A stretch of 64,000 nt of DNA. Source: Nonomuraea turkmeniaca (GTDB lineage Bacteria; Actinomycetota; Actinomycetes; Streptosporangiales; Streptosporangiaceae). Positions 1-64,000 of this stretch are shown piece by piece. Within the stretch, counting starts at the first letter, position 1, and every line of letters starts with the position of its first letter. Under the pieces are notes generated by a model that saw only the letters and a list, made by a program, of their open reading frames with translations, ran no database searches and was not told the origin of the DNA. The stretch spans positions 1 to 64,000 of the forward strand of contig NZ_VCKY01000007.1 of the NCBI RefSeq assembly GCF_005889735.1, in the 5' to 3' direction. A program made the position numbers and the translations under genes.

Positions 1-65
1 GCCTTCAGCGTGTCGTCGATCTTCACATAGAGTGCGGTGGCGAGGGTGTTCAGGTCGTTCGTCAC
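1..65 (-). CDS. Transposase, N-terminal fragment running off the window
   Basis: A GTG start at 63-65 opens a frame on the minus strand that runs out of the window. The visible 21 residues read MTNDLNTLATALYVKIDDT followed by LK. From memory this opening is typical of actinomycete insertion-sequence transposases annotated as IS982/IS4-like, in which the phrase LATALYVKIDD is conserved. Only the extreme N-terminus is present, so the catalytic DDE residues cannot be checked. Its position at the edge of a region full of gene fragments fits a mobile element. The family assignment is tentative. Confidence 0.5.
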   Translation of the reverse strand, partial: MTNDLNTLATALYVKIDDTLK

Positions 66-214
66 ACAATGATCTTGGACACCCTCACCCTATTTCCGCA
101 GGCGATCCCTTGGACTCATTCGTCTAGGCGGACCAGATCGGCCATCCACTCGGCGTTGGACCGCTGATCGTCGTGCCGTTCCTCCCCGCGCATAGGACAC
201 CACCTCCTTCGCTC

Positions 215-277
215 GACTACTTGTACTACAGGTTGACAGACATGGCGCATGGCCGTCAACCTGTAGTACAAGTAGTC
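215..277. promoter_or_regulatory. Perfect 23-bp inverted repeat upstream of a GntR regulator
   Basis: Positions 215-237 and 255-277 are exact reverse complements, separated by 17 bases. Each arm contains CTTGTACTACAGG or its complement. The repeat ends 29 bases before the start of the GntR-type gene at 307. Two mirrored copies of one recognition sequence in front of a regulator of this family suggest a pair of operators for autoregulation. A transcript hairpin is the alternative, but no T-tract follows. Confidence 0.6.
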
Positions 278-306
278 CTGAAAGCTTTACCCAAGGAAGG
301 CGCATC

Positions 307-1182
307 ATGGAGACCACCACCGACGACAAAGACGCCCGCTGGCGCGTCATCGCCACCGACCTACGAGCCGCCATCCTGGACGGCCGCTATCCCCCCGGCG
401 GCGCGCTGCCCAGCGAACCCGAACTCGTCAGGACCTACGACGTCTCCCGCCCCACCGTCCGCAAGGCCATCGACACACTCGTCTCCGAAGGACTGGCCTA
501 CGTCATGCGCGGACGCGGCTCCTTCGTCCGTCCCATGCCCGAACGCCGTACCATCCTCATCACCGATCGCGACCGGCCCGACCTCGCCGCCCCCGGCAAT
601 CACCCCGACGTCCAAGCATTCGGCTGGGACCTCGCCCACCGCGACCGCGAACCCGAAGCCCCACTCTTCACCGGCGAGAAGACCCCAGCCAACCGCGACG
701 TTGCGATCATGCTCGGAGTCCGGCCCGGCCACCCGGTCATCCACCGCCGCAGCATGTGGCACCGAGGTCACACCGCCGCCATCCACGGTGCATCAGCCCG
801 GCTGGAGATCAACTCCTACACCAACGCCGACATGCTCCCCGATTGGGACGACCCAAAGCGGCTTGCGCAGTACCGCAAGCGCCCCGGCCTCTTCTACCAG
901 TCCCTCTACCGGGAACACAGCCCCGTCCGCTGGATGACCCTCACCACAGCCCGCATCGCCTATGAAGACGAACGCGCCGCTCTCGGCATGGACTACGCCG
1001 AAGCCGTCCTCATCATCCGCCGCACCATGGCCCACCCCAACGGCCACCCCATCGAGGTCACCGAGGTCAAAGCTCCCGCCAACCGCTACGAGATCGGCCA
1101 CCACCGCGAACTCGCCGACGAACCGGAAGCCGACCTCAGGCCGCAGGAACTCAGCGACAACGGTATCGACCTCGTGATCTAG
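307..1182 (+). CDS. GntR/HutC-type transcriptional regulator
   Basis: A 291-residue protein with an N-terminal winged helix-turn-helix (about residues 10-75; the stretch LPSEPELVRTYDVSRPTVRKA is typical of GntR proteins) followed by a UTRA-like ligand domain (about 90-240). The ATG at 307 follows AAGGAAGG, a good ribosome-binding site. A perfect inverted repeat lies just upstream, so the protein probably represses itself. In actinomycetes, regulators of this shape often accompany integrative plasmids, which fits the mobile-element debris around it. The ligand is unknown. The C-terminal extension after the UTRA region is acidic. Confidence 0.85.
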   Translation: METTTDDKDARWRVIATDLRAAILDGRYPPGGALPSEPELVRTYDVSRPTVRKAIDTLVSEGLAYVMRGRGSFVRPMPERRTILITDRDRPDLAAPGNHPDVQAFGWDLAHRDREPEAPLFTGEKTPANRDVAIMLGVRPGHPVIHRRSMWHRGHTAAIHGASARLEINSYTNADMLPDWDDPKRLAQYRKRPGLFYQSLYREHSPVRWMTLTTARIAYEDERAALGMDYAEAVLIIRRTMAHPNGHPIEVTEVKAPANRYEIGHHRELADEPEADLRPQELSDNGIDLVI

Positions 1183-1184
1183 GC

Positions 1185-1769
1185 TCAGCCGTAGAGTTCG
1201 CGCATGTATCGGTTGATTCGGGGGAGCCTGCGGGCGGACTCTTCCGCATTGTCGAGCTCCCATGCCTCGTCCGTGGGGTTGGGAAGCGCGAACAACTCGA
1301 AGCCGCGAGACTCAAGGGCATCCGCTAGTTCCTCATGCCCCTTGCCCGTCGCTTGGTCCCAGGCCTTGACGGCTACGTAAGCCAGGCTTTCAAACGTGGG
1401 CCAGTCATCGTTGGTCCACGTTTGCCGGTTCCGCGCCATGACGACAAGTCGCTGGACCGCTGGTACGTCCACCAAGGCATCGGGCTCACGGGCCACCCGT
1501 TCGAAGGTCTCACGGCCCTGGCCGACGAGCCACATCTGGAAGTACCAGAAGCCGTCGTCCGACCCGTCCAAGTACAGAGCGCGCACGGCGCCCCACATCA
1601 ACCATGTATCGACCTTGCGCCGAGCCGTGAGTATCCACGCGTCGAAATCGACGATCTCCTCGGCGGAACGTTGCACCAACCGCTCGTGGAGCCATTCCAG
1701 ACGAGCCTCTTTACCTGTGGTTTCACGCGCAGATTGCTCGATCAGAAGCCAGAACTCGTCCACACCCAT
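1185..1769 (-). CDS. DUF4240 domain protein
   Basis: A 194-residue soluble protein beginning MGVDEFWLLIEQSARE. The pattern DEFWxLIE, then an aromatic-rich middle (FWYFQMWLVGQGRETF) and DALVDVPAVQRL, matches the DUF4240 family of unknown function as I remember it. There is no signal peptide or membrane segment. It converges tail-to-tail with the GntR gene, with only two bases between the stop codons. Such genes are scattered through actinomycete genomes, often near plasmid or island borders. No biochemical role can be given. Confidence 0.75.
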   Translation of the reverse strand: MGVDEFWLLIEQSARETTGKEARLEWLHERLVQRSAEEIVDFDAWILTARRKVDTWLMWGAVRALYLDGSDDGFWYFQMWLVGQGRETFERVAREPDALVDVPAVQRLVVMARNRQTWTNDDWPTFESLAYVAVKAWDQATGKGHEELADALESRGFELFALPNPTDEAWELDNAEESARRLPRINRYMRELYG

Positions 1770-2389
1770 GACGAGCGATCTTGGCAGACGAGAGACAGCC
1801 AGCCAAGAGGCACCGATCGGTCAGGCAGAAACGGCGAACCCCGGCACGGCCGAACGCCGACATGGCTCCGAACTGGCTCAGAGTTTCTTTACTGGTTCAA
1901 GGCGACGGCGCTCCGCGCCGCGCGCACGGCCCCGCGCCCGCCTGCCGTCCCGGGCATGCGGCCTGGGGGCCGGTCCCGGGCGGCAGCGGCTCGGGCCGTA
2001 CCACCGCACGGCCGCCGCACCGCCGTACATCCCCTGCGGCCGACCTCCGCACCGTCGCCGTTCCGCCGCCGGCCCCCACCGCTGCGCGGCCCTTCGGGTG
2101 CTTCGCATGGGCGCCGGCCGCTCCACTCACGAGAGACGAAACGACTCTTCAAGCTTCATGCCTCCGGCGGGAGCACTCCGGCACCGAGGTGGGTGATCAC
2201 CTCGCACACCATCGACTCAGGCAAGCCCAGCAGCCCGCCTCCTCCGTATCAAGCCCGGCTCTGACCGCAGGACAACGCATGACCGAGGAACGGCGACCGG
2301 CCAACGTACACGCGAAGCCGGGCTTGAGACTCCGTCCCCGGCCCGCTGCCGCTACGCGGTGAGTCGACGGCGTACGAGGTGGTCAGAGG
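1770..2389. other. Gene-poor stretch
   Basis: About 620 bases with long open frames on both strands that have no recognisable protein features; the frames stay open because the GC content is high. A very short minus-strand frame near 2158-2215 (MVCEVITHLGAGVLPPEA) lacks support. I see no RNA gene, terminator or repeat here. Confidence 0.4.
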
Positions 2390-2845
2390 TCACGGTCCCG
2401 TCTGTCCCCGTACGAGCGTGGCGCATATCTCGCAAGCGCGCGTGGCTGTGGGCGAGAAGGAGATGGACCAACCGCAGATGGGCAGCGGGTACACCTCCCC
2501 TCCGCACAGGCTGTTCTCCGTGTCCGCTGGGACTGCGTGCTGAATCGCATCGCGGCCTGAGCCTGACAGACCGAGGCGATAGTCGTCCTCCGGGCTGTCT
2601 GGCCCGCTCTCCAGCGAGTAGATGAGTAGGTCGTCCCACTGGACAGGCCAGCGCCGCACTCCGCCCGGTAGGTCGGCCCAGTCGGCGTCCAGTTCCACTA
2701 GCGCCAACGTGCCGCTGCGTAGGATCTCCGCCACCGTCCCGCGCTGCCCTATCAGCAACTCGCCAACGGCCCGGGTACGGGCGGGACTGTGCAGCATGTC
2801 CACGATCTTGACCCGGCTTCCCAGCTTCTCGCGAGGCTCCTTCAT
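2390..2845 (-). CDS. Hypothetical protein
   Basis: A 151-residue protein if translated from the ATG at 2843-2845, which overlaps the stop of the upstream gene as ATGA; the open frame continues further upstream, but that part looks like shadow sequence. The middle (GTVAEILRSGTLALVELDADWADLPGGVRRWPVQWDDLLIY) resembles a small beta-barrel domain of the kind found in tRNA-like or plasmid-borne actinomycete proteins. Cysteines near the C-terminus (CGGEVYPLPICGW and CEIC) could bind a metal. It is the last gene of a three-gene operon with 2842-3398. The function is unknown. Confidence 0.5.
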   Translation of the reverse strand: MKEPREKLGSRVKIVDMLHSPARTRAVGELLIGQRGTVAEILRSGTLALVELDADWADLPGGVRRWPVQWDDLLIYSLESGPDSPEDDYRLGLSGSGRDAIQHAVPADTENSLCGGEVYPLPICGWSISFSPTATRACEICATLVRGQTGP

Positions 2846-3186
2846 CCAGTGCCCGCTTCCGCCGCTTCCGGGGAGGGAAGATCGCGGACCGTCTCCGAGA
2901 GGGGATGGTGCCTTCGGAGATCCGCGTAGTGGAAGGCGATCCGCCGCGCAGCCCGTGATGGCTCGACGGCCGGATGGCGCGCGTACAGAACCCGCTTGCG
3001 CCGGTCGTCCCAGCCCGCCCGCCACCAGTACCACTCGCCGTCGCACCAGACCACGAGCCCGATCCACACGGACACCAGGCTCAGCCCGTAGCCGTCGTGC
3101 ACGTCGGTGGAGACGCCGTGAGCGGCGAGGGCATCGGCCAGGGTATCGGCGGCGTACTTCTCCGGTCGCGATGAGGGAAGGCTCAC
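2842..3186 (-). CDS. Small hypothetical protein
   Basis: A 114-residue protein rich in tryptophan (WCDGEWYWWRAGWDD) in its second third, beginning MSLPSSRPEKYAADTLADALAAHG. Such WxWW-containing small proteins are common next to XRE-type regulators in Streptosporangiaceae, but no function is established. Its ATG overlaps the stop of the preceding gene (3183-3186) and its own stop overlaps the next start, so the three genes are translationally coupled. No signal peptide or membrane helix. Confidence 0.6.
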   Translation of the reverse strand: MSLPSSRPEKYAADTLADALAAHGVSTDVHDGYGLSLVSVWIGLVVWCDGEWYWWRAGWDDRRKRVLYARHPAVEPSRAARRIAFHYADLRRHHPLSETVRDLPSPEAAEAGTG

Positions 3187-3398
3187 AGCGCCTGCTCCGC
3201 TGTCTCCTGCTCCTTCAACTGCTCGGCGAGCTGGGCGACGTCGTCCGCATCGATCGTCCGGCAGAGGCCGTGATCTACTTCGTGCTGGGATAGGTGTCGG
3301 CCGTTTCGAGTTGCCCAGAGACGCCCTGCAGAACTACGCCAAATGCACCAACCAGGAAAAGCCGCCTGGAGGTCTTCGAGAATCACCGGTGTTGGCAT
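3183..3398 (-). CDS. Small hypothetical protein
   Basis: A 71-residue protein when started at the ATG at 3396-3398 (MPTPVILEDLQAAFPGW); an extended start at 3434 would run into the divergent promoter region and is less likely. The sequence PGWCIWRSSAGRLWATRNGR is typical of small actinomycete proteins found beside XRE regulators. It heads a coupled three-gene operon divergent from the XRE-type gene at 3511, which is the likely regulator. No function is known. Confidence 0.55.
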   Translation of the reverse strand: MPTPVILEDLQAAFPGWCIWRSSAGRLWATRNGRHLSQHEVDHGLCRTIDADDVAQLAEQLKEQETAEQAL

Positions 3399-3446
3399 GT
3401 GATCAGCGTGCTTACTTAAGAGTGACGAACCCACCGCGTTATTTAG

Positions 3447-3490
3447 ACGTCCAGGACGTTATGGCGTTACGCTCAAAACGTCCCTGACGT
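3447..3490. promoter_or_regulatory. Two copies of an ACGTCC-type palindrome between divergent genes
   Basis: The perfect palindrome ACGTCCAGGACGT lies at 3447-3459, and a near copy, ACGTCCCTGACGT, at 3478-3490. Their centres are 31 bases apart, about three helical turns. The second copy is 20 bases before the GTG start of the XRE-type regulator. This arrangement suggests operator sites for that regulator, controlling itself and the divergent small operon. It is an inference from symmetry and position. Confidence 0.5.
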
Positions 3491-3510
3491 CCTCCCTCCC
3501 GAGGAGTACC

Positions 3511-4287
3511 GTGGCCAACGTCGCCCTACGCAGCGCCATGCTGAACGCCCAGGTCACGAACCAGAAGTTGGCCGACCGGTGTGGTGTGGACGTCAAGACG
3601 GTGGAACGCTGGTTGCAGGACGAGGCTCGTGTCCCGCACCTGCGACACCAGTGGGCCGCCGCAGAGGCTCTAGGAGTTGAGACAGCCGTGCTATGGCCAG
3701 ACGCAATTCGCAATACGGTGAAAACGGGGCCGGATAAAGAAGTCTTGTCCGTTTACCCGTATCGTTCCGCTTGTCCGAAATCAATCTGGCGCAACCTCAT
3801 CAACGCGGCGCGTAACGAGATCGTGTTCGCTGGCTACACGAACTACTTCTTGTGGCTGGAACACCCGAACCTGGCGAAGGCACTCAGGCGGAAGGCCCAG
3901 CAGGGCTGCAAGATCCGGTTTCTCGTCGGCGACCCGGAAAGCGACGTCACACGCAACCGTGAGGAAGTGGAGAACGTCCCGTTGACCGTCTCCACGCGTA
4001 TCCGGATCACGCTGTCGGAGATCGAGCAGCTCCGAGACGTCCCCGGCATCGAGGCCCGGTACGGTGACGAGCACATCGCCATGAGCGTGTTCCGGTTCGA
4101 CGCGGAGATGCTCGTTACGCCCCATCTGGCCAAGCTCGTCGGTCACGACTCGCCGATGCTGCACCTGCGGCGGTACCAGGACGATGGCCTGTTCGACCGA
4201 TTCGCCTACCATGCCTCCGAGCTGTGGAGCAACGGCCGTGACGTGTGGCAGCAGCCCCAGCCCACGGGCCAGGTCCTGGGTGACTAA
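3511..4287 (+). CDS. XRE-type regulator with PLD-like C-terminal domain
   Basis: A 258-residue protein started at GTG 3511, seven bases after GAGGAG. Residues 1-55 form a helix-turn-helix (NQKLADRCGVDVKTVERWLQ). The remainder (IVFAGYTNYFLWLEHPNLAKALRRKAQQGCKIRFLVGDPES) resembles the DUF5919 or phospholipase-D-like sensor half of a widespread actinomycete regulator family. No catalytic HKD pair is evident, so it is probably a sensor or scaffold. Palindromic sites at 3447-3490 are candidate operators. It probably governs the divergent small operon at 2390-3398. Confidence 0.7.
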   Translation: MANVALRSAMLNAQVTNQKLADRCGVDVKTVERWLQDEARVPHLRHQWAAAEALGVETAVLWPDAIRNTVKTGPDKEVLSVYPYRSACPKSIWRNLINAARNEIVFAGYTNYFLWLEHPNLAKALRRKAQQGCKIRFLVGDPESDVTRNREEVENVPLTVSTRIRITLSEIEQLRDVPGIEARYGDEHIAMSVFRFDAEMLVTPHLAKLVGHDSPMLHLRRYQDDGLFDRFAYHASELWSNGRDVWQQPQPTGQVLGD

Positions 4288-4296
4288 CTGAGTGAC
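4276..4296. repeat. 21-bp motif, copy 1
   Basis: A 21-bp near-palindromic sequence containing GTGACTAACTGAGTGAC. It is identical to 13257-13277 and overlaps the end of the XRE gene. Both copies lie within about 120 bases of a tRNA-Pro half-gene. On the minus strand it encodes VTQLVTQ, so it may be either the tail of a lost integrase or a recombinase arm site. Confidence 0.6.
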
Positions 4297-4394
4297 GATC
4301 GGCCCGGACGGCCCTGGACTCCAGGGGACCATACGGGATCGTATTCCCAGGTGGGGGCGGGTATCGGACGTGATCCCACCCCCTTGTGATGTGC

Positions 4395-4436
4395 CTGGGG
4401 GTCAAGGGGTCGCAGGTTCAAATCCTGTCGTCCCGA
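4395..4436 (+). repeat. tRNA-Pro(GGG) 3' half, attachment-site copy 1
   Basis: A 42-bp sequence from the anticodon loop (CTGGGGG) through the T arm (GGTTCAAATCC) to the discriminator base, identical to 13157-13198. The sequence upstream does not form the 5' half of a tRNA, so this is not a functional gene. A duplicated tRNA 3' end is the usual product of integration by a tyrosine recombinase. The isoacceptor is inferred from the GGG anticodon and the match to actinomycete tRNA-Pro as I remember it. Confidence 0.75.
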
Positions 4437-4759
4437 CGGTGGAACGAGGCCGGTCGTCTTGGGTGAAAGCCCAGGTAGACCGGCCTTCTGTCTCTCTTGA
4501 CGATCATGCTGATCATCTAGACCGCCTTCAGCTTGGGACCAGTTTGGGACCAGCCCGTGGTGAGATGGGCGCTCAGGGCAGCGCTCGCCGCGCTTCGTGA
4601 CCACGCCGATCGCCTGGACGCCGGCGTCCGCGGCCACGAACATGTCCTCAGAGGACACGCTGATCAGCGTGCAGTCAGACGGTTCCGCGTCCAGCGGCGA
4701 CCACCAGAATTTGAAAGCGCCATCGTTCTCGGGCCGCTGGATCATGCGTGATCACGCAT
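4437..4759. other. Gene-free stretch beside the attachment site
   Basis: No convincing gene. An imperfect inverted repeat just after the tRNA half (GGCCGGTCGTCTTGGG and CCCAGGTAGACCGGCC, about 4449-4486) could be a terminator-like hairpin. The remaining open frames show no protein character. Confidence 0.35.
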
Positions 4760-5460
4760 GATGGACCAGGTCTGTAAGCCCGCCCGATGCTTCTGGCAGG
4801 GAAAACTCCCGCACCTGGCCAAAGGCGGCTGTTACTTGGAGGCCGGTGTGACCGCCAACGGACAGCAGCCCGGAGATGCCCGAGGCCTCCTCAGAGGTTC
4901 GGCTGGCATCTCGGCGGGCTTCGCGGGTGTAGCGACGCAACTCCTCGGCTTGGGCTGCGAGCTTGTCGGGGTGGGGAGCCCGGGCCAGCCCCTCCTCCAA
5001 GGCGGATTCAGCGGCGTGAGGATCGCTTCGGCTGCGGTGACGTCTCCGTTCAGCAGTGCGTCGGAGGCGCGGTGTTTGATCTCCTGGGCCTCCAGGAACA
5101 GCCGCTCGGCCCGCACGACAGGGTTGGGAACGCGTCCGGCAGCCTGGTCGCCGGGCACCATGTTGACCGAGGTCGGCGTGGTGACCGTATAGGTGGCCGG
5201 GGTCTGGGTCTCGGCGTAGGCAAGACGATTTCGGCGACGGTGGCCAGGCCAAGGGCCTCGCCGAGCTCGGTCATGATCTAGGTGCTGGGCAGTCCGCCGT
5301 ACAGCAGCACCGAGGTGACCGGGCGTGCGGCGTGATGGTGATCGAGGCGGCCTGAACCACCTTGGACAGCAGGCCAGTGACTTCGGCGGCGATGAGTTGG
5401 ACGGCGGTGGCGGGGTCTTCGGCGTGCAGGGAGGTGCCGCCGTCGGCGATGGCGGCCATG
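4760..5460 (-). pseudogene. VWA-domain protein, C-terminal remnant with frameshifts
   Basis: Read on the minus strand, pieces in three frames line up in order with the C-terminal half of actinomycete von Willebrand factor A-domain proteins. They are AAIADGGTSLHAEDPATAVQ and VTGLLSKVVQAASITITP (about 5330-5460), LGEALGLATVAEIVL (about 5225-5270), NMVPGDQAAGRVPNPVVRAE followed by an AEEL-type helical segment (about 4900-5165), and a tail near 4760. The family match is from memory. The VWA domain itself with its MIDAS motif is missing. The repeated frame changes show a dead gene rather than one sequencing error. Confidence 0.6.
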
Positions 5461-5489
5461 AGGCGCTCGTCGTGCCCCCGGCCGTCGTC

Positions 5490-6512
5490 TCAGTCAGCGG
5501 TGATCAATGACCGCGCGTGCCGAATCCTGACGCGGACGTGGCTGCCGATCGGGGGAAGCTCGGTGGTGAGCACGTCGCCGGGATGCAGGCAGGTCAGCGG
5601 GCCGGTGGAGGTATCGACGTCGACGCGGGTGGCGATGCCGAGTGCGACGGTTCGGCGCAGGGTTCCGGTCACCACCCGCACATCATCGGTTTGGACGGCG
5701 TGGCTGTCGGACGGGTCGAGAAGGAGTTGGGTGTGCTCGGGCCGCGCCGCGAGGGTGAGCGTTCGGCCGGTGAGAGCTGGCGGGAGGAGGTTGGTGTAGC
5801 CGAGCAGTCGGGCCGTGTCGGCGTCACTGGGGTGGTCCAGCACCTGGGCGGTCGGGCCGTGCTGGCGGATCCGGCCGTCGATCAGCAGCGCGGTGTCCTC
5901 GGCCAAGGCAAGGGCCTCCTCCCGGTCGTGGGTGACCAGGATCGTGGCGGTGGGCTGCCCGGTCAGCGCGGCGCGCAGGTCGGCGAGCAGATCGGCGCGG
6001 GTGGTGCTGTCCAACCCGCTGAACGGCTCGTCGAGCAGCAGTACCCGAGGTCCGACCGCGAGTGCGCGGGTGATGCTGACCCGTTGAGCCTCGCCTATGG
6101 ACAGGCTGCGGGCATCCCGGTCGGCGAGGGGCGCCAGGCCGAGCGCCTCGATCCACGGCCATGCGCGGATTCGGGCCTCGCGGCGGCTCATGCCGCGAAA
6201 ACGCAGTCCGCTGATCACGTTGGCGGCCACCGTGCCGCGGCGCAGGATCGGCCGTTGCAGCACGGCGGCGATCGCGTCGCGCATCAGTGACCGTGTCGCG
6301 GGGCGGCCGTCGAGCAGGATCTGGCCGCTGACGCGGTGGCTGCTGAGCAGGCCAAGCGCGCGCAGCAGGGTGGACTTGCCGGCGCCGTTGGGGCCGAGCA
6401 CGGCCAGCGTGCGCCCCGAAGCGACGTGCAGTTCCGGCGCGCTGAGCAGTTCCCGGCCTCCGGCGTGTACGCGCAGGTCTCGGCACCCGATCCCGGTGCT
6501 CAGGTCGCTCAC
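5490..6512 (-). CDS. tupC: Tungstate-type ABC transporter ATPase
   Basis: A 340-residue ATPase with Walker A GPNGAGKST (about residues 39-47), Walker B LLLDEP and the switch histidine in LVTHDREEA. The signature motif reads LSIGEAQRV rather than the usual LSGGEAQRV, a glycine-to-isoleucine change that may reduce activity. The C-terminal third looks like the regulatory OB-fold (TOBE) region of molybdate/tungstate importers. It overlaps the permease gene by 4 bases and would energise uptake of tungstate (or molybdate) through the products of 6509 and 7233. Confidence 0.85.
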   Translation of the reverse strand: MSDLSTGIGCRDLRVHAGGRELLSAPELHVASGRTLAVLGPNGAGKSTLLRALGLLSSHRVSGQILLDGRPATRSLMRDAIAAVLQRPILRRGTVAANVISGLRFRGMSRREARIRAWPWIEALGLAPLADRDARSLSIGEAQRVSITRALAVGPRVLLLDEPFSGLDSTTRADLLADLRAALTGQPTATILVTHDREEALALAEDTALLIDGRIRQHGPTAQVLDHPSDADTARLLGYTNLLPPALTGRTLTLAARPEHTQLLLDPSDSHAVQTDDVRVVTGTLRRTVALGIATRVDVDTSTGPLTCLHPGDVLTTELPPIGSHVRVRIRHARSLITAD

Positions 6513-7210
6513 CGCAGCACTGTCCGTCGCTGTTGCATCAGAGTCAGCGACAGGTTCACGGCGAACGCGATCAGCAGCAAGATCATGCCGAATGCGATGG
6601 CGAGCGAGAACTGGCCCCGGCTGGTCGCCAGTACCGCAGCTGTGGTCAGCACCCGGGTCTGCCCGGCCAGGTTGCCCCCGACCATCTGCGCGGCCCCGAC
6701 TTCACTGACCACTGCGCCGAACGCGGCCATTGCCCCGGCCAGCAGCGGCAACCTGGCCTCGCCCAGCAGCGCCGCGAACGCGCGGATCGGAGTCGCGCCC
6801 AGAGCCTGCATCTGAACCCGGAAGTCGGGATCGACCTGTTGCAGCGCGGCCGCGACCAGGGCGACCACGATTGGGGTGGCGATCGCGGCCTGAGCGATGA
6901 CCATCGCGGTCGGGGTGTAGAGCAGTTCGAGCCCGCCGAGCGGCCCGCTGCGCCACAGCAGCACGGTGACGAACAGGCCGACCACGACCGGTGGCATGCC
7001 CATCCCTGTATTGGCTGCCGCCAGGACCATCCGCCGGCCTGGGAAGCGGGCCAGCGCCAGGGTCGCGCCCAGGGGCAATCCGATCAGCAGGGCGATCGCG
7101 GTTGCGGTCAACGAGACTCGCAGGGTCAGCATGATGATCGACCAGCTGTCCTGGTCCCCGGAGAGCAGCAATCTGATCGCGTCTAACAGCCCGTCGAACA
7201 GCACGTCCAT
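6509..7210 (-). CDS. tupB: Tungstate-type ABC transporter permease
   Basis: A 233-residue integral membrane protein when started at the ATG at 7208-7210 (MDVLFDGLLDAIRLLLSG). Several hydrophobic segments are visible, and the sequence ALGATPIRAFAALLGEARLP carries the EAA-type loop that docks to the ATPase. Phrases such as GMGMPPVVVGLFV and VSEVGAAQMVGGNLAGQTRV are typical of TupB/WtpB permeases. It lies between the ATPase (4-bp overlap) and the binding protein in a tupA-tupB-tupC operon. Confidence 0.85.
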   Translation of the reverse strand: MDVLFDGLLDAIRLLLSGDQDSWSIIMLTLRVSLTATAIALLIGLPLGATLALARFPGRRMVLAAANTGMGMPPVVVGLFVTVLLWRSGPLGGLELLYTPTAMVIAQAAIATPIVVALVAAALQQVDPDFRVQMQALGATPIRAFAALLGEARLPLLAGAMAAFGAVVSEVGAAQMVGGNLAGQTRVLTTAAVLATSRGQFSLAIAFGMILLLIAFAVNLSLTLMQQRRTVLR

Positions 7211-7232
7211 CAAGTAACTCCCCCGGCCATGC

Positions 7233-8105
7233 TCACTGGCCCAGTTCCGCCTCGTCCGCGCCCGCGTCCGGGGTGAACAGCGGTTGGCCGAACTTCGCTC
7301 GGCCGAACGCACCGATGAGCCGCTGCGCGGGCGGGGCGACGATCCAGTCGGCGAAGGCCTTCGCGCCGTCGGGCTGCACCCGATCGCCTGCCTTCTTGGT
7401 CATCTCGATGACGTGGTAGACGTTGAGCAGGCCCGGATCGCCCTCGCTGAGCACCTCCAGCGCCAGAGTGCCGCGCTGGGTGACAAAGGTGGCCCGGTCC
7501 GACAAGGTGTAGGCGGCCTTCTCACTGGCGACCCGCAGGGTCTCGCCCATGCCCTGCCCGGTGGACTGGTACCACGATCCGCCCGGGGGCACCGCGGCCT
7601 TGGACCAGAGGTCCTTCTCCTTGGCATGCGTACCTGACTCATCGCCCCGGGAGATGAACACCGCCTGTGCGGCCGCGATCTTCTTCATCGCCTCAACGCT
7701 GCTCGTGCCTCGTATCTTGGCCGCGTCGGCCCGTGGACCGACCAGCACGAAGTCGTTGTGCATCACCAGCCGTCGCGAGCCGGCGCCGCCCTCGGCCACG
7801 AACTTCACCTCCGCTGCGGGGGAATGCACCAGGAGCACGTCGGCCTCCCCGCGACGGCCCAGCTCGATGGCCTGCCCACTACCGACTGCCAGGGTCTTGA
7901 CCTGCCAGCCGCTGTCGCGGGTGAACGCCGGCAACAGCTCATCGAGCAACCCGCTGTCCTGGGTGCTGGTCGTGGTGGCCAAGATCAGCGACTTCTCCGC
8001 CGAAGCGTTTGACGCCGGCCCGGTGGAGGACGGGGCGGTCCCACACCCGGCCAGTAAGACAGTCGCGACCCACGCGAAAACGGCCAAGAGCCGTTGAATC
8101 ATCAT
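7233..8105 (-). CDS. tupA: Tungstate-binding lipoprotein
   Basis: A 290-residue extracellular binding protein with a signal peptide and lipobox (LLAGC, cysteine at about residue 21). The motif TTTSTQDSGLLDELLP (about residues 44-59) is the hallmark of TupA/WtpA-type tungstate-binding proteins, and ISRGDESGTHAKE is the second conserved anion-binding segment. It is the first gene of the operon and is divergent from a dedicated regulator whose C-terminal half is also a binding-protein fold. Tungstate is the likely substrate; molybdate cannot be excluded from sequence. Confidence 0.9.
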   Translation of the reverse strand: MMIQRLLAVFAWVATVLLAGCGTAPSSTGPASNASAEKSLILATTTSTQDSGLLDELLPAFTRDSGWQVKTLAVGSGQAIELGRRGEADVLLVHSPAAEVKFVAEGGAGSRRLVMHNDFVLVGPRADAAKIRGTSSVEAMKKIAAAQAVFISRGDESGTHAKEKDLWSKAAVPPGGSWYQSTGQGMGETLRVASEKAAYTLSDRATFVTQRGTLALEVLSEGDPGLLNVYHVIEMTKKAGDRVQPDGAKAFADWIVAPPAQRLIGAFGRAKFGQPLFTPDAGADEAELGQ

Positions 8106-8160
8106 TGTGGCCCTATCTGTGCTACTTCAGAGCAGTGCAGCAAGTGTAAATTGTGCAAGC

Positions 8161-9168
8161 GTGACCCGATATCGGGAGATCTGCACCGACCTTGCCCACC
8201 GGATAGGCGCGGGGGCCCTCCACCCAGGCGACGAACTGCCGGGGGTCCGCGATCTCGCCCAGCAATGGCACACCACCGCCTCAACCGTCAGCCGAGCGCA
8301 GCGCCGGCTGGCCGACGCCGGAATGCTCGAGTTGGCCGACCGTCGCCGTGCACGCATAGCCCCCGGCGCTGCGCTCGCTGCCCGGCGGTTCCTGCACGCG
8401 GACTCGGTTTTCACCCTCGCGGGCAGCGACGATCCCGCTCTCGACCTCCTCACCGGCGCGCTGGACGGAAAGCTGAGAATCGTCGCACGCGAGGGCAGTG
8501 TCGCCGGCCTCGGCGCGGTGCGCCAGGGTCGCGTCGACGGTGCCGCGATCCATCTGCTGCACCACACCGGGGTCTACAACGCGCCTTTCGCGCTCGGAAT
8601 GTTGCGCGGCCTGGAACCGCACCTGATCCATCTCTGGCGACGCGAGCAAGGGCTGATCGTGCTGCCGGGCAACCCCCACCACATCACCGGCATCGCCGAT
8701 CTCGCAGAGCGGCGGGTCGCTACCCGACGCCCAGGTACCGGGACCCGAATCCTTCTGGACCGGCTGCTCCTCGCCGCCGGTCACGACCCGGACAGGCTCC
8801 GGGGACCGCAGGTAGGGACCCATCTCGAGGTTGCTCTGGCCGTCGCCACCGGCACCGTCGACGCCGGCCTCGGAGTCCGCTCCGCCGCGACCGATCTGGA
8901 CCTCGAGTTCATTCCCCTGACTTGGGAGGACTTCGACATCGGGCTAGTCGGGCACGCCCTCGACCCGGCTGCTCATCTCATCGCCGCGCTGCACACGCCG
9001 GCCCTGCGTGACAGGATCTCCTCACTCAGCGGCTACGACACCTCCAGGTCCGGCGTCGTCACGAAACTCTCCGACACGGACCCGAGTGGGCCTCCTGTGC
9101 CGGGACGTGGCCAGCGCCGCCGAGCGGTCCCGGACACCCTCTCGCCGGAAAGCGCAGGCACTCTATGA
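8161..9168 (+). CDS. Regulator with GntR-like helix-turn-helix and anion-binding domain
   Basis: The frame is open from 8107, but the GTG at 8161 (VTRYREICTDLAHRIGAGAL) is the natural start, giving about 335 residues and leaving a 55-base divergent promoter with tupA. Residues 1-70 form a winged helix-turn-helix (LPGVRDLAQQWHTTASTVSRA). The rest resembles a periplasmic-binding-protein fold of the molybdate/tungstate type (TRRPGTGTRILLDRLL; VATGTVDAGLGVRSAA). It is therefore a probable oxyanion-sensing regulator of the divergent tup operon. The last 30 residues are arginine- and proline-rich and may lie beyond the ancestral end. Confidence 0.8.
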   Translation: MTRYREICTDLAHRIGAGALHPGDELPGVRDLAQQWHTTASTVSRAQRRLADAGMLELADRRRARIAPGAALAARRFLHADSVFTLAGSDDPALDLLTGALDGKLRIVAREGSVAGLGAVRQGRVDGAAIHLLHHTGVYNAPFALGMLRGLEPHLIHLWRREQGLIVLPGNPHHITGIADLAERRVATRRPGTGTRILLDRLLLAAGHDPDRLRGPQVGTHLEVALAVATGTVDAGLGVRSAATDLDLEFIPLTWEDFDIGLVGHALDPAAHLIAALHTPALRDRISSLSGYDTSRSGVVTKLSDTDPSGPPVPGRGQRRRAVPDTLSPESAGTL

Positions 9169-9237
9169 CGACCGGAGCACCTGCGGGCTCGGTGACGTGC
9201 CCGCAATCGTCATCCAGCACACCGGGCAGGTAGTTGT

Positions 9238-9327
9238 GTTGCCGCCCTCCACCCAGATCTCCCGGCGCCGGATCGCCTTGCGCAGCGCCACCAGCGCACA
9301 GCTCGTACGGATACGCTCGACACAGCT
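9238..9327 (-). pseudogene. Tn3-family transposase fragment
   Basis: About 30 residues on the minus strand read RSCVERIRTSCALVALRKAI followed by RRREIWVEGGN, which matches the conserved block of Tn3-family TnpA transposases (ALRDALRxxEIWVxGANRW in relatives, as I recall). The frame before and after does not continue the match, so only a shard remains. It marks past transposon activity in this degraded stretch. Confidence 0.6.
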
Positions 9328-9387
9328 GCGCTCGTCGGCCACCGCCCGTTCTCCTGGCGCGCAGCCTTCCTGGTCGCCGGCTATCTG

Positions 9388-9836
9388 ATGCTCCCAGGTC
9401 GGCGCCACCGGCGGGCTGCCGCTCCTCGTCGCGGGCTTCATCGTCCTGTATCCCGCCGTCGCCCCCTCGATGGCGCTGACCACCAACCTGGTCGTCGGCT
9501 CGGTGCCGCCGAACAAGGCGGGCGCGGCCTCCGGGCTTGGCCACCACCTGCAGCGATCTGGGCATCTCACTCGGCATCGCGATCCTCGGCAGCATCGCCG
9601 CCGCCGTCTACCACGGCCAGGTCGGCGCCGACCTGCCCGCCGGCCTGCCGCCCGAGGCCGCCGCGGCCGGCCGTGACAGCCTCGACGGCGCGGTCGCCGC
9701 GGCGCAGACGCTGCCGGGCGAGCTGAGCAGCGCCATGCTCGCTCCCGCCCGGGCGGCGTTCGCCGGCGGGCTCAACACGGCGGCCGTCGCCGCCGCGGTC
9801 ATCGCCGCCGCCGCGGCGGGTTGCTGGCGGAGGTGA
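9388..9836 (+). pseudogene. MFS (DHA2-type) drug exporter, C-terminal remnant
   Basis: Pieces in different frames together match the last membrane segments of a 14-helix major-facilitator exporter: GATGGLPLLVAGFIVLYPAV (about 9395), NLVVGSVPPNKAGAASGLG (about 9485), then after a frame change CSDLGISLGIAILGSIAAAV and QTLPGELSSAMLAPARAAFA up to a stop at 9836. The N-terminal half is absent, apart from a possible shred (SWRAAFLVAGYL) near 9352. The frameshift near 9540 and the truncation make it non-functional. Confidence 0.7.
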
Positions 9837-9864
9837 CCGATGCCGAGATCGGCCAGGCGCCGCA

Positions 9865-10070
9865 GAGCTGGCCTCGCTGCTCCTGGCTCCCGGCGGAATC
9901 CTGTACGCGTGGGAGCCGACCCGAGCAGGCCCCGCTCAGCCTTCCTGCGATCAGCCTCCTGGAGCGGGGATTCGACCAGCTGGACGGGGAACCTCAGGCG
10001 GCGGCGCAGCCCGCTGCTCGGTCGCAAGTTCGACCGGCGGGCCGTGCAGCGGCTGCTCGACACCGGCCAG
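9865..10070 (+). pseudogene. Relic of an NRPS methyltransferase-like/carrier-domain segment
   Basis: This stretch matches, at the DNA level, two separate parts of the large NRPS gene in this window. Positions 9865-10015 resemble 42579-42727 (coding ELASLLLAPGGLLYAWEL and ISLLERGFDRLDRE), and 10025-10070 resemble 42957-43000 (coding DRRAVQRLLDTG). The intervening 225 bases are deleted, and small indels break the frame. It is clearly a degenerate paralogous fragment. It shows that a related synthetase gene once lay here or that a piece of the present one was copied and decayed. Confidence 0.75.
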
Positions 10071-10133
10071 GCGGCTCCGGGCTCGTTCGCTGTTCGGCTC
10101 GCCCGGGACGAACGCCGATCGCTCAGCACATGC

Positions 10134-10940
10134 TTATTCATACGGTTCGTCGGGCACGGCCATCGGTTCGATGCGGGAAACGGTCATCTCGGGCGGAGTG
10201 TAGGTGCCCGTTCTCCGGGGACTTCGCGGGATCCAGGTGCCGGTGACTCGTACCCAGGAATCGGTCGCGGGCGCGGGGGCGCCTTTCACCATGACCTGCA
10301 TCGTGAGGGCGTCGGCGGCGCAGCAACTGATCCGCATGCGTGTCAGGTACCACGCGTCGTCCCGTCCGGACGGGACGACGAAACCGGTCAACCGGACGGT
10401 CTTGCCCCGCAGGGATCCACTGGGGTCGTCCCAAGCCAGATTGGCAAACTCGATCATGCTCAGCACGTTCACCCGGCCGTCTTTGAGCACGGTGGGGCGG
10501 GCCTCGACGAGAGTGGGCGGAGGCACGTGGGAGGTCTGCTCGGACTGCCGGACGGCGAACGAGCCGAGGGCCGGGGGAGCGACCAGGAAGATCATCGCGA
10601 GCGGAGCCACCAGCATCCACGCCACCCGGTGCCCTCCCGCGTGCTTGTGTTCGTGTTTGCGCGTGGGGACGACCGCATCGCGACCGAGCATCTGTGCCAA
10701 GTACGTCTCCTCGGCCGCGCGAGCGCGGAGGAGCTCCTTCTGGCGCGTTGCGCTCCTGCACCTGTGGTGGTCCAGAGCCAAGGCGGCCGCGGCCAGGACG
10801 ACCAGCACCACGCCCGCCGCGATCACCAGCGGCCGGAACCCCGGCTTGACGTAGTTGGCGAAGTCCGCGGAGAAGGCGGAGATCTTCAACAGCGCCCCGC
10901 CGAGCAGGAGGAGCAGGAGGTTCTGCGTGACCCGATTCAC
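10134..10940 (-). CDS. TIGR03943-family putative permease subunit
   Basis: A 268-residue protein with two N-terminal hydrophobic segments (NLLLLLLGGALLKIS and PLVIAAGVVLVVLAAAALAL), a histidine-rich cytoplasmic loop (RKHEHKHAGGHR), a third hydrophobic segment, and a soluble C-terminal domain with LTGFVVPSGRDDAWYLTRMRISCCAADAL. The double cysteine CCAAD is conserved in this family. It is the last gene of a three-gene operon with a paralogue (10951) and a YraQ/DUF318 permease (11637). Family members occur as partners of DUF318 permeases and have been suspected of metal transport; that role is unproven. Confidence 0.75.
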   Translation of the reverse strand: MNRVTQNLLLLLLGGALLKISAFSADFANYVKPGFRPLVIAAGVVLVVLAAAALALDHHRCRSATRQKELLRARAAEETYLAQMLGRDAVVPTRKHEHKHAGGHRVAWMLVAPLAMIFLVAPPALGSFAVRQSEQTSHVPPPTLVEARPTVLKDGRVNVLSMIEFANLAWDDPSGSLRGKTVRLTGFVVPSGRDDAWYLTRMRISCCAADALTMQVMVKGAPAPATDSWVRVTGTWIPRSPRRTGTYTPPEMTVSRIEPMAVPDEPYE

Positions 10941-10950
10941 CGGCGCAACC

Positions 10951-11640
10951 CTATTCGTACGGCTCCGCCGGCCGCTCGACGGCGGTCACAGCGGTCGCGG
11001 CCAGGGCCGGAACCACGTAGTCATCGGGCACCCCGTCCCGCCACGGAACCCAGGTGCCCGTGACCGCCACCCACGAGTCCTCCGCCGGGGCGGCCGCCCC
11101 CTGGACCGCGACCTCCAAGGCGAGCGCGTCGGCGGCGCAGCAGCGGATCCGCATCCGGGTCAGATACCAGCTCCTGCCGTCCTCGGCCGGGACGGCGAAG
11201 CCGATCAGCCTGACCTTCCTGCCGGCGAGCGACGGCCCCGGCCTCGCGTAGGCGCGCCCGATGAACTCGCCCAGCGTCAGCTCCATCACCTCGCCTCCCG
11301 TCAACGCGCTGTAGCCCCCGGTCCGGACGAGCGCCGGCGGGCCGTCGCCGTGCCTGGCCGCGAAGGCGCCGAGCGCGGGCGGGGCGATCAGCACGATGGC
11401 GAACACTGGCACGGCCAGCAGCCACGCCACCCGTGGCCCACGCTGGTGGGCGCCGGGCCGGTCCACCAGCCCGGCGACGACGGACAGCAGGCCGAGAACC
11501 GCCAGCACCGCACCAGCGCCCACGAGCAGCGGTCGGAAACCGGGCTTGACGTAGTTGACGTACGTCGTGGAGAACGCGGAGATGCTCAGCACTGTCGCAC
11601 CGAGGATCAGCAGGACGGCGCCCTGCGTCTGGCGGCTCAC
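10951..11640 (-). CDS. TIGR03943-family putative permease subunit, paralogue
   Basis: A 229-residue protein with the same layout as the gene at 10134: two N-terminal hydrophobic segments, a third before residue 100, and a C-terminal domain with LIGFAVPAEDGRSWYLTRMR followed by IRCCAADAL. It lacks the histidine-rich loop of its paralogue. Its start overlaps the end of the permease gene by 4 bases, so the two are translationally coupled; the second copy follows 10 bases later. The pair probably arose by tandem duplication. It is presumed to act with the DUF318 permease at the membrane. Confidence 0.75.
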   Translation of the reverse strand: MSRQTQGAVLLILGATVLSISAFSTTYVNYVKPGFRPLLVGAGAVLAVLGLLSVVAGLVDRPGAHQRGPRVAWLLAVPVFAIVLIAPPALGAFAARHGDGPPALVRTGGYSALTGGEVMELTLGEFIGRAYARPGPSLAGRKVRLIGFAVPAEDGRSWYLTRMRIRCCAADALALEVAVQGAAAPAEDSWVAVTGTWVPWRDGVPDDYVVPALAATAVTAVERPAEPYE

Positions 11641-12662
11641 AGCAGTGCCCAGCCTGCGACGAAGCTGACCCCGATGGCGAGGACCAGCGTGAGCGGCGCG
11701 AAACGCCAGGCGAAGGCCCGGCCGAAGGTGCCCGCCTGCAGGGCGATGAGCTTCAGGTCCACCATCGGCCCTACCACCAGAAACGCCAGCTTGGCCGTGG
11801 GGGAGAACGCCGTGAACGACGCCGCGACGAACGCGTCGGCCTCCGAGCAGATCGACAGCAGCACCGCCAGGAACGCCAGCACCAGCACGGACACGACCGG
11901 CACCCCGGCCACCGCGGTCAGCCAGTCGCGGGGGATCACCACGTTCAGGGTCGCCGCGGCCAGCGCGCCGACCACCAGGAACCCGCCGGCGTGCAGCAGG
12001 TCATGACGCATCGCGTCCACGAACACGCTCATCTTGCCCTCGCCGGTCTCGACGGTCCGGCGGGGCGTCGGCAGCCACGCGGTGCGCCCGAACCGGGCCC
12101 AGGTCCAGCCGGCCAGCACGGCCACCGTCAGCGAAGCGGCGAATCTGGCCACCACCATCGACGGGTCGTCGGGGAAGGCCACCGCGGTGGCCACCAGCAC
12201 CACCGGATTGATCGCCGGTGAGGCCAGCAGGAATGCCAGCGCCGCCGGAGGCGCCACACCGCGCGCCATGAGCCCGGAGGCCACCGGCACCGACGCGCAC
12301 TCACAGCCGGGCAGCACCGCCCCCGCCATACCCGCCACCGGCACCGCCGCGTAGGTGCGCCGGGGCAGCGCCCGCGTCCAGAACGAAGCGGGCACGAAAG
12401 CAGTGATGGCCGCCGACAACGCCACGCCCAGCACCAGGAACGGCAGCGCCTGCACGCACACCGCCACGAACACGGTCGCCCAGGTCTGCAACGCCGGGTG
12501 TGTCAGGTACGGCGCAAGCAGGAACCGTCCCGCTGCCAGCAAAGCCACGAGGACAAGAAAAGCCCAGGGCAGCCGGAACCCACCCGAGTCCCGCTGTGAC
12601 CCGGACTCCGGCGGCAGGTCACTCTGCAAGACCGGCCGATCTGCCGCGCTCGGCTGCGACAT
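11637..12662 (-). CDS. YraQ/DUF318-family permease
   Basis: A 341-residue multi-spanning membrane protein when started at the ATG at 12660-12662, which follows GGGGAGGG; the open frame extends upstream, but without protein character. It has eight or more hydrophobic segments. The conserved motif PGCECASVPVASGLMARGV (about residues 120-138) and the later ICSEADAFVAASF are hallmarks of this permease family. The paired acidic and cysteine residues inside the membrane suggest handling of a soft metal or thiol, but the substrate is unknown. It heads an operon with two TIGR03943 proteins. No Zur-type box was found upstream. Confidence 0.8.
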   Translation of the reverse strand: MSQPSAADRPVLQSDLPPESGSQRDSGGFRLPWAFLVLVALLAAGRFLLAPYLTHPALQTWATVFVAVCVQALPFLVLGVALSAAITAFVPASFWTRALPRRTYAAVPVAGMAGAVLPGCECASVPVASGLMARGVAPPAALAFLLASPAINPVVLVATAVAFPDDPSMVVARFAASLTVAVLAGWTWARFGRTAWLPTPRRTVETGEGKMSVFVDAMRHDLLHAGGFLVVGALAAATLNVVIPRDWLTAVAGVPVVSVLVLAFLAVLLSICSEADAFVAASFTAFSPTAKLAFLVVGPMVDLKLIALQAGTFGRAFAWRFAPLTLVLAIGVSFVAGWALL

Positions 12663-13156
12663 CACCCTCCCCACCCGCACCAGGTACGCGGAGCAGACTA
12701 ACCCGGCTGTCGCACCACCTACACCCTGATGGCGCACAAGGCCCAAGCCCGCGACCGCGCTGACGGTGACGGGGGCGCCCCGCCGGCCTCGCGAACCTGC
12801 ACGGTGAACGATCCCCGCGCCCAGGTAAGGCGTGGCCGAACAAGGCATGTTCGGCGAAGTACACCCGCCAGGTTCGCGACGACGCCGACCACCGAGGCGG
12901 TGAACACATGCCCGGAGTCCCGCCAGCGTAATTACGTCGTTGTACCGAATCCTGCAGGGCACGCTTCTCCACCTGGGAAACTCCTCGCCGTTTTCAAGGC
13001 CAGTTCATGTATGTGTCGGAAGGAGACGACGGCAGCTATCGCTGACAGTAGGAGCACGCTTGCGGTAGTGGTCCGCTTGAACGAGCCGCTGTTCAGCGAA
13101 CGTACTGCCATACCCGTGCAGGGCATTTGACCTGTGAAAACCGCTACCCCTACGTT
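12663..13156. other. Gene-free stretch left of attachment-site copy 2
   Basis: No gene is supported. A minus-strand piece reading MFTASVVGVVANLAGV (about 12860-12907) is hydrophobic and could be a shred of a membrane protein, but it breaks off at once. No RNA gene or repeat other than the adjacent tRNA half was seen. Confidence 0.35.
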
Positions 13157-13198
13157 CTGGGGGTCAAGGGGTCGCAGGTTCAAATCCTGTCGTCCCGA
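13157..13198 (+). repeat. tRNA-Pro(GGG) 3' half, attachment-site copy 2
   Basis: An exact copy of the 42 bases at 4395-4436, spanning the anticodon loop to the tRNA 3' end, again without a 5' half upstream. A truncated integrase begins about 35 bases downstream, the usual neighbour of such a site. The two copies bracket 8.7 kb, which is a candidate integrated element. Confidence 0.75.
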
Positions 13199-13232
13199 GC
13201 AGGTTTTCGCTGGTCGAGCAGGGTGTCACTCA

Positions 13233-13469
13233 TCAGGGTGGCACCCTTTCGCATTGCTGGGTGACTAACTGAGTGACTACGGGGCGGATCTGCTTGCGGT
13301 CGACGGCTTCCGTCACAGCCGTGCCGCTGTGGCCGACCAGGCGGGCGATGTCTTCCAGGGGACGCAGGAGTCGGAGAGGAGTGAGAAGAAGCTGTGGCGC
13401 ATCTCGCGGGGCGTCCAGTAATACGCGGGCATCCCGGCGTCCTTGACGATCTTCCCGAACGATTATCAT
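13233..13469 (-). pseudogene. int: Tyrosine recombinase (integrase), C-terminal remnant
   Basis: The frame contains PLEDIARLVGHSGTAVTEAV and DRKQIRPVVTQ, which is the end of the catalytic domain of actinomycete phage-type integrases: the LVGHSG box with the conserved histidine, while the position of the catalytic tyrosine reads AVD instead of the usual VYR. Upstream residues (DAPRDAPQLLLTPLRLLRP) are already out of register with the family, so at least one frameshift is present, and about 300 N-terminal residues are missing. Its location beside the tRNA half identifies it as the former integrase of an element here. Confidence 0.75.
13257..13277. repeat. 21-bp motif, copy 2
   Basis: Identical to 4276-4296. 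Here it falls within the integrase remnant and encodes VTQLVTQ on the minus strand, immediately after the RKQIRPV block. Confidence 0.6.
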
Positions 13470-13479
13470 CGCGCGCGGT

Positions 13480-13508
13480 AGCCGCGGGCGGTTGTTCCGC
13501 CCGCGGCT
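13480..13508 (-). terminator. Strong hairpin after the subtilase gene
   Basis: A perfect 12-bp stem (AGCCGCGGGCGG with its complement) around a 5-base loop, starting 10 bases beyond the stop codon of the S8 peptidase. There is no clear U-tract, which is common for actinomycete terminators. Confidence 0.7.
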
Positions 13509-13517
13509 GCGGTCAGA

Positions 13518-16500
13518 TCATTGGACGGTGATCTTGTCCACTTCGACGGTGATCCCGCGGACCTGCGGTGTCGAGGTGGCCGTCGTCACCTTGCCGACGC
13601 CCGGGCTGACCCCCTTGACCTTCATCGAGTACGTCAGGGTGCCGCCGGGAACCGCGGGTGTGCTCTTGACGACGAGGTCTTCGGTGGGCGGCCCGGTGAT
13701 CTGGTCGCCTGCGGTGCCCTCCTGGTTCTCGGCGCCCACGGTCAGGCCGTAGCTCGCCGGGGGTGCGCCGGGCAGGTTGGCCGGGTCGTAGGCGTAGCTG
13801 ACGTCCTCCGTGCCGTTGAGCCCGATCCACTGCTGGAACACCTTGGTGTCGGTGGTGCCGAAGAGGTTCAGCCGCCACTCCACCACCAGCCACCTGTTGG
13901 CCCCGCTGGACAGGATCGTGGCGAGAATGCCTGGGGCGCCGGTGCCGTCGAGGTCGGTCCAGTAAGGGGCGAGCACGCCGTTCGGGCGTGCCGGGTCGGG
14001 CAGCGTTTGCGGGGTAAAGGTGATGTCGCCGGAGGTGGCGCCGCCGGCGACGCTGTAGCCGTTGGAGGTCACGCCGAGCCTGGTGTGGCTCTGGCCGGCG
14101 AAGGTGAACGCGGGAAGGGTGAAGTTCACCGCCTGCTCGTCACCGACCGGGATCGGGGTGACGCCGAAGGTGTCCAGCGGGACGTACCCGGCCGGTCCGG
14201 CGCCCGGTGCGATCGTCGGCCTGGCGGGCTGCCTGGCGGCCAGTGTCGCCTTCGTGGTCGCGACCTGGGTGCCGATCTTGGTGGCTCCCGTGACGCTGTT
14301 CAGGCGCAGGCGGGCGTCGAGCGTGCTGAGCGCGGTCACCTCCGCGTTCTCGAGCGTGTTGTTCTGCACGGTGACCGTGCAGGTGGACTCGCCGGTGTTC
14401 CTGGCGATGGTCTCCGGCGCGCAGGTCTGGTCGACCGGCACCGCGCCCTCCTGGCGGAAGAACGCCACGGGCAGGTGCAGCGCGCGCGAGCCGCCGACCT
14501 GCTTGAGGTCCACCTGGCCGAAGTACTGCCCGTCGGGCAGGTCGGGCGCGGTGATGACCACGCTCAGCTTGGCGCTCTTGCCCGGCGCGACGGAGAAGCG
14601 CGGCGGCAGCACCGTGATGTCGGCGCCGCTGACGGTCTTGCCCGAGGTGGTGAACGTGAGCGTCCTGTTCGTCACGTTCGTGACCGTGCGCTTGGCGGTG
14701 ATGACGCCCGGCATGGTCGGGGCGTTCACCGACGGGAGGTTGAGGTCGATCCGGTTGAGCGGGTCGGCGGCCGAGGCGACGAAGCCGGCCGCGCTCTCGT
14801 CCAGCGTCAGACCGGGGTCGCCGGCCTTGGTCAGGTCGATGCGCCCGCCGCCCATGTCGAACGGGTCCGCCGGGGTGGTCCGGTCCTGCTTGGTGACCGT
14901 GGTCTTCGCCGTGGTCTCCAGTGCGGACTTCACCTGTCCGGGTGTCCAGCCGGGATGCAGGGCGAACAGCAGCGCGGCCGCCCCCGCCACGTGCGGCGCC
15001 GACATGGACGTGCCCGAGATGACCTGGTACAGGTTGCCGGGCGGTCCTTCCGGAGGCGACTCGGGGGTCGGGGTCATGCCCGCCATGATGTGCAGGCCGG
15101 GGGCGGTGACGTCCGGCTTGAGGAAGTCCCCGCCGGGGCCGCGCGAGGAGAAGTGGGTGATCGCGTCGCCCTGCCAGGTGCTCTTGGCGCCCTGGGTGAA
15201 GGACGCGGCGGCGTCCGGGTGCGCGGACAGGAAGCTCAGCAGGGTGTCGGCCTCCGGCTTGTCGACGTGCACCGACGGGATCCAGTGGGCGTCGGTGAAT
15301 ACGTCGAACGGGAAGCTGTTGTAGAGGATCATCCCGGCCGCGCCGCCCTGCATGACGTTGTAGCCCTTCAGCACCCGGTTCGGGCCGCGTTCGCAGGCGA
15401 CGATCTTGCCGGTGAACAGCCCGGCGGGCGCCGGGGCGTCACACAGCGGCCGCGAGTACGGCGGCGCCGAGGCGAGCACCACGGGCAGCGGCGAGCCGAT
15501 CCCCGGCGTGATCGAGGCGCCCTTGATCGTCGCCGTGGCGCCGCCGCCGGTCAGCGTGATCGTGGACTGGAACGTCCTGGTCTGCGTGGAGGCGGCCACC
15601 GTGGTCGTCCAGGGGCCGAGGTGGTCGGTGGTGTCCGGGCCGGGCCCGGAGTTGCCCGCCGACGCCGAGACCAGCACGCCCGCCGCGTACGCGTCGAGGA
15701 ACGCCAGCTCCACCGGGTCGCTGTACGGGTCGCTGCCGCCGGAGATCGAGAAGTTGATGACCCGGACGCCGTCCAGGATGGCCCGCGCCACCGCCTGTGC
15801 CGAGTCCGAGGGGAAGCAGCCCTCCGCTCCGCACACCTTGTAGACCGAGACCGCGGCGCCGGGCGCGATGCCGTGGATCGGGCCGCGGCTGATGCCCAGC
15901 GGGTTCGCGTCGGCCACGGGGCCGCCGGCGGACGTGCTCGCGGTGTGGGTGCCGTGGCCGTTGGAGTCGCGGGCGCTGTCGGGGTAGACCTCGCCGCCGA
16001 AGACCGCGTTGTACGTCTCCAGGAACGGTTGCCCGCCGACGAGTTTGTTGTTGCAGGTGAACGGGTCGCCGGCCGGAGTCGTCGGGTTGTCGCCGAAGTC
16101 GCACACGCGCGGCGTGCCGTCCTTGGTCGGCCCCGGATCGGGCAGGCCGGATCGGGCGGCGAAGGACGGGTGCTCGGGCCAGGCGCCGGAGTCCAGCACG
16201 CCCACGATCACGCCCTTGCCGGCCGAGTCGCTGCCGCCGAGCTTGCCGTAGACGGTGGGCGCGCCGATGAAGGCGGGACTGGAGTCAGTGAGGAGCTGCT
16301 GAGGCTTGTCCTCCTGCACGGCGACCGCGCCGGGCAGCTTCAGCACTTCGGCGGCCTTGTCGCCGGGGATGCGCAGCGCGATGCCGCCGTACACCGTCCT
16401 GATCCGCTGGCCGACCTCGGCCCCGGGGACCTTCCTGGTCAGCTCGGCGAGGAAGGCGTTCTCGACCTCCTCGATGTGCTCGCCGTACCTCCTGGCCTCG

Positions 16501-16865
16501 GAGCTCCTGGTGTCGAGGGCCCTGCCGGTGACGGCCGGGCTCGTACCGGGCAGGCCGGGCAGGCCGCCCTGGTAGGCGGCCAGGGAGTCGTAGTCCAGCT
16601 TGACCACGACGTTGACCGGCTTCGATGAGGTGTTGCGCAGCAGGGCCGGGTCGCTCTTGGCGAGCTTGCCCGTCGGGGACTTGGCGCCGTCGACGACCTC
16701 GGCGGGGGTGAGGGGAGTGGACGTCCACTGCTTCGCCGACGGGGACGGGGTCGGGGGCGTGGGTGTTGCCAGGGCCGCGGCCGGGCCCATGGCGACGACG
16801 ACGCTCAGCCCGACGGAGACCGGGACAAGCCGCCGCACGCGGGATAAGAGGGCGCTGGAAGACAC
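13518..16865 (-). CDS. Secreted S8 subtilisin-family peptidase
   Basis: An 1115-residue extracellular serine protease. It starts at GTG 16863-16865 after GGAGG and has a signal peptide (RRLVPVSVGLSVVVAMGPAAALA), an inhibitor-like propeptide (about 85-190), and the catalytic triad: Asp225 in VLDSGAWPEHPS, His304 in DSNGHGTHTAS, Ser620 in SGTSMSAPHVAG. A PA-type insert (about 440-545) separates His from Ser, as in large plant-like and actinomycete subtilases. The C-terminal 400 residues contain a fibronectin-like domain and a beta-rich domain. It has no partner genes and ends in a strong hairpin. Its role is probably extracellular protein degradation. Confidence 0.92.
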   Translation of the reverse strand: MSSSALLSRVRRLVPVSVGLSVVVAMGPAAALATPTPPTPSPSAKQWTSTPLTPAEVVDGAKSPTGKLAKSDPALLRNTSSKPVNVVVKLDYDSLAAYQGGLPGLPGTSPAVTGRALDTRSSEARRYGEHIEEVENAFLAELTRKVPGAEVGQRIRTVYGGIALRIPGDKAAEVLKLPGAVAVQEDKPQQLLTDSSPAFIGAPTVYGKLGGSDSAGKGVIVGVLDSGAWPEHPSFAARSGLPDPGPTKDGTPRVCDFGDNPTTPAGDPFTCNNKLVGGQPFLETYNAVFGGEVYPDSARDSNGHGTHTASTSAGGPVADANPLGISRGPIHGIAPGAAVSVYKVCGAEGCFPSDSAQAVARAILDGVRVINFSISGGSDPYSDPVELAFLDAYAAGVLVSASAGNSGPGPDTTDHLGPWTTTVAASTQTRTFQSTITLTGGGATATIKGASITPGIGSPLPVVLASAPPYSRPLCDAPAPAGLFTGKIVACERGPNRVLKGYNVMQGGAAGMILYNSFPFDVFTDAHWIPSVHVDKPEADTLLSFLSAHPDAAASFTQGAKSTWQGDAITHFSSRGPGGDFLKPDVTAPGLHIMAGMTPTPESPPEGPPGNLYQVISGTSMSAPHVAGAAALLFALHPGWTPGQVKSALETTAKTTVTKQDRTTPADPFDMGGGRIDLTKAGDPGLTLDESAAGFVASAADPLNRIDLNLPSVNAPTMPGVITAKRTVTNVTNRTLTFTTSGKTVSGADITVLPPRFSVAPGKSAKLSVVITAPDLPDGQYFGQVDLKQVGGSRALHLPVAFFRQEGAVPVDQTCAPETIARNTGESTCTVTVQNNTLENAEVTALSTLDARLRLNSVTGATKIGTQVATTKATLAARQPARPTIAPGAGPAGYVPLDTFGVTPIPVGDEQAVNFTLPAFTFAGQSHTRLGVTSNGYSVAGGATSGDITFTPQTLPDPARPNGVLAPYWTDLDGTGAPGILATILSSGANRWLVVEWRLNLFGTTDTKVFQQWIGLNGTEDVSYAYDPANLPGAPPASYGLTVGAENQEGTAGDQITGPPTEDLVVKSTPAVPGGTLTYSMKVKGVSPGVGKVTTATSTPQVRGITVEVDKITVQ

Positions 16866-17094
16866 GAAGTACCTCCGCTTTGAGGGGGCTGCGTGGACCC
16901 GCCAGGCCGCCCGGGAGGTGTCGTGTCACTCCGTACACAGGCACACCGGAGAGATCACTGACCCTCCCCGGTGGGTGACGAGTGGAACGTCTGCCCGGTA
17001 GGGCGTCGGTTCCGAACCGGAGTGTAAGCAGCGATCTCCTGACCGGGAACCCTACTGACTTGCCAGAATCCTGTCGGCGATCCGGCACATTTGG

Positions 17095-17868
17095 TCATAG
17101 GGGCGTGTCGAGCAGGCAGCGAGGAGTCCCGTGCAACTCGTCGGTGACCACGCGACCGGCCACCCCGAACACCTCTGCCAGCAGCTCCGGCGTGATCACG
17201 TCCTTCGGCTTGCCGTCTGCCCACACCCGTCGCCCGTGGAGCGCGACGATGCGTTCGGCGAATCGGGCGGCGTGGTCCAGGTCGTGCAGGACGGTCACGA
17301 CGGTGAGGCCGCGCGTCGCGCGCAGGGTTCTCACCAGTTCGAGGACCTCCAGCTGGTGGCGGATGTCCAGGTGCGCGGTCGGCTCGTCCAGGAGCAGGAT
17401 GCCGGTGTCCTGGGCCACGGCCAGCGCCAGCCGTACGCGCTGGCGCTCGCCGCCGGAGAGTGTGTCGAGGACGCGGTCGGCGAGGTGGGCGACTCCGGTC
17501 AGCTCCAGCGCCTGCTCCATGGTGTCCGATTCCCACAGCAGGCCCAGCGGTCCCCGGTGCGGGTATCGGCCCTGGCGGACGAGCTGGCGCACGGTCAGCG
17601 CGGGAACGGGCGGAAGGCTCTGGTGCAGGACCGCCAGCCGCTGGGCCACCTGCCTGCGGGACAGGGTCCCGAGCTCCGCGCCGCCGAGCAGGATGCGGCC
17701 GGACGACGGCTTGAGCAGGCCCGCGATCAGGCGCAGCAGCGTGCTCTTGCCGCATCCGTTGACGCCGACCAGGGCCACGAACTCGCCTGGCTCGATGGTG
17801 AGGTCGACCCCGGCCAGGAGCGGGCGCGGGCCGTACGAGAAGTGCAGGTCCTGGACCATGACGCTCAT
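17095..17868 (-). CDS. FecE/FepC-type siderophore ABC transporter ATPase
   Basis: A 257-residue ATPase started at the ATG at 17866-17868, overlapping the permease stop as ATGA. Walker A is GVNGCGKST (about residue 36), the signature is LSGGERQRV, Walker B is ILLLDEPTAHLD, and the switch histidine is in VLHDLDHA. The layout is that of the ATPases of metal-chelate (iron-siderophore, B12) importers. It is the last gene of a four-gene uptake operon (20880 to 17095). In this locus it would power import of the metal-loaded metallophore. Confidence 0.9.
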   Translation of the reverse strand: MSVMVQDLHFSYGPRPLLAGVDLTIEPGEFVALVGVNGCGKSTLLRLIAGLLKPSSGRILLGGAELGTLSRRQVAQRLAVLHQSLPPVPALTVRQLVRQGRYPHRGPLGLLWESDTMEQALELTGVAHLADRVLDTLSGGERQRVRLALAVAQDTGILLLDEPTAHLDIRHQLEVLELVRTLRATRGLTVVTVLHDLDHAARFAERIVALHGRRVWADGKPKDVITPELLAEVFGVAGRVVTDELHGTPRCLLDTPL

Positions 17869-18902
17869 TGCGATCTTCCCAGTCTGATCAGGATGGCGGA
17901 GCCGGCCAGAGCGGTGATCACGCCGGTCGGGACGCCGAGCCGGTGTGTGCCGTTGAGGAGGTGGCCGGCGAGCTGGGCGAGGGTGTCCGCGCCGGCGAGC
18001 GCGATGGCCCCGGCGACGGCCGCGGTGAGGACGCCGCCGCCCAGCCTGCGGGCGACGTGCGGGGTGACCAGGCCGACGAAGGCGATCGCCCCCGACAGGC
18101 TGGCCGCACCCGCGGTCAGCGCGATCGCCACGGTCAGCGCCACGGCCCGGCCGAGGCCGGGGTGCAGGCCGAGCGAGGCGGCGTGATCGTCGCTGGGGGA
18201 CAGGACGGCCAGCATTCCCGAGCAGGCCCACGCCACGGCGATGCCGCCGGCGATCCACCAGGAGGCGACGGCCAGGTGTTCCCACACCCGCCCGTCCACC
18301 GAGCCGATCAGCCAGCGCAGCGCGTTGCCGAATCTACTGGGCTGGTAGGCCAGCAACATCGTCGTCAGCCCGGCCAGCAGCGCGCTGCCGAGCAGGCCGT
18401 GGACCACCAGATTGGCCGGGTCGCGGTGGGCCGACAACAACCAGGTGATCCCGCCGCCCAGGGCGCCTCCGGCCAGCGCGGCGAGCAGTGCCCCCGCCGC
18501 GGAGTCGGCGGGGAACAGGCCGAGGGTGAGCCCTCCCAGGATGCCGAGCACCGCGCCGGGGTTCACGCCGGAGAACTCGGGCGCGGCCAGCGGATTGCGC
18601 AGCGTCGCCTGCAGCACGAATCCGGAGACGCCCATGGCCGCGCCGGTGAGCAGCGCGGTGAGCAGCCGCGGCACGCCCAGCTCCCACACGATCTTCTCGG
18701 CCTGGCCGTTCACCGTGCCGTCGAGCAGGCCGGCGATCGCGCCGAGTGGCTGTCCGGAGACGGCCAGGTGCGTGGCCGCGACGACGAGGAACAGTATGGC
18801 CACCGCGGCCACGCGCCCGGACCCGGCCCTGGGGACGGCCGTGGTGTGGGTGCCCGGCTCATCGGGGACGTCAGCGGGCGTCCGCCTTCTCGCGAGCGTC
18901 AT
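17865..18902 (-). CDS. FecCD-type siderophore ABC transporter permease
   Basis: A 345-residue membrane protein started at the ATG at 18900-18902 (MTLARRRTPADVPDE), about 9-10 transmembrane segments. Family phrases visible include VPRLLTALLTGAAMGVSGFV, LRNPLAAPEFSGVNPGAVLG, and GAIAFVGLVTPHVARRLGG, the last being the cytoplasmic coupling region. It overlaps both neighbours by 4 bases. It forms the channel together with the second permease at 18899; the two are diverged paralogues as in FecC/FecD or FepD/FepG. Confidence 0.9.
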   Translation of the reverse strand: MTLARRRTPADVPDEPGTHTTAVPRAGSGRVAAVAILFLVVAATHLAVSGQPLGAIAGLLDGTVNGQAEKIVWELGVPRLLTALLTGAAMGVSGFVLQATLRNPLAAPEFSGVNPGAVLGILGGLTLGLFPADSAAGALLAALAGGALGGGITWLLSAHRDPANLVVHGLLGSALLAGLTTMLLAYQPSRFGNALRWLIGSVDGRVWEHLAVASWWIAGGIAVAWACSGMLAVLSPSDDHAASLGLHPGLGRAVALTVAIALTAGAASLSGAIAFVGLVTPHVARRLGGGVLTAAVAGAIALAGADTLAQLAGHLLNGTHRLGVPTGVITALAGSAILIRLGRSQ

Positions 18903-19912
18903 GCGGGTGCTCGCCTTCGCAGCAGGAGGGCCCCTGTCAGCACGCCGGCCAGCGCCGTCCACGCCCCGAGAGGGGTCTCCACCGGAGCGAACGCCAGCCG
19001 CGCCGCCACGTCGGCCGTCAGCGTGACCAGCGCGCCCAGCGCGGCCGACCAGGGCAGCCAGACCCGGATGCCCGCATGCGGGCGCAACCTCCTGGCCACC
19101 ACGGGGGCCAGGAATCCGACCCATGCGATGGGGCCGCAGGGACCCGTCACGACGCCGATCAGCAACGCCGACACCGCGAGGACCCCCAGCCGGGCCCGGT
19201 TCACGCGGCTGCCGAGAGAGGCGGCCGCGTCGTCCCCGAGGCGCAGCAGGCCGAGCGCGGGCACGCAGAGCACCACGAGCGGGATCGCGGCGGCGAACCA
19301 CGGCAGCGTCCTGGAGGCCTGCTCCCACATCAGGCCGGACAGGCTCCCGACGAGGTAGCGGAAGAGCATGTCGTACTGGAGGCGGTCGGCGGTGGCCATC
19401 ACGGCCAGCAGCAACGCCTGGATGCCGGTCGACACCGCCGCGCCGATCAGCAGGACGCCGCCGGCGGTCCGGCCCGTCCTGGCCGCGGCCAACGTGACGA
19501 GCCCGCCGCACGCGGCGCCCAGGAGGCCCGCCAGCGGATACAGCGAGAGCGGCACGGGCAGAGCCCACACCACGCACACGCTCACGGCCAGCGCGGCCCC
19601 GGTCGAGACGCCGATCATCTCGGGCACGGCGAGCGGGTTCCTGAGTGACTCCTGCAGGAGCAGCCCGGCCGTGCCGATCGCGGCGCCGCCGGCCAGGCCG
19701 ATCAGCACCCGGGGGACGCGCAGCTCCCACACCACGACGTACGCGATCGAATCGGGGGAGGCCGAGAGGAGGTCCTGCGGGGCCACGAACGGCGTGCCCA
19801 GGCACAGACCGGCCAGGGCCACAACGGCGAGGCCGAGCCCGGCCGCCCACGGCGCGACCGCGACCGGACGCCCGGCGGCCTTCGCCGGACGTCCATCGAG
19901 CGCAGTGCTCAC
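18899..19912 (-). CDS. FecCD-type siderophore ABC transporter permease
   Basis: A 337-residue membrane protein from GTG 19910-19912, overlapping the binding-protein stop as GTGA; the long open frame upstream of this start lies inside the binding-protein gene and is shadow. Family phrases are LRVPRVLIGLAGGAAIGTAG, LRNPLAVPEMIGVSTGAAL and GPIAWVGFLAPVVARRLRP. About nine hydrophobic segments. It pairs with the permease at 17865 to form the heterodimeric channel of the importer. Confidence 0.9.
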   Translation of the reverse strand: MSTALDGRPAKAAGRPVAVAPWAAGLGLAVVALAGLCLGTPFVAPQDLLSASPDSIAYVVVWELRVPRVLIGLAGGAAIGTAGLLLQESLRNPLAVPEMIGVSTGAALAVSVCVVWALPVPLSLYPLAGLLGAACGGLVTLAAARTGRTAGGVLLIGAAVSTGIQALLLAVMATADRLQYDMLFRYLVGSLSGLMWEQASRTLPWFAAAIPLVVLCVPALGLLRLGDDAAASLGSRVNRARLGVLAVSALLIGVVTGPCGPIAWVGFLAPVVARRLRPHAGIRVWLPWSAALGALVTLTADVAARLAFAPVETPLGAWTALAGVLTGALLLRRRAPA

Positions 19913-20880
19913 CCGGTGGCCTTGGCGAGCGCTTCGTCCAGGATGATGCCGAACGCCCTGGTGCCGCGGCCCGACGCCCACAGCTCGGTCGGCACCTCGA
20001 ACACCTTGCCCGACGCCACCGCCGGAACGCGCTCCCACACCGGATTGTCCTTGTAGCTCTCGGTGACCGAGGTCCCGAACGACTGGACGAAGATCACCTG
20101 GGGTGCCTTGGCCAGGATCTCCTCGATGCTGTAGGCCTGCGCGGTCTCGAAGCCGCCGCCCTTGCTGGGCCAGGGATAGGCGAAGAAGCGTGACATGAAG
20201 TGGCCCAGCACGTCTTCGGTGGTGTTCACGCCCACCGAGGTCCCGCCGTACATCGCCAGCACCGGCCTTTTGTCCAGCCCCGCTGCCTTGGCCCGGGCGA
20301 CCCCTTCGGCGAGTTTGGCGCGGAACCTGCTCTCGGCCGCAGCCTGCTGCTCCCCCCGGTCGGTGAGCTGAGCCAGCGCACGCAGGTATCCGACCGAGTC
20401 CTCGTACGACTTCACCTGCACCACCCACAGCGGCGCGAACTTCTCCACGGCCGTCCTGAGCTGGTCGTGCACCCCGGCGAGTCCGATCACCAGGTCGGGC
20501 TTCGCCTCGGCGATCTTGGCGACGTCCTCGCCGCCGAAGCTGCCAGGGATGACCGGAACGGCGGCGCCCTTCGCGCCCAGGTAGTCGGGGCGGGACAGCA
20601 GCTTGGGCAGAGTTGTGGCCACCGGCGTCAGGCCCAGCTCGACGAGTGCGTCGTCGCACAGGCCCGTCAGGCAGACCACGCGCTCAGGCTTCTTGGGCAG
20701 TGTGAACGTCTTGCCGTGCGGATCGGTGACGGTCAATGCCGCACTGACCGGAGTCACCGGCGAGTCGGTCGAGACCGAGGGTTGCGGCTTCGCCGAGGAT
20801 GCGGCGCTGGTTCGCGGACCGCTCTGGCCACAGGACGCCACCAGGGCCAGTGAGATCAGGGCGATGAAAAATCCCTTCAT
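19909..20880 (-). CDS. Metal-chelate-binding lipoprotein of the uptake system
   Basis: A 323-residue FecB/FepB-type binding protein with signal peptide and lipobox (LVASC, cysteine at residue 17), a linker rich in Ser/Pro/Thr, then PERVVCLTGLCDDALVELGL and the two-lobed fold (AEAKPDLVIGLAGVHDQL; APQVIFVQSFGTSVTESYKD). The start at ATG 20880 has no Shine-Dalgarno sequence of its own but overlaps the stop of a 26-codon open frame with a strong one, suggesting translational coupling. It is divergent from an ABC exporter-fold pair across two Zur-like boxes. The ligand is inferred to be the locus's own metallophore. Confidence 0.88.
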   Translation of the reverse strand: MKGFFIALISLALVASCGQSGPRTSAASSAKPQPSVSTDSPVTPVSAALTVTDPHGKTFTLPKKPERVVCLTGLCDDALVELGLTPVATTLPKLLSRPDYLGAKGAAVPVIPGSFGGEDVAKIAEAKPDLVIGLAGVHDQLRTAVEKFAPLWVVQVKSYEDSVGYLRALAQLTDRGEQQAAAESRFRAKLAEGVARAKAAGLDKRPVLAMYGGTSVGVNTTEDVLGHFMSRFFAYPWPSKGGGFETAQAYSIEEILAKAPQVIFVQSFGTSVTESYKDNPVWERVPAVASGKVFEVPTELWASGRGTRAFGIILDEALAKATG

Positions 20881-20957
20881 CGCCGGTCGGCCCCGTCGGC
20901 GTCCGCGACCGCCGGCCAGGCCTGTTGCCCGCCGAGGGAGAAAGCGCCGCAGCGCAT
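20877..20957 (-). CDS. 26-residue leader peptide coupled to the lipoprotein gene
   Basis: ATG at 20955-20957 lies 4 bases after GGAGG. The frame codes MRCGAFSLGGQQAWPAVADA then DGADRR, and stops with a TGA whose bases overlap the ATG of the binding-protein gene (20877-20880). The lipoprotein gene has no ribosome-binding site of its own, so this small frame could supply ribosomes by termination-reinitiation. No similarity is recognised. It could instead be a relic of a longer N-terminus after a frameshift. Confidence 0.4.
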   Translation of the reverse strand: MRCGAFSLGGQQAWPAVADADGADRR

Positions 20958-20971
20958 GGAACCTCCAGATG

Positions 20972-20986
20972 TGAAAACCATTATCA
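20972..20986. promoter_or_regulatory. Zur-box-like site
   Basis: TGAAAACCATTATCA, a 7-1-7 dyad close to the actinomycete Zur consensus as I remember it (TGAAAATGATTTTCA). It sits 15 bases before the leader peptide of the uptake operon on the minus strand. Confidence 0.65.
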
Positions 20987-20997
20987 ACACTAGACAG

Positions 20998-21012
20998 TGA
21001 AAATAGTTATCA
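20998..21012. promoter_or_regulatory. Zur-box-like site
   Basis: TGAAAATAGTTATCA, 26 bases centre-to-centre from the site at 20972 and 81 bases before the divergent exporter-fold gene at 21094. Two sites between divergent operons suggest each promoter has its own operator. Confidence 0.65.
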
Positions 21013-21093
21013 TTTACGCTCGCTTCGCATCAAGGGGCAAGGTCGAACTTCCCCGGATCAGGAAGGACGGCTGTTGGAGAGCAAGGACAGCAC

Positions 21094-22722
21094 GTGATCG
21101 TTCATCGCCGGCTGCTGCAGCTGGCCGACAGCGTGAAAGGGCCGATCGCGGCCTGCGTGGGGCTGGGACTGGCGGTCAGCGCCGCCTATGTCGCCCAGGC
21201 GGTCCTGGTCGCCGCGGCGCTGGCGGCCCTGGTGCGCGGGGATGCGCCAGCCGCGGTGCGCCTGCTCGCCTGGGCGTTTGCCGTGATCGCCTTACGCGCG
21301 GCGCTGCTGTGGGCCAGGGAGACGGTGAGAGTGTGGGCGGGCGCGCTGATCAGGGCCAGGCTGCGCGACCGGCTGATCGTCCACCTGAGCCGGCTGGGCC
21401 CCGCCCACCTGGCCGGCGTCCGCACGGGGCACGTCCAGACCACGCTGGTCGACGGCGTCGAAGGGATGGACCCGTACTTCAGCCGCTATCTGCCGCAGGT
21501 CGTGGTCACCTTCTGCGTGCCGGTGGCGTTGGTCGGCTGGCTGTTCTCGGTGAACGCGGCGGCCGCGACGATCCTGGGCGTCGCCGTGGCGGCTGTCCTG
21601 ATCATTCCCAGGTTCTGGGACGCCACGTTGCTCAGGCGGGGCCGCGGTCGCTGGGCCGCCTTCGCGGAGCTGGCCGCCGACCATCTGGAGGCGATGCAGG
21701 GCATGGCCACGCTGCGGGCGTTCGGGGCCGTCGGCACGCTGGGGACGCGGCTGGCCGGGCGGGCGCACGACCTCTATCTCACCACCATGCGCCAGCTCAG
21801 GATCTCGCTGGTGGAGACGGGGGTGAGCGCCTTCTTCATCCAGGCGGGCACCGCCGGGGCCATCCTCGCGGCGACGACGGCGGGCAGCGCGTGGGAGATG
21901 TTCGCGGTCCTGGTGATCGCCGTGGAGTGCTTTCGTCCCGTGAAGAACCTCTCCGAAGCCTGGCACGCCGGATATCTCGGGATAACGGCGGTCGATGGCG
22001 TCGAGGACCTGCTGTCGGCGCCCCCGACGGTCGAGGACCGCGGGACGCGGCACGACCTCCCCTCGGCACCCGCCATCAGGTTCGAAGACGTCACCTTCAC
22101 CTACCCGGGCTCGAAATCTCCCGCCGTACGCGAGGTCGACTTCACCGTCGAGGCCGGTCAGACCGTCGCGCTCGTCGGCCCGTCCGGCGCGGGCAAGAGC
22201 ACCCTGGCCGCCCTCCTGCAGCGCCACTACGACCCCGACCGGGGAACGATCAGCGTCGGCGGGGTCGACGTCCGCGACCTCACGCTCGACGCGCTGCGCG
22301 GCGGCGTCGCGGTCGTGGCGCAGGACACCTATCTCTTCCACGGCACGGTGGCCGAGAACCTGCGCCTGGCCCGCCCGGACGCCACCGACGAGGAACTGAC
22401 CGCCGCCGCCCGGCTGGCCTGCGCCCATGACTTCATCGCCGAGCTCCCCGACGGCTACGACACGCGGCTGGGCGAACGTGGGGCGACGCTCTCGGGCGGG
22501 CAGCGGCAGCGCCTGGCCATCGCGCGGGCGCTGCTGGCCGACGCCCCCGTCCTGGTGCTCGACGAGGCCACCTCGCACGTGGACGCACGTACCGAGCAGG
22601 CCCTGTCCGAGGTGCGGCGGGGGCGTACCTGCCTGATGATCGCCCACCGGCCCGACACCATCCGTCAGGCCGACCGCGTGGTGGCCCTGGAGAACGGAAC
22701 CGTCCTGGAGACCGTGGCATGA
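21094..22722 (+). CDS. ABC exporter-fold transporter subunit (half of a heterodimer)
   Basis: A 542-residue protein with an N-terminal six-helix membrane domain (residues 1-305) and a C-terminal nucleotide-binding domain. Walker A is GPSGAGKST (about 365), the signature is LSGGQRQRL, Walker B is VLVLDEATS, the switch is IAHRPDT. It starts at GTG 21094 after AAGGA. Its stop overlaps the next start as ATGA, so it pairs with the product of 22719. The membrane domain resembles CydD-like and siderophore-locus transporters. It is the first gene behind a Zur-like box and probably moves the metallophore or its metal complex; direction is not decided by sequence. Confidence 0.85.
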
Positions 22723-24377
22723 CCCCGTCCATCCGCTGGCTCGCGGGCGCGGTCGGCGCCCACCGCCGGGCCTTCTTCTCCACCCTTGTCGCGAACCTGC
22801 TGGGCCAGCTCGCCGCGCTCGGCGCGGCCGTAGCCGGCGCCTGGCTGGTGGGCCGCGCGATCAGCGGGCAGAGCGCGCCGCTCGACCTGGCCGGCGCGGT
22901 GCTCGGCGGGCTGGTGGCGGTGGCGGTGCCGGCGGCGTGGTGGGAGTCGTACGTCGCGCACGATCTGGCGTACCTGGTGCTGGCCAAGCTCCGCGGGCAG
23001 GTGTACGACGCGGTCGCCAGGATCGCCCCGGCCCGCCTGCTGGGCCGCCGCAGCGGGGACCTGTCGGCGGCCGTGCTGTCGGACATCGAGACCCTGGAGT
23101 GGCTCTTCGCCCATACCTTGGCGCAGCTCATCACGGCGGGCACGGTGCTGGCGGCCGGGAGCGTGGCCGCCGCGATGATCGACCCCCTGTTGCTGCTCGT
23201 GTCGCTGCCGCTCGCGGCGTGCGTGCTCACCGTGCCGCTGTGGCTGCGCAAGGCCTCCCGCGCGCAAGGCGATGAGCTACGTGCCGCCACCGCCGAGCTG
23301 ACCTCCGACGTGGTGGACACCGTGCAGGGCATGCGCGAGTTGACGGCCTTCCGCGCACTGGAGCGCCGCAGGGACCTGCTGGCGCGCAAGACGAGCCGGC
23401 TGGCGCGCGCCCAGGCGGCGAACGCGGCACGCGGCGGGCTCGAGGCGTCCGTCACCGACCTGCTCATCGCCGTCGCGGCGGCCGGGACACTGCTGCTGAT
23501 CGCGACGGTGATCCGGTCCCCTGGAGACGCACCGGTGGCCATGGTGCTGGCGGCCAGCTCGCTCGGCCCGGCGGCGCAGGTGGCGCTGCTGCTCAAGGAG
23601 TACGGCACCCTGCGTGCGGCGGCCGATCGGGTGCACACGCTGGTCACCGCGCCCGCCAACGTGCCCCCGCCGCGAGAGGTTCTCGAGGTTTCCGCCCAGC
23701 CGGACGTGGTCTTCGAGGACGTGCGCTTCCGGTACACGCCCGACGGACCCGAGGTGCTGCGCGGGGTGTCCTTCCGCATTCCGTACGGCAAGACCGTCGC
23801 TCTGGTCGGCGCCTCCGGCGCGGGCAAGTCCACCTGCGTGTCACTGCTGCTGCGCTACTGGGATCCGGACAGCGGCCGCGTCCTGGTGGGCGGTGTGCCG
23901 CTGCCACGCATCGCCGGCCTCCACCGGCACGTCACGGTGGTGCCGCAGGACGTGCACCTGTTCGCCGGCACGATCGAGCACAACGTACGGCTCGGCGCCC
24001 CGGGCGCCGACGTGGCGAGCGCCCTGCGCACCGCCCAGCTCGCCATCGACCCGGCAGTGCCGGTGGGCGAGCGGGGCGTCACGCTCTCCGGCGGCCAGCG
24101 CGCCAGAGTGGCCGTCGCCCGGGCGCTCGCCACGGGCGCGCCGGTGCTCGTGCTCGACGAGGCGGTGGCCAACCTCGACACCGACAACGAGGCCCGCCTG
24201 GCCGAGGCGCTCCGGGAGGCGGCCGCCGGCCGGGCCACGCTCGTCATCGCGCACCGCCTGTCCACCATCCGCAGAGCGGACCACATCGTGCTCCTGGAGG
24301 AAGGACGCGTGGCCGCCGAAGGCTCTTACGACGAGCTCAGCGAGCGGCTGTCCCACCTGTTCGCGCGACAGTCGTGA
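22719..24377 (+). CDS. ABC exporter-fold transporter subunit (second half)
   Basis: A 552-residue partner of the preceding gene: six-helix membrane domain (about 1-310), then an ATPase with Walker A GASGAGKST, signature LSGGQRARV and Walker B VLVLDEAVANLD. The usual glutamate after the Walker B aspartate is present. The ALTERNATIVE of an independent homodimer is unlikely given the 4-base overlap. It converges with the methyltransferase gene at 24419. Together the pair resembles the heterodimeric IrtAB/YbtPQ class, some of which import metal-siderophores despite their exporter fold. Confidence 0.85.
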   Translation: MTPSIRWLAGAVGAHRRAFFSTLVANLLGQLAALGAAVAGAWLVGRAISGQSAPLDLAGAVLGGLVAVAVPAAWWESYVAHDLAYLVLAKLRGQVYDAVARIAPARLLGRRSGDLSAAVLSDIETLEWLFAHTLAQLITAGTVLAAGSVAAAMIDPLLLLVSLPLAACVLTVPLWLRKASRAQGDELRAATAELTSDVVDTVQGMRELTAFRALERRRDLLARKTSRLARAQAANAARGGLEASVTDLLIAVAAAGTLLLIATVIRSPGDAPVAMVLAASSLGPAAQVALLLKEYGTLRAAADRVHTLVTAPANVPPPREVLEVSAQPDVVFEDVRFRYTPDGPEVLRGVSFRIPYGKTVALVGASGAGKSTCVSLLLRYWDPDSGRVLVGGVPLPRIAGLHRHVTVVPQDVHLFAGTIEHNVRLGAPGADVASALRTAQLAIDPAVPVGERGVTLSGGQRARVAVARALATGAPVLVLDEAVANLDTDNEARLAEALREAAAGRATLVIAHRLSTIRRADHIVLLEEGRVAAEGSYDELSERLSHLFARQS

Positions 24378-24418
24378 AGGTCGCCCACGACGTGGTCAGA
24401 CCGGCTGAACGCCGGCAC

Positions 24419-25420
24419 TTAAGGCTTGCGGGCGGGTAGCAACGCCAGCCCGATCGGCAGATCGGCCGGCTCCTCGGGGATCAGTCCCGCCTTGACGAGC
24501 AGCTCGGCGTACTCCTCCTCGGTCCGTTCCCGTCCGGTGGTCATCACGAGCATGTGGAGGTCGAAGGCGAGGGTGAGGACGGGATCACGATGGGTGGGGA
24601 TCATTCGCTCGATCACGAGCAGTCGCGCGCCGGGCGGCATGGCGGCCGCGCAGTTGCCGAGGATGGTCTGGCACTGCGCGTCGTCCCAGTTGTGGAGGGT
24701 CCGGGACAGCACGTAGAGGTCGCCGCCGGGCGGGACCCTGGCGAAGAAGTCTCCGCCCACCGTCTCGCAGCGCGACGCCATGCCCAGCGTCGCCAGGTGC
24801 GCGGAGGCGGCCGCCGCGACCTCGGGCAGGTCGAGCAGCACGCCCCGTGCGTGGGGGGCGGCCTGGAGCAGGACCGCCAGCAGTGCGCCGTTGCCGCCGG
24901 CGACGTCGACGACGGTGCGGACGACCGACAGGTCGCACGCCTCGGGAACGGCCCGCATGAAGGCCGCGGTGGCGGCCATGCCCTCGTTGTAGATCGCGGC
25001 TGCGTCGGGACGGGCGCCCAGGTGGTCGAAGACGGAGTTGCCGAAGGCCTGGTCGAAGGCGGGGGTGCCGGTGCGCAAGGCCTTGTCCAGATGCTCCCAG
25101 GCGCGGGCGAAGTAGTCCTCTCCGTACAGGACGGCCAGTCCGCGCAGCGATCCCTCGACGCCGGTGCGGAGCAGCCGGCCAGAGGAGGTCAGGCCGTAGG
25201 CGGGGCCGGGCCGCCGCTCTAACAGGTCCAGGCCGGAGAGCAGGCGCAGCAGCCGGGACAGGGGCTCGGCTTTGAGGCCGAGCGTGTCGGCGAGCTCGCC
25301 CGCTGACCTTGGTTCGCCGGCCAGCGCGTCGAACAGGCCGAGACGGGTCGCCGTGTAGACCGCGCGGGCGGTCCAGGGCGAGATCAGCGTCGTGAGCAGG
25401 CGGGTGGCTTCGTCGTGCAT
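24419..25420 (-). CDS. O-methyltransferase (Methyltransferase_2 type)
   Basis: A 333-residue SAM-dependent methyltransferase. Residues 1-100 form the winged-helix dimerisation domain (TARAVYTATRLGLFDALAGE; LGLKAEPLSRLLRLL). The SAM site begins with VVDVAGGNGALLAVLLQ (about 166-182), and the catalytic region contains LSRTLHNWDDAQC, where a histidine corresponds to the general base of plant-type O-methyltransferases. It is 7 bases downstream of the isochorismate-synthase gene and shares its promoter. It probably tailors the metallophore (phenol or carboxylate methylation). Which oxygen is modified cannot be told. Confidence 0.8.
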   Translation of the reverse strand: MHDEATRLLTTLISPWTARAVYTATRLGLFDALAGEPRSAGELADTLGLKAEPLSRLLRLLSGLDLLERRPGPAYGLTSSGRLLRTGVEGSLRGLAVLYGEDYFARAWEHLDKALRTGTPAFDQAFGNSVFDHLGARPDAAAIYNEGMAATAAFMRAVPEACDLSVVRTVVDVAGGNGALLAVLLQAAPHARGVLLDLPEVAAAASAHLATLGMASRCETVGGDFFARVPPGGDLYVLSRTLHNWDDAQCQTILGNCAAAMPPGARLLVIERMIPTHRDPVLTLAFDLHMLVMTTGRERTEEEYAELLVKAGLIPEEPADLPIGLALLPARKP

Positions 25421-25427
25421 GGGGTTC

Positions 25428-26648
25428 CTAACGGGGGTCGGCTCCGATGGCGTACTGCATGGCCTCGAACTTCAGCCGGGTCTCCGCCAGCTCGGCGGCG
25501 GGGTCGGATTCGGCGACTATCCCGCATCCGGCGTACAGCCGGGCCTGGTGGCCGCTCACCTCGGCGCAGCGCAGGGCGATACCGAGTTCGCCGTTGCCCG
25601 CGGCGTCGAGCCACCCCACCGGGCCGGCGTAGCGGTTGCGTCCGGCGGGCTCCAGCTCGCGGATGAGCTCCATGGCCGGTCCTGGGGGAGTGCCGCAGAC
25701 GGCCGGGGTGGGGTGGAGGGCGGCGGCGACGTCCAGGATGCCGCGGCGTGCCGAAAGCCTGCCGCTGATGGCGGTGGCCAGATGCTGGACGTTCGCGAGA
25801 GGGAGAACGTGTGGGTCGGCGTCGGCGTGCAGGTCGGCGCAGAGTTTCTGGAGCGTGTTTCGTACGGAGTCGGCGGCGTGGGCGTGCTCGGCCCGGTCCT
25901 TGGCGGAGGAGACGAGGGCGGCGGCCAGGGCCGCGTCCTCCTCCTGGTCCCGCCCCCTCCGGGTGGTGCCGGCCAGGACGAGGGATTCCACGTGGTCGCG
26001 GGTACGGCGCACCAGCAGCTCGGGGGTGGCGCCGACCAGCCCGTCGCAGGCGAAGGCGTAGCAGCCGGGAAAGCGGCCGGCGAGTCTGCGCAGCAGCGCC
26101 CGGGCGTCGAACGGCTCGGCGGCGAAGGCCGACAACGACCTGGCCAGGACGACCTTGCCGAGCCGGCCGCCGCCGAGCACGGCGAGGGCCTTCTCCACGC
26201 AGCGCATCCAGTCCACGGCGCCGGCGTAGTCGTCCTCGTAGGTGACCCCGGCAGGCGACCGGACAGGCATGGCGGGAGTCGGTGGACGCACGCCCACGGT
26301 CGTCAGCCAGGCTCGTCCGCTCCGGCGGGCCAGGATCGTCGAGGGCACGATCATGATCGAACCGACGGCTTCGAGGTCGAAGGTGAACGCGCAGAAGGCC
26401 ACGGGTCCGGAGCCCGGCTCGCCGACGCCGTCCTCGACCTCCATCCGGCCGAAGAGGTCGGTGAGCCGCTCCTGGGCCTCACCGAAGCGGTCCGCCCCGG
26501 GCGGGACGGGCACGCGGGCGGCCTCGCCCCAGCCGACGAGGCCTTCGCCGTGCCGTACCCAGGCCAGACCAGAGGGGATGGGGATCCGGGCGATGAGGTC
26601 TCCCGGGTCGGGAATCTCGACTGTGCGTGCGATCAAGGTAGCCGCCAC
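25428..26648 (-). CDS. Isochorismate/salicylate synthase
   Basis: A 406-residue chorismate-using enzyme of the MenF/EntC/PchA family. Lys165 in GKVVLARSL is the conserved water-activating base. Other family blocks are VLAGTTRRG, AKDRAEHAHAADSVRNTL, HPTPAVCGTP, and YAGCGIVAESDPAAELAETR. It supplies isochorismate, or salicylate if bifunctional like Irp9/MbtI, as starter for the aryl cap. No separate isochorismate-pyruvate lyase is present in the window. The start is GTG 26646-26648 without a clear ribosome-binding site; the Zur-like box lies only 10 bases upstream, so the transcript may be leaderless. Confidence 0.85.
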   Translation of the reverse strand: MAATLIARTVEIPDPGDLIARIPIPSGLAWVRHGEGLVGWGEAARVPVPPGADRFGEAQERLTDLFGRMEVEDGVGEPGSGPVAFCAFTFDLEAVGSIMIVPSTILARRSGRAWLTTVGVRPPTPAMPVRSPAGVTYEDDYAGAVDWMRCVEKALAVLGGGRLGKVVLARSLSAFAAEPFDARALLRRLAGRFPGCYAFACDGLVGATPELLVRRTRDHVESLVLAGTTRRGRDQEEDAALAAALVSSAKDRAEHAHAADSVRNTLQKLCADLHADADPHVLPLANVQHLATAISGRLSARRGILDVAAALHPTPAVCGTPPGPAMELIRELEPAGRNRYAGPVGWLDAAGNGELGIALRCAEVSGHQARLYAGCGIVAESDPAAELAETRLKFEAMQYAIGADPR

Positions 26649-26657
26649 AGAAGAGAA

Positions 26658-26672
26658 CGATAACTGTTTTCA
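26658..26672. promoter_or_regulatory. Zur-box-like site
   Basis: CGATAACTGTTTTCA, one end base off the consensus pattern, in the 123-base divergent region between the isochorismate synthase (minus) and the NRPS operon (plus). It is close to the minus-strand start, so it likely controls that operon. Confidence 0.6.
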
Positions 26673-26729
26673 TAGTTTGCACAAGCCCTTGACGATATGT
26701 CCCTCAGATCCTTAGTGTCCGAGGCGGAA

Positions 26730-26744
26730 CGATTATGAAAATCT
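26730..26744. promoter_or_regulatory. Weaker Zur-box-like site
   Basis: CGATTATGAAAATCT, with a GATT/AATC dyad, 27 bases before the NRPS start at 26772. The match is weaker than at the other sites, and an overlapping register (TGAAAATCTTTTCCG from 26736) is possible. Confidence 0.4.
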
Positions 26745-26771
26745 TTTCCGTTGGCCTGAGGAAGGCGGTCC

Positions 26772-29700
26772 ATGACCACCACCACCCAGCTCATCGCCCA
26801 GCTCCAAGGCCTCGGCGTACGCCTCTGGCACGAAGGTGATCAACTGAGGTACCGGGCCCCGGCAGGTGTCATGACCGCGGAGCGGCTGGCCGACCTGCGA
26901 GCGCACAAGGCCGGAATCCTCCAGCGCCTCCGGCAGGAGTCCGGGCTGCCGGACGTGCGTCCCGACCCGGCCGCGCGACACGAGCCGTTCCCGCTGACCG
27001 ACGTGCAGGCGGCGTACCTGCTGGGCAGGAACGACGCCTTCGACTACGGCGAGGTCGCCTGCCACGGCTACATGGAACTGGCCGTCTCGGAGCTGGACGA
27101 GCCCCGGCTCGAGGACGCCTGGAACCGGCTGATCGCCCGGCACGACATGCTCCGCGCCGTCATCCACCCCGACGGATACCAGCAGGTCCTGCCCGAGGTG
27201 CCCCGGCAGCGCATCCCCGTCACCGGCGACCCGGAGGAGGTCCGGGCGGAGCTGTCCCAGCGGGTCTACCGCACCGACCAGTGGCCGCTGTTCGACCTGC
27301 GGGCGACTCCCGGCCGGCTGCACTTCTCCATCGACCTGCTGATCGCCGACTACCTCAGCATCCAGCGGCTGCTCACCGAGCTGGACGAGCTCTACCGGGA
27401 CCCGGACCGAGAGCGTCCCGAGCTGGAGCTCACCTTCCGCGACTACGTCATGACCGAGCGGTCGACCCGGCAGGCAGGGGCGGACAGGTACGAGCGCGAC
27501 CGCGACTACTGGTGGAGCCGCCTGGACGACCTGCCTCCCGCCCCCGAGCTGCCCCGCGCGGAGGGGGACGGCGCGGGCTTCGAGCGCCACACCGTCACGA
27601 TCGACGCCGGCCGTTGGGCGGCGCTGCGCAGGCGGGCCGCCGAGGAGAACCTCACCCCGTCGGCGGCCGTGCTGGCCGGCTACGCCGAAGTCGTCGGCAG
27701 GTGGAGCGGCAGCCCCGCCTTCACGCTCAACCTCACACTGCTCAACCGGCTGCCGCTGCATCCGCAGGTGGACGTGCTGGTGGGTGACTTCACCTCTCTC
27801 AGCCTGCTGGCCGTGGAGCCGGCGGCGCCAGAGGCCGGCTTCGCCGACCGGGCCCGGGACCTGCAGGCCCGGCTCATGACAGATCTCGACCACCGCACCT
27901 GCTCCGGCGTGGAGGTGATGCGCGAGCTGGCCAGGCGGAAGGGCAGGGCCGCGGCCCTCATGCCCGTCGTCTACACCAGCACCATCGGGCTGGACCAGGA
28001 CGCGGAGGCGCCGCCGCCCGGGAGCCTGCTGGCCGAGCCGCCGGTCGCGGGTCTCAGCCAGACCCCGCAGGTCTGGCTCGACTGCCAGGCCATCGAGCAG
28101 CGCGGCATGCTGGTGATCAACTGGGACGTCAGGGCCGGCGTCTTCCCCGACGGGATGATCGAGGACGCGTTTGCCGCGTTCACCGCCCTGCTCGACCGCC
28201 TCGCGGCGGGCCTGGGCTGGCACGAACACACACTGGTGCCGCTGCCCGAGCCGCACCGGCAGCGCAGGGAGGCGGCCAACGACACGGCCGCGCCGCTGCC
28301 GGACGGACTGCTCCACGAGGCCGTGGTGGCCCAGGCACTGGCCGCGCCCGCTCGGTCCGCCGTCATCACGCCGGACCGCACCCTCACCTTCGGCGGCCTG
28401 CTGGCCGAGGCGACCGCCGTGGCCGCGGCGCTCCAGGACGTGACGGGCCAGATCGTCGCGGTCTCGATGCCCAAGTCGGCCGAGCAGGTCAGCGCGGTGC
28501 TCGGCGTCCTGCTCGCCGGCGCCGCCTACCTGCCGCTGGACGACGACCTGCCCGCCCGCAGGCGCGAGACCATTCTGCGCGACGCCGGAGCACGTCACGT
28601 CCTCACCTGCTCGGGCTCCGGAGCGCAGTGGCCGGATGATGTCCGCGTCATCGAGGTCGACGCCCTGGAGGCCACCGGCCATGAGCCGCCTCCGGCTTCC
28701 CGCGCCCACCCTGACGACCTGGCGTACGTGATCTACACCTCTGGCTCCACCGGCGCACCCAAGGGTGTGATGACCAGCCATCGGGCCGCTCTCAACACCG
28801 TGCAGGACATCAACCAGCGCTTCGACGTCGGGTACGGCGACCGCGTGCTCGGCCTCGCCGGCCTGGGCTTCGACCTGTCGGTCTACGACATCTTCGGCCC
28901 CCTCGCCGTGGGCGGCGCGCTCGTGCTGCCCGATCCCGCCCGACGCGCCGACCCCTCGCACTGGGCCGAGCTGATCGCCCAGCACGCCGTGAGCCTGTGG
29001 AACTCGGTGCCCGCCCAGCTCCAGATGCTCCAGCACTACCTGGCCACCACGCCCGCCGTCGAGCTTTTCACCCTGCGGCTCGGGTTGTTGTCCGGCGACT
29101 GGATCCCGGTCGGGCTGCCGGGGGCGATCCGCGCCCGGCTGCCGCTGATGGAGCTGGTGAGCCTCGGCGGCGCCACCGAGGCGTCCATCTGGTCGATCGC
29201 CTATCCCATCGACGAGGTGCCGGCCGGGTGGCGGAGCATCCCGTACGGCAGGCCGCTGGCCAACCAGACCTTCCACGTCCTGGACGCCCAACTGCGTCCC
29301 CGCCCCGAATGGGTGGCCGGCGAGCTGTACATCGGCGGCGCCGGTCTGGCTCAGGGCTACCTCGGGGATCCCGAACGCACCGCCGAGCGCTTCATCGTCC
29401 ATCCCGAGCTCGGCCGCCTCTACCGCACCGGCGACCACGGCCGCTACCTGCCCTCTGGCGACATCGAGTTCCTCGGCCGGACCGACACCCAGGTGAAGAT
29501 CCGTGGCCACCGCGTCGAGCTGGGCGAGGTGGAGGCAGTGCTCGCCGAGCACCCCGCCGTCGCCGCGGCGGTCGCGCTGGTCGACGGGGACGACCCGCTG
29601 CGGCGCAGGCTGGTGGCCTTCGCCCAGGTGGCCGCAGGCGCGAAGGCAGACGAGACCGAGCGGGCCGCCGTGGCGGACGCGGGGATCGCGGCCGCTGAGA

Positions 29701-32168
29701 AAGGCCGGGCCGCCGAGGACCTGACCGCGCTGACCGCCTTCGTCGACCTCGCCGACCGTGCCGCGCTGATCGCCATGGCCGCCGCTCTGCGTGGCGCCGG
29801 GCTCTTCGCCCACCATCAGGACGCGCACACACTGCCTGACATCGCCGCCATGCTGGCGGTCGCGCCGCAGCACCAGCGGTTGCTGCGCCGCTGGCTCGCG
29901 GCGCTGACCGCGGACGGGCTGCTGCACCGCGACGGCGAAGGCCGCTACCACGGCCTGGCCCTGGCCACTCCGGAACTGGTCGAGGAGCGGCTGGCCGTGC
30001 TGGACGAGCGCGCCGCCGCCTTCGACTTCGGCGGCGAGCTGGTCACGTATCTGCGGGCCAGCGCGGCCGCGCTGCCGGAGCTGCTGCGCGGCGAGGCCAA
30101 CCCGCTGGAGCTGATGTTCCCTGGAGCCTCGACCGAGACGGCGCGGGCCGCCTTCCGCGACAACCCGGTGAACCGCTACCTGAACGACGTCCTCGTGGCC
30201 GCGGTCACGGCACTCGGCCGGCCGCTGCGGGTCCTCGAGGTCGGCGCCGGCGTCGGCGGCACCAGCGCGGCGCTCATCCCCGCCCTGGCCGAGCTGGATG
30301 TGGAGGTGGACTACCTGTTCACCGACGTCTCGCCGTTCTTCCTCAACGACGCCCGCGAGGCGTTCGCCGCCTACCCCTGGGTCCGCTACGGACTGTACGA
30401 CCTCAACCTCGACCCCCGCGCCCAGGACCTGCAGCCCAACTCCTTCGATCTGATCGTCGCGGGCAACGCCCTGCACCTGGCCAAGGACGCGGCGGCCGCC
30501 CTCGCCGCGCTGCGCGAGCTGCTGGCCTCCGGCGGCTGGCTCGCCTTCATCGAAGGCACGGCGGAGAACCTGCCGCTGATGGTGTCCATGGAGTTCACCG
30601 AGCAGTTGACCGGCTTCACCGACCTACGGCAGGCGGCCGACCAGACCCTGCTCACCCGCGAGCAGTGGACGGAGCTGATCGAGGAGGCCGGTGGCGAGCT
30701 CACTCTGGCCGCCGCCCTCACCGGCGAGGGGCGGTCGCTCCTCGGTCAGCACGTCTTCGTCGCGAGATTCAAGGCCGATCGGACGCCGGTGACCGTGCCG
30801 GAGCTGGAGGAGCACCTGCGGGCACGGCTGCCGGAGCACATGGCGCCCGCGCACCTGCAACTGCTGGACGCCCTCCCGCTGACCGCCAACGGCAAGATCG
30901 ACCGCGCCACGCTGCTCGGCTGGGCCACCAGACCGGACGAGGACGAGGCGTCCGCCCCGGCCGCCGAGCCGCTCGACGAACTGGAGGCGCGCCTGATCGT
31001 CCTATGGGGCGAGGTGCTCGGCCACGGGCGGCTGGGCCGGGGCGACGACTTCTTCGTCTCGGGCGGCGACTCGCTGCTGCTGGCCCGGCTGGTCGGGCAG
31101 ATGATCGAACGGGAACCGCTGGCCGCGGGACACGACTTCGGCGCCGTGCTCGGGCAGGTGTTGCGCCGGCCCACGGTCGCGGCCATGGCGGCGTACCTGC
31201 GGTCAACGCCCGGCGAGGCGGGAGCCGAGTACTCCCCGCTGCTCACCCTCAACGAGGGCGACGGCGTTTCCACCGTGCTGGTGCACGAGGGAACCGGCTC
31301 GCTCGCCCCGTACCGGGGGCTGGTCACCGCGCTCACCACCGCCACGCCCGGCCTGCGCCTGCTCGGACTGGAGCCCGGCCACGCCGGCGGCTACGCCGGG
31401 CTGGACGCCGACGGGCTCATCGAGCGCCTGGCCGGCGAGCACGCGCAGCGGCTCATCGACGCGGGGATCGACCGGGTGCGGCTGGTCGGCTACTGCATGG
31501 GCGGGCTGATCGCGACCGAGACCGCCAGGATCCTCACCGAGGCGGGCGTCACCGTCGACGCCCTCACGGTCATCAGCTCCTACCGGGTCCCGTACGAGGT
31601 CGAGGACGACCTCGTCATCGAGTACGCCTTCGCCAGGGTCCTCGGCGCCGACCTCGCCGCGCTCGGCTACCCGACCGACGACCGGCTCATGGCCGCGGCG
31701 ATGGAGACAGCCGTGGCCGGCACGGGACGGTTGCCCGACGGCGCCATCGCCGCGCTCAACGACCGGTTCGCCGACCTCGCCGCCGGCTTCCGCCGCCTGG
31801 GGGAGCGGCGCCGGTCCGAGCGCCTGGCGGCGATCGTCGCGGCCATGCCGGCCGGGCGGTTCCCGGTGGACGAGGGCTATCTGGAGACGATGTACCAGGT
31901 GTTCCGGCACAACCTGCGCGCCATCGCCCGCTTCCGACCCGACCCGTACGCCGGCGACATCACGCTCCTCAGGGACGGCGGGCTCGTCCAGCTCCTGCCG
32001 CCCATGCAGGAGGAGATGACCGCGTACTGGCAGGAGGTCTGCCTGGGCGAGCTGCGCATCGTGGACATCCCCGGCGACCACTTCACCTGCATGTCGTCCC
32101 CGCACGTGGAAACCGTCGGCCGCATCCTCGGCCAGGAGTGGAGCCCGGGAGTGAGCACTGATGAGTGA
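26772..32168 (+). CDS. NRPS: docking-Cy-A(MT)-PCP-TE, terminal module
   Basis: A 1798-residue synthetase with the PchF layout. It has a TubC-like docking domain (1-55) and a heterocyclisation domain (65-500, DxxxxD at 188-193 replacing HHxxxDG). The adenylation domain carries YTSGSTGAPKG near 654; FDLSVYD, WNSVPA, LLSGDW and ATEASIW fit a cysteine code. A methyltransferase inserted after A8 has SAM motif VLEVGAGVGGTSAAL near 1153. A10 NGKIDR is near 1375, and the carrier Ser1434 lies in GGDSLLL. The thioesterase (1485-1798) reads GYCMGG: Cys1575 replaces the usual serine, with His1770 as likely base. It should add, cyclise and methylate the last cysteine and release the chain. It is the first gene of the 21-kb operon. 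Confidence 0.93.
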   Translation: MTTTTQLIAQLQGLGVRLWHEGDQLRYRAPAGVMTAERLADLRAHKAGILQRLRQESGLPDVRPDPAARHEPFPLTDVQAAYLLGRNDAFDYGEVACHGYMELAVSELDEPRLEDAWNRLIARHDMLRAVIHPDGYQQVLPEVPRQRIPVTGDPEEVRAELSQRVYRTDQWPLFDLRATPGRLHFSIDLLIADYLSIQRLLTELDELYRDPDRERPELELTFRDYVMTERSTRQAGADRYERDRDYWWSRLDDLPPAPELPRAEGDGAGFERHTVTIDAGRWAALRRRAAEENLTPSAAVLAGYAEVVGRWSGSPAFTLNLTLLNRLPLHPQVDVLVGDFTSLSLLAVEPAAPEAGFADRARDLQARLMTDLDHRTCSGVEVMRELARRKGRAAALMPVVYTSTIGLDQDAEAPPPGSLLAEPPVAGLSQTPQVWLDCQAIEQRGMLVINWDVRAGVFPDGMIEDAFAAFTALLDRLAAGLGWHEHTLVPLPEPHRQRREAANDTAAPLPDGLLHEAVVAQALAAPARSAVITPDRTLTFGGLLAEATAVAAALQDVTGQIVAVSMPKSAEQVSAVLGVLLAGAAYLPLDDDLPARRRETILRDAGARHVLTCSGSGAQWPDDVRVIEVDALEATGHEPPPASRAHPDDLAYVIYTSGSTGAPKGVMTSHRAALNTVQDINQRFDVGYGDRVLGLAGLGFDLSVYDIFGPLAVGGALVLPDPARRADPSHWAELIAQHAVSLWNSVPAQLQMLQHYLATTPAVELFTLRLGLLSGDWIPVGLPGAIRARLPLMELVSLGGATEASIWSIAYPIDEVPAGWRSIPYGRPLANQTFHVLDAQLRPRPEWVAGELYIGGAGLAQGYLGDPERTAERFIVHPELGRLYRTGDHGRYLPSGDIEFLGRTDTQVKIRGHRVELGEVEAVLAEHPAVAAAVALVDGDDPLRRRLVAFAQVAAGAKADETERAAVADAGIAAAEKGRAAEDLTALTAFVDLADRAALIAMAAALRGAGLFAHHQDAHTLPDIAAMLAVAPQHQRLLRRWLAALTADGLLHRDGEGRYHGLALATPELVEERLAVLDERAAAFDFGGELVTYLRASAAALPELLRGEANPLELMFPGASTETARAAFRDNPVNRYLNDVLVAAVTALGRPLRVLEVGAGVGGTSAALIPALAELDVEVDYLFTDVSPFFLNDAREAFAAYPWVRYGLYDLNLDPRAQDLQPNSFDLIVAGNALHLAKDAAAALAALRELLASGGWLAFIEGTAENLPLMVSMEFTEQLTGFTDLRQAADQTLLTREQWTELIEEAGGELTLAAALTGEGRSLLGQHVFVARFKADRTPVTVPELEEHLRARLPEHMAPAHLQLLDALPLTANGKIDRATLLGWATRPDEDEASAPAAEPLDELEARLIVLWGEVLGHGRLGRGDDFFVSGGDSLLLARLVGQMIEREPLAAGHDFGAVLGQVLRRPTVAAMAAYLRSTPGEAGAEYSPLLTLNEGDGVSTVLVHEGTGSLAPYRGLVTALTTATPGLRLLGLEPGHAGGYAGLDADGLIERLAGEHAQRLIDAGIDRVRLVGYCMGGLIATETARILTEAGVTVDALTVISSYRVPYEVEDDLVIEYAFARVLGADLAALGYPTDDRLMAAAMETAVAGTGRLPDGAIAALNDRFADLAAGFRRLGERRRSERLAAIVAAMPAGRFPVDEGYLETMYQVFRHNLRAIARFRPDPYAGDITLLRDGGLVQLLPPMQEEMTAYWQEVCLGELRIVDIPGDHFTCMSSPHVETVGRILGQEWSPGVSTDE

Positions 32169-33321
32169 GCCGCTGGTCGGAGTCATCGGCGCGACCGGCA
32201 CCGCCGGACGGGCGGCCGTGGCCGCACTGACCGACCTGACCCTGTGGGACGCCGCCGGTCCGCCGCCTCGCCTGCGCCTGGGCAGCCGCAAGCGCGAGGC
32301 GGCGGACCGGCTGGCCGGACAGGCCGGCCACGGGGCGCAGGCGGCACAGGTCGACATCACCGACGAGGCGTCCCTGCGGTCCTTCAGCCAGGGCTGCGAT
32401 GTCGTGCTCACCTGCGCCGGGCCGTCGTTCGTCTTCGGCGACCGCGTGGCCAGGGCCGTCCTGTCGGCGGGCGCCGACTTCGCGGACGTGTCCGGATACG
32501 ACCCGGTCCACGCCCGGCTCAGCGCGCTCGACCCGCCCGCGTTCGGACGGACTGCGGTGCTGTCAGCCGGGATCTACCCGGGGCTGTCCACGCTGCTGCC
32601 GCGCTGGCTGGCCCGGCAGGGCTTCGACAAGCCGACCGCGCTCACCGTCCACCTGGGCGGGCTGGAGGCCGCACCCGAGGGATCGGCCGCCGACCTCGTG
32701 CTCAGCCTGCGCGACGGAGCGGTCTGGGGCTCCTCCGGCTCCGGGATGGCGGCCTGGCGGGACGGCCGCAGGGCCGACCACGTGTTACGCGCCGTCCCGG
32801 ACACCGAGCTGCCCTTCTACCCCGACCGGGTCTCGCTCCAGCCCTTCCTGAGCCGGGAGGCCGAGCGGCTCGCCACCGACCTGGGGCTGGTGACGCTCGA
32901 CTGGTACAACGTGTTCGCCGGCAGCCAGACCCGCATGGCCTTCACCCGGATGCGCACCGGCCAGCCCGCCACCGAGACGGAGCTGGCCGAGGCCACCCAG
33001 GCCGTCATGCGCGCCTCCATGCTCGACCTCAGCGGGCGCGAGCCGTACTACCTCATGGTCTACCGCATGGACGGCCTCGCCGGCGGCGTGCCCGTCACCC
33101 GCACCGCCGTGCTGCGCACCCGCGACACCTACCAGGTGACCGGCATGGTGGGCGCCCTGGCCGTGCGGACCCTGCTGGCGGGCACGCTGCCGCCCGGCGC
33201 TCACTACGCCGGCGACGCGCTCGACCCGGAGACAGCCGTCGCCGCGGCCCGCCGCCTGCCCGCGGTCGGCACGCTGGAGGTCATCGAGGCGGGCGCGGAC
33301 TTCGAGGCCGGGACGCTGTGA
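32161..33321 (+). CDS. Saccharopine-dehydrogenase-like reductase
   Basis: A 386-residue protein with an N-terminal NAD(P)-binding Rossmann fold (VGVIGATGTAGRAAVAAL, residues 6-23) and a saccharopine-dehydrogenase-type C-terminal domain. It overlaps the NRPS stop by 8 bases and the next start by 4, so it is certainly co-translated with the metallophore genes. Its role here is not established: it could reduce a ring imine or process a released imine or aldehyde, beside the dedicated imide reductase that follows. A lysine-pathway role is unlikely from context. Confidence 0.75.
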   Translation: MSEPLVGVIGATGTAGRAAVAALTDLTLWDAAGPPPRLRLGSRKREAADRLAGQAGHGAQAAQVDITDEASLRSFSQGCDVVLTCAGPSFVFGDRVARAVLSAGADFADVSGYDPVHARLSALDPPAFGRTAVLSAGIYPGLSTLLPRWLARQGFDKPTALTVHLGGLEAAPEGSAADLVLSLRDGAVWGSSGSGMAAWRDGRRADHVLRAVPDTELPFYPDRVSLQPFLSREAERLATDLGLVTLDWYNVFAGSQTRMAFTRMRTGQPATETELAEATQAVMRASMLDLSGREPYYLMVYRMDGLAGGVPVTRTAVLRTRDTYQVTGMVGALAVRTLLAGTLPPGAHYAGDALDPETAVAAARRLPAVGTLEVIEAGADFEAGTL

Positions 33322-34361
33322 CCGGCACGCTCCGGGTGGTGGTCTGCGGCAGCGGCTTCGGCCAGGTTTACCTCAAGGGCGTGCTGGCCGCCGAAGGGTT
33401 CGAACTGGCCGGGATCCTGGCACGAGGCAGCGACCGCTCCCGGGCGCTGGCCCGGCGGTGGGGCGTGCCGCTGCACCAACGCCTTCCCGAGGACGTCGAC
33501 GTGGCCTGCGTCGTGGTACGCCCCACCCATGCGGGCACCGAGCTGGCGCTGGAGTTCCTGCGCCGCGGCGTCCACGTGCTCCACGAGCAGCCGATCAGCG
33601 GTGACGAGCTCGCCCGCTGCCTGCGCGAGGCCCGGCGGGCCGGAGCGGCCTACCTGCTCAACTCCTTCTACGTTCACTTGGAGCCGATCCGGTCCTTCGT
33701 GGCGGCCGCGAGGGCGCTGACCGCCAGGCGGCAGGTGCTGTTCGCCGACGCCGCGTGTGCCGTGCAGGTGGCCTACCCCATGGTGGACATCCTCGGCCAG
33801 GCGCTGGGTCGGCTGCGGCCGTGGTCGCTCGCGGACCTGGCGCCGCTGCCCGCGCCAGGCGGGCCGTTCCGCAGTCTGCACGGCACGCTCGCGGGCGTGC
33901 CGCTCACGCTGCGCGTGCAGAACCAGCTCCACCACAAGGACCCCGACAACCACGCCCACTTCCTGCACCGGGTGGCGATCGGCACCGACGCCGGGGTGCT
34001 GACGCTGGCCGACACGCACGGCCCCGTCCTGTGGAGCCCTCGCCTGCACGCGCCCCGCGACGCCGACGGCAACCTGGTGCTGGACGGGTCGGCCGCACCG
34101 CCGCTGACCGCCACCGTCCCCCTCGGCCCGCCCGGCGGCGACTCCTTCGCCCACCTCATGGACGCTGTCTGGCCCGGCGGCGTCGCCCACGCACTGGCGC
34201 GACTACGGGAGGCCATTCAGGGAACGGCCGACACGATGCGCACCGGCCAGTACCATCTGGCCACCTGCCGGCTCTGGGAGGAGCTGACCCGCAAGCTCGG
34301 CCCGCCCGACCTCGTCGATCTGCCCGAGCCCAGGCCGCTGCCGGTGGAGGAGCTGACATGA
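33318..34361 (+). CDS. Thiazolinyl imide reductase
   Basis: A 347-residue Gfo/Idh-type oxidoreductase started at GTG 33318 (VTGTLRVVVCGSGFGQVYLKG). The N-terminal motif CGSGFGQVY and VHVLHEQP, followed by NSFYVHLEPIRSFV, match PchG/Irp3, which reduce a protein-bound thiazoline to thiazolidine using NADPH. The C-terminal half contains HHKDPDNHAHFLHRV, typical of these enzymes. It overlaps both neighbours by 4 bases. The product therefore most likely contains at least one thiazolidine ring. Confidence 0.88.
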   Translation: MTGTLRVVVCGSGFGQVYLKGVLAAEGFELAGILARGSDRSRALARRWGVPLHQRLPEDVDVACVVVRPTHAGTELALEFLRRGVHVLHEQPISGDELARCLREARRAGAAYLLNSFYVHLEPIRSFVAAARALTARRQVLFADAACAVQVAYPMVDILGQALGRLRPWSLADLAPLPAPGGPFRSLHGTLAGVPLTLRVQNQLHHKDPDNHAHFLHRVAIGTDAGVLTLADTHGPVLWSPRLHAPRDADGNLVLDGSAAPPLTATVPLGPPGGDSFAHLMDAVWPGGVAHALARLREAIQGTADTMRTGQYHLATCRLWEELTRKLGPPDLVDLPEPRPLPVEELT

Positions 34362-35848
34362 GCCGGGCGGTGCGGCGGTTCGAGCCGCGCCCGCGCGCCT
34401 CGACGCGGCTGTTCTGTTTCCCGCACGCCGGCGGGGCCGCCAGCGGCTACCGGGCCTGGGTTCCACTGCTGCCGCAGGACGTCGAACTGGTCGCGCTCCA
34501 ATATCCGGGCCGGGAGGACCGGCTGGCCGATCCGCTGGAGAGCACCATGGCCGGGCTGGTGGCCCAGCTCGCCGACGCGGTCGAGCCGCTGCTCGATCGG
34601 CCGTACACGTTCTTCGGGCACAGCATGGGCGCCGCCGTCGCCTACGAGGTGGCGCTGGAGCTGCGGCGCAGGCACGCGCCCCGGCCGGTGCGCCTGTTCG
34701 CCTCCGGCCACGAAGGACCCGGCCGCGCGCGCGGCGGAACCGTGCACCTCAGCGACGACGCGTCGCTCGCCGCGGAACTGGCCAGGCTCGGCGGATCGGG
34801 CTCGCACCTGCTCGACGACCCGGAGCTGCGGGCCCTGATGCTGCCGATCATCCGCAACGACTACCGGCTGATCGAGACCTACCGCCCGGCCACCGCCCCG
34901 CCGCTGGACTGCCCCATCACGGCCCTGCGCGGCACGAGCGACCACGACGTCACCGACGCCGACGCCCGCGCCTGGGCCGAGGTCACGACCGCCGGCTGTG
35001 AGGCGCTGGCCCTGCCCGGAGGGCACTTCTACCTGCTGCCCGAACGCGAGCGGCTGGTCCGGGCCGTCGTGGCGCGCCTCCACCCCGACCACCAGAGGAG
35101 TCCCATGACCACCACCGAAGCCAACCCCTTCACCGAGGACTTCCGCGACGACTACATGTACGTCGCCGAGATCTACGACCTGCTGTCCGGCTCCCACTGG
35201 GAGCAGATCCGCCACCACCTCGTCGGCGCGCTCGCGGACGTCGACCCCTCCTACGGGCCCGTGGTGGACCTCGGCGCGGGCACCGGCCAGGCCACCCACG
35301 TCGTCGGCGCCACGCTGCCCGATGCGCGGATCATCGCCACCGAGCCGTCCTCCGCCATGCGCATCGCTCTGATCAACAAGCTCGCCAACAACCCTGATCT
35401 CAAACGCCGCGTCACCGTGCTGCCCTCGCTGGCCCAGCACGCCGAGCTGCCCGATCGCATCAGCGCCGTGACCGCTTTCGGCATGATGGGCTATCTCACC
35501 GAGGCCGACCGCAAGGAGCTGTTCAGGAAGCTCGCCGAACGGATGCCGCCGGGCGCGCCCATCGTCATGGAGCTGATGGCGCTGTCCTCTCCCCAGGAGA
35601 TGGTCCCGGCGAGGATCGCCCGCGAGCAGCTCGGCGAGCACACCTACGAGGTGTGGATGCGCGGCGAGCCCGGCGGGCCCGGAACCATGCGCTACGCCTC
35701 CAGCTTCACCGTCACCCGCGCCGGCAAGGTCGTGAAGCGGATGTACGTCGAGCAGGAGTGGTTCACGTTCGGCATCGAGGAGCTGGAGGCCGAGTCGGGG
35801 ATGCGCGGCCACAAGCTCACCAACGAGATCATCGTCCTGACCCGCTGA
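34358..35848 (+). CDS. Type II thioesterase fused to a SAM methyltransferase
   Basis: One open frame of 496 residues from ATG 34358. Residues 1-245 are a type II thioesterase: LFCFPHAGGAASGYRAW, Ser in FFGHSMGAAVAYE, an Asp in GTSDHDV and His in GGHFYLL; it would clear misprimed carrier domains, as YbtT/PchC do. From residue 250 (MTTTEANPFTEDFRDD) a class I methyltransferase follows, with VVDLGAGTGQATHVV. AGAGGAG lies 6 bases before this internal ATG at 35105, yet no stop separates the two parts. Either a true fusion is made, or an ancestral stop was lost and the methyltransferase is also translated separately. A paralogue is at 55018. Confidence 0.85.
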   Translation: MSRAVRRFEPRPRASTRLFCFPHAGGAASGYRAWVPLLPQDVELVALQYPGREDRLADPLESTMAGLVAQLADAVEPLLDRPYTFFGHSMGAAVAYEVALELRRRHAPRPVRLFASGHEGPGRARGGTVHLSDDASLAAELARLGGSGSHLLDDPELRALMLPIIRNDYRLIETYRPATAPPLDCPITALRGTSDHDVTDADARAWAEVTTAGCEALALPGGHFYLLPERERLVRAVVARLHPDHQRSPMTTTEANPFTEDFRDDYMYVAEIYDLLSGSHWEQIRHHLVGALADVDPSYGPVVDLGAGTGQATHVVGATLPDARIIATEPSSAMRIALINKLANNPDLKRRVTVLPSLAQHAELPDRISAVTAFGMMGYLTEADRKELFRKLAERMPPGAPIVMELMALSSPQEMVPARIAREQLGEHTYEVWMRGEPGGPGTMRYASSFTVTRAGKVVKRMYVEQEWFTFGIEELEAESGMRGHKLTNEIIVLTR

Positions 35849-35861
35849 GGGAGACCACGCC

Positions 35862-38800
35862 GTGCCCCTGACCTTGGAGATCGTCCGCAACACCGTGGCC
35901 GACCTGCTGCAGCGCGATCCAGGCGAGATAGGCGACCATGACAACCTGATCCGCTGCGGGATGGACTCGATCACGGCCATGCGCCTGGCCGGCCGCTGGC
36001 GGCGGGCCGGCGTACGGCTCGACGTTGCCGAGCTGGCCGAGACACCCACCATCGGCCACTGGTGGTCGCTCATCTCCGCCCGCCAAGGGCAGCCACTCGA
36101 GGCGGCCGTCGAGGTGAAGGTGGACGAGGGCGTGCCGTTCCCGCTCACACCCGTGCAGCATGCGTACTGGATCGGGCGGCGCGAGGGCCAGGTGCTCGGC
36201 AACGTCGGCTGCCACGCCTACATCGAGTTCGACGGGCTGGGCGTGGCGCCCGAGCGGCTCCAACGCGCCGTGCGTGCCCTGGTCCACCGCCACGCCCAGC
36301 TGCGCACCCGTTTCCTCGACGACGGCACCCAGCAAGCCCTCCCGCCCGATGACCCGGCGGTGTGGTCGCGGCTCACGGTCCACGACCTGACCTCCCTGGA
36401 CGCGGCCGGGGCGGAGAGCGCGCTGCTGGAGCTGCGCGAGACCCTGTCGCACCGGCTGCTCGACGCCGCACACGGCGAGGTCTTCGACGTACGGCTGTCG
36501 CTGCTGCCCGGCGGCGCCACCCGCATCCACTTCGAACTGGACCTGCTGGTCGCCGACGTGCTCAGCCTGCGCATGATCCTCACCGAGCTGGCCGCGCTCT
36601 ACGCCGACCCGCACGCCCCGCTGCCGCCCATCGACTACAGCTTCCAGCGCTACCTGGCCGAGCAGGACGTCCTGCGGGCGGAGGCGCGGGCGCGCGACCG
36701 TGCGTACTGGCAGGAACGCCTGGCCGACCTGCCCGGCGGCCCGCAGCTCCCGCTCGCCGTGCCGCCGGAGTCGGTCACTGGTCCGCGTTTCGTCCGTCGC
36801 AGCCACTGGCTGTCCGCCGAGGAATGGGAGCGGCTCGAACGCCGGGCCAGGGAGCACGGCCTCACCCCTTCCACCGTGCTGGCCGCCGCCTACGCCGAAG
36901 TGCTCGCCGCCTGGAGCGCCACACCGCGCTTCCTGCTCAACCTGCCCTTGTTCGACCGGCACGATCTCCATCCTTCCGTCGGTCACCTGGTGGCCGACTT
37001 CACCAGCCTCGTCCTGCTGGAAGTGGACGCCTCCGAGTCGTTGCCGTTCGCCGAGCTGGCCCGCCGCATCCAGGCCCGCCTGCACGCCGACCTCGCGCAC
37101 ACCGATTACTCGGGGATCGAGGTGCTGCGTGACCTGACCCGCGCCCACCCCGGCTCGCCGCCCACCGCCCCTGTCGTCTTCGCCGGCAACCTCGACGGTG
37201 AGCTGGTCGATCCCGTCTTCCGGCGGGAGCTGGGCGAGCTCGGCTGGATGATCTCCCAGACGCCGCAGGTGTGGCTCGACTACCAGATGGTGTTGCACGA
37301 CGGGCGCCTCGTGATCTGCTGGGACGCGGTTGCGGAGCTGTTCCCGGCGGGCGTGCTGGACGCGATGTTCGCCGCCCATGGGCGGTTGCTGGAATGGCTG
37401 GGATCGGCGGACTGGGCTGAGCCTGTGCCGTCGCTGGTGCCCGAGCCTCAGGTGGTCGTGCGGGAGCGGGTGAACGACACGACCGGGCCGGCACCCGGGC
37501 GGTTGTTGCATGAGGGGTTCTTCGCGCAGGATCCGGAGCGGGTGGCTCTGGTGTGGGATGGCGGTTCGTTGTCGTATGGCGAGCTGGCCGACCGGGTGTT
37601 GCGGGTGGCCGGATGGTTGCGGTCTCGCGGGGTGCGGCCGGGGGATCCGGTGGGCGTCGTGCTGCCCAAGGGACCCGAGCAGGTGACGGCCGTCCTCGGG
37701 GTGCTGGCCGCCGGGGGTGTGTATGTGCCGGTCGGGGTGGATCAGCCTGCCGCCCGCCGGGAGCGGATCTTGTCACGAGCCGGCGTCGAGGTGGTGCTGA
37801 CCGAGCTCTCGCTCGGTGAGCGGCTGAGCGAGCCCGTGCAGGTGGACCCCGAGCAGCCGGCTTATGTGATCTTCACGTCCGGCTCGACCGGAGAGCCGAA
37901 AGGGGTGCAGGTCAGCCACCGGGCGGCGGTCAACACCATCGAGGATGTCGTGCGTCGCTTCGGTCTGGGCCAAGAGGATCGGGTGCTGGCGGTGTCGGCG
38001 CTCGACTTCGACCTGTCGGTGTTCGACATCTTCGGCTTGCTGTCGGTGGGTGGCGCGGTGGTGCTCATCGGCGAGGACGAGCGGCGCGACGCTGAGCGCT
38101 GGGCGCAACTGGTGGCGGACCATCAGGTGACGGTGTGGAATTCGGTGCCCGCACTGCTGGACATGCTGCTGACCGCCGGGGGAGGCGGCGGCCTGCGGCT
38201 GGCGCTGGTGTCCGGCGACTGGGTAGGCCTGGATCTGGCGCCGCGGCTGGCCGATGAGGCGCCGGAAGCGCGGTTGATCGCCTTGGGCGGGGCGACCGAG
38301 GCGGCGATCTGGTCGAACTACTGCCGGGTTCCTGCCGAGGTGCCCGCGCATTGGCGGTCGGTGCCCTATGGGAAGCCGCTGGGCAACCAGCGCTTCCGGG
38401 TGGTTGACGCCCGAGGGCGAGACTGCCCGGACTGGGTGGCGGGCGAGTTGTGGATCGGCGGTCTGGGGGTGGCCGATGGCTACCGGGGTGATCCGGAGCA
38501 GACGGCCGAGCGGTTTCTGACGGTCGAGGGGGTGCGCTGGTATCGCACCGGGGATCTGGGCCGGTACTGGCCGGACGGGACGTTGGAGTTCCTGGGCCGG
38601 GCCGACGCTCAGGTGAAGATCCGTGGTCACCGGATCGAGCTGGGCGAGGTCGAGGCGGCTCTGCAGGCCGAGGTGGCGCAGGCTGTCGTCGTGGCCTCGG
38701 CGGATCGGCGGCGGTTGCTGGCCGCCGTGGCATCCGACGACGTGGATGCGGAAGCGCTGCGTGCGGGGTTGGCCGAGCGCTTGCCTCCATACATGATCCC

Positions 38801-41800
38801 GGATCGGCTGGTGTCGATGGCGGCGTTGCCGTTGACGGCCAACGGGAAGATCGACCGCAACGCCGTGCGCGCCCTGCTGGAGGAGACAGAGGAGGCGAGG
38901 GCGTTCGTCCCACCGCAGGGGTCGGTGGAGGAGACGGTCGCTGCCGTCTGGCGCGAACTCCTCCACGCCGAGCGGGTCGGGCGTGACGACGACTTCTTCT
39001 TCCTCGGCGGGGACAGCCTGATCGCCACTCGCCTCGTCACCCGCCTACGCGAGATGGGCTTGGCGAACGCGACGCTGGCCAAGCTGTTCCGCACGCCGGT
39101 GCTGGCCGACTTCGCCGCAGGGCTCGCGCTCACCGGCGACGAACGGGCCGAGACATATCCGGCGATCATGGCCGATCACGCGAACCGCTACGAGCCTTTC
39201 CCCCTCACCGAGATCCAGCGGGCGTACTGGCTCGGTCGCGCGGCCGGACTGCCCCTGGGCGGCGTGGGCACCACGTTCTACCTGGAGCTGGCCGGAGCCG
39301 ACATCGACCCGCCGCGTCTGGAAGAGGCGTTGAACCGGCTGATCCAACGTCACGAGATGCTGCGGGCCGTCATCGGCGACGACGGCCGCCAGCGGATCCT
39401 CCCCGAGGTTCCCCGCTTGCGGATCCCCGTAGAGGAGGCTTCCGACGCCGTCACCGCCTCGGCACGTCTGGAGGGCGCACTCGCTCGGCGTGTGTTCGAC
39501 CTCGGCCGGTGGCCGCTGATCGACGTCCGGGTGGTACGCCACAGCGAGGGCGTGCGGCTCGGGATCACCCTGGACTACAGCGTGTTCGACGCGCTCAGTG
39601 GCCAACTGCTGCTCTCCGAGCTGGCCACCCTCTACGCGGACATGGAGGCGGAGCTGCCGCCTGTGGGCGTGTCGTTCCGTGACTACGTGCTGAGTTCGGT
39701 TCATGAATCGGCGGCGCGGGAGAGGGCGGAGGAGTACTGGCGGGACCGGCTCGACGAGCTGCCCCCGGCTCCGCAACTGCCCTTGGCCGTCGATCCGGCG
39801 ACCATTGCCAAGCCGGTATTCGTCCGGAGACGGCACACCGTTCCGGCCGGTCGCTGGGCACGGATCAAGGAGCAGGCCAGGCGGCACGGCGTCACCCCGT
39901 CGGTGGTGCTGCTGACCTGCTACGTCGAAGTGCTCGCTGCCTGGTCCGGGCGTGATGACCTCACCGTCAACCTCACCCTCTTCGACCGCCCGGCCTCCGG
40001 CCATCCTGATATCGGGAACATTCTCGGCGACTTCACCTCTCTGCTGCTGCTCGCCAACCGTCCCGACCCCGGAGAGACCTGGCTGGCCGCTGCTCGACGC
40101 CTGCAGGAGCAACTCGCCGAGGACCTGGAGCATCGCGCCGTCTCCGGGCTTTGGGTGCTGAGGGAGCTCGCCCGCCGGTCGGGCTCGGCGCGATCGGATA
40201 TGCCCGTGGTCTTCACCAGCACCCTCGGCCTGGACGACGACCTCTCCAGGCGGCTGCCCGACGGCTTTCCCCAGATCGTGAACGGGCTGTCGCAGACGCC
40301 GCAGGTGTGGCTCGATCACCAGGTGATGGAGCTGGGCGGGGAGCTGGTGCTGTGCTGGGACGCGGTGGAGGAGCTGTTCCCGGCAAGTGTGCTGGACGCG
40401 ATGTTCGCCGCCTATCAGCGGTTACTGGAACGGCTGGGGGAGGGGAACTGGTCGCAGCCGGTGCCGTCGTTGCTGCCCGGGTCGCAGCATGCGGTGCGAG
40501 AGCTGGTGAACGCAACGGTCGGCCCGGTGTCGGGGCGGTTGTTGCACGAGGGGTTCTTCGCGCAGGATCCGGAGCGGGTGGCTCTGGTGTGGGACGGCGG
40601 CTCGTTGACCTACGGCGAGCTGGCCGACCGGGCGTTGCGGGTGGCCGGGCGGTTGCGCTCTCGCGGGGTCGGTCCTGGCACGCCGGTCGGGGTGGTGCTG
40701 CCCAAGGGACCCGAGCAGGTGACCGCGGTCTTGGGCGTGCTCGCCGCGGGAGGCATGTATGTGCCGGTGGGGGTGGATCAGCCTGCCGCTCGCCGGGAAC
40801 GGATCTTGGCGCGGGCCGGCGTCGAGGAGATGCTGACCGAGCTCGCGTTCGGCGAGCGGCTGAGCGAGCCCGTCAAAGTGCACCCCGAGCAGGCGGCCTA
40901 CGTCATCTTCACCTCCGGCTCGACGGGAGAGCCGAAGGGCGTGCAGGTCAGCCACCAAGCGGCCGTGAACACGATCGAGGACGTGATCCGCAGGTTCGAC
41001 ATGGACGAGCAGGATCGGGTGCTGGCGGTATCGGCGCTGGACTTCGACCTGTCGGTGTTCGACATCTTCGGACTGCTGTCGGTGGGCGGCGCGGTGGTGC
41101 TCATCGAGGAGGACGAGCGACGCGACGCCGAGCGCTGGGCGCAGTTGGTGGCCGAGCACGGCGTGACCGTGTGGAATTCGGTGCCCGCGCTGCTGGACAT
41201 GCTGCTCACCTCGGGAGGAGGTGCCGGGTTGCGGATCGCGCTCGTGTCCGGCGACTGGGTGGGGCCGGATCTGGCGCCCCGGCTGGGCGAGCAGACGCAC
41301 CTCATCGCGCTGGGCGGGGCGACCGAGGCGGCGATCTGGTCCAACTACTGCCGGGTTCCTGCCAAGGTGCCCGCGCACTGGCGGTCGGTGCCCTATGGGA
41401 AGCCGCTGACCAACCAGCGCTTCCGCGTGGTCGACAGCCGAGGACGGGACTGCCCTGACTGGGTGACGGGGGAGTTGTGGATCGGCGGCCTCGGCGTCGC
41501 CGACGGCTACCGGGGCGATCCCCAGCAAACCGCCGAGCGGTTCGTGACCGTAGAGGGAGTGCGCTGGTATCGGACGGGGGACTTGGGCCGGTACTGGCCG
41601 GATGGGACGTTGGAGTTCCTGGGCCGGGCCGACGCTCAGGTGAAGATCCGCGGTCACCGGATCGAGCTGGGCGAGGTCGAGGCGGCTCTGCAAGCCCACC
41701 CGCACGTCGGCCAAGTCGTCGCCGTGACCTCGGCCGACCGGCGCCACCTCCTCGCCGCCGTCACCGAGTCGATCCCCCGAGCCGCCGCCGAGGCGACGCC

Positions 41801-44800
41801 GCGGCCCGCCGGCCCGAAGCCACAAGAGCTGCCGGAGACATGGGAACTCGAATCCCGGTTGGCCGAAGCGCTCCTGACCGGGCTCCTCGCCGACGAGTTC
41901 GGAATCACGCCCACCATCGAGGCCGCACTGGCCCGGAACGGCGTCGACGAGGTCAACCGGCCGATCGCGGACGTGTGGCTGCGGTGGCTGGAGCGGTGGG
42001 ACGTGGTCCAGGCCACCCCGACCGGTCACGTGCCCGGCCCGCGGTTCGACCACTGCCGTGACGCCTCCATCTGGGCCGACCTCATGGACCGCGCGGAGGG
42101 GACGCACCTGGCCCTGATCGCCGGCCGCCTCGCCGAGCGCCGAGGGGACCTGGCCGCGATGCTGCGCGGGGACCGAGAACCCCTCACGCTGCTGGACGAC
42201 CCGGTGCTGTCCCCGGAGGGACAGGCGGCGCTCCGGCCGGAGACCGCGACGACCCTGCAAGTCATCGCCGGACGGCTCGCGGCTCTCGCCGCCGAACTCG
42301 GCCGACCACTGCGGGTCGCCGAGCTGGGCGCGCGGACCGGCCGCACCGCGTGCCGCATCCTGGACGCCATTCCGCCCGGCTCTGTCCACTACACGCTGCT
42401 CGACGAGTCCCCGGTGCTGCTGGACGCCGCGAAGGAGCGGCTGTCCGGCACCCCGCACCCGGTCGGGTACGCCCAGGCGCCGACCGGCACCGTGCCCGCC
42501 CCACTGCGGCACGCCTTCGATGTGGTGATCGCGGCCGCTTCCCTGCACCGATACCCCTCCGTCGCCGCGGGCGTGGAACTCGCCTCGCTGCTCCTGGCCC
42601 CCGGCGGGCTCCTGTACGCCTGGGAGCTCACGGAGCCGGCCCCGCTCACCCTTCAGACGATCAGCCTGCTGGAGCGCGGCTTCGACCGGCTGGACCGGGA
42701 ACGAAGGCGGCGGCGCAGCCCGCTGCTCGACGCCGACCGGTGGCGGGACGTGCTGACCGCAGCGCACTTCGATCACATAGCCGTCCTGCCGCAGGGGCCG
42801 TTCTCGGTGCTGCTGCGTGCCGCCCGCCCGGCCACGCGGCCCGTCGCCGACCCCGACGAGGTCCGTACGTGGCTGCGCGGCCGGATTCCTGGGTACCTCG
42901 TCCCTGACCGCGTGGAGGTCGTTCCCTTCCTGCCGCTCACCGGCAACGGCAAGGTCGATCGGCGGGCCGTGCAGCGGCTGCTGGACACCGGCGGCGGGGC
43001 CGGCGGCTCCGCCACCCCGCCGCAGGGTCCGCTCGAAGGGGTCGTCGCGGCGACCTGGAGCGAGGTGCTCGGCGGTGGCGAGGTGAGCCGTGACGCCGAC
43101 TTCTTCATGCTGGGCGGCGACAGCCTGGCCGCGACCCGGGTGGTCGCGCGGCTCCGGGAGGCCGGGGTCGGCGGTGTCACGATCGGGCGGCTGTTCAGCT
43201 CTCCCGTGCTGGCCGATTTCGCGGCAGGCCTGTCCATGGACGGCTCCCACACGGCGGCCCTGACGCTGCCCGCCGACCCCGAGCACCGCCATGACCCGTT
43301 CCCGCTCACCGAAGTGCAGCAGGCGTACTGGCTGGGGAGGCAGGTGGACTACACGCTCGGCGGTGTCGGCTCGCACTGCTACTTCGAGTTCGAGGGAGAC
43401 GGCATCGACGTCGGGCGCCTGGAGGAGGCGTTCAACCGGCTCGTCCGGCGGCACGAGATGCTGCGCGCGGTCGTCACCGGCGACGGGCGGCAGCGGATCC
43501 TGCCCGGGGTGCCCCGCTTCGTCATCCCCGTGGCCGACGTCCTGGATGACCGGTTCGACCAGGCGCGGGCCGATCTCCGCACGGAGATGTCCCACCAGGT
43601 AGTGGACCTCGCCCGGTGGCCGCTGCTGGACGTCCGTGCGGTCCGGGCCGCCGACGGGCGCGTGTGCTTCGGGCTCAGCCTCGACAACTTCGTCTTCGAC
43701 GGGTTGAGCATGATGATCGTCCTGTCCGAGGCCGCTCGTCTCTACGACGACCCGGAGGCCGAGCTGCCGCCCGTCGGGATGTCGTTCCGCGACTACGTGC
43801 TCAACTCCGCTCCCGATCCGGCCGCGCGGGAGAGGGCCGAGGACTACTGGCGGGAGCGGCTGGACGAGCTGCCGCCGGCTCCGCAGCTGCCCCTGGCCGT
43901 CGATCCGGCCACCGTCACCCGGCCGGCCTTCGTCCGCAGGCGGCACACCATGCCTGCGGACCGCTGGTCACGCATCAAGCAGCGGGCCAGGCGACACGGG
44001 CTGACCCCCTCGGCAGTGCTGCTGACCTGCTACGCCGAGGTGCTCGCGGCCTGGAGTGGGCGCTCCGACGTGACCGTCAACCTCACCCTCTTCGACCGGC
44101 CCGCGCCGGGACAGCCGGGCGGCCACCCGGACATCGCCCGGGTCATCGGCGACTTCACCTCCCTGCTCCTGGTCGGCCATCGGCCCGAGCCGGGCGGCGG
44201 GTGGCTCGACGCGGCCCAGGCGCTGCAGCGCCGGCTCGGCCACGACCTGGAACACCGCGACGTGTCCGCGGTGTGGGTGCTGCGGGAGCTGGCCCGCCGC
44301 TCCCAGGGCGCCTCCGTCGGCATGCCGGTCGTCTTCACCAGCGCCCTGGGACTCGACGACGACCTGTTCGACCGCGCGTTCCAGGCTCCCTGGCGGGAGA
44401 GCTGGTCGGTGTCGCAGACGCCGCAGGTGTGGCTGGATCACCAGGTGATGGAGCTGGGCGGAGAGCTGGTGCTGTGCTGGGACGCGGTCGAGGAGCTGTT
44501 CCCGGCGGGCGTGCTGGACGCGATGTTCGCCGCCTACCAGCGGTTGCTGGGCTGGCTGGACGTGACGGACTGGGCTGAGCCTGTGCCGTCGTTGGTACCC
44601 GAGTCTCAGGTGGCCGTGCGGGAGCGGGTGAACGACACGGCTGCGCCGGTGCCGGGCCGTCTGTTGCACGAAGGGTTCTTCGCGCAGGATCCGGGGCGCG
44701 TGGCGCTGGTGTGGGACGGCGGCTCGTTGACCTACGGCGAGCTGGCCGATCGCGCGTTGCGCGTGGCCGGGTGGTTGCGCTCTCGCGGGGTCGGTCCTGG

Positions 44801-46313
44801 CACGCCGGTCGGGGTGATGCTGCCCAAGGGGCCCGAGCAGGTGACCGCTGTGCTGGGCGTGCTGGCCGCCGGGGGCATGTACGTGCCGGTCGGGATCGAC
44901 CAGCCTGCCGCTCGCCGGGAACGGATCCTGGCGCGGGCCGGGGCGCAGGTGGTGCTGACCGAGCTGATCTTCGGCGAGCCACTCGACGAGCCCGTGAAGG
45001 CGGATCCCGGGACAGCGGCTTATGTGATCTTCACCTCGGGTTCCACCGGAGAGCCGAAGGGAGTGCAGGTCAGCCACCGGGCGGCGGTCAACACCATCGA
45101 GGATGTCGTGCGTCGCTTCGATCTGGGCCAGGACGATCGGGTGCTGGCGGTGTCGGCGCTGGACTTCGACCTGTCCGTGTTCGACATCTTCGGGCTGCTC
45201 AACATCGGGGGCGCCGTCGTGCTGATCGGCGAGGAGGAACGGCGCGATGCCCACCGGTGGGCGCAATTGGTGGCGGGCCACCAGGTGACGGTGTGGAATT
45301 CGGTGCCCGCACTGCTGGACATGCTGCTGACCGCCGGGGGAGGCGCCGGGTTGCGGCTGGCGCTGGTGTCGGGCGACTGGGTGGGGTTGGATCTGGCGCC
45401 CCGGCTGAGGGCCGGGGCGCAGCTCATCGCGCTGGGTGGGGCGACCGAGGCGGCGATCTGGTCGAACTGCTGCCCGGTCCCTGTTCAGCCGCCCGCGCAT
45501 TGGCGGTCGGTGCCCTATGGGAGGCCTCTGGCCAACCAGCGCTTCCGCGTGGTCGGTGCCCGCGGCCGTGACTGCCCGGACTGGGTGACGGGGGAGTTGT
45601 GGATCGGCGGCCTCGGCGTCGCCGACGGCTATCGAGGCGATCCGGAGCAGACCGCTCAGCGATTCGTGACCGTGGCGGGCGAGCGCTGGTATCGCACCGG
45701 TGACCTGGGCCGCTACTGGCCCGACGGGACCTTGGAGTTCCAGGGCCGGGCCGACGCCCAAGTGAAGATCCGCGGTCACCGGATCGAGCTGGGCGAGGTC
45801 GAGGCGGCTCTGCAGGCGGAGGCGGCGCAGGCTGTCGTCGTGGCCTCGGCGGATCGGCGGCGGTTGCTGGCCGCCGTGGTGCCCGAAGACACCGATGCGG
45901 ACGCGGTACGGGCCAGGCTGGCCGAGCGGTTGCCCGCCTACATGATCCCGGACCCGGTGGTGCCCATGGCCGCACTGCCGTTGACGGCCAACGGCAAGAT
46001 CGACCGCAACGCCGTGCGGACCCTGCTGGAGACCGGCGACGAGCTCGGGGACGACCCGCCGCAGGGCCCCGCCGAGATCGCGCTGGCGGCGATCTGGGCC
46101 GAGCTGCTGGATGTCCCCGCCGTGCCCAGGAACGCCGGATTCTTCGCACTCGGCGGCGATTCGCTGGTCGCGACACGGCTGGTGGAAGCGGTACGGCGGC
46201 GCCTCGGCGCCGAGCTGACCGTGCGGCAGGTGTTCGCCACCCCCACCATCGCGGCGATGGCCGCACAGATCACCACGGAAACCGGCGAAGCGTGGGAGGA
46301 AGGCGCGATATGA
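35862..46313 (+). CDS. NRPS: ArCP-Cy-A-PCP-Cy-A(MT/E-like)-PCP-Cy-A-PCP
   Basis: A 3483-residue synthetase. An aryl carrier domain (Ser36 in CGMDSIT) accepts salicylate. Three modules follow: Cy1 (DxxxxD at 227-232), A1 (TSGSTGEPKG near 671), PCP1 Ser1052; Cy2 (1238-1243), A2 (near 1683) with an insert of about 370 residues, PCP2 Ser2421; Cy3 (2608-2613), A3 (near 3057), PCP3 Ser3434. All three A domains share FDLSVFD, WNSVPA, LVSGDW and ATEAAIW, fitting cysteine. The A2 insert has a methyltransferase-like fold, but its SAM motif reads ELGARTGRT with an arginine for a glycine, as might befit a PchE-type epimerase. No TE: the chain passes to the enzyme at 26772. Confidence 0.93.
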   Translation: MPLTLEIVRNTVADLLQRDPGEIGDHDNLIRCGMDSITAMRLAGRWRRAGVRLDVAELAETPTIGHWWSLISARQGQPLEAAVEVKVDEGVPFPLTPVQHAYWIGRREGQVLGNVGCHAYIEFDGLGVAPERLQRAVRALVHRHAQLRTRFLDDGTQQALPPDDPAVWSRLTVHDLTSLDAAGAESALLELRETLSHRLLDAAHGEVFDVRLSLLPGGATRIHFELDLLVADVLSLRMILTELAALYADPHAPLPPIDYSFQRYLAEQDVLRAEARARDRAYWQERLADLPGGPQLPLAVPPESVTGPRFVRRSHWLSAEEWERLERRAREHGLTPSTVLAAAYAEVLAAWSATPRFLLNLPLFDRHDLHPSVGHLVADFTSLVLLEVDASESLPFAELARRIQARLHADLAHTDYSGIEVLRDLTRAHPGSPPTAPVVFAGNLDGELVDPVFRRELGELGWMISQTPQVWLDYQMVLHDGRLVICWDAVAELFPAGVLDAMFAAHGRLLEWLGSADWAEPVPSLVPEPQVVVRERVNDTTGPAPGRLLHEGFFAQDPERVALVWDGGSLSYGELADRVLRVAGWLRSRGVRPGDPVGVVLPKGPEQVTAVLGVLAAGGVYVPVGVDQPAARRERILSRAGVEVVLTELSLGERLSEPVQVDPEQPAYVIFTSGSTGEPKGVQVSHRAAVNTIEDVVRRFGLGQEDRVLAVSALDFDLSVFDIFGLLSVGGAVVLIGEDERRDAERWAQLVADHQVTVWNSVPALLDMLLTAGGGGGLRLALVSGDWVGLDLAPRLADEAPEARLIALGGATEAAIWSNYCRVPAEVPAHWRSVPYGKPLGNQRFRVVDARGRDCPDWVAGELWIGGLGVADGYRGDPEQTAERFLTVEGVRWYRTGDLGRYWPDGTLEFLGRADAQVKIRGHRIELGEVEAALQAEVAQAVVVASADRRRLLAAVASDDVDAEALRAGLAERLPPYMIPDRLVSMAALPLTANGKIDRNAVRALLEETEEARAFVPPQGSVEETVAAVWRELLHAERVGRDDDFFFLGGDSLIATRLVTRLREMGLANATLAKLFRTPVLADFAAGLALTGDERAETYPAIMADHANRYEPFPLTEIQRAYWLGRAAGLPLGGVGTTFYLELAGADIDPPRLEEALNRLIQRHEMLRAVIGDDGRQRILPEVPRLRIPVEEASDAVTASARLEGALARRVFDLGRWPLIDVRVVRHSEGVRLGITLDYSVFDALSGQLLLSELATLYADMEAELPPVGVSFRDYVLSSVHESAARERAEEYWRDRLDELPPAPQLPLAVDPATIAKPVFVRRRHTVPAGRWARIKEQARRHGVTPSVVLLTCYVEVLAAWSGRDDLTVNLTLFDRPASGHPDIGNILGDFTSLLLLANRPDPGETWLAAARRLQEQLAEDLEHRAVSGLWVLRELARRSGSARSDMPVVFTSTLGLDDDLSRRLPDGFPQIVNGLSQTPQVWLDHQVMELGGELVLCWDAVEELFPASVLDAMFAAYQRLLERLGEGNWSQPVPSLLPGSQHAVRELVNATVGPVSGRLLHEGFFAQDPERVALVWDGGSLTYGELADRALRVAGRLRSRGVGPGTPVGVVLPKGPEQVTAVLGVLAAGGMYVPVGVDQPAARRERILARAGVEEMLTELAFGERLSEPVKVHPEQAAYVIFTSGSTGEPKGVQVSHQAAVNTIEDVIRRFDMDEQDRVLAVSALDFDLSVFDIFGLLSVGGAVVLIEEDERRDAERWAQLVAEHGVTVWNSVPALLDMLLTSGGGAGLRIALVSGDWVGPDLAPRLGEQTHLIALGGATEAAIWSNYCRVPAKVPAHWRSVPYGKPLTNQRFRVVDSRGRDCPDWVTGELWIGGLGVADGYRGDPQQTAERFVTVEGVRWYRTGDLGRYWPDGTLEFLGRADAQVKIRGHRIELGEVEAALQAHPHVGQVVAVTSADRRHLLAAVTESIPRAAAEATPRPAGPKPQELPETWELESRLAEALLTGLLADEFGITPTIEAALARNGVDEVNRPIADVWLRWLERWDVVQATPTGHVPGPRFDHCRDASIWADLMDRAEGTHLALIAGRLAERRGDLAAMLRGDREPLTLLDDPVLSPEGQAALRPETATTLQVIAGRLAALAAELGRPLRVAELGARTGRTACRILDAIPPGSVHYTLLDESPVLLDAAKERLSGTPHPVGYAQAPTGTVPAPLRHAFDVVIAAASLHRYPSVAAGVELASLLLAPGGLLYAWELTEPAPLTLQTISLLERGFDRLDRERRRRRSPLLDADRWRDVLTAAHFDHIAVLPQGPFSVLLRAARPATRPVADPDEVRTWLRGRIPGYLVPDRVEVVPFLPLTGNGKVDRRAVQRLLDTGGGAGGSATPPQGPLEGVVAATWSEVLGGGEVSRDADFFMLGGDSLAATRVVARLREAGVGGVTIGRLFSSPVLADFAAGLSMDGSHTAALTLPADPEHRHDPFPLTEVQQAYWLGRQVDYTLGGVGSHCYFEFEGDGIDVGRLEEAFNRLVRRHEMLRAVVTGDGRQRILPGVPRFVIPVADVLDDRFDQARADLRTEMSHQVVDLARWPLLDVRAVRAADGRVCFGLSLDNFVFDGLSMMIVLSEAARLYDDPEAELPPVGMSFRDYVLNSAPDPAARERAEDYWRERLDELPPAPQLPLAVDPATVTRPAFVRRRHTMPADRWSRIKQRARRHGLTPSAVLLTCYAEVLAAWSGRSDVTVNLTLFDRPAPGQPGGHPDIARVIGDFTSLLLVGHRPEPGGGWLDAAQALQRRLGHDLEHRDVSAVWVLRELARRSQGASVGMPVVFTSALGLDDDLFDRAFQAPWRESWSVSQTPQVWLDHQVMELGGELVLCWDAVEELFPAGVLDAMFAAYQRLLGWLDVTDWAEPVPSLVPESQVAVRERVNDTAAPVPGRLLHEGFFAQDPGRVALVWDGGSLTYGELADRALRVAGWLRSRGVGPGTPVGVMLPKGPEQVTAVLGVLAAGGMYVPVGIDQPAARRERILARAGAQVVLTELIFGEPLDEPVKADPGTAAYVIFTSGSTGEPKGVQVSHRAAVNTIEDVVRRFDLGQDDRVLAVSALDFDLSVFDIFGLLNIGGAVVLIGEEERRDAHRWAQLVAGHQVTVWNSVPALLDMLLTAGGGAGLRLALVSGDWVGLDLAPRLRAGAQLIALGGATEAAIWSNCCPVPVQPPAHWRSVPYGRPLANQRFRVVGARGRDCPDWVTGELWIGGLGVADGYRGDPEQTAQRFVTVAGERWYRTGDLGRYWPDGTLEFQGRADAQVKIRGHRIELGEVEAALQAEAAQAVVVASADRRRLLAAVVPEDTDADAVRARLAERLPAYMIPDPVVPMAALPLTANGKIDRNAVRTLLETGDELGDDPPQGPAEIALAAIWAELLDVPAVPRNAGFFALGGDSLVATRLVEAVRRRLGAELTVRQVFATPTIAAMAAQITTETGEAWEEGAI
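37257..38730 (+). repeat. Adenylation-module DNA repeat, copy 1
   Basis: From the QTPQVWLD segment of the cyclisation domain to just past A8 of the adenylation domain, this stretch is near-identical to 40292-41695 and 44415-45880. Copies 1 and 3 share the longest identity, extending through AEVAQAVVVASADRRRLLAA. Confidence 0.75.
40292..41695 (+). repeat. Adenylation-module DNA repeat, copy 2
   Basis: The second copy; identity ends just after GEVEAALQ, where the methyltransferase/epimerase-like insert begins. Confidence 0.75.
44415..45880 (+). repeat. Adenylation-module DNA repeat, copy 3
   Basis: The third copy, closest to copy 1. Such repeats can recombine, and short-read assembly may collapse them. 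Confidence 0.75.
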
Positions 46314-47902
46314 GCGGTACGGACTGGACACCCTGGCCCGAGGAGTTCGCGGAACGCTACCGCAAGGAGGGACTCTGGGCGGGGCGGCCCTTCGGGGAGT
46401 CGCTCACGCATTGGGCCGAGGAACGGGGCGCGAGGACCGCCGTGGTGGCGCCCGACCACCGGTGGAGCTACGCGGATCTGGACCGCAGAGCCGATCGGCT
46501 GGCGGCGGGCCTGCACCGGGCGGGGATCAGAGCCGGGGACCACGTGGTGGTGCAGCTGCCCAACCTGGCGGAGTTCGTGGCGTTGCTGTTCGCGCTGTTC
46601 CGTCTGGGCGCGCTGCCGGTGATCGCGTTGCCGGCGCACCGGCGCAGCGAGATCCGCTATTTCTGCGAGTTCACCGAGGCGGTCGCGCTCTTCGTCCCGG
46701 ACGTGCACCAAGGCTTCGACCACCGCGAGCTGGCCGCCGAGATGCTGGCCGGCGTGCCGTCAATGCGGCACGTCTTCGTGGCCGGGGACCCTGGCTCGTT
46801 CACGGCGCTGGCCGACGTGGACGCCGACCCCGTGCCGCTGCCGGCCCGCGACCCGGGCGAGCCGGCCCTGCTCCTGCTGTCGGGCGGCACCACGGGCGTG
46901 CCCAAGCTGGTGCCGCGCACCCACGACGACTGGTACTACAGCGGCCGCGCGGTCGCCGAGGCCTGCGACTACGACAGCTCCACGGTTCACCTCGTCACGT
47001 TGCCGATCGCGCACAACTGGACGCTCACCCACGGCCTGATGGCCACGTTCCATGCCGGCGGGACGCTCGTGCTCGCGCCGAGCGCGGACCCTGACGTGGC
47101 CTTCCCGATCATCGCCGGGGAACGGGTCACCGACACCGGCATGGTGCCCGGCGTGGCGCTGCTGTGGATCGAGGCGACCGAGTGGACCGACGACGACCTG
47201 TCCAGCCTGCGCCAGGTCACCATCGGCGGCACCAAGCTCAACCCCGAGCTGGCCAAGCGGGTGGAGCCCGCTCTGGGCTGCCGCCTGCAGCAGGCGTTCG
47301 GCATGGCGGAAGGGCTGTGCGGCTTCCACCGCGGCACCGATCCGCAGGACATCAGGCTCCTCAGCCAGGGCCTTCCGGTCTCGCCGCTGGACGAGCTGCG
47401 CGTCGTTGACTCCGCCGACCGCGACGTGCCGCCGGGCGAGGCGGGCGAGTTGCTGGCGCGCGGCCCGTACACCATCCGCGGCTACTACCGCGCACCCGAC
47501 CACAACGCGCGGGCTTTCTCCAGCGACGGCTTCTACCGGACCGGCGACGTGGTACGGCTCCTGCCCACCGGCCACGTCGTCTTCGAAGGCCGGGTCAAGG
47601 ACCAGATCAACCGGGGCGGCGACAAGATCGCGGCCGAGGAGCTGGAGAACCACCTGCTGGCCCACCCGCAGGTCCGCGACGTGGCCGTGGTCGGCCTGCC
47701 CGACGAAGTGCTCGGCGAACGCATCTGCGCATGCGTGATCCCCAAGGGTGACCAGCCGGCTCTGGACGACCTGGTGGACTTCCTCGTCGAGCGTGGCGTC
47801 GCCCCGTACAAGCTGCCCGACCGCCTGGAGCTGATGGAGTCCTTCCCGCTGACCGGCCTCGGCAAGGTCAGCAAGAAGGACCTCGTCGCCCGGCTCAGCT
47901 AG
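46310..47902 (+). CDS. Salicyl-AMP ligase (aryl-acid activating enzyme)
   Basis: A 530-residue stand-alone adenylating enzyme of the YbtE/PchD/DhbE class, started at ATG 46310, which overlaps the NRPS stop as ATGA and follows GGAGGAAGG. Motifs are LLSGGTTGVPKLVPRTH (A3), IAHNWTLTHG (aryl-acid pocket with the conserved Asn), YRTGD, and the C-terminal lysine in GLGKVSKK. It should activate salicylate and load it on Ser36 of the preceding synthetase. It is the last gene of the operon. Its 3' end overlaps the convergent transporter gene by 8 bases. Confidence 0.92.
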   Translation: MSGTDWTPWPEEFAERYRKEGLWAGRPFGESLTHWAEERGARTAVVAPDHRWSYADLDRRADRLAAGLHRAGIRAGDHVVVQLPNLAEFVALLFALFRLGALPVIALPAHRRSEIRYFCEFTEAVALFVPDVHQGFDHRELAAEMLAGVPSMRHVFVAGDPGSFTALADVDADPVPLPARDPGEPALLLLSGGTTGVPKLVPRTHDDWYYSGRAVAEACDYDSSTVHLVTLPIAHNWTLTHGLMATFHAGGTLVLAPSADPDVAFPIIAGERVTDTGMVPGVALLWIEATEWTDDDLSSLRQVTIGGTKLNPELAKRVEPALGCRLQQAFGMAEGLCGFHRGTDPQDIRLLSQGLPVSPLDELRVVDSADRDVPPGEAGELLARGPYTIRGYYRAPDHNARAFSSDGFYRTGDVVRLLPTGHVVFEGRVKDQINRGGDKIAAEELENHLLAHPQVRDVAVVGLPDEVLGERICACVIPKGDQPALDDLVDFLVERGVAPYKLPDRLELMESFPLTGLGKVSKKDLVARLS

Positions 47903-49637
47903 CGGCCAGACGCCAGCCGGCGGCCCGCTTGCGCTCGTCCCAGAAACGGGCGTACCGGCCACCGCCGGCCAGCAACTCCCCATGAGTGCCCAGCTCGGCG
48001 ATGCGGCCGCCGTCCAGCACCGCGATCTGGTCGGCGGCCGCCACGGTGGACAGCCGATGCGCGATCACCAGCACCGTGCGGTCACGCGCCAGCTCGGCGA
48101 TCGCCGCGCTCACCGCGACCTCGTTCTCGGCGTCGAGGGCGGCCGTCGCCTCGTCGAGCAGCACGATCGGCGCGTCCTTGAGCACCGCCCTGGCGATGGA
48201 GACCCGCTGGCGCTCCCCGCCGGACAGCCGCGAGCCGCCCTCGCCGACCCGGGTCTCCCAGCCGGCACCGAGCCGGGCCACCACCTCGTCCAGCCGCGCG
48301 GCCTCGGCGGCGCGCCGGACCTCGGCGTCGGTGGCGTCGGGGCGGCCGAGCCGGACGTTCTCCTCGATGGTGCCGTCGAACAGGTAGACGTCCTGGAAGA
48401 CCAGCGCGAGCCGGCTCATGAGGTCGGCCGTGGGCAGCTCCCGCACGTCGACGCCGCCGATCCGGACCGCGCCGGAGTCCACGTCCCAGAAACGGGCGAC
48501 CAGGCGGGTGACGGTGGTCTTGCCCGCGCCCGACGGCCCGACCAGCGCCGTCACCGTGCCGGGCGGGCAGCGCAGCGTGAAGCCGTCGAGGACGCGGCGC
48601 TCGCCGTAGCCGAAGCTGACGTCGTCAAGCTCCACGGTGGCGTCGGCCGGGATTGGACCTTCGGAGACGGTGGGCAGTGGCTTTGCGTGCATGACCTCGC
48701 CGATGGCGTCGAGGGAGACGCGCGCGATCCGGAACATGCCGCCCAGATCGCCCGCCTGGATCAGCGGCTCCACGAAACGCGCGGCCAGGATCAGCACCGC
48801 GATGGCGTCGGGGACGCGCAGCGAGCCGCCGAGCGCGAGGTAGGTGCCCATCACCATGATGGTCGCGAAGCCCAGCTCCACGACCAGCACGTACACGCCG
48901 AACGGGCGGCTGGCCCGGCCGAGCTTGTGCAGGTAGGCGTCGCGGTGCCCGGCCAGCGCCCGGTCCAGCGTGGTCCACCCCTCCTCGGTACGTCCCGCGG
49001 CCCGCAGGACCTGCTGCGCCTGGGCGAACTCCACCACCCGGTCGGTCACCTCGGCATGCGCGTGGTCCTCGGGGCCGTGCGTGTCGCGCAGCACCCGGCT
49101 CACCCACGCGAACACCGCCAGCGCCACCGGCGCCGTGACCACCAAGGCCAGCCCCATCCGCCAGTCCACGAAGAACGTCACCACGATCACGGTGACCGGG
49201 GTGGCCACCGCCATGACGATCTGCTGCAGCAGCGTCGACGGGATGCCGGTGACGTCCTGCACGGACGTGGAGGTCAGGCGGGCCAGCCGTCCCGCGCGCC
49301 CGGCGGTGAACCACCCGAGCGGCAGCCGCACGACGTGCTCACCGATGCGGCGCGCGAGCCGGTCGCCGATGCGCTCGATGCCGACGACGTACCCGGTGTT
49401 GGCGGCGTGCCACAACAGCAGCGCCGACAGCACCGCGCAGCCCGCCGCCACGGCCAGCCACGGCAGCGCACCGCCGGTGTCCCCGGACAGGAGGGCTCGC
49501 AGCAGCGGCAGCAGGGCCGCGAACACGCCGCCCTGCGCGACGCCGGCGAGGGCGAACCACACGATCTGGCCCCGCATGCCGCTGGAGGAGCCCATCAGCT
49601 CCTCGGCAGTGCCGATCATCAGCCGGTTCCTGCTCAT
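47895..49637 (-). CDS. YbtQ/YbtP-like ABC transporter subunit
   Basis: A 580-residue exporter-fold ABC protein started at the ATG at 49635-49637 (MSRNRLMIGTAEELMG), overlapping the upstream stop as ATGA. Membrane domain about 1-310; ATPase with Walker A GPSGAGKTT, signature LSGGERQRV, Walker B IVLLDEATAALD. Its position beside the synthetase and its pairing with the gene at 49634 match the Yersinia ybtP-ybtQ pair, whose proteins import ferric yersiniabactin. It is the last gene of an operon that opens with an ECF transporter, behind a Zur-like box. Confidence 0.88.
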   Translation of the reverse strand: MSRNRLMIGTAEELMGSSSGMRGQIVWFALAGVAQGGVFAALLPLLRALLSGDTGGALPWLAVAAGCAVLSALLLWHAANTGYVVGIERIGDRLARRIGEHVVRLPLGWFTAGRAGRLARLTSTSVQDVTGIPSTLLQQIVMAVATPVTVIVVTFFVDWRMGLALVVTAPVALAVFAWVSRVLRDTHGPEDHAHAEVTDRVVEFAQAQQVLRAAGRTEEGWTTLDRALAGHRDAYLHKLGRASRPFGVYVLVVELGFATIMVMGTYLALGGSLRVPDAIAVLILAARFVEPLIQAGDLGGMFRIARVSLDAIGEVMHAKPLPTVSEGPIPADATVELDDVSFGYGERRVLDGFTLRCPPGTVTALVGPSGAGKTTVTRLVARFWDVDSGAVRIGGVDVRELPTADLMSRLALVFQDVYLFDGTIEENVRLGRPDATDAEVRRAAEAARLDEVVARLGAGWETRVGEGGSRLSGGERQRVSIARAVLKDAPIVLLDEATAALDAENEVAVSAAIAELARDRTVLVIAHRLSTVAAADQIAVLDGGRIAELGTHGELLAGGGRYARFWDERKRAAGWRLAAS

Positions 49638-51376
49638 GCCTTGACCTCCGTGTTCTGCGCCCGCCACAGCCGCGCGTAAAGGCCGTCCGCCGCGAGCAGG
49701 CCCTCGTGCCTGCCCCGCTCGACGATCCGGCCCGAGTCGAGAACGAGGATCTGGTCGGCCCCGGCGATCGTGTGCAGCCGGTGCGCGATCACCATGACGG
49801 TACGGCCCGCGGCCAGCTCCGACAGCGCCTCCTGGATGGCCGCCTCGCTCTCCGCGTCGGCGTGCGCGGTCGCCTCGTCCAGCACCACCACCGGGGCGTC
49901 CTGGAGGATCGCCCGGGCGATCGTGACGCGCTGCCGCTCGCCGCCCGACAGGCCGCCGCCGTCGGAGCCGAGCACGGTGTCGTACCCGTCCGGCAGTGCC
50001 ATGATCACGTCGTGGACGCGGGCGGCCTTGGCGGCGGCCTCCACCTCCGCGTCCGTGGCGTCCGGCCGGCCCAGCCGGATGTTGTCCCGCACGCTCTCAC
50101 GTAGCAGGACCACGTCCTGGAAGACGATCGCGACGCGGCTCAGCAGCTCCCGGCTCGGGATGTCCCGCACGTCCACCCCGCCCAGGGTTATCGCGCCGCC
50201 GTCGGGGTCCCAGAAGCGGGGCAGCAGCCTGGCCATGGTCGTCTTGCCCGACCCCGACGGCCCCACCAGGGCCGTCACGGTGCCGGGGGCGAGCACCGCG
50301 CTGACGCCGTCCAGCGCGGGCGGCGCGTCCGGCGCGTACGAGAAACGCACGTCGTCGAAGACCACGCGCCCGTCGGCGGGCCGCCGCGGCTCGGCCGGCT
50401 CCGCCAGCGGCAGCAGGCCCAGGAGCCGGTCCACGTGCGTGGCGCCGAGCTGCCCCTGGCGCAGCATGTTGGCCGCCGACCCGACCTGCAGGTACGGCCC
50501 CGGCAGGCCCACGCCGACCGCGAGGAACGGCAGCAGATCCGCGGGCGGCAGCCAGCCGGCCGCCACGAAAGCGGTGCCGCTGGCCAGGATCCACACCAGC
50601 ATGGTGGCCGGGGCCAGCCCGATGTTCATCGCCGTGGCGGGCCTGCCCATCGCCGCCGTCCACGCCAGGCACCGCTGCGTCAGCGTGGTGACCGCCTCGT
50701 CGAAGCGCTGGGACGCCCGGGCCCGCCCCCCGTACGTCTTGACCACCTCGATGCCGTCCACGAGCTCCACCGTGGCTTTGGCCAGCTCCGCCTGCGCCCG
50801 GTTGTAGGTCCCCATGTGGGCCTGGTAACCGCGCTTGAGCATGGGCGACACGACCGCCAGCACCGCCGCGACGAAGCCGAGCAGCGCCAGGGTCATCCGC
50901 CAGTCCACCAGCAGCAGGTACACGATCCCGACCAGCGGCGCCACCACCGCGCTCGTCATGTCGCTCAGCGCGTGGGACACCAGGTGATGCATCCCCTTGA
51001 TGTCGTCGGAGACGGCCTTCTTCACCTCGCCCGAGCCGTGGTCACCGAACCAGCCCAACGGCAGCCGTCCCAGATGGCGGGCCAGGCGGCTGCGGATGCC
51101 GTACTCGAAGTGGCCGTTGGCGACGTGGCAGACCGAGGCGGAGGCCCCCATGAAGAAGGCACGCAGCACCGCCCCACCGGCACCCGCGATCGCCCACGGC
51201 CACACCGCGCCACCGGACAGCAGCGCCCGCCCGACCTCGGCCACCGCGATGAACGGCACCATGGCGAACAGCGCCCCGACGCCGGCCAGCGTCATCCCGA
51301 GGACCAGGCGGCCGCGTACCGGCCGCAGCATCTCCGCCAGCGCACCAGGGCGTACCAGCGCGTCGTCGTCGGCCAT
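49634..51376 (-). CDS. YbtP/YbtQ-like ABC transporter subunit
   Basis: A 580-residue partner of the preceding gene; the ATG at 51374-51376 (MADDDALVRPGALAEMLRPV) is chosen because the upstream open frame has no protein character. Six-helix membrane domain (about 1-320), then ATPase with Walker A GPSGSGKTT, signature LSGGERQRV and Walker B VVVLDEATAHAD. It begins 11 bases after the ECF transmembrane gene. Import of the metal-loaded metallophore across the inner membrane is the favoured role by analogy; export is the alternative. Confidence 0.88.
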   Translation of the reverse strand: MADDDALVRPGALAEMLRPVRGRLVLGMTLAGVGALFAMVPFIAVAEVGRALLSGGAVWPWAIAGAGGAVLRAFFMGASASVCHVANGHFEYGIRSRLARHLGRLPLGWFGDHGSGEVKKAVSDDIKGMHHLVSHALSDMTSAVVAPLVGIVYLLLVDWRMTLALLGFVAAVLAVVSPMLKRGYQAHMGTYNRAQAELAKATVELVDGIEVVKTYGGRARASQRFDEAVTTLTQRCLAWTAAMGRPATAMNIGLAPATMLVWILASGTAFVAAGWLPPADLLPFLAVGVGLPGPYLQVGSAANMLRQGQLGATHVDRLLGLLPLAEPAEPRRPADGRVVFDDVRFSYAPDAPPALDGVSAVLAPGTVTALVGPSGSGKTTMARLLPRFWDPDGGAITLGGVDVRDIPSRELLSRVAIVFQDVVLLRESVRDNIRLGRPDATDAEVEAAAKAARVHDVIMALPDGYDTVLGSDGGGLSGGERQRVTIARAILQDAPVVVLDEATAHADAESEAAIQEALSELAAGRTVMVIAHRLHTIAGADQILVLDSGRIVERGRHEGLLAADGLYARLWRAQNTEVKA

Positions 51377-51387
51377 GTCAGACTCCC

Positions 51388-52272
51388 TCACCAGTGGAAC
51401 GACGTGAGCAGGCGAAGCTGGCCGCTCAGCGCGACCGCCACCGCCAGCAGGACGGACACGGCCCAGCAGGCCGTCACGAACCACACCTCCGCGCGGCCGA
51501 ACCGAAGCCGGTGGCGCTCGGTCCGGGTCGGGTGCGCGCCGAAGGCCCGAGCGTCCATCGCCAGCGACACGCGCTCGGCATGCCGGATGGCGCTCGCCTG
51601 CAGCGGGATCAGCATCCGCCCCGTCCTGCGGACGCGTCCGCCGGTGACCCCGCGCACCCGGTGCGCGGCCGTGATCACCTCGAGCTCGTGTCGGAAACGC
51701 GGCACGAACCGCAGCGCCGCGAGCGCCCCGTAGGCGAAGCGGTACGGCACGCGCAGGTTCTGGACGAGGGCGCGCACCAGGTCGGGCCCGGTGGTGCCGA
51801 CGCCGCCGAGCAGCGCCAGGGACAGCAGGGCGAGCATGCGCAGCGTGGTGGCCAGGCCGTACTCCAGTGCGCCCGCCCGCAGCCCCAGCACCACCACCGG
51901 GGTGCCCGCCGTGACGTGCTCGGCCGCGAGCAGGGCGAAGAGCAGCGTGAACCACGCCAGGGCGGCGGGGATGACGATGAGGGACCAGCGGGGGCGCACC
52001 CCTCCCGCGGCCCACGCCAGCGCCACCGCCGCGACGGCGAACAGGCCCGGCGTCCACGGGTCGCGGACCAGCAGCAGGAAGAGCATGGCCGGCAGGGTCG
52101 CCGCGATCTTGGCCAGAGGGTTGAGCCGGGCCAGGAAGGCGCGGCGCGAGGGCCGTCGGACAGGGGGCTCAACGCGGCCGGGGAGCGCCTGCCCGGCGCC
52201 GCTTTCCGGCCGCTCGTGGCGGGGCTCCTCGAGTCGCTGATGCTGCTCGGCCGCGGAGTCGCGTACTGTCAT
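51388..52272 (-). CDS. ECF transporter T component (CbiQ-like)
   Basis: A 294-residue membrane protein with a hydrophilic N-terminus and 5-6 hydrophobic segments. The two coupling motifs with alanine-arginine pairs are visible as ITAAHRVRGV and SLAMDARAFGA (canonical xARG). It overlaps the ATPase gene by 4 bases. Together with the fused ATPase and the S component it makes a complete energy-coupling-factor importer. No vitamin genes are nearby; the metallophore context suggests a metal, its chelate, or a breakdown product as cargo. Confidence 0.85.
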   Translation of the reverse strand: MTVRDSAAEQHQRLEEPRHERPESGAGQALPGRVEPPVRRPSRRAFLARLNPLAKIAATLPAMLFLLLVRDPWTPGLFAVAAVALAWAAGGVRPRWSLIVIPAALAWFTLLFALLAAEHVTAGTPVVVLGLRAGALEYGLATTLRMLALLSLALLGGVGTTGPDLVRALVQNLRVPYRFAYGALAALRFVPRFRHELEVITAAHRVRGVTGGRVRRTGRMLIPLQASAIRHAERVSLAMDARAFGAHPTRTERHRLRFGRAEVWFVTACWAVSVLLAVAVALSGQLRLLTSFHW

Positions 52273-53942
52273 GCGATGTCCCCCAGCCGGGTCAGACCCG
52301 CCCAGTGCGGATGACGGTGCGCCAGCAGGGCGGCCGCCCGGCGCAGGGGCGGCGGCCGCAGTCCCGCCTCCTCCAGGAGCGCGTCGTCGCGCAGGACCCG
52401 TTCCACCGCCCCGTGCGCGACCAGGCGGCCTCCGGCCAGCAGCGCGACGTGCCTGGCGTGCTCGGCCACGAGCTGCAGGTCCTGGGTGACGATGACCACG
52501 GTCCGGCCCTCGTCGTTCAACGTGAGCAGCAGGTCGAGCAGCTCGGCGGCCCGGGAGCGGTCCTGGCCGAAGGTCGGCTCGTCCAGGACGAGGACGTGCG
52601 GCTCGCAGATGAGGGCCGTGGCCACCGACAGGCGCCGCTTCTCGCCGTGCGACAGCGTGAAGGGGTTGGCATCCCGGTGCCGTGCTAGGTCGAAGCGTTC
52701 GAGCAGGCGCGACACGCGCTCGCCGGCAGTGATCCCGCGCACGCGCAGGCCGTGGGCCAGCTCGTCGGCGACCGATCCGGTCACGAACTGGTGCTCCGGG
52801 TTCTGGAAGACGAACCCGACCAGATCGCTCAGCTCACGGGCGGCCAGCGCGGCCACGTCCTTCCCGCCGATCCGCACCGCGCCCCGAGGCGGCGTGCGGA
52901 CCCCGGCCATGGCCTGGGCCAGGGTGGACTTGCCCGCGCCGTTCACGCCCACGATGGCCAGGAAGTCCCCGGCCGGCACGTCCAGCGAGACATCGCGTAA
53001 CGCCGTGCGCTCACCGTGGCGCACGGTGAGCTCTCGGACGGCGATCGCCGTGGCCTGCGATGGCGGGGCGGGCCGAGGGACGGACGCCAGCGGCGGGAGC
53101 GAGCAGCGAGCGGCGAGCGCGGCGCCGAGTTCCTCCGGCGTCAGCGCCGTGGTGTCCAGCTCGACCCCGACCGCGGCCAGCCGCCGCGCGGCCAGAGCGG
53201 CCGTCGGCAGCCACACGCCAGTAGCCGCCGTCTCCTCCACACGTGCGCCGAAGACCTCCAGGGGCGGCCCGGACAGCCGCACCGACCCGGCCGCGTCCAG
53301 CACCACAACGCGGTCCACGTGCGCGATCACGTCGTCCAGATTGTGCTCGATGAGCAGCACGGCCGCGTCCACCTGGACAAGGTGGCGATACAGCTCGTAC
53401 GCGGCCACCGGATCGAGGTTGGCCGTGGGCTCGTCGAGCACCAGCACCTCCGGCCGCATCGCCAGCGCGCAGGCCAGGGCCAGGCGCTGGCGCCCGCCCC
53501 CGGACAGCGTCGCCGGATCGTCGCCGGCTCGGCCGGCCAGCCCGACCTGCTCCAGCGCCTCGGCCGCCCGGCGTTCGACCTCCACGGCCGGCAGCAGCAG
53601 ATTCTCCAGCGCGAAGCACACCTCGTCCAGCACGGACCCGGTCACCACCTGGGCGTCCGGGTCCTGGAACACCATGCCCACCCGGCCCGCCAGCGTGGCG
53701 ACCGGAGTGGTGCGCGTGTCCAGGCCCGCGACCGTGACCACGCCGTCCAGCTCGGCGGGCACGCTGTGCGGCACCAGCCCGTTGACCGTGAGCGACAGGC
53801 TCGACTTGCCGCACCCCGACGGGCCGAGCAGCAGGACAAACTCGCCCGGCGCGACCGTCAGGTCCACGCCCGCGCCCACCCAATCCGGGCCCCCGTCGTA
53901 GCGGACACGAACGCCGGTGGCCTCGACCAGCGCCTGCGTCAC
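52269..53942 (-). CDS. ECF transporter double ATPase
   Basis: A 557-residue protein with two ATPase domains, started at GTG 53940-53942 (VTQALVEATGVRVRYDG), overlapping the S-component stop. Domain 1 has GPSGCGKSS and LSGGGRQRL with VLVLDEPTANLD; domain 2 (from about residue 270) has GVNGAGKST, LSHGEKRRL and VLVLDEPTFGQD. Such A1-A2 fusions are common in YkoD-type ECF systems. It energises the T and S proteins encoded on either side. Confidence 0.88.
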   Translation of the reverse strand: MTQALVEATGVRVRYDGGPDWVGAGVDLTVAPGEFVLLLGPSGCGKSSLSLTVNGLVPHSVPAELDGVVTVAGLDTRTTPVATLAGRVGMVFQDPDAQVVTGSVLDEVCFALENLLLPAVEVERRAAEALEQVGLAGRAGDDPATLSGGGRQRLALACALAMRPEVLVLDEPTANLDPVAAYELYRHLVQVDAAVLLIEHNLDDVIAHVDRVVVLDAAGSVRLSGPPLEVFGARVEETAATGVWLPTAALAARRLAAVGVELDTTALTPEELGAALAARCSLPPLASVPRPAPPSQATAIAVRELTVRHGERTALRDVSLDVPAGDFLAIVGVNGAGKSTLAQAMAGVRTPPRGAVRIGGKDVAALAARELSDLVGFVFQNPEHQFVTGSVADELAHGLRVRGITAGERVSRLLERFDLARHRDANPFTLSHGEKRRLSVATALICEPHVLVLDEPTFGQDRSRAAELLDLLLTLNDEGRTVVIVTQDLQLVAEHARHVALLAGGRLVAHGAVERVLRDDALLEEAGLRPPPLRRAAALLAHRHPHWAGLTRLGDIA

Positions 53943-54502
53943 GAGGAGCCGCCCGCGACCTGCCGCCGCGCACCGCCCACCCCGGCCCGTGCCAGGGCCC
54001 GTACACCCAGGAGCGACAGGTAGCCGAAGACCGGTGTGCTCACCGTGGCCAGCGCCATCGCCCCGGCCATGGTGGCGGCCGACATCTGCTCGCCACCCAG
54101 GCTCACGATCAGCAGTCCTCCGCTCAGCGCGCCGATGAACGCCGACGTGATCAGGAACATCGGGGTGCCCCAGATCCGGTACCGCGTGATCATGAAGGGG
54201 ATCTCGATGAACAGGCCCCACAGGAACATCGTGATCAGCATCATCCAGCCGTACGTGGACAGCGGCATGCCCACCAGACCCGCCACCGTGCTGGCCAGAA
54301 CCCCGGCGCCGGGGCGCCGCATCATCGCCAGCCCCATCAGCGCGGGCACCGCCCACAGGCCGTAGATCAAGCTGACCAGCAGCGGGAACGCCGCCGTCAG
54401 CGCGACCGACAGCACGTTGAAGGGAATGAGCAGCAAGCCCGTGGCCACACCGATCGCCGCGCAGGTCATGATCGCGCGGGTGTCGAACCGTCGTACGGAC
54501 AT
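53939..54502 (-). CDS. ECF transporter substrate-binding (S) component, YkoE-like
   Basis: A 187-residue membrane protein with about six hydrophobic segments, started at the ATG at 54500-54502 after GGGAG; the longer frame from 54532 would enter the operator. The sequence LAMMRRPGAGVLASTVAGLV matches the conserved RRPGA segment of YkoE-type S components. YkoE relatives are linked to thiamine precursors, but here the Zur-like box and the neighbouring metallophore genes point to a zinc-related substrate. Substrate is therefore open. Confidence 0.75.
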   Translation of the reverse strand: MSVRRFDTRAIMTCAAIGVATGLLLIPFNVLSVALTAAFPLLVSLIYGLWAVPALMGLAMMRRPGAGVLASTVAGLVGMPLSTYGWMMLITMFLWGLFIEIPFMITRYRIWGTPMFLITSAFIGALSGGLLIVSLGGEQMSAATMAGAMALATVSTPVFGYLSLLGVRALARAGVGGARRQVAGGSS

Positions 54503-54541
54503 AGGGGGCTCCCGTTGAAGATCAGGACACATGCATAGAAA

Positions 54542-54556
54542 TGATAATGGATTTCA
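54542..54556. promoter_or_regulatory. Zur-box-like site
   Basis: TGATAATGGATTTCA, placed between the stop of zur (54557) and the start of the ECF operon (54502), 40 bases before that start. It would control the ECF/YbtPQ-like operon separately from zur. Confidence 0.65.
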
Positions 54557-54973
54557 TTATGTATCGATAGGGTCCGTCGCACGAGCTGATCGCTGCCCGC
54601 TCTCGCAGGCCGCGCATACGCCGTACACCTCTTCGGCTCTGAAACCGTCGACGACGTTCTCCTCTTGCCGTTCGGCCACGAGCCCGCAGACGCGGCAGAC
54701 GAGGTGGTGGTGCCCGGCGGTGCCGCACAGCCGGTAGACGGCCTCGCCCGCGTGTATGAAGACGTGCAAGAGCCCCGCCTCGGTCATCGAGGAGAGTGCG
54801 CGGTAGACGGTGGTGAGGCCGATGTTCTCACCGCGGTCGTGCAGTTCTGCGTGCACACGCTGGGCCGAGACGGGCAGCCGGTGGGCCGCCAGGACGTCGA
54901 GGACGAGTAACCGTTGACTGGTCGCCCGGATGCCGGCGGCTTCCAGCATCGGACCCCACCGAGATCTGTCCAC
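54557..54973 (-). CDS. zur: Zinc-uptake regulator, Fur family
   Basis: A 138-residue Fur-family repressor, started at GTG 54971-54973 after GGGAGG. The winged helix includes GIRATSQRLLVLDVL and NIGLTTVYRALSSM. The metal-binding half has HHHLVCRVCG (His88-90, Cys93, Cys96) and CAAC (Cys120, Cys123), the structural zinc site. Zur rather than Fur is preferred because it sits among a cysteine-free ribosomal protein and a CobW-type gene, classic Zur targets, and because Zur-type boxes flank it. It would repress the island when zinc is sufficient. It is downstream of the methyltransferase by 44 bases. Confidence 0.88.
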   Translation of the reverse strand: MDRSRWGPMLEAAGIRATSQRLLVLDVLAAHRLPVSAQRVHAELHDRGENIGLTTVYRALSSMTEAGLLHVFIHAGEAVYRLCGTAGHHHLVCRVCGLVAERQEENVVDGFRAEEVYGVCAACESGQRSARATDPIDT

Positions 54974-55017
54974 CTTGCCTCCCCTCGCCGAAGAGCGGCG
55001 GCCGGGCCGTCCCGCGT

Positions 55018-55740
55018 TCAGACCGCTCTGGTGATGAGCCACAATCCGAGGTCGGCGGGGCCGATGGGCGCCGCCTGCAGCCCGTGCTCGATGACCTCTG
55101 CCTTGAGCTGGTCCTGCCCGAGGACCCACCAGGTGTAGGAGACCTCCACCTGCTCGTCCGGCTCCCCGTCCTGGATGGCGCGGTAGGTCATGTGCCAGGT
55201 GATCAGGCCGGGGCCGGCGGGCTCGGCGCGGCCCCAGCCTTCGTAGCGGCGGCGTCCGATGCGAAGTTCGGAGAAGCGGGTCTGCGGCACGGCCGTTGGT
55301 TCGGCCGGGGGTTGCAGGTTGAGCACGGCCCGCCCGCCGGGCAGGAGGCGTTCGGCGAGCAGTTTCCAGATCGTGTGGCGGTCGGCAGGATCGAAGTGGC
55401 CGATGACGTTCATGGCGACCAGGGCGCCGAGGCGGGGCGGCAGCGCGGCTTGGAGCAGGCCGCTGGGCAGTACGGTCACCCGGTCGCGCAGTTCCGGGCT
55501 CTCGTACACCCGGGCCATCAGCACCGAACGCAGGCCGGGTGACGGCTCCACCGCGAAGATCTCCGCCTCGGGTAGAGCCTGCGCGATCGCCCGCGTGCCG
55601 TGCCCGCCTCCGGCTCCGACGTCCACGGCTGGCCCTGGGGCTCCGCGTAGCGCCTCGGCGAGTGCTGGTCCCAGGATCGTCCAGTGGGGCGCGAGCATCG
55701 CGTCGACGAACTCGGCGGAGCGCTCGTACTGATCCGTCAT
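55018..55740 (-). CDS. Class I SAM-dependent methyltransferase
   Basis: A 240-residue methyltransferase with the SAM motif AVDVGAGGGHGTRAIAQALP (about residues 38-57) and acidic residue in FAVEPSPG. Its sequence layout (YERSAEFVDAML start, RVTVLPSGLLQAALP, MNVIGHFDPADR) resembles the methyltransferase half of the fusion at 35105, so the two are paralogues within one island. It lies 4 bases after rpsR and upstream of zur in the same operon. The substrate is unknown; metallophore tailoring is possible. Confidence 0.75.
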   Translation of the reverse strand: MTDQYERSAEFVDAMLAPHWTILGPALAEALRGAPGPAVDVGAGGGHGTRAIAQALPEAEIFAVEPSPGLRSVLMARVYESPELRDRVTVLPSGLLQAALPPRLGALVAMNVIGHFDPADRHTIWKLLAERLLPGGRAVLNLQPPAEPTAVPQTRFSELRIGRRRYEGWGRAEPAGPGLITWHMTYRAIQDGEPDEQVEVSYTWWVLGQDQLKAEVIEHGLQAAPIGPADLGLWLITRAV

Positions 55741-55744
55741 GTGA

Positions 55745-55972
55745 TCACCTGGCCTCGCGGGAGGAGTAGGGCAGCAGGGCCATCTCCCGGGCGTTCTTGA
55801 TGGCGCGGGCGATCTGCCGCTGCTGCTGCACGGTCACGCTGGTCACCCGGCGGCTGCGGATCTTGCCTCGGTCCGAGATGAACTTCCGCAGCAGGCCGGT
55901 GTCCTTGTAGTCGATGTGGCCGATGCCGAGCAGCGGGTTGGTCTTCTTTCTGGGTGTATGGCGGGGCTTCAC
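55745..55972 (-). CDS. rpsR: Zinc-independent 30S ribosomal protein S18 paralogue
   Basis: A 75-residue S18 protein beginning [20 protein letters not shown] with the conserved [20 protein letters not shown] and [19 protein letters not shown]. It has no cysteine, so it is the C-minus form that replaces the zinc-binding S18 when zinc is scarce. The GTG start overlaps the stop of the CobW-type remnant (GTGA), marking the two as one ancestral operon. Such paralogues are well-known Zur targets in actinomycetes, which supports the zinc reading of the island. Confidence 0.92.
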
Positions 55973-56426
55973 GCGCTCTCCTTCAGATCCAGCATGGGGG
56001 CGAACGGGTCGTCGTGGCCGGCCCACTCCGCGGCGCCGGGCAGGGCGTCGTCGTGGTCGATCAGGCACGAGTCGAGCAGGGAGATGATGCGGTCGCGGTC
56101 CAGGTCGGGGCCGGTGAAGACGAGGTGCTGGACGCGGTCGCCGATGATCGGGTTCCAGTCCAGCGCGGCGGCGAGGATCGGCGCAGCAGGTCGGTAAGGA
56201 GATCCTCACGGACGGTGCAGGTCATGCAGCCGTGCGCCAGGCGTATCTCGGCGCGGTCCAGCGTGCCGGACACGTCGCGGACCATGCGCTGGATGCGCCC
56301 TGCGTCGATGGGGCGCAGATCGTGGTGGATGGCGACAGCACCGGGATGACGCCGCAACAGCCGATCGACCGCGGCGGCCCGGGCGCTGGCGTGCAGGCCC
56401 GCGACCAGGGCGACAGGGACGGGCAC
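55969..56426 (-). pseudogene. CobW/COG0523-type GTP-binding protein with large internal deletion
   Basis: The gene starts at GTG 56424-56426 after GAGGAGG. Its N-terminal 80 residues ([33 protein letters not shown] with the CxxC metal site) belong to the Zur-linked CobW subgroup. Near 56180 the frame changes, and the sequence jumps to the C-terminal domain ([20 protein letters not shown], ending in a TGA at 55969-55971). About 200-250 residues are missing, including the Walker B and NKxD motifs. It is a deletion derivative, or less likely an assembly collapse. It precedes rpsR with a 4-base overlap and follows a Zur-like box. Confidence 0.8.
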
Positions 56427-56446
56427 AAGACCTCCTCAGTGCAAAA

Positions 56447-56461
56447 TGAAAACCATTGTCG
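56447..56461. promoter_or_regulatory. Zur-box-like site
   Basis: TGAAAACCATTGTCG, 21 bases before the CobW-type remnant on the minus strand; it would control the cobW-rpsR-methyltransferase-zur operon. The first 12 bases equal those of the site at 20972. Confidence 0.6.
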
Positions 56462-56668
56462 ATATCATCGCATATGCCGTCAACCCCCGCGGGGCGCGAA
56501 TCGGGGCTCCGGCGCGGCTTCCGAGGTTCTGACGGCGCGGCACGATCGGCGCGCCGGCCGGGTCGCCGAGGTATGGATCCGCCCGATATCACGATTTCGG
56601 GCGTAACCTGAAATGTGGCAGAACCCCTATAAGGGATCTTCGGTGACGAACCGATAGGGAGTCTCGAC

Positions 56669-56971
56669 ATGTCAGTGACTGCCGAACACCGCCAGCACGC
56701 CGACCACACTCACGAGCATGGACCCGGCTGCGGGCACGTGGCCGTCCCGCACGACGATCATGTCGACTATGTCCACGACGGTTGCTTGCACCGCATCCAT
56801 GACGATCACGTGGACGAGTGCGAGCCCAAGGCGCACGCCACGCATGAGAGCCATGACCACCAGCACGGTCCGGAATGCGGGCACGTGGCCGTTCCGCACG
56901 ACGACCATGTCGACTACGTCCACGACGGACACCGTCACGCCTCGCACGAAGGTCATTGGGACGACCACTGA
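56669..56971 (+). CDS. Histidine-rich metal-binding small protein
   Basis: A 100-residue protein with 26 histidines and 4 cysteines, started at ATG 56669 after AGGGAG. Two near-identical blocks, CGHVAVPHDDHVDYVHDG (at about residues 21-38 and 70-87), are separated by a short acidic and histidine-rich linker. There is no signal peptide or membrane segment, although relatives are sometimes named zinc transporter permease in databases. It most likely binds or stores zinc in the cytoplasm. It is divergent from the Zur-controlled operon, 243 bases from its start. Confidence 0.8.
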   Translation: MSVTAEHRQHADHTHEHGPGCGHVAVPHDDHVDYVHDGCLHRIHDDHVDECEPKAHATHESHDHQHGPECGHVAVPHDDHVDYVHDGHRHASHEGHWDDH

Positions 56972-57466
56972 AGACAGCGAACCCATGCGCCTCGTCTGAG
57001 GCCTATGTGCATGCTTCTGCCTGGCCGTCCTGCGAGCGGTGAGCGGCTCCGGCGGCACCGTCGGCCGGCCAGCCTGCCGCCCCGTGCGGCTCTCCTGTCA
57101 GCGGCCCGATCTCCTCAGGGACGCCGATGGACTTCCCGGCATCGGGGTTAGCGGACGCCTCCAGTGATCGGCGGGCCACCGTCGAATCCGACGCCGACGC
57201 CCAACGGGCCCGCGTCGCCTTCGACGACCCGCACGCCTGCGGGCAGGCCACCGCACCACTGTTCGATGTCCTCTTAGGATCCCGCTATGTCGAGGCCGAC
57301 GATGCCGGTGGGCCGGCGGGTGTGTGGTGCGGTCAGCGCGTGTGGTCTTTCCTCGTACGGCACCGGCCAGTGGATGAGGCACATCGCAGGAGTCTGTACG
57401 CGCCGTCGCTTCCGGCCGACGCAAGGAAGCCGCCGACGAGTGCCGCGCGGTTGCCAGGACCACGAT
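56972..57466. other. Gene-poor stretch with a possible VOC-protein shred
   Basis: No intact gene. On the minus strand, about 57160-57330, TGIVGLDIAGS is followed by a stop and then EDIEQWCGGLPAGVRVVEGD, which vaguely recalls the end of a glyoxalase/VOC-fold protein. The match is weak. No repeats or RNA genes were seen. Confidence 0.3.
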
Positions 57467-59788
57467 TCATCGGCTGCGGTCGCGGCGCGACATGCCGATC
57501 ACGGTCGCTCCTGGAGCCAGGCGGCGACGAGGGAACCTGTGGGTCTGGTAATCGATCACAGTGGCGGAGAGGATTTGCGTGCTTCGTCCCGTCTGCTTCT
57601 TCCTCGCGGCCTCGGGCAGCCATACCGGCGTCCGCTCGTCGAGGGGATAGATCGCGACCTGCGCCTCGACCGTCAGCGCACCGTGGGGCGGCGTGATGTC
57701 GATGTCCCAGGGCGCGCCGTCCCAGAAGAGGTCTTCCGTACGGTCGCCGACCGTCGCGGTGGCCACGTCGCCGACCAGGTCGAGGCGCAGCAGCACACGC
57801 TCGCCCGCCAGCCCGTCCGTGGGCACCGTGATCGTGTAACGGGCCGCGTGGGCGGCGAACGTGCCCGGGTCTGGCGCTGAGGCACGGCCGGGGACGGTGA
57901 TCGGGCGTACTGGGGGCGGCGTGGCCTCGGCGGTCCGCACGACCTTCACAGGAACAGGTGCACAGGACGCGTTGATGTGGTGTCGCTCGAAGACGTCCCC
58001 GCTGAGGATGTCGACCGTGGCAGGACCGGTGCTGATGGCGGCGAGGTCTCCATCCTCCATCAGCACGATGTCGGCCTCGGAGATCACGAGCCGCCCGTCA
58101 CCGGGCACCCAGGCGTACCGGGCATCGACGGCGTCAAGGACCAGCAGCCGCAGCCGCGCCCCTTCGGGCGTCTCGACCGTCAAGAGTTCGCGCGAGCCCG
58201 GCAGGTCCTCCAGTATCACCTCGCCGTCCCGCTCGAACACCGGATGCCCGCTCACCCGCGTGCCCGCGGGCAGGGACAGATGGCCGGGCACCCCCTCCGC
58301 CTTCGTCAGGACCAGCACCGGATCGTCACCCTCCAGCACGGTCAGCAGCCCGAGAGTGGCCCAGTTGACCGTGACGCCGTGCACGCCGAGGTGGACCGGC
58401 CAGCACACGAACGTCCCGCTGGGGATGTCGATCGGCCGGTGCGGGAACACGACGCGGGTCTCGTCGAGCTCGATGTCGAAGCGCACGCCGTGGTGGGCGG
58501 GCAGCGGCTCGTACGGCTGGTGCGTGTTGACGAAGACGAACCCCTCGCGCCCGTCCGAGCGCAGCGACCAGCGCAGCGTCGTCCGGTCGTGCACGTCGAG
58601 CGCGCCCGGGATGGTGGCGTTCATGCCCGCCAGCCGGTCGCCGAACGCGGCCAGGAAGGCGTGCTGGTTGCGCAGCAGGTGGAAGCTGTCGCGGGTCTGC
58701 AGGTGGGCACCGATCGGGGCGTGGAAGTCGTAGTTGTGGACCGGCAGGTCGTTGGGGTAGCCGGTGGCATGGGATTCCTGCAGGCCGGGGCGGGGGTTGG
58801 CGCCTCCGGCGTACATGTAGTAGCCCTGCCAGACCGAGCCGCTGCCGAGCTTGCACAAAGCCACGGCCGCGATGTCCTCCCCCGCGGGCCACGGGCGGCG
58901 GTGGTAGGCGGTAGCCATGCCGCCGCCCAGCTCGCAGGTGGCCGCCGGGAAGTCGGGATGCTTGGTCCCCGGCACGCCCGTGCTCTTGTCGCCCGCCAGG
59001 TCCTTGCCGATGCCCGGGTCGTCCCACTGGTGGGAGAAATGGAAGTGGGTGCGGAAGGAGTCGTGCCAGCCGTCCGCGGTGTCCACCCAGAAGCCGTCGG
59101 TGTAGCCGCCGTACAGGGGGAAGACTTCGCCGACCGGGATGTCGGCGCTGCCCCAGGCGGTGGCCGTCCACAGCGGGGCGTGCAGGCCGGACGCGCGGGC
59201 GAGCCTTTTGAGGGTGACGATGTGGTCGCGCTGGTCGTACAGCTCGTTCTCGAGCTGGATGCCGATGATCGGCCCACCGGGCCCGCACAGCCCGCCGAGC
59301 CGCCGCCCCAGATGGCCGAACCAGCGCCGCACCTCCGCCAGGTAGGCGGGGTCGTCGCTGCGGGCCGGGGCCACCCAGTCGGGCAGCCCGCCGTTGCGCA
59401 CCTCACCGTGGCACCATGGCCCGATCCGGACGATTACCTCCAGGCCGGTGTCGCGGCAGAGCCGGACGAACGCGGCCACGTCCAGATCGCCGTCGAACAG
59501 CGGTTCCCGATCCTGACGCTCCTGGTGGTGGATCCAGAACACGTAGGTGGACACGACGCTGATCCCGCCCGCCTTCATCAGTCGCAGCGCCTCCTGCCAG
59601 CGGTGCCGAGGCAGGCGGCTGTAGTGCAGCTCGCCCGTCACCGGAATCCACCGGCGGCCGTCGCGCCACAGGGAGCGGCTGGTGAGGTCGAGCCCGGGCC
59701 GCGTGTCCTCGGCGCCGGCCATGGGGGTGCGAGTCTCGGGGAGATCCCAGGGGATGTGCTTCACGGCATGGGTGGCCGGGTACGTCAT
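57467..59788 (-). CDS. GH35 beta-galactosidase
   Basis: A 773-residue glycoside hydrolase, started at the ATG at 59786-59788 after AAAGG; the frame upstream lies within lacI and is shadow. The TIM barrel opens with ITGEL-like WIPVTGELHYSRLPRHRWQE and YVFWIHHQ, and Glu180 in GGPIIGIQLENEL is the acid/base of family 35. The second catalytic glutamate is probably in ATCELGGGMATAY (about residue 290), though the local sequence departs from the family. Beta-rich domains follow. No signal peptide: it likely cleaves imported beta-galactosides. It lies after lacI in an operon-like row. Confidence 0.85.
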   Translation of the reverse strand: MTYPATHAVKHIPWDLPETRTPMAGAEDTRPGLDLTSRSLWRDGRRWIPVTGELHYSRLPRHRWQEALRLMKAGGISVVSTYVFWIHHQERQDREPLFDGDLDVAAFVRLCRDTGLEVIVRIGPWCHGEVRNGGLPDWVAPARSDDPAYLAEVRRWFGHLGRRLGGLCGPGGPIIGIQLENELYDQRDHIVTLKRLARASGLHAPLWTATAWGSADIPVGEVFPLYGGYTDGFWVDTADGWHDSFRTHFHFSHQWDDPGIGKDLAGDKSTGVPGTKHPDFPAATCELGGGMATAYHRRPWPAGEDIAAVALCKLGSGSVWQGYYMYAGGANPRPGLQESHATGYPNDLPVHNYDFHAPIGAHLQTRDSFHLLRNQHAFLAAFGDRLAGMNATIPGALDVHDRTTLRWSLRSDGREGFVFVNTHQPYEPLPAHHGVRFDIELDETRVVFPHRPIDIPSGTFVCWPVHLGVHGVTVNWATLGLLTVLEGDDPVLVLTKAEGVPGHLSLPAGTRVSGHPVFERDGEVILEDLPGSRELLTVETPEGARLRLLVLDAVDARYAWVPGDGRLVISEADIVLMEDGDLAAISTGPATVDILSGDVFERHHINASCAPVPVKVVRTAEATPPPVRPITVPGRASAPDPGTFAAHAARYTITVPTDGLAGERVLLRLDLVGDVATATVGDRTEDLFWDGAPWDIDITPPHGALTVEAQVAIYPLDERTPVWLPEAARKKQTGRSTQILSATVIDYQTHRFPRRRLAPGATVIGMSRRDRSR

Positions 59789-59805
59789 GTGAACCTTTCG
59801 AGAAG

Positions 59806-59815
59806 AACGATTTAA
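59806..59815. promoter_or_regulatory. Candidate LacI-type operator half
   Basis: AACGATTTAA, overlapping the stop of lacI and lying 18 bases before the GH35 start on the minus strand. The complementary TTAAATCGTT recurs at 63967-63976 before the transporter genes. Confidence 0.4.
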
Positions 59816-60807
59816 GCGCTCGCGCGGCGGACCAGCCGGGTCGGTACGTCCACGGACGGCATATCGCGCCCGTCGATACGAGCCAGGATGGTCTCCACCA
59901 ACGCTTCGGCGCCTCCCGGACCGGGCGCGATGGTGGTGAGCGGCGGGTGGAGCGCGGCGACCGCGGGAATGTCGTCGAAGCCGACCACGGCCAGATCGTC
60001 CGGGATGATACGACCCAACTCGTGCAGACAACGCACGGCACCGATCGCCAGCACGTCGGCAGCGACGAACAGCCCGTCCACCTCCGGAAAGCGTTCCAGC
60101 AGGTCACGGCAGGCAGCGTAACCGTCGGCCTGGGTGAAGGCGCCGGCTACGGCTACCCGGTCGGGGCCGTCGAGCAGGCCACGGGCGGCGTCCAGTCGAG
60201 CCCGGGCACCGGCCGAGACGAGAGGGCCCGCGATGACTCCGATGCGCTCGCGCCCGAGGCCGAGCAGGTGCTCCACGGCCTGCGTCGCGCCCATCCGATC
60301 GTCCACGGTCACGTGGGGAAGGCCGGGCCGGGGCTCGTCGAACAGCCGTCCGGCCGTGACGAGGGGCACGTCCCCCTCGGTGAGCAGCGGAATGAGCGGA
60401 TCGTCGGGATCGGCGCTCATCAGGATGGCGCCGTCCACGTGCCGTGCCTGCGCGTGCCGTACGACGTGGGCACGCTGCTCGTCCTGGTCGGCGAACATGA
60501 GCACCGCGCTCTTGCCCCGCACGGTCAGCTGCTTGGTCACTTCCTCCAGCCTGGTGGTGAAGACCGTGTTTTCGGCCAGCACGCCGATCGGCTCCGACAG
60601 CACGCAGGCCACACAGTTGGAGCGGGCGAAGGCGAGGTTCTGGGCGCTCCTGTTGGGCACGAACCCGAGCCGCTCGATCGCGGCCAGCACCGCAGCACGG
60701 GCGGGCGGGCTGACCCAGTTGTGGCCGTTGATGACGCGGGAGACCGTTCCCTTGGACACTCCCGCGGCCTCGGCGACGTCGTTGATCGTCGGGCGGTTAT
60801 GGGCCAT
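59812..60807 (-). CDS. LacI-family transcriptional repressor
   Basis: A 331-residue regulator. The DNA-binding domain is at residues 6-52 (TINDVAEAAGVSKGTVSRVI), with the hinge helix near 50-60, followed by a sugar-binding domain (GAILMSADPDDPLIPLLTEG; AVVGFDDIPAVAALHPPLTT). It sits between the transporter genes and the GH35 gene on the same strand, so it most likely represses both in the absence of an oligosaccharide inducer. Candidate operators with a shared 10-mer lie at 59806 and 63967. Confidence 0.88.
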   Translation of the reverse strand: MAHNRPTINDVAEAAGVSKGTVSRVINGHNWVSPPARAAVLAAIERLGFVPNRSAQNLAFARSNCVACVLSEPIGVLAENTVFTTRLEEVTKQLTVRGKSAVLMFADQDEQRAHVVRHAQARHVDGAILMSADPDDPLIPLLTEGDVPLVTAGRLFDEPRPGLPHVTVDDRMGATQAVEHLLGLGRERIGVIAGPLVSAGARARLDAARGLLDGPDRVAVAGAFTQADGYAACRDLLERFPEVDGLFVAADVLAIGAVRCLHELGRIIPDDLAVVGFDDIPAVAALHPPLTTIAPGPGGAEALVETILARIDGRDMPSVDVPTRLVRRASA

Positions 60808-60832
60808 GATCCCATTCTCTCATTCGTGTCCG

Positions 60833-62485
60833 TCACGAGGTGTAGTGGCGGGGGTCGGGCACCGGGACGGCGTCGAGCAGGACTCGTGTGTAGTCTTCCC
60901 GCGGTTCTCCGAACAGGGCGGCCGTGGTGTTGAGCTCGACGAGTCTGCCATGTCGCATGACGACGACCCGGTCGCAGATCGCCTCGACGACGGACAGGTC
61001 ATGCGAGATGAACAGATAGGTCAGCCCCAGCTCGGCCTGTAGTCGCTGGAGTAGTTCGAGGATCTGGGTGCGTACCGACACGTCCAGGGCTGAGACGGCC
61101 TCATCGGCGATGACCAGCCGTGGCTGGGTGATCAGCGCGCGGGCGATGTTGACCCGCTGGCGCTGGCCCCCGGAGAAGGCGTGCGGGTAGCGGCTCATGT
61201 GGTCGGGGCGCAGCCCCACCATCTCCAGTGCCCAAGCCACTCGTTCCTTCATTTCCCCGCCTTTGGCCAGGCCGTTGACGCGCAGCGGGTCGGCAATGAC
61301 GTCCAGGAGGGTCATGCGGGGATTGAGCGAGGTGTACGGGTCCTGAAAGATCATGCGGACCTGTGTGCGGAGTTTCTTCAGCTCGCGCCTGCCCAGCGCT
61401 GAGACGTCGTGTTCGGCACCGTCGGCGTCCCAGTAGGCGATGTCGCCCGAGGTGGGTTTCTGCGCGGCCGCCAGGCAGCGCCCCGTGGTGGTCTTGCCCG
61501 ATCCGGACTCCCCGACGAGGCCGAGCGTCTCACCGGCGTAGATGTCGAAGCTCACACCGCGCACGGCTTGGATGGAGCCGTCGAAGGTGACATGCAGGTC
61601 GTCGATGGCGGCGATCCTGGGCGGCGCCTGGTCCTCGGGGGTACGGGCCGTCACGATCGCCGCGTCTGGCGGGCGGGCCTTCCACACGCCGGGACGAGAG
61701 CCGAGCAGGTGCTTGGTGTAGTCGTGTCGCGGGTCGTGGAAGATCTGGTCCACCTCGCCGTGCTCGACGACGACCCCGTCACGCATCACGGCGACGGTGT
61801 CGGCCACTCGCGCCACCACTCCGAGGTCGTGGGTGATGAACAGCATGGACAGGTCGTCCGCGGCCTTGAGCTCGTCGAGCAGGTCGAGGATCTTGGCCTG
61901 CGTGGTGACGTCGAGCGCGGTCGTGGGCTCGTCCGCGATCAGCAGTCGCGGTTCGCAGGCCAGGGCGATCGCCGTCATGACGCGCTGGCACATGCCGCCC
62001 GAGAGCTGGAACGGGTAGCTCGTCATCCGGGCACGGGGCTGTGCGATGCCCACCTTCTCGAGTAGGAGCACGCCGCGTTCCCACGCTTGTGCCTTGTCCA
62101 GGCCGAGGTGGATCCGCAGCACCTCCACCAGATGACTGCCCACGGTGTGCATGGGGGACAGCGACGCCATCGGCTCCTGGAAGATCATTGAGATCTGCCG
62201 GCCGCGGATGGCCCGGATGCGTGCACTGCGCGGATCCAGCGACAGCAGGTCGACGCTGTCGCCATCTGGGTCGGGGGTGAACAGCGCTGTGCCGTGCTCG
62301 ATGTGGCCGCCCGGGTCCAGGATCTGCAGCAGCGAGCGCGCCGTGACGCTTTTGCCGCTGCCCGACTCGCCCACGATCGCCAAGGTGGTGCCGCGCGGCA
62401 GGTCGAAGCTCACGTCGTTCACGGCCTTGACCACGGTGTCGTGGTTGCGGAAGCAGGTACGCAGGTTCTCAACCTTGAGGATCAT
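60833..62485 (-). CDS. Fused OppD-OppF-type ABC transporter ATPase
   Basis: A 550-residue double ATPase from the ATG at 62483-62485 after GGAAGGA; the open frame further upstream merely joins the next gene fragment. Domain 1 (1-260) has [17 protein letters not shown] and [12 protein letters not shown]; the cysteine in the signature replaces the usual arginine. Domain 2 (285-550) has [18 protein letters not shown] and [12 protein letters not shown]. It energises uptake of a peptide or oligosaccharide; the GH35 and LacI neighbours suggest an oligosaccharide. Its permeases are missing or broken upstream. Confidence 0.88.
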
Positions 62486-62499
62486 GCCGGTCCTTCCCG

Positions 62500-62905
62500 T
62501 CAACGGCTGTAGGGGTCGGCGGCGTCGCGGAGCCCGTCGCCGAGGAAGTTCAGGGCGAGGACGACGACGATGACGGCCAGGCCAGGCAGCAGCAGCCATG
62601 GCGCCGTCGTGACGGCTCGCAGGTTCTGCGACTCCTGCAACAACACGCCCCAGCTCACGTCGGGGGCCTGGATGCCCAGTCCGAGGAAGGACAGCGCGGT
62701 CTCGGCAAGGATCATCCCGGGGATCGACAGGGTCAGTGAGGCGATGAGGTGGCTGCTCATGGAGGGCAGCAGATGGCGGCGGATGATCCGGGCTGCCGAC
62801 GATCCGTCCAGCCGGGCGGCGGTGACGTACTGCTCCTCGCGCAGGGCCAGGAAGCGGCCCCGTACCACCCTGGCAAGGTCCGTCCAGCCGATGACCGCCG
62901 TTGGC
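62500..62905 (-). pseudogene. OppC/DppC-type permease, C-terminal remnant
   Basis: The readable frame starts without a start codon near 62905 (VIGWTDLARVVRGRFLALRE) and continues EQYVTAARLDGSSAARIIRR, the EAA coupling loop, then SLTLSIPGMILAETALSFLG and QAPDVSWGVLLQES to the stop at 62500-62502. About the last 130 of some 280-300 residues remain. The 5' side is joined directly to the truncated binding-protein gene in a different frame, so no functional permease is made from this locus. Confidence 0.85.
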
Positions 62906-63913
62906 CACCTGTACCGCCATCAGCTCGGCGTCCCCGATGACCTCCAGCGACACCCGGTCCAGATAGGGAAGCTGCCGCCCTTCCGGGTCGGTCTTCCAGT
63001 AGTACGGATTGCGCTCCAGCACCAGACGTGATCCCTGCCCGATCGGGTCTTTGACCACCCAGCACGCCACCGTCGGCAGTTCGGTGCTCTGCCAGCGCGG
63101 CAGATCCCAGTAGCCGCGGCCGACCTTGGAGTAGAAGTAGTCGCCCCAGGTGGAGAACCCTGCCTCGGCTGCCTTCCGCTCCACGTCAGGGTTGTGGTCC
63201 TTGTGAAAAGCGGCCAGGTAGTGCTTCGGGTAGAGCGTGAGGATGTAGCCGTTCGGCGAGGCGAGCCTGGCCAGGAAGAAGCCGTTCGGGGCGGCGAACC
63301 TGAAGGTGAACGTGTGATCGTCCACCTTGGCGATCTCGCCCGCCTCGCCGGCCACCATGAATTCGGGTGAGGGGGTTCCGCCGAGGTCCTTGTGGCTCAT
63401 CACCTCGTCGTAAGCGAAGACGATGTCCTCGGCGGTCAGCGGGGCGCCGTCGGACCAGCGCACGCCCTTGCGCAGGCGGAACGTGAACAGGCGGCCGTCC
63501 TCGCCGATCTCGACCGACTCGGCGATGTTCGGCGTGGGTGTGGTGAATGCCTCGTCCCAGTTGAGCAGGGCGTCCGTGGCCGCATACGTATATGCCTGGT
63601 AGATGGAGATCGCGCCCAGCATCCCGCTTCTCCATGTGCCGCCATAGTCCCCCGGGCGCTCTTTCGGCGTGATGACCAGTGGCTTTTCCGGCAGTCTCTG
63701 CGGCAGAGGCGGCAATGCGCCCGCTTTGACGCGGGCGGCGAGCATGGGTGCTTCCTTCTGGCCCGGCCCGATCGCTGCCGGCCTCTCCGCGGTACGCGGC
63801 TCGATCGCGAAGAAGCCGCAGCCGCCGGTCAGCCCGGCAGCTCCTGTAAGGGTCCCCGCCAGCAGAAAGGACCGCCGGCTGACCGGGTCACGGAGGGATT
63901 TGCGATGCGTCAT
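62900..63913 (-). pseudogene. Family 5 extracellular solute-binding lipoprotein, truncated
   Basis: Starts at the ATG at 63911-63913, 7 bases after GGAG (an alternative GTG is at 63919). It has a twin-arginine signal with lipobox (SRRSFLLAGTLTGAAGLTGGC), then PGDYGGTWRSGML and the family 5 binding-protein core (LFTFRLRKGVRWSDGAPLTA; EDIVFAYDEVM). It follows the family to ERNPYYWKTDPEGRQLPYLD and LMAVQVANG (about residue 345), then runs into permease DNA out of frame. Roughly 200-250 C-terminal residues, a whole OppB gene and the start of OppC are deleted. The gene is broken, while its neighbours look intact. Confidence 0.85.
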
Positions 63914-63966
63914 CGTCACGCTCCAGACGCACGAAGGTCAGGCCACACGCGTAGACAGCGCAGGCG

Positions 63967-63976
63967 TTAAATCGTT
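63967..63976. promoter_or_regulatory. Candidate LacI-type operator half
   Basis: TTAAATCGTT, 54 bases before the binding-protein start, the reverse complement of 59806-59815. A perfect palindrome TAACCGGTTA ends the window at 63991-64000 and may be part of the same promoter. Confidence 0.4.
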
Positions 63977-64000
63977 ACAATCGCGGACTCTAACCGGTTA

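Follow-up and report, generated by a model that had tools for sequence, protein, structure and literature searches.

A predicted Zur-controlled metallophore cluster of the coelibactin/sorangibactin family with four cysteine modules in Nonomuraea turkmeniaca

The locus at positions 17095-56971 of the 64,000-nt stretch of Nonomuraea turkmeniaca DNA analyzed here (hereafter, the window; GCF_005889735.1, contig NZ_VCKY01000007.1) raises the question of which metallophore it encodes, from which aryl starter the product is built and which metal it serves. A first-pass annotation described a salicylate metallophore island with four cysteine modules under Zur control, akin to coelibactin. Every part that it named was found in place by Pfam, motif and profile searches (Table 1), and its cysteine count, kinship and regulator all held up, the last at the level of binding sites; the salicylate starter did not. 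With a probability of roughly 60%, we read the cluster as encoding a Zur-repressed metallophore of the coelibactin/sorangibactin family, made by an aryl-(Cys)4 assembly line for which the most likely starter is 1,4-dihydroxy-2-naphthoate.

Table 1. Features of the cluster, with positions counted from the first letter of the window
Feature	Position	Strand	Evidence and remarks
FecE/BtuD-type ATPase	about 17095-17874	-	Pfam ABC_tran; start estimated
FecCD-type permease 1	about 17865-18899	-	Pfam FecCD; start estimated
FecCD-type permease 2	about 18899-19906	-	read from translation; start estimated
Metallophore receptor lipoprotein, periplasmic-binding-protein type	19909-20880	-	Pfam Peripla_BP_2, 57.3 bits
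Two tandem Zur boxes, divergent promoter	20972-21012		exact pattern matches: TGAAAACCATTATCA (20972-20986), TGAAAATAGTTATCA (20998-21012)
ABC exporter-fold pair, putative uptake	21094-24377 (21094-22722, 22719-24377)	+	Pfam ABC_membrane + ABC_tran
O-methyltransferase (Methyltransf_2)	24419-25420	-	Pfam, 170.6 bits
Isochorismate synthase	25428-26648	-	TIGR00543, 276.7 bits (cut-off 224.75)
Zur box between isochorismate synthase and NRPS2	26658-26672		pattern match: CGATAACTGTTTTCA
NRPS2: TubC_N docking-Cy-A(Cys)-MT-PCP-TE	26772-32168	+	Pfam, motifs, home-made profiles
NAD-binding protein, taken as SrbE counterpart	32161-33321	+	
Thiazolinyl imine reductase (Irp3/PchG/SrbI type)	33318-34361	+	TIGR01761, 314.8 vs 188.8; Pfam Irp3-like_C
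Type II thioesterase	34358-35104	+	Pfam Thioesterase, 162.8 bits
Stand-alone methyltransferase (SrbF/G-like)	35105-35848	+	Pfam
NRPS1: ArCP-[Cy-A-PCP]-[Cy-A(E)-PCP]-[Cy-A-PCP]	35862-46313	+	Pfam, motifs, home-made profiles
MT-like domain inserted in NRPS1 module 2	41799-42851	+	profile and motif comparison
Aryl-AMP ligase, altered pocket (HNWTLT-HG, GGTK, AFG, GLCGFH)	46292-47902	+	pocket alignment
Second ABC exporter-fold pair	47895-51390	-	Pfam; start of upstream gene not fixed
ECF-type transporter	51388-54532	-	Pfam CbiQ, ABC_tran x2, ABC_cobalt; CbiQ 51388-52272, double ATPase from 52269 (start not fixed), YkoE-like 53939-54532
Zur box upstream of ECF operon	54542-54556		pattern match: TGATAATGGATTTCA
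Second Zur (Fur-family) protein	54557-54973	-	Pfam FUR, 75.7 bits
Second stand-alone methyltransferase	55018-55740	-	35% identical to that at 35105-35848
Cysteine-free S18 paralog (rpsR)	55745-55972	-	Pfam Ribosomal_S18; 0 Cys
Zur box upstream of rpsR-MT-zur gene string	56447-56461		pattern match: TGAAAACCATTGTCG
His-rich protein	56669-56971	+	26 His in 100 aa

The assembly line

The four A domains of NRPS1 and NRPS2, with code positions anchored by motif rules, carry the codes DLFNLSLIWK (three domains) and DLYNLSLIWK, all Cys-like. Together with the domain order, delineated in part with home-made profiles for which the window supplied the seed sequences, these codes bear out a four-cysteine line, which exceeds by one module the three-module coelibactin-type lines used for comparison. 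The third Cy domain of NRPS1 shows the motif DNFVFDGLS. The terminal TE of NRPS2 has a cysteine nucleophile (GYCMG), a feature that the first-pass annotation did not mention, and GYC[LM]G is present in all 7 TE domains found across the window and its relatives; such a domain was not found in the Pseudonocardiaceae MAG ORF or in the cut N. endophytica C3 stretch. Both synthetases are 46-54% identical to the S. tendae and Sorangium proteins (the relatedness tree carries no support values) and, judging from the sequence comparison, the middle module of the coelibactin/sorangibactin-type core is duplicated in the window cluster.

The insert in module 2 of NRPS1, likewise new relative to the first-pass annotation, is best read as a PchE-type epimerase. 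In an HMMER search in which matches to C-terminal pieces of A domains were disregarded, the top PDB match for a profile of five such inserts was PchE residues 1072-1326 (98.9 bits), followed by the C-methyltransferase CurJ (88.1 bits); with the window insert as the sole query, PchE was not found and the match was CurJ (58.3 bits). The SAM motif of the insert is degenerate and contains the same Arg as PchE, whereas E1234 of PchE is offset by one residue from a Glu in the alignment with the inserts. An active methyltransferase was rejected because of this degenerate motif and the best fit of the family profile to the PchE epimerase.

The kinship of the core with coelibactin and sorangibactin is apparent from the SrbE-like protein and the Cys-nucleophile TE. 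SrbE is indispensable for sorangibactin (PMC10127202), and homologs of its putative counterpart in the window were found in 76 of the 80 related loci, within the available flanks; identity to the protein in the Sorangium So0157-2 cluster is 38.6%. This protein was also considered for the role of the reductase and rejected, being a different NAD-binding protein; the reductase is the product of the neighboring gene (33318-34361). The stand-alone methyltransferase at 35105-35848 has homologs, with 38-60% identity, in 40 of the 80 related loci, and no p450 Pfam match, as expected for a counterpart of CYP105N1/SrbH, was detected among the 28 window proteins scanned.

The starter unit

The chorismate-utilizing enzyme of the cluster, not mentioned in the first-pass annotation, exceeds the cut-off for isochorismate synthase and scores 94 bits, below the cut-off of 325.15, against the salicylate synthase profile TIGR03494, so that a salicylate synthase was rejected; the nearest solved structures are DhbC and EntC. 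In the genome (11.35 Mb, 99.98% complete), no salicylate synthase scored over the cut-off (best TIGR03494 score, 117.2 bits at C145, vs 325.15), and neither did a PchB-like lyase (best, 55.1 vs 73.35); as a positive control, two salicylate-type relatives score 442.6 and 473.5 as salicylate synthases. Salicylate was therefore rejected as the default starter, and the line probably uses another acid.

The aligned pocket of the ligase departs from those of salicylate and DHB ligases with solved structures. The word 'salicyl' in the previous label 'salicyl-AMP ligase' lacks support. One pocket position, occupied by C in the aligned salicylate enzymes and by S in the aligned DHB enzymes, is missing throughout the clade of the window ligase but is present in all other ligases tabulated, namely 20 of 20 from Nonomuraea, 3 relatives and DhbE. 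A shortened pocket loop, HNW.[LM]THG, characterizes all 12 ligases with at least 66% identity (full pattern in 11); the pocket comparison covered 29 of the 39 matches outside the window, the other 10 having no locus, as well as G217 and G128.

These observations bear on a longer salicyl metallophore, consisting of salicylate and four cysteines, in which salicylate would be produced from isochorismate by an unrecognized lyase. The conversion is a single step, the solved structure closest to the ligase (5wm2, 697.7 bits) is named a salicylate-AMP ligase, and salicylate synthases accompany one three-module and another, four-module relative; nevertheless, given the subthreshold scores in a nearly complete genome and the C/S residue missing from the clade, we consider this product unlikely.

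The genes around related ligases suggest a different acid. An isochorismate synthase over the cut-off (277-319 bits) adjoins the ligase in all six other clusters checked from Nonomuraea and Sphaerisporangium (a count that leaves out G150, G161 and G187), with salicylate synthase scores of at most 102 bits; in the window and in G179, the enzyme is encoded within the cluster, away from the ligase. In G128, the ligase and O-methyltransferase genes adjoin menB (410.8 vs cut-off 342.7) and menD (424 vs 244.2), both second copies in that genome. Together, the altered pocket and these neighbors tentatively point to 1,4-dihydroxy-2-naphthoate, a compound reported, as relayed by other papers, to be a unit of the karamomycins of Nonomuraea endophytica, the producing strain of which is unsequenced. 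The genome of N. turkmeniaca encodes MenD and MenB, with one MenB only at E <= 1e-60; neither gene was seen in the cluster, so the naphthoate would come from primary metabolism. The O-methyltransferase, another gene that the first-pass annotation lacked, would, we propose, methylate the starter; homologs of it (51-53%) are encoded in clusters of other genomes with this ligase. Neither the four-cysteine line nor zinc is a constant companion of the ligase, because in N. soli, N. jabiensis and G138 same-clade ligases adjoin large ORFs that, from their translations, read as PKSs, and the assembled regions of the first two, like that of N. endophytica C5, show no Zur box at 9 of 10 positions.

Zinc control and the bound metal

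The predicted Zur boxes in the cluster promoters, which the first-pass annotation did not report, were detected with the pattern TGANAANNNTTNTCA (10 scored positions): the window contains 5 sites within one mismatch vs 0.14 expected, and none of 100 shuffles reached 5. A weaker candidate (8 of 10 positions) is located at 26736-26750, and the box at 26658 is kept at the same location in the close ortholog G179. Across the 11.35 Mb genome, 5 places match the pattern exactly (reversed control, 0), one of them directly upstream of znuA, followed by genes for an ABC ATPase and a Fur-family protein that is 42% identical to the second Zur of the cluster; at two others (C7 and C44) there are no recognizable zinc genes. 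According to PMC5472717, 17 actinobacterial znuA genes have this same core as their motif, and coelibactin is listed there as Zur-repressed. At the sequence level, zinc control of the cluster is well supported.

A box at 9 of 10 positions is present in 14 of the 80 related loci, most of which are partial clusters, vs 1 of 80 for the reversed control. Among the nine domain-mapped regions, six have a box (four complete and two incomplete four-module regions), compared to none of the three with three modules; among further three-module regions, one box was found, in G128. At this threshold, no box was detected in the assembled N. soli, N. jabiensis and N. endophytica C5 regions, in the S. tendae, Sorangium and N. 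endophytica C3 regions, or on the G179 contig that carries the ligase and zur; the S. coelicolor Zur motif is looser than the pattern used here.

The location of the boxes inside the biosynthetic and uptake promoters themselves makes it very improbable that the cluster is an iron siderophore locus that merely lies near zinc genes, even though yersiniabactin-type rings bind iron and sorangibactin, a three-module relative, binds Fe(III) and is induced by iron limitation. Furthermore, no iron boxes were found in the window or in the 80 related loci, using a consensus with up to 3 mismatches. A product that binds cobalt or several metals, sparing zinc under the same Zur control, appears distinctly unlikely as well. 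The parts of the ECF-type transporter (also absent from the first-pass annotation) belong to the CbiQ/ABC_cobalt families, but these are not metal-specific; the S18 paralog and the His-rich protein, possibly a zinc store or chaperone, fit zinc shortage, although they are compatible with cobalt. For cobalt speaks the Zur-regulated import of pyochelin-cobalt that eases the zinc need of Pseudomonas aeruginosa, according to PMC11481552. We infer zinc as the bound metal from the regulation only, with cobalt and iron as possible alternatives.

Under the favored naphthoate reading, a fall in zinc would cause Zur to leave the boxes at 20972-21012, 26658, 54542 and 56447, so that the synthetases, the uptake systems and the zinc-sparing S18 would be expressed. 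The ligase would place an aryl acid on the ArCP. This acid is most likely 1,4-dihydroxy-2-naphthoate, which would be taken from the menaquinone pathway, with the cluster isochorismate synthase feeding that supply, and might be O-methylated by the 24419-25420 enzyme. NRPS1 would add and cyclize three cysteines, epimerizing the second, and NRPS2 would add the fourth; the reductase would convert at least one thiazoline to a thiazolidine, to be N-methylated by the NRPS2 MT domain. The cysteine-TE would then free the chain, with homocysteine as a possible acceptor by analogy to sorangibactin, and the metal complex would re-enter via the Fec-type and ABC/ECF transporters, including the exporter-fold pair at 21094-24377 that we take to be YbtP/YbtQ-like. 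A broader proposal, to which we give somewhat less than even odds, is that of a class of zinc-starvation systems in which Zur controls the shunting of this menaquinone precursor onto a four-cysteine line, derived by middle-module duplication in a coelibactin-like ancestor, with an epimerized, N-methylated naphthoyl-tetrathiazol(id)ine as the product and a cysteine-TE to release it.

Comparison with known systems

For coelibactin, a reported Zur target, the structure was only predicted as of 2023 (PMC10127202); the window cluster is related to it and comes with a starter that can be tested, a defined four-cysteine order, predicted masses and a second Zur of its own. Should the naphthoate reading be true, the cluster would supply candidate genes for the naphthoyl-thiazole unit of karamomycin and link quinone metabolism to zinc acquisition. 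With the S. tendae locus as a stand-in, coelibactin shares the SrbE-like protein, the reductase, the Cys-TE, a stand-alone methyltransferase and the NRPS2 domain order with the window, and Zur control has been reported in S. coelicolor (PMC5472717), as predicted here. The S. tendae locus, however, has three modules, the first with a code (DLWQLGLVHK) that is not Cys-like, a P450, and a Cys at position 240 of its ligase.

Sorangibactin (SrbA-SrbR of Sorangiineae MSr11367, read through the Sorangium So0157-2 homolog) has the SrbE-like protein, reductase, stand-alone methyltransferases, Cys-TE and Cy-A-MT-CP-TE terminal protein in common with the window, but incorporates one Ser and two Cys, uses a P450 to make an oxazole and, instead of an isochorismate synthase, employs a salicylate synthase that is bifunctional (473.5 bits for So0157-2). 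By sequence, the window cluster differs from these relatives in that its middle module is duplicated, its first module has a Cys code rather than a Ser-type one, and no P450 turned up among the 28 proteins scanned.

Pyochelin (PchD-G) and yersiniabactin share the predicted PchE-type inserted epimerase with the window, as well as the Irp3/PchG-type reductase and the terminal Cy-A-MT-PCP-TE module; pyochelin contains two cysteines, and these systems start from salicylate and are regulated by iron. The join of a 1,4-dihydroxynaphthoyl unit to a thiazol(id)ine, as in our reading, has been proposed for the karamomycins of N. endophytica and the menFDEB cluster of Sporomusa termitida, for which the consulted part of PMC12971057 reports no four-cysteine line or Zur control.

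The 3+1 module arrangement of the window recurs in Nocardia stercoris, Streptomyces sp. B-S-A12 and Herbihabitans rhizosphaerae (51/49%, 49/53% and 55/61% identity to NRPS1/NRPS2, respectively), each with one Zur-box-like site, weak in B-S-A12. The N. stercoris line is without the insert, and its first code resembles that of the Ser-type Sorangium module; in B-S-A12, the insert is in module 1 rather than module 2. In Herbihabitans, judging by likeness, and in the scanned Pseudonocardiaceae MAG, an acetoacetate-CoA-ligase-like enzyme replaces the aryl ligase, whereas the Herbihabitans line itself matches the window in which module carries the MT-like insert and in having exclusively Cys codes.

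Gene content and predicted zinc control

Pfam and NCBIfam scans, combined with home-made domain profiles, bore out the gene content that the first-pass annotation had assigned to the island, which lies on contig C569 of an 11.35 Mb genome (99.98% complete). Of the adenylation (A) domain codes in the window, three are DLFNLSLIWK and one is DLYNLSLIWK; the S18 paralogue contains no cysteine, and the histidine-rich protein has 26 His per 100 residues. Directly before the cysteine-free rpsR lies what looks like a truncated MRF-type GTPase, an N-terminal fragment that covers about 83 of 402 positions of NF047431; a Zur box lies upstream of both. The flanking genes are seemingly unrelated to the cluster.

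Features of the cluster and its flanks in the window
Feature	Position (strand)	Content	Basis
Left flank	13518-16865	subtilase	
Zur box	20972-20986		<=1 mismatch to TGANAANNNTTNTCA
Zur box	20998-21012		<=1 mismatch to TGANAANNNTTNTCA
Isochorismate synthase	25428-26648		NCBIfam scan
Zur box	26658-26672		<=1 mismatch to TGANAANNNTTNTCA
NRPS2	26772-32168	TubC_N-Cy-A-MT-PCP-TE	Pfam/NCBIfam scans, home-made profiles
Thiazolinyl imide reductase	33318-34361		NCBIfam scan
NRPS1	35862-46313	ArCP-Cy-A-PCP-Cy-A-[insert]-PCP-Cy-A-PCP	Pfam/NCBIfam scans, home-made profiles
Zur box	54542-54556		<=1 mismatch to TGANAANNNTTNTCA
MRF-type GTPase fragment	56061-56426 (-)	N-terminal part	NF047431
Zur box	56447-56461		<=1 mismatch to TGANAANNNTTNTCA
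Right flank	57467-63919	GH35 glycosidase, LacI regulator, peptide ABC genes	

With at most one mismatch, the TGANAANNNTTNTCA pattern occurs at 5 sites in the window (0.14 expected), all in gaps upstream of cluster genes. In the entire 11.35 Mb, the exact pattern is found in 5 places (reversed control, 0): two in the window, one just upstream of a ZnuA gene that is followed by genes for an ABC ATPase and a Fur-family protein, and two with no recognisable zinc genes there. In PMC5472717, the motif quoted for 17 znuA genes of actinobacteria is taaTGaNAANNNTTNtCANta, and coelibactin is named as Zur-repressed. The proposed Zur control of the cluster is supported at the level of predicted boxes that match the published znuA motif upstream of cluster genes. 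The Fur-family protein encoded in the window (54557-54973) and its znuA-linked counterpart share 42% identity.

Nine cluster regions were annotated by domain, including four complete 3+1 arrangements (the window, Herbihabitans, Streptomyces sp. B-S-A12 and Nocardia stercoris), three of the 2+1 type (S. tendae, Sorangium So0157-2 and N. endophytica C3) and two incomplete ones, namely, a Pseudonocardiaceae MAG and the closest orthologue, G179, where the contig ends within NRPS1. A Zur box matching at least 9 of 10 positions is present in all six four-module regions (window counted) and in 0 of the three three-module regions; it is at the same place in G179, near NRPS1 in Herbihabitans and Nocardia stercoris, weak in B-S-A12, and farther away in the MAG. 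Among four further three-module regions, only that of the related genome G128 has one. Overall, 14 of the 80 related loci contain a Zur box, compared to 1 of 80 for the reversed control, and an iron box was found in none of the 80.

The NRPS1 orthologue of G179 is interrupted near a contig end (L123 start, contig C19), where nearly identical A domains may have been collapsed during assembly. Contig C48 of the same genome encodes an S4 ribosomal protein (L180:12676-13296) near the ligase and Zur orthologues, which may be another zinc-linked paralogue.

Aryl ligase and starter unit

The salicylate starter envisaged in the first-pass annotation is not supported: no salicylate synthase or PchB-type model scored above the cut-off in the whole genome, and the ligase pocket is altered. 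In B-S-A12 and in Sorangium, the chorismate enzyme does exceed the salicylate synthase cut-off. At DhbE position 240, the alignments examined have Cys for the salicylate enzymes 5wm2 and PchD, and Ser for the DHB enzymes DhbE and 6e8o; the window ligase (46292-47902) has no residue at this position and differs also at 236, 308, 329 and 337-340. All 10 Nonomuraea ligases that are at least 68% identical to it share this pattern (T or P tolerated at position 237, T or S at position 308), as against 0 of the 20 other tabulated Nonomuraea ligases; it recurs in Sphaerisporangium (G217) and, for the loop part, in G128. Altered-pocket ligases are encoded in 12 of the 341 genomes in the family, and all 12 encode a thiazolinyl imide reductase above the cut-off, versus 50 of 341 overall.

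In each of the six further clusters examined (N. soli, N. jabiensis, N. endophytica, G138, G183 and G217), the ligase is adjoined by an isochorismate synthase that scores above the cut-off. In G128, the ligase neighbours are an O-methyltransferase, MenB and MenD, in place of isochorismate synthase; this genome has two menB copies (99.3% identical), versus one in each of 13 other genomes searched, and two menD copies (61.7% identical). Given an aryl starter, we put the probability of naphthoate at roughly three in four, because of the isochorismate synthase, the lack of salicylate genes scoring above the cut-off, the ligase pocket, the G128 menB and menD genes, and the presence of the ligase in N. 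endophytica, to which karamomycins are ascribed. According to PMC12971057, karamomycins contain a 1,4-dihydroxy-2-naphthoic acid substructure; a menFDEB-fed cluster is predicted there in Sporomusa. Judging from DhbE contacts, the fused naphthoate ring would fill the space of residue 240. O-methylation at position 4 would protect the naphthoate against oxidation. For a candidate naphthoyl product with one reduction and an N-methyl group (C24H24N4O4S4), the calculated [M+H]+ is 561.0753, which becomes 575.0910 with an O-methyl group and 660.0896 with homocysteine thiolactone; the corresponding salicyl values are 495.0648, 509.0804 and 594.0790. Among the matches listed, with subscription literature largely outside coverage, there was no published description of a four-Cys Zur cluster or of a naphthoate ligase of the window kind.

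The naphthoate-type ligase of G128 belongs to a second metallophore-like cluster (L195:3447-19067), along with the O-methyltransferase, the second menD and menB, an MxcG/EntF-like NRPS piece, YkoE and an ABC pair; the Zur-boxed three-module coelibactin-like cluster of this genome lies some 16 kb away. Window-type ligases, together with isochorismate synthase and O-methyltransferase, are also found in apparent PKS-NRPS hybrids with ORFs called at >9,000 aa (L134-L136, L178-L179 in N. soli, L174-L177 in N. jabiensis); no Zur box at 9/10 was detected in these loci.

Herbihabitans and the Pseudonocardiaceae MAG share the same core (NRPS2 identity about 61%), with an acetoacetate-CoA-ligase-like enzyme at the place of the starter ligase (L112/L113 and L114:13891-16919, respectively), scoring 541.5 against a cut-off of 520.9 in the MAG and assigned by likeness in Herbihabitans. 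A binding protein of the nickel/oligopeptide type adjoins this enzyme; the scan covered only the MAG.

Insert of the second module

The insert carries the SAM motif ELGARTG, compared to EVGAGVG in the NRPS2 methyltransferase. With a profile of five such inserts, the top match was PchE residues 1072-1326 (98.9 bits), followed by the methyltransferase CurJ (88.1); the window insert sequence alone retrieved CurJ and not PchE. The Arg of the motif is also present in PchE, the essential H1204 of PchE aligns with an invariant His, and at the second residue, E1234, the alignment is off by one. According to PMC8807600, the PchE region is an epimerase that sits as an insert between A8 and A9.

Possible module duplication and kinship with sorangibactin and coelibactin

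A tree built from 38 Cy domains, printed without support values, places the first, middle and terminal domains in three groups. Because Cy2 and Cy3 of the window (67% identical) are both of the middle type and the two middle Cy domains of B-S-A12 are sisters of one another, the tree suggests that the middle module was duplicated repeatedly. The A1, A2 and A3 domains of the window form one group (85-87% identity), and the first has a DLFNLSLIWK/DLYNLSLIWK-type code; in Sorangium, S. tendae and N. stercoris, by contrast, the first A domain has an LGL[IV]H-type code. Recombination would explain a switch of the first unit to Cys. No P450 was found among the scanned window proteins, which fits this change.

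According to PMC10127202, a P450 makes the oxazole of sorangibactin, and the system also includes an SrbE-like protein, a reductase of the Irp3 type, several stand-alone methyltransferases and a terminal TE in which Cys replaces Ser; part of this feature set is described there for coelibactin. Across the compared clusters, each of the 7 TE domains located has the motif GYC[LM]G. The window cluster resembles sorangibactin, and coelibactin in part, in its SrbE-like protein, its reductase, its stand-alone methyltransferases and its Cys-type TE.
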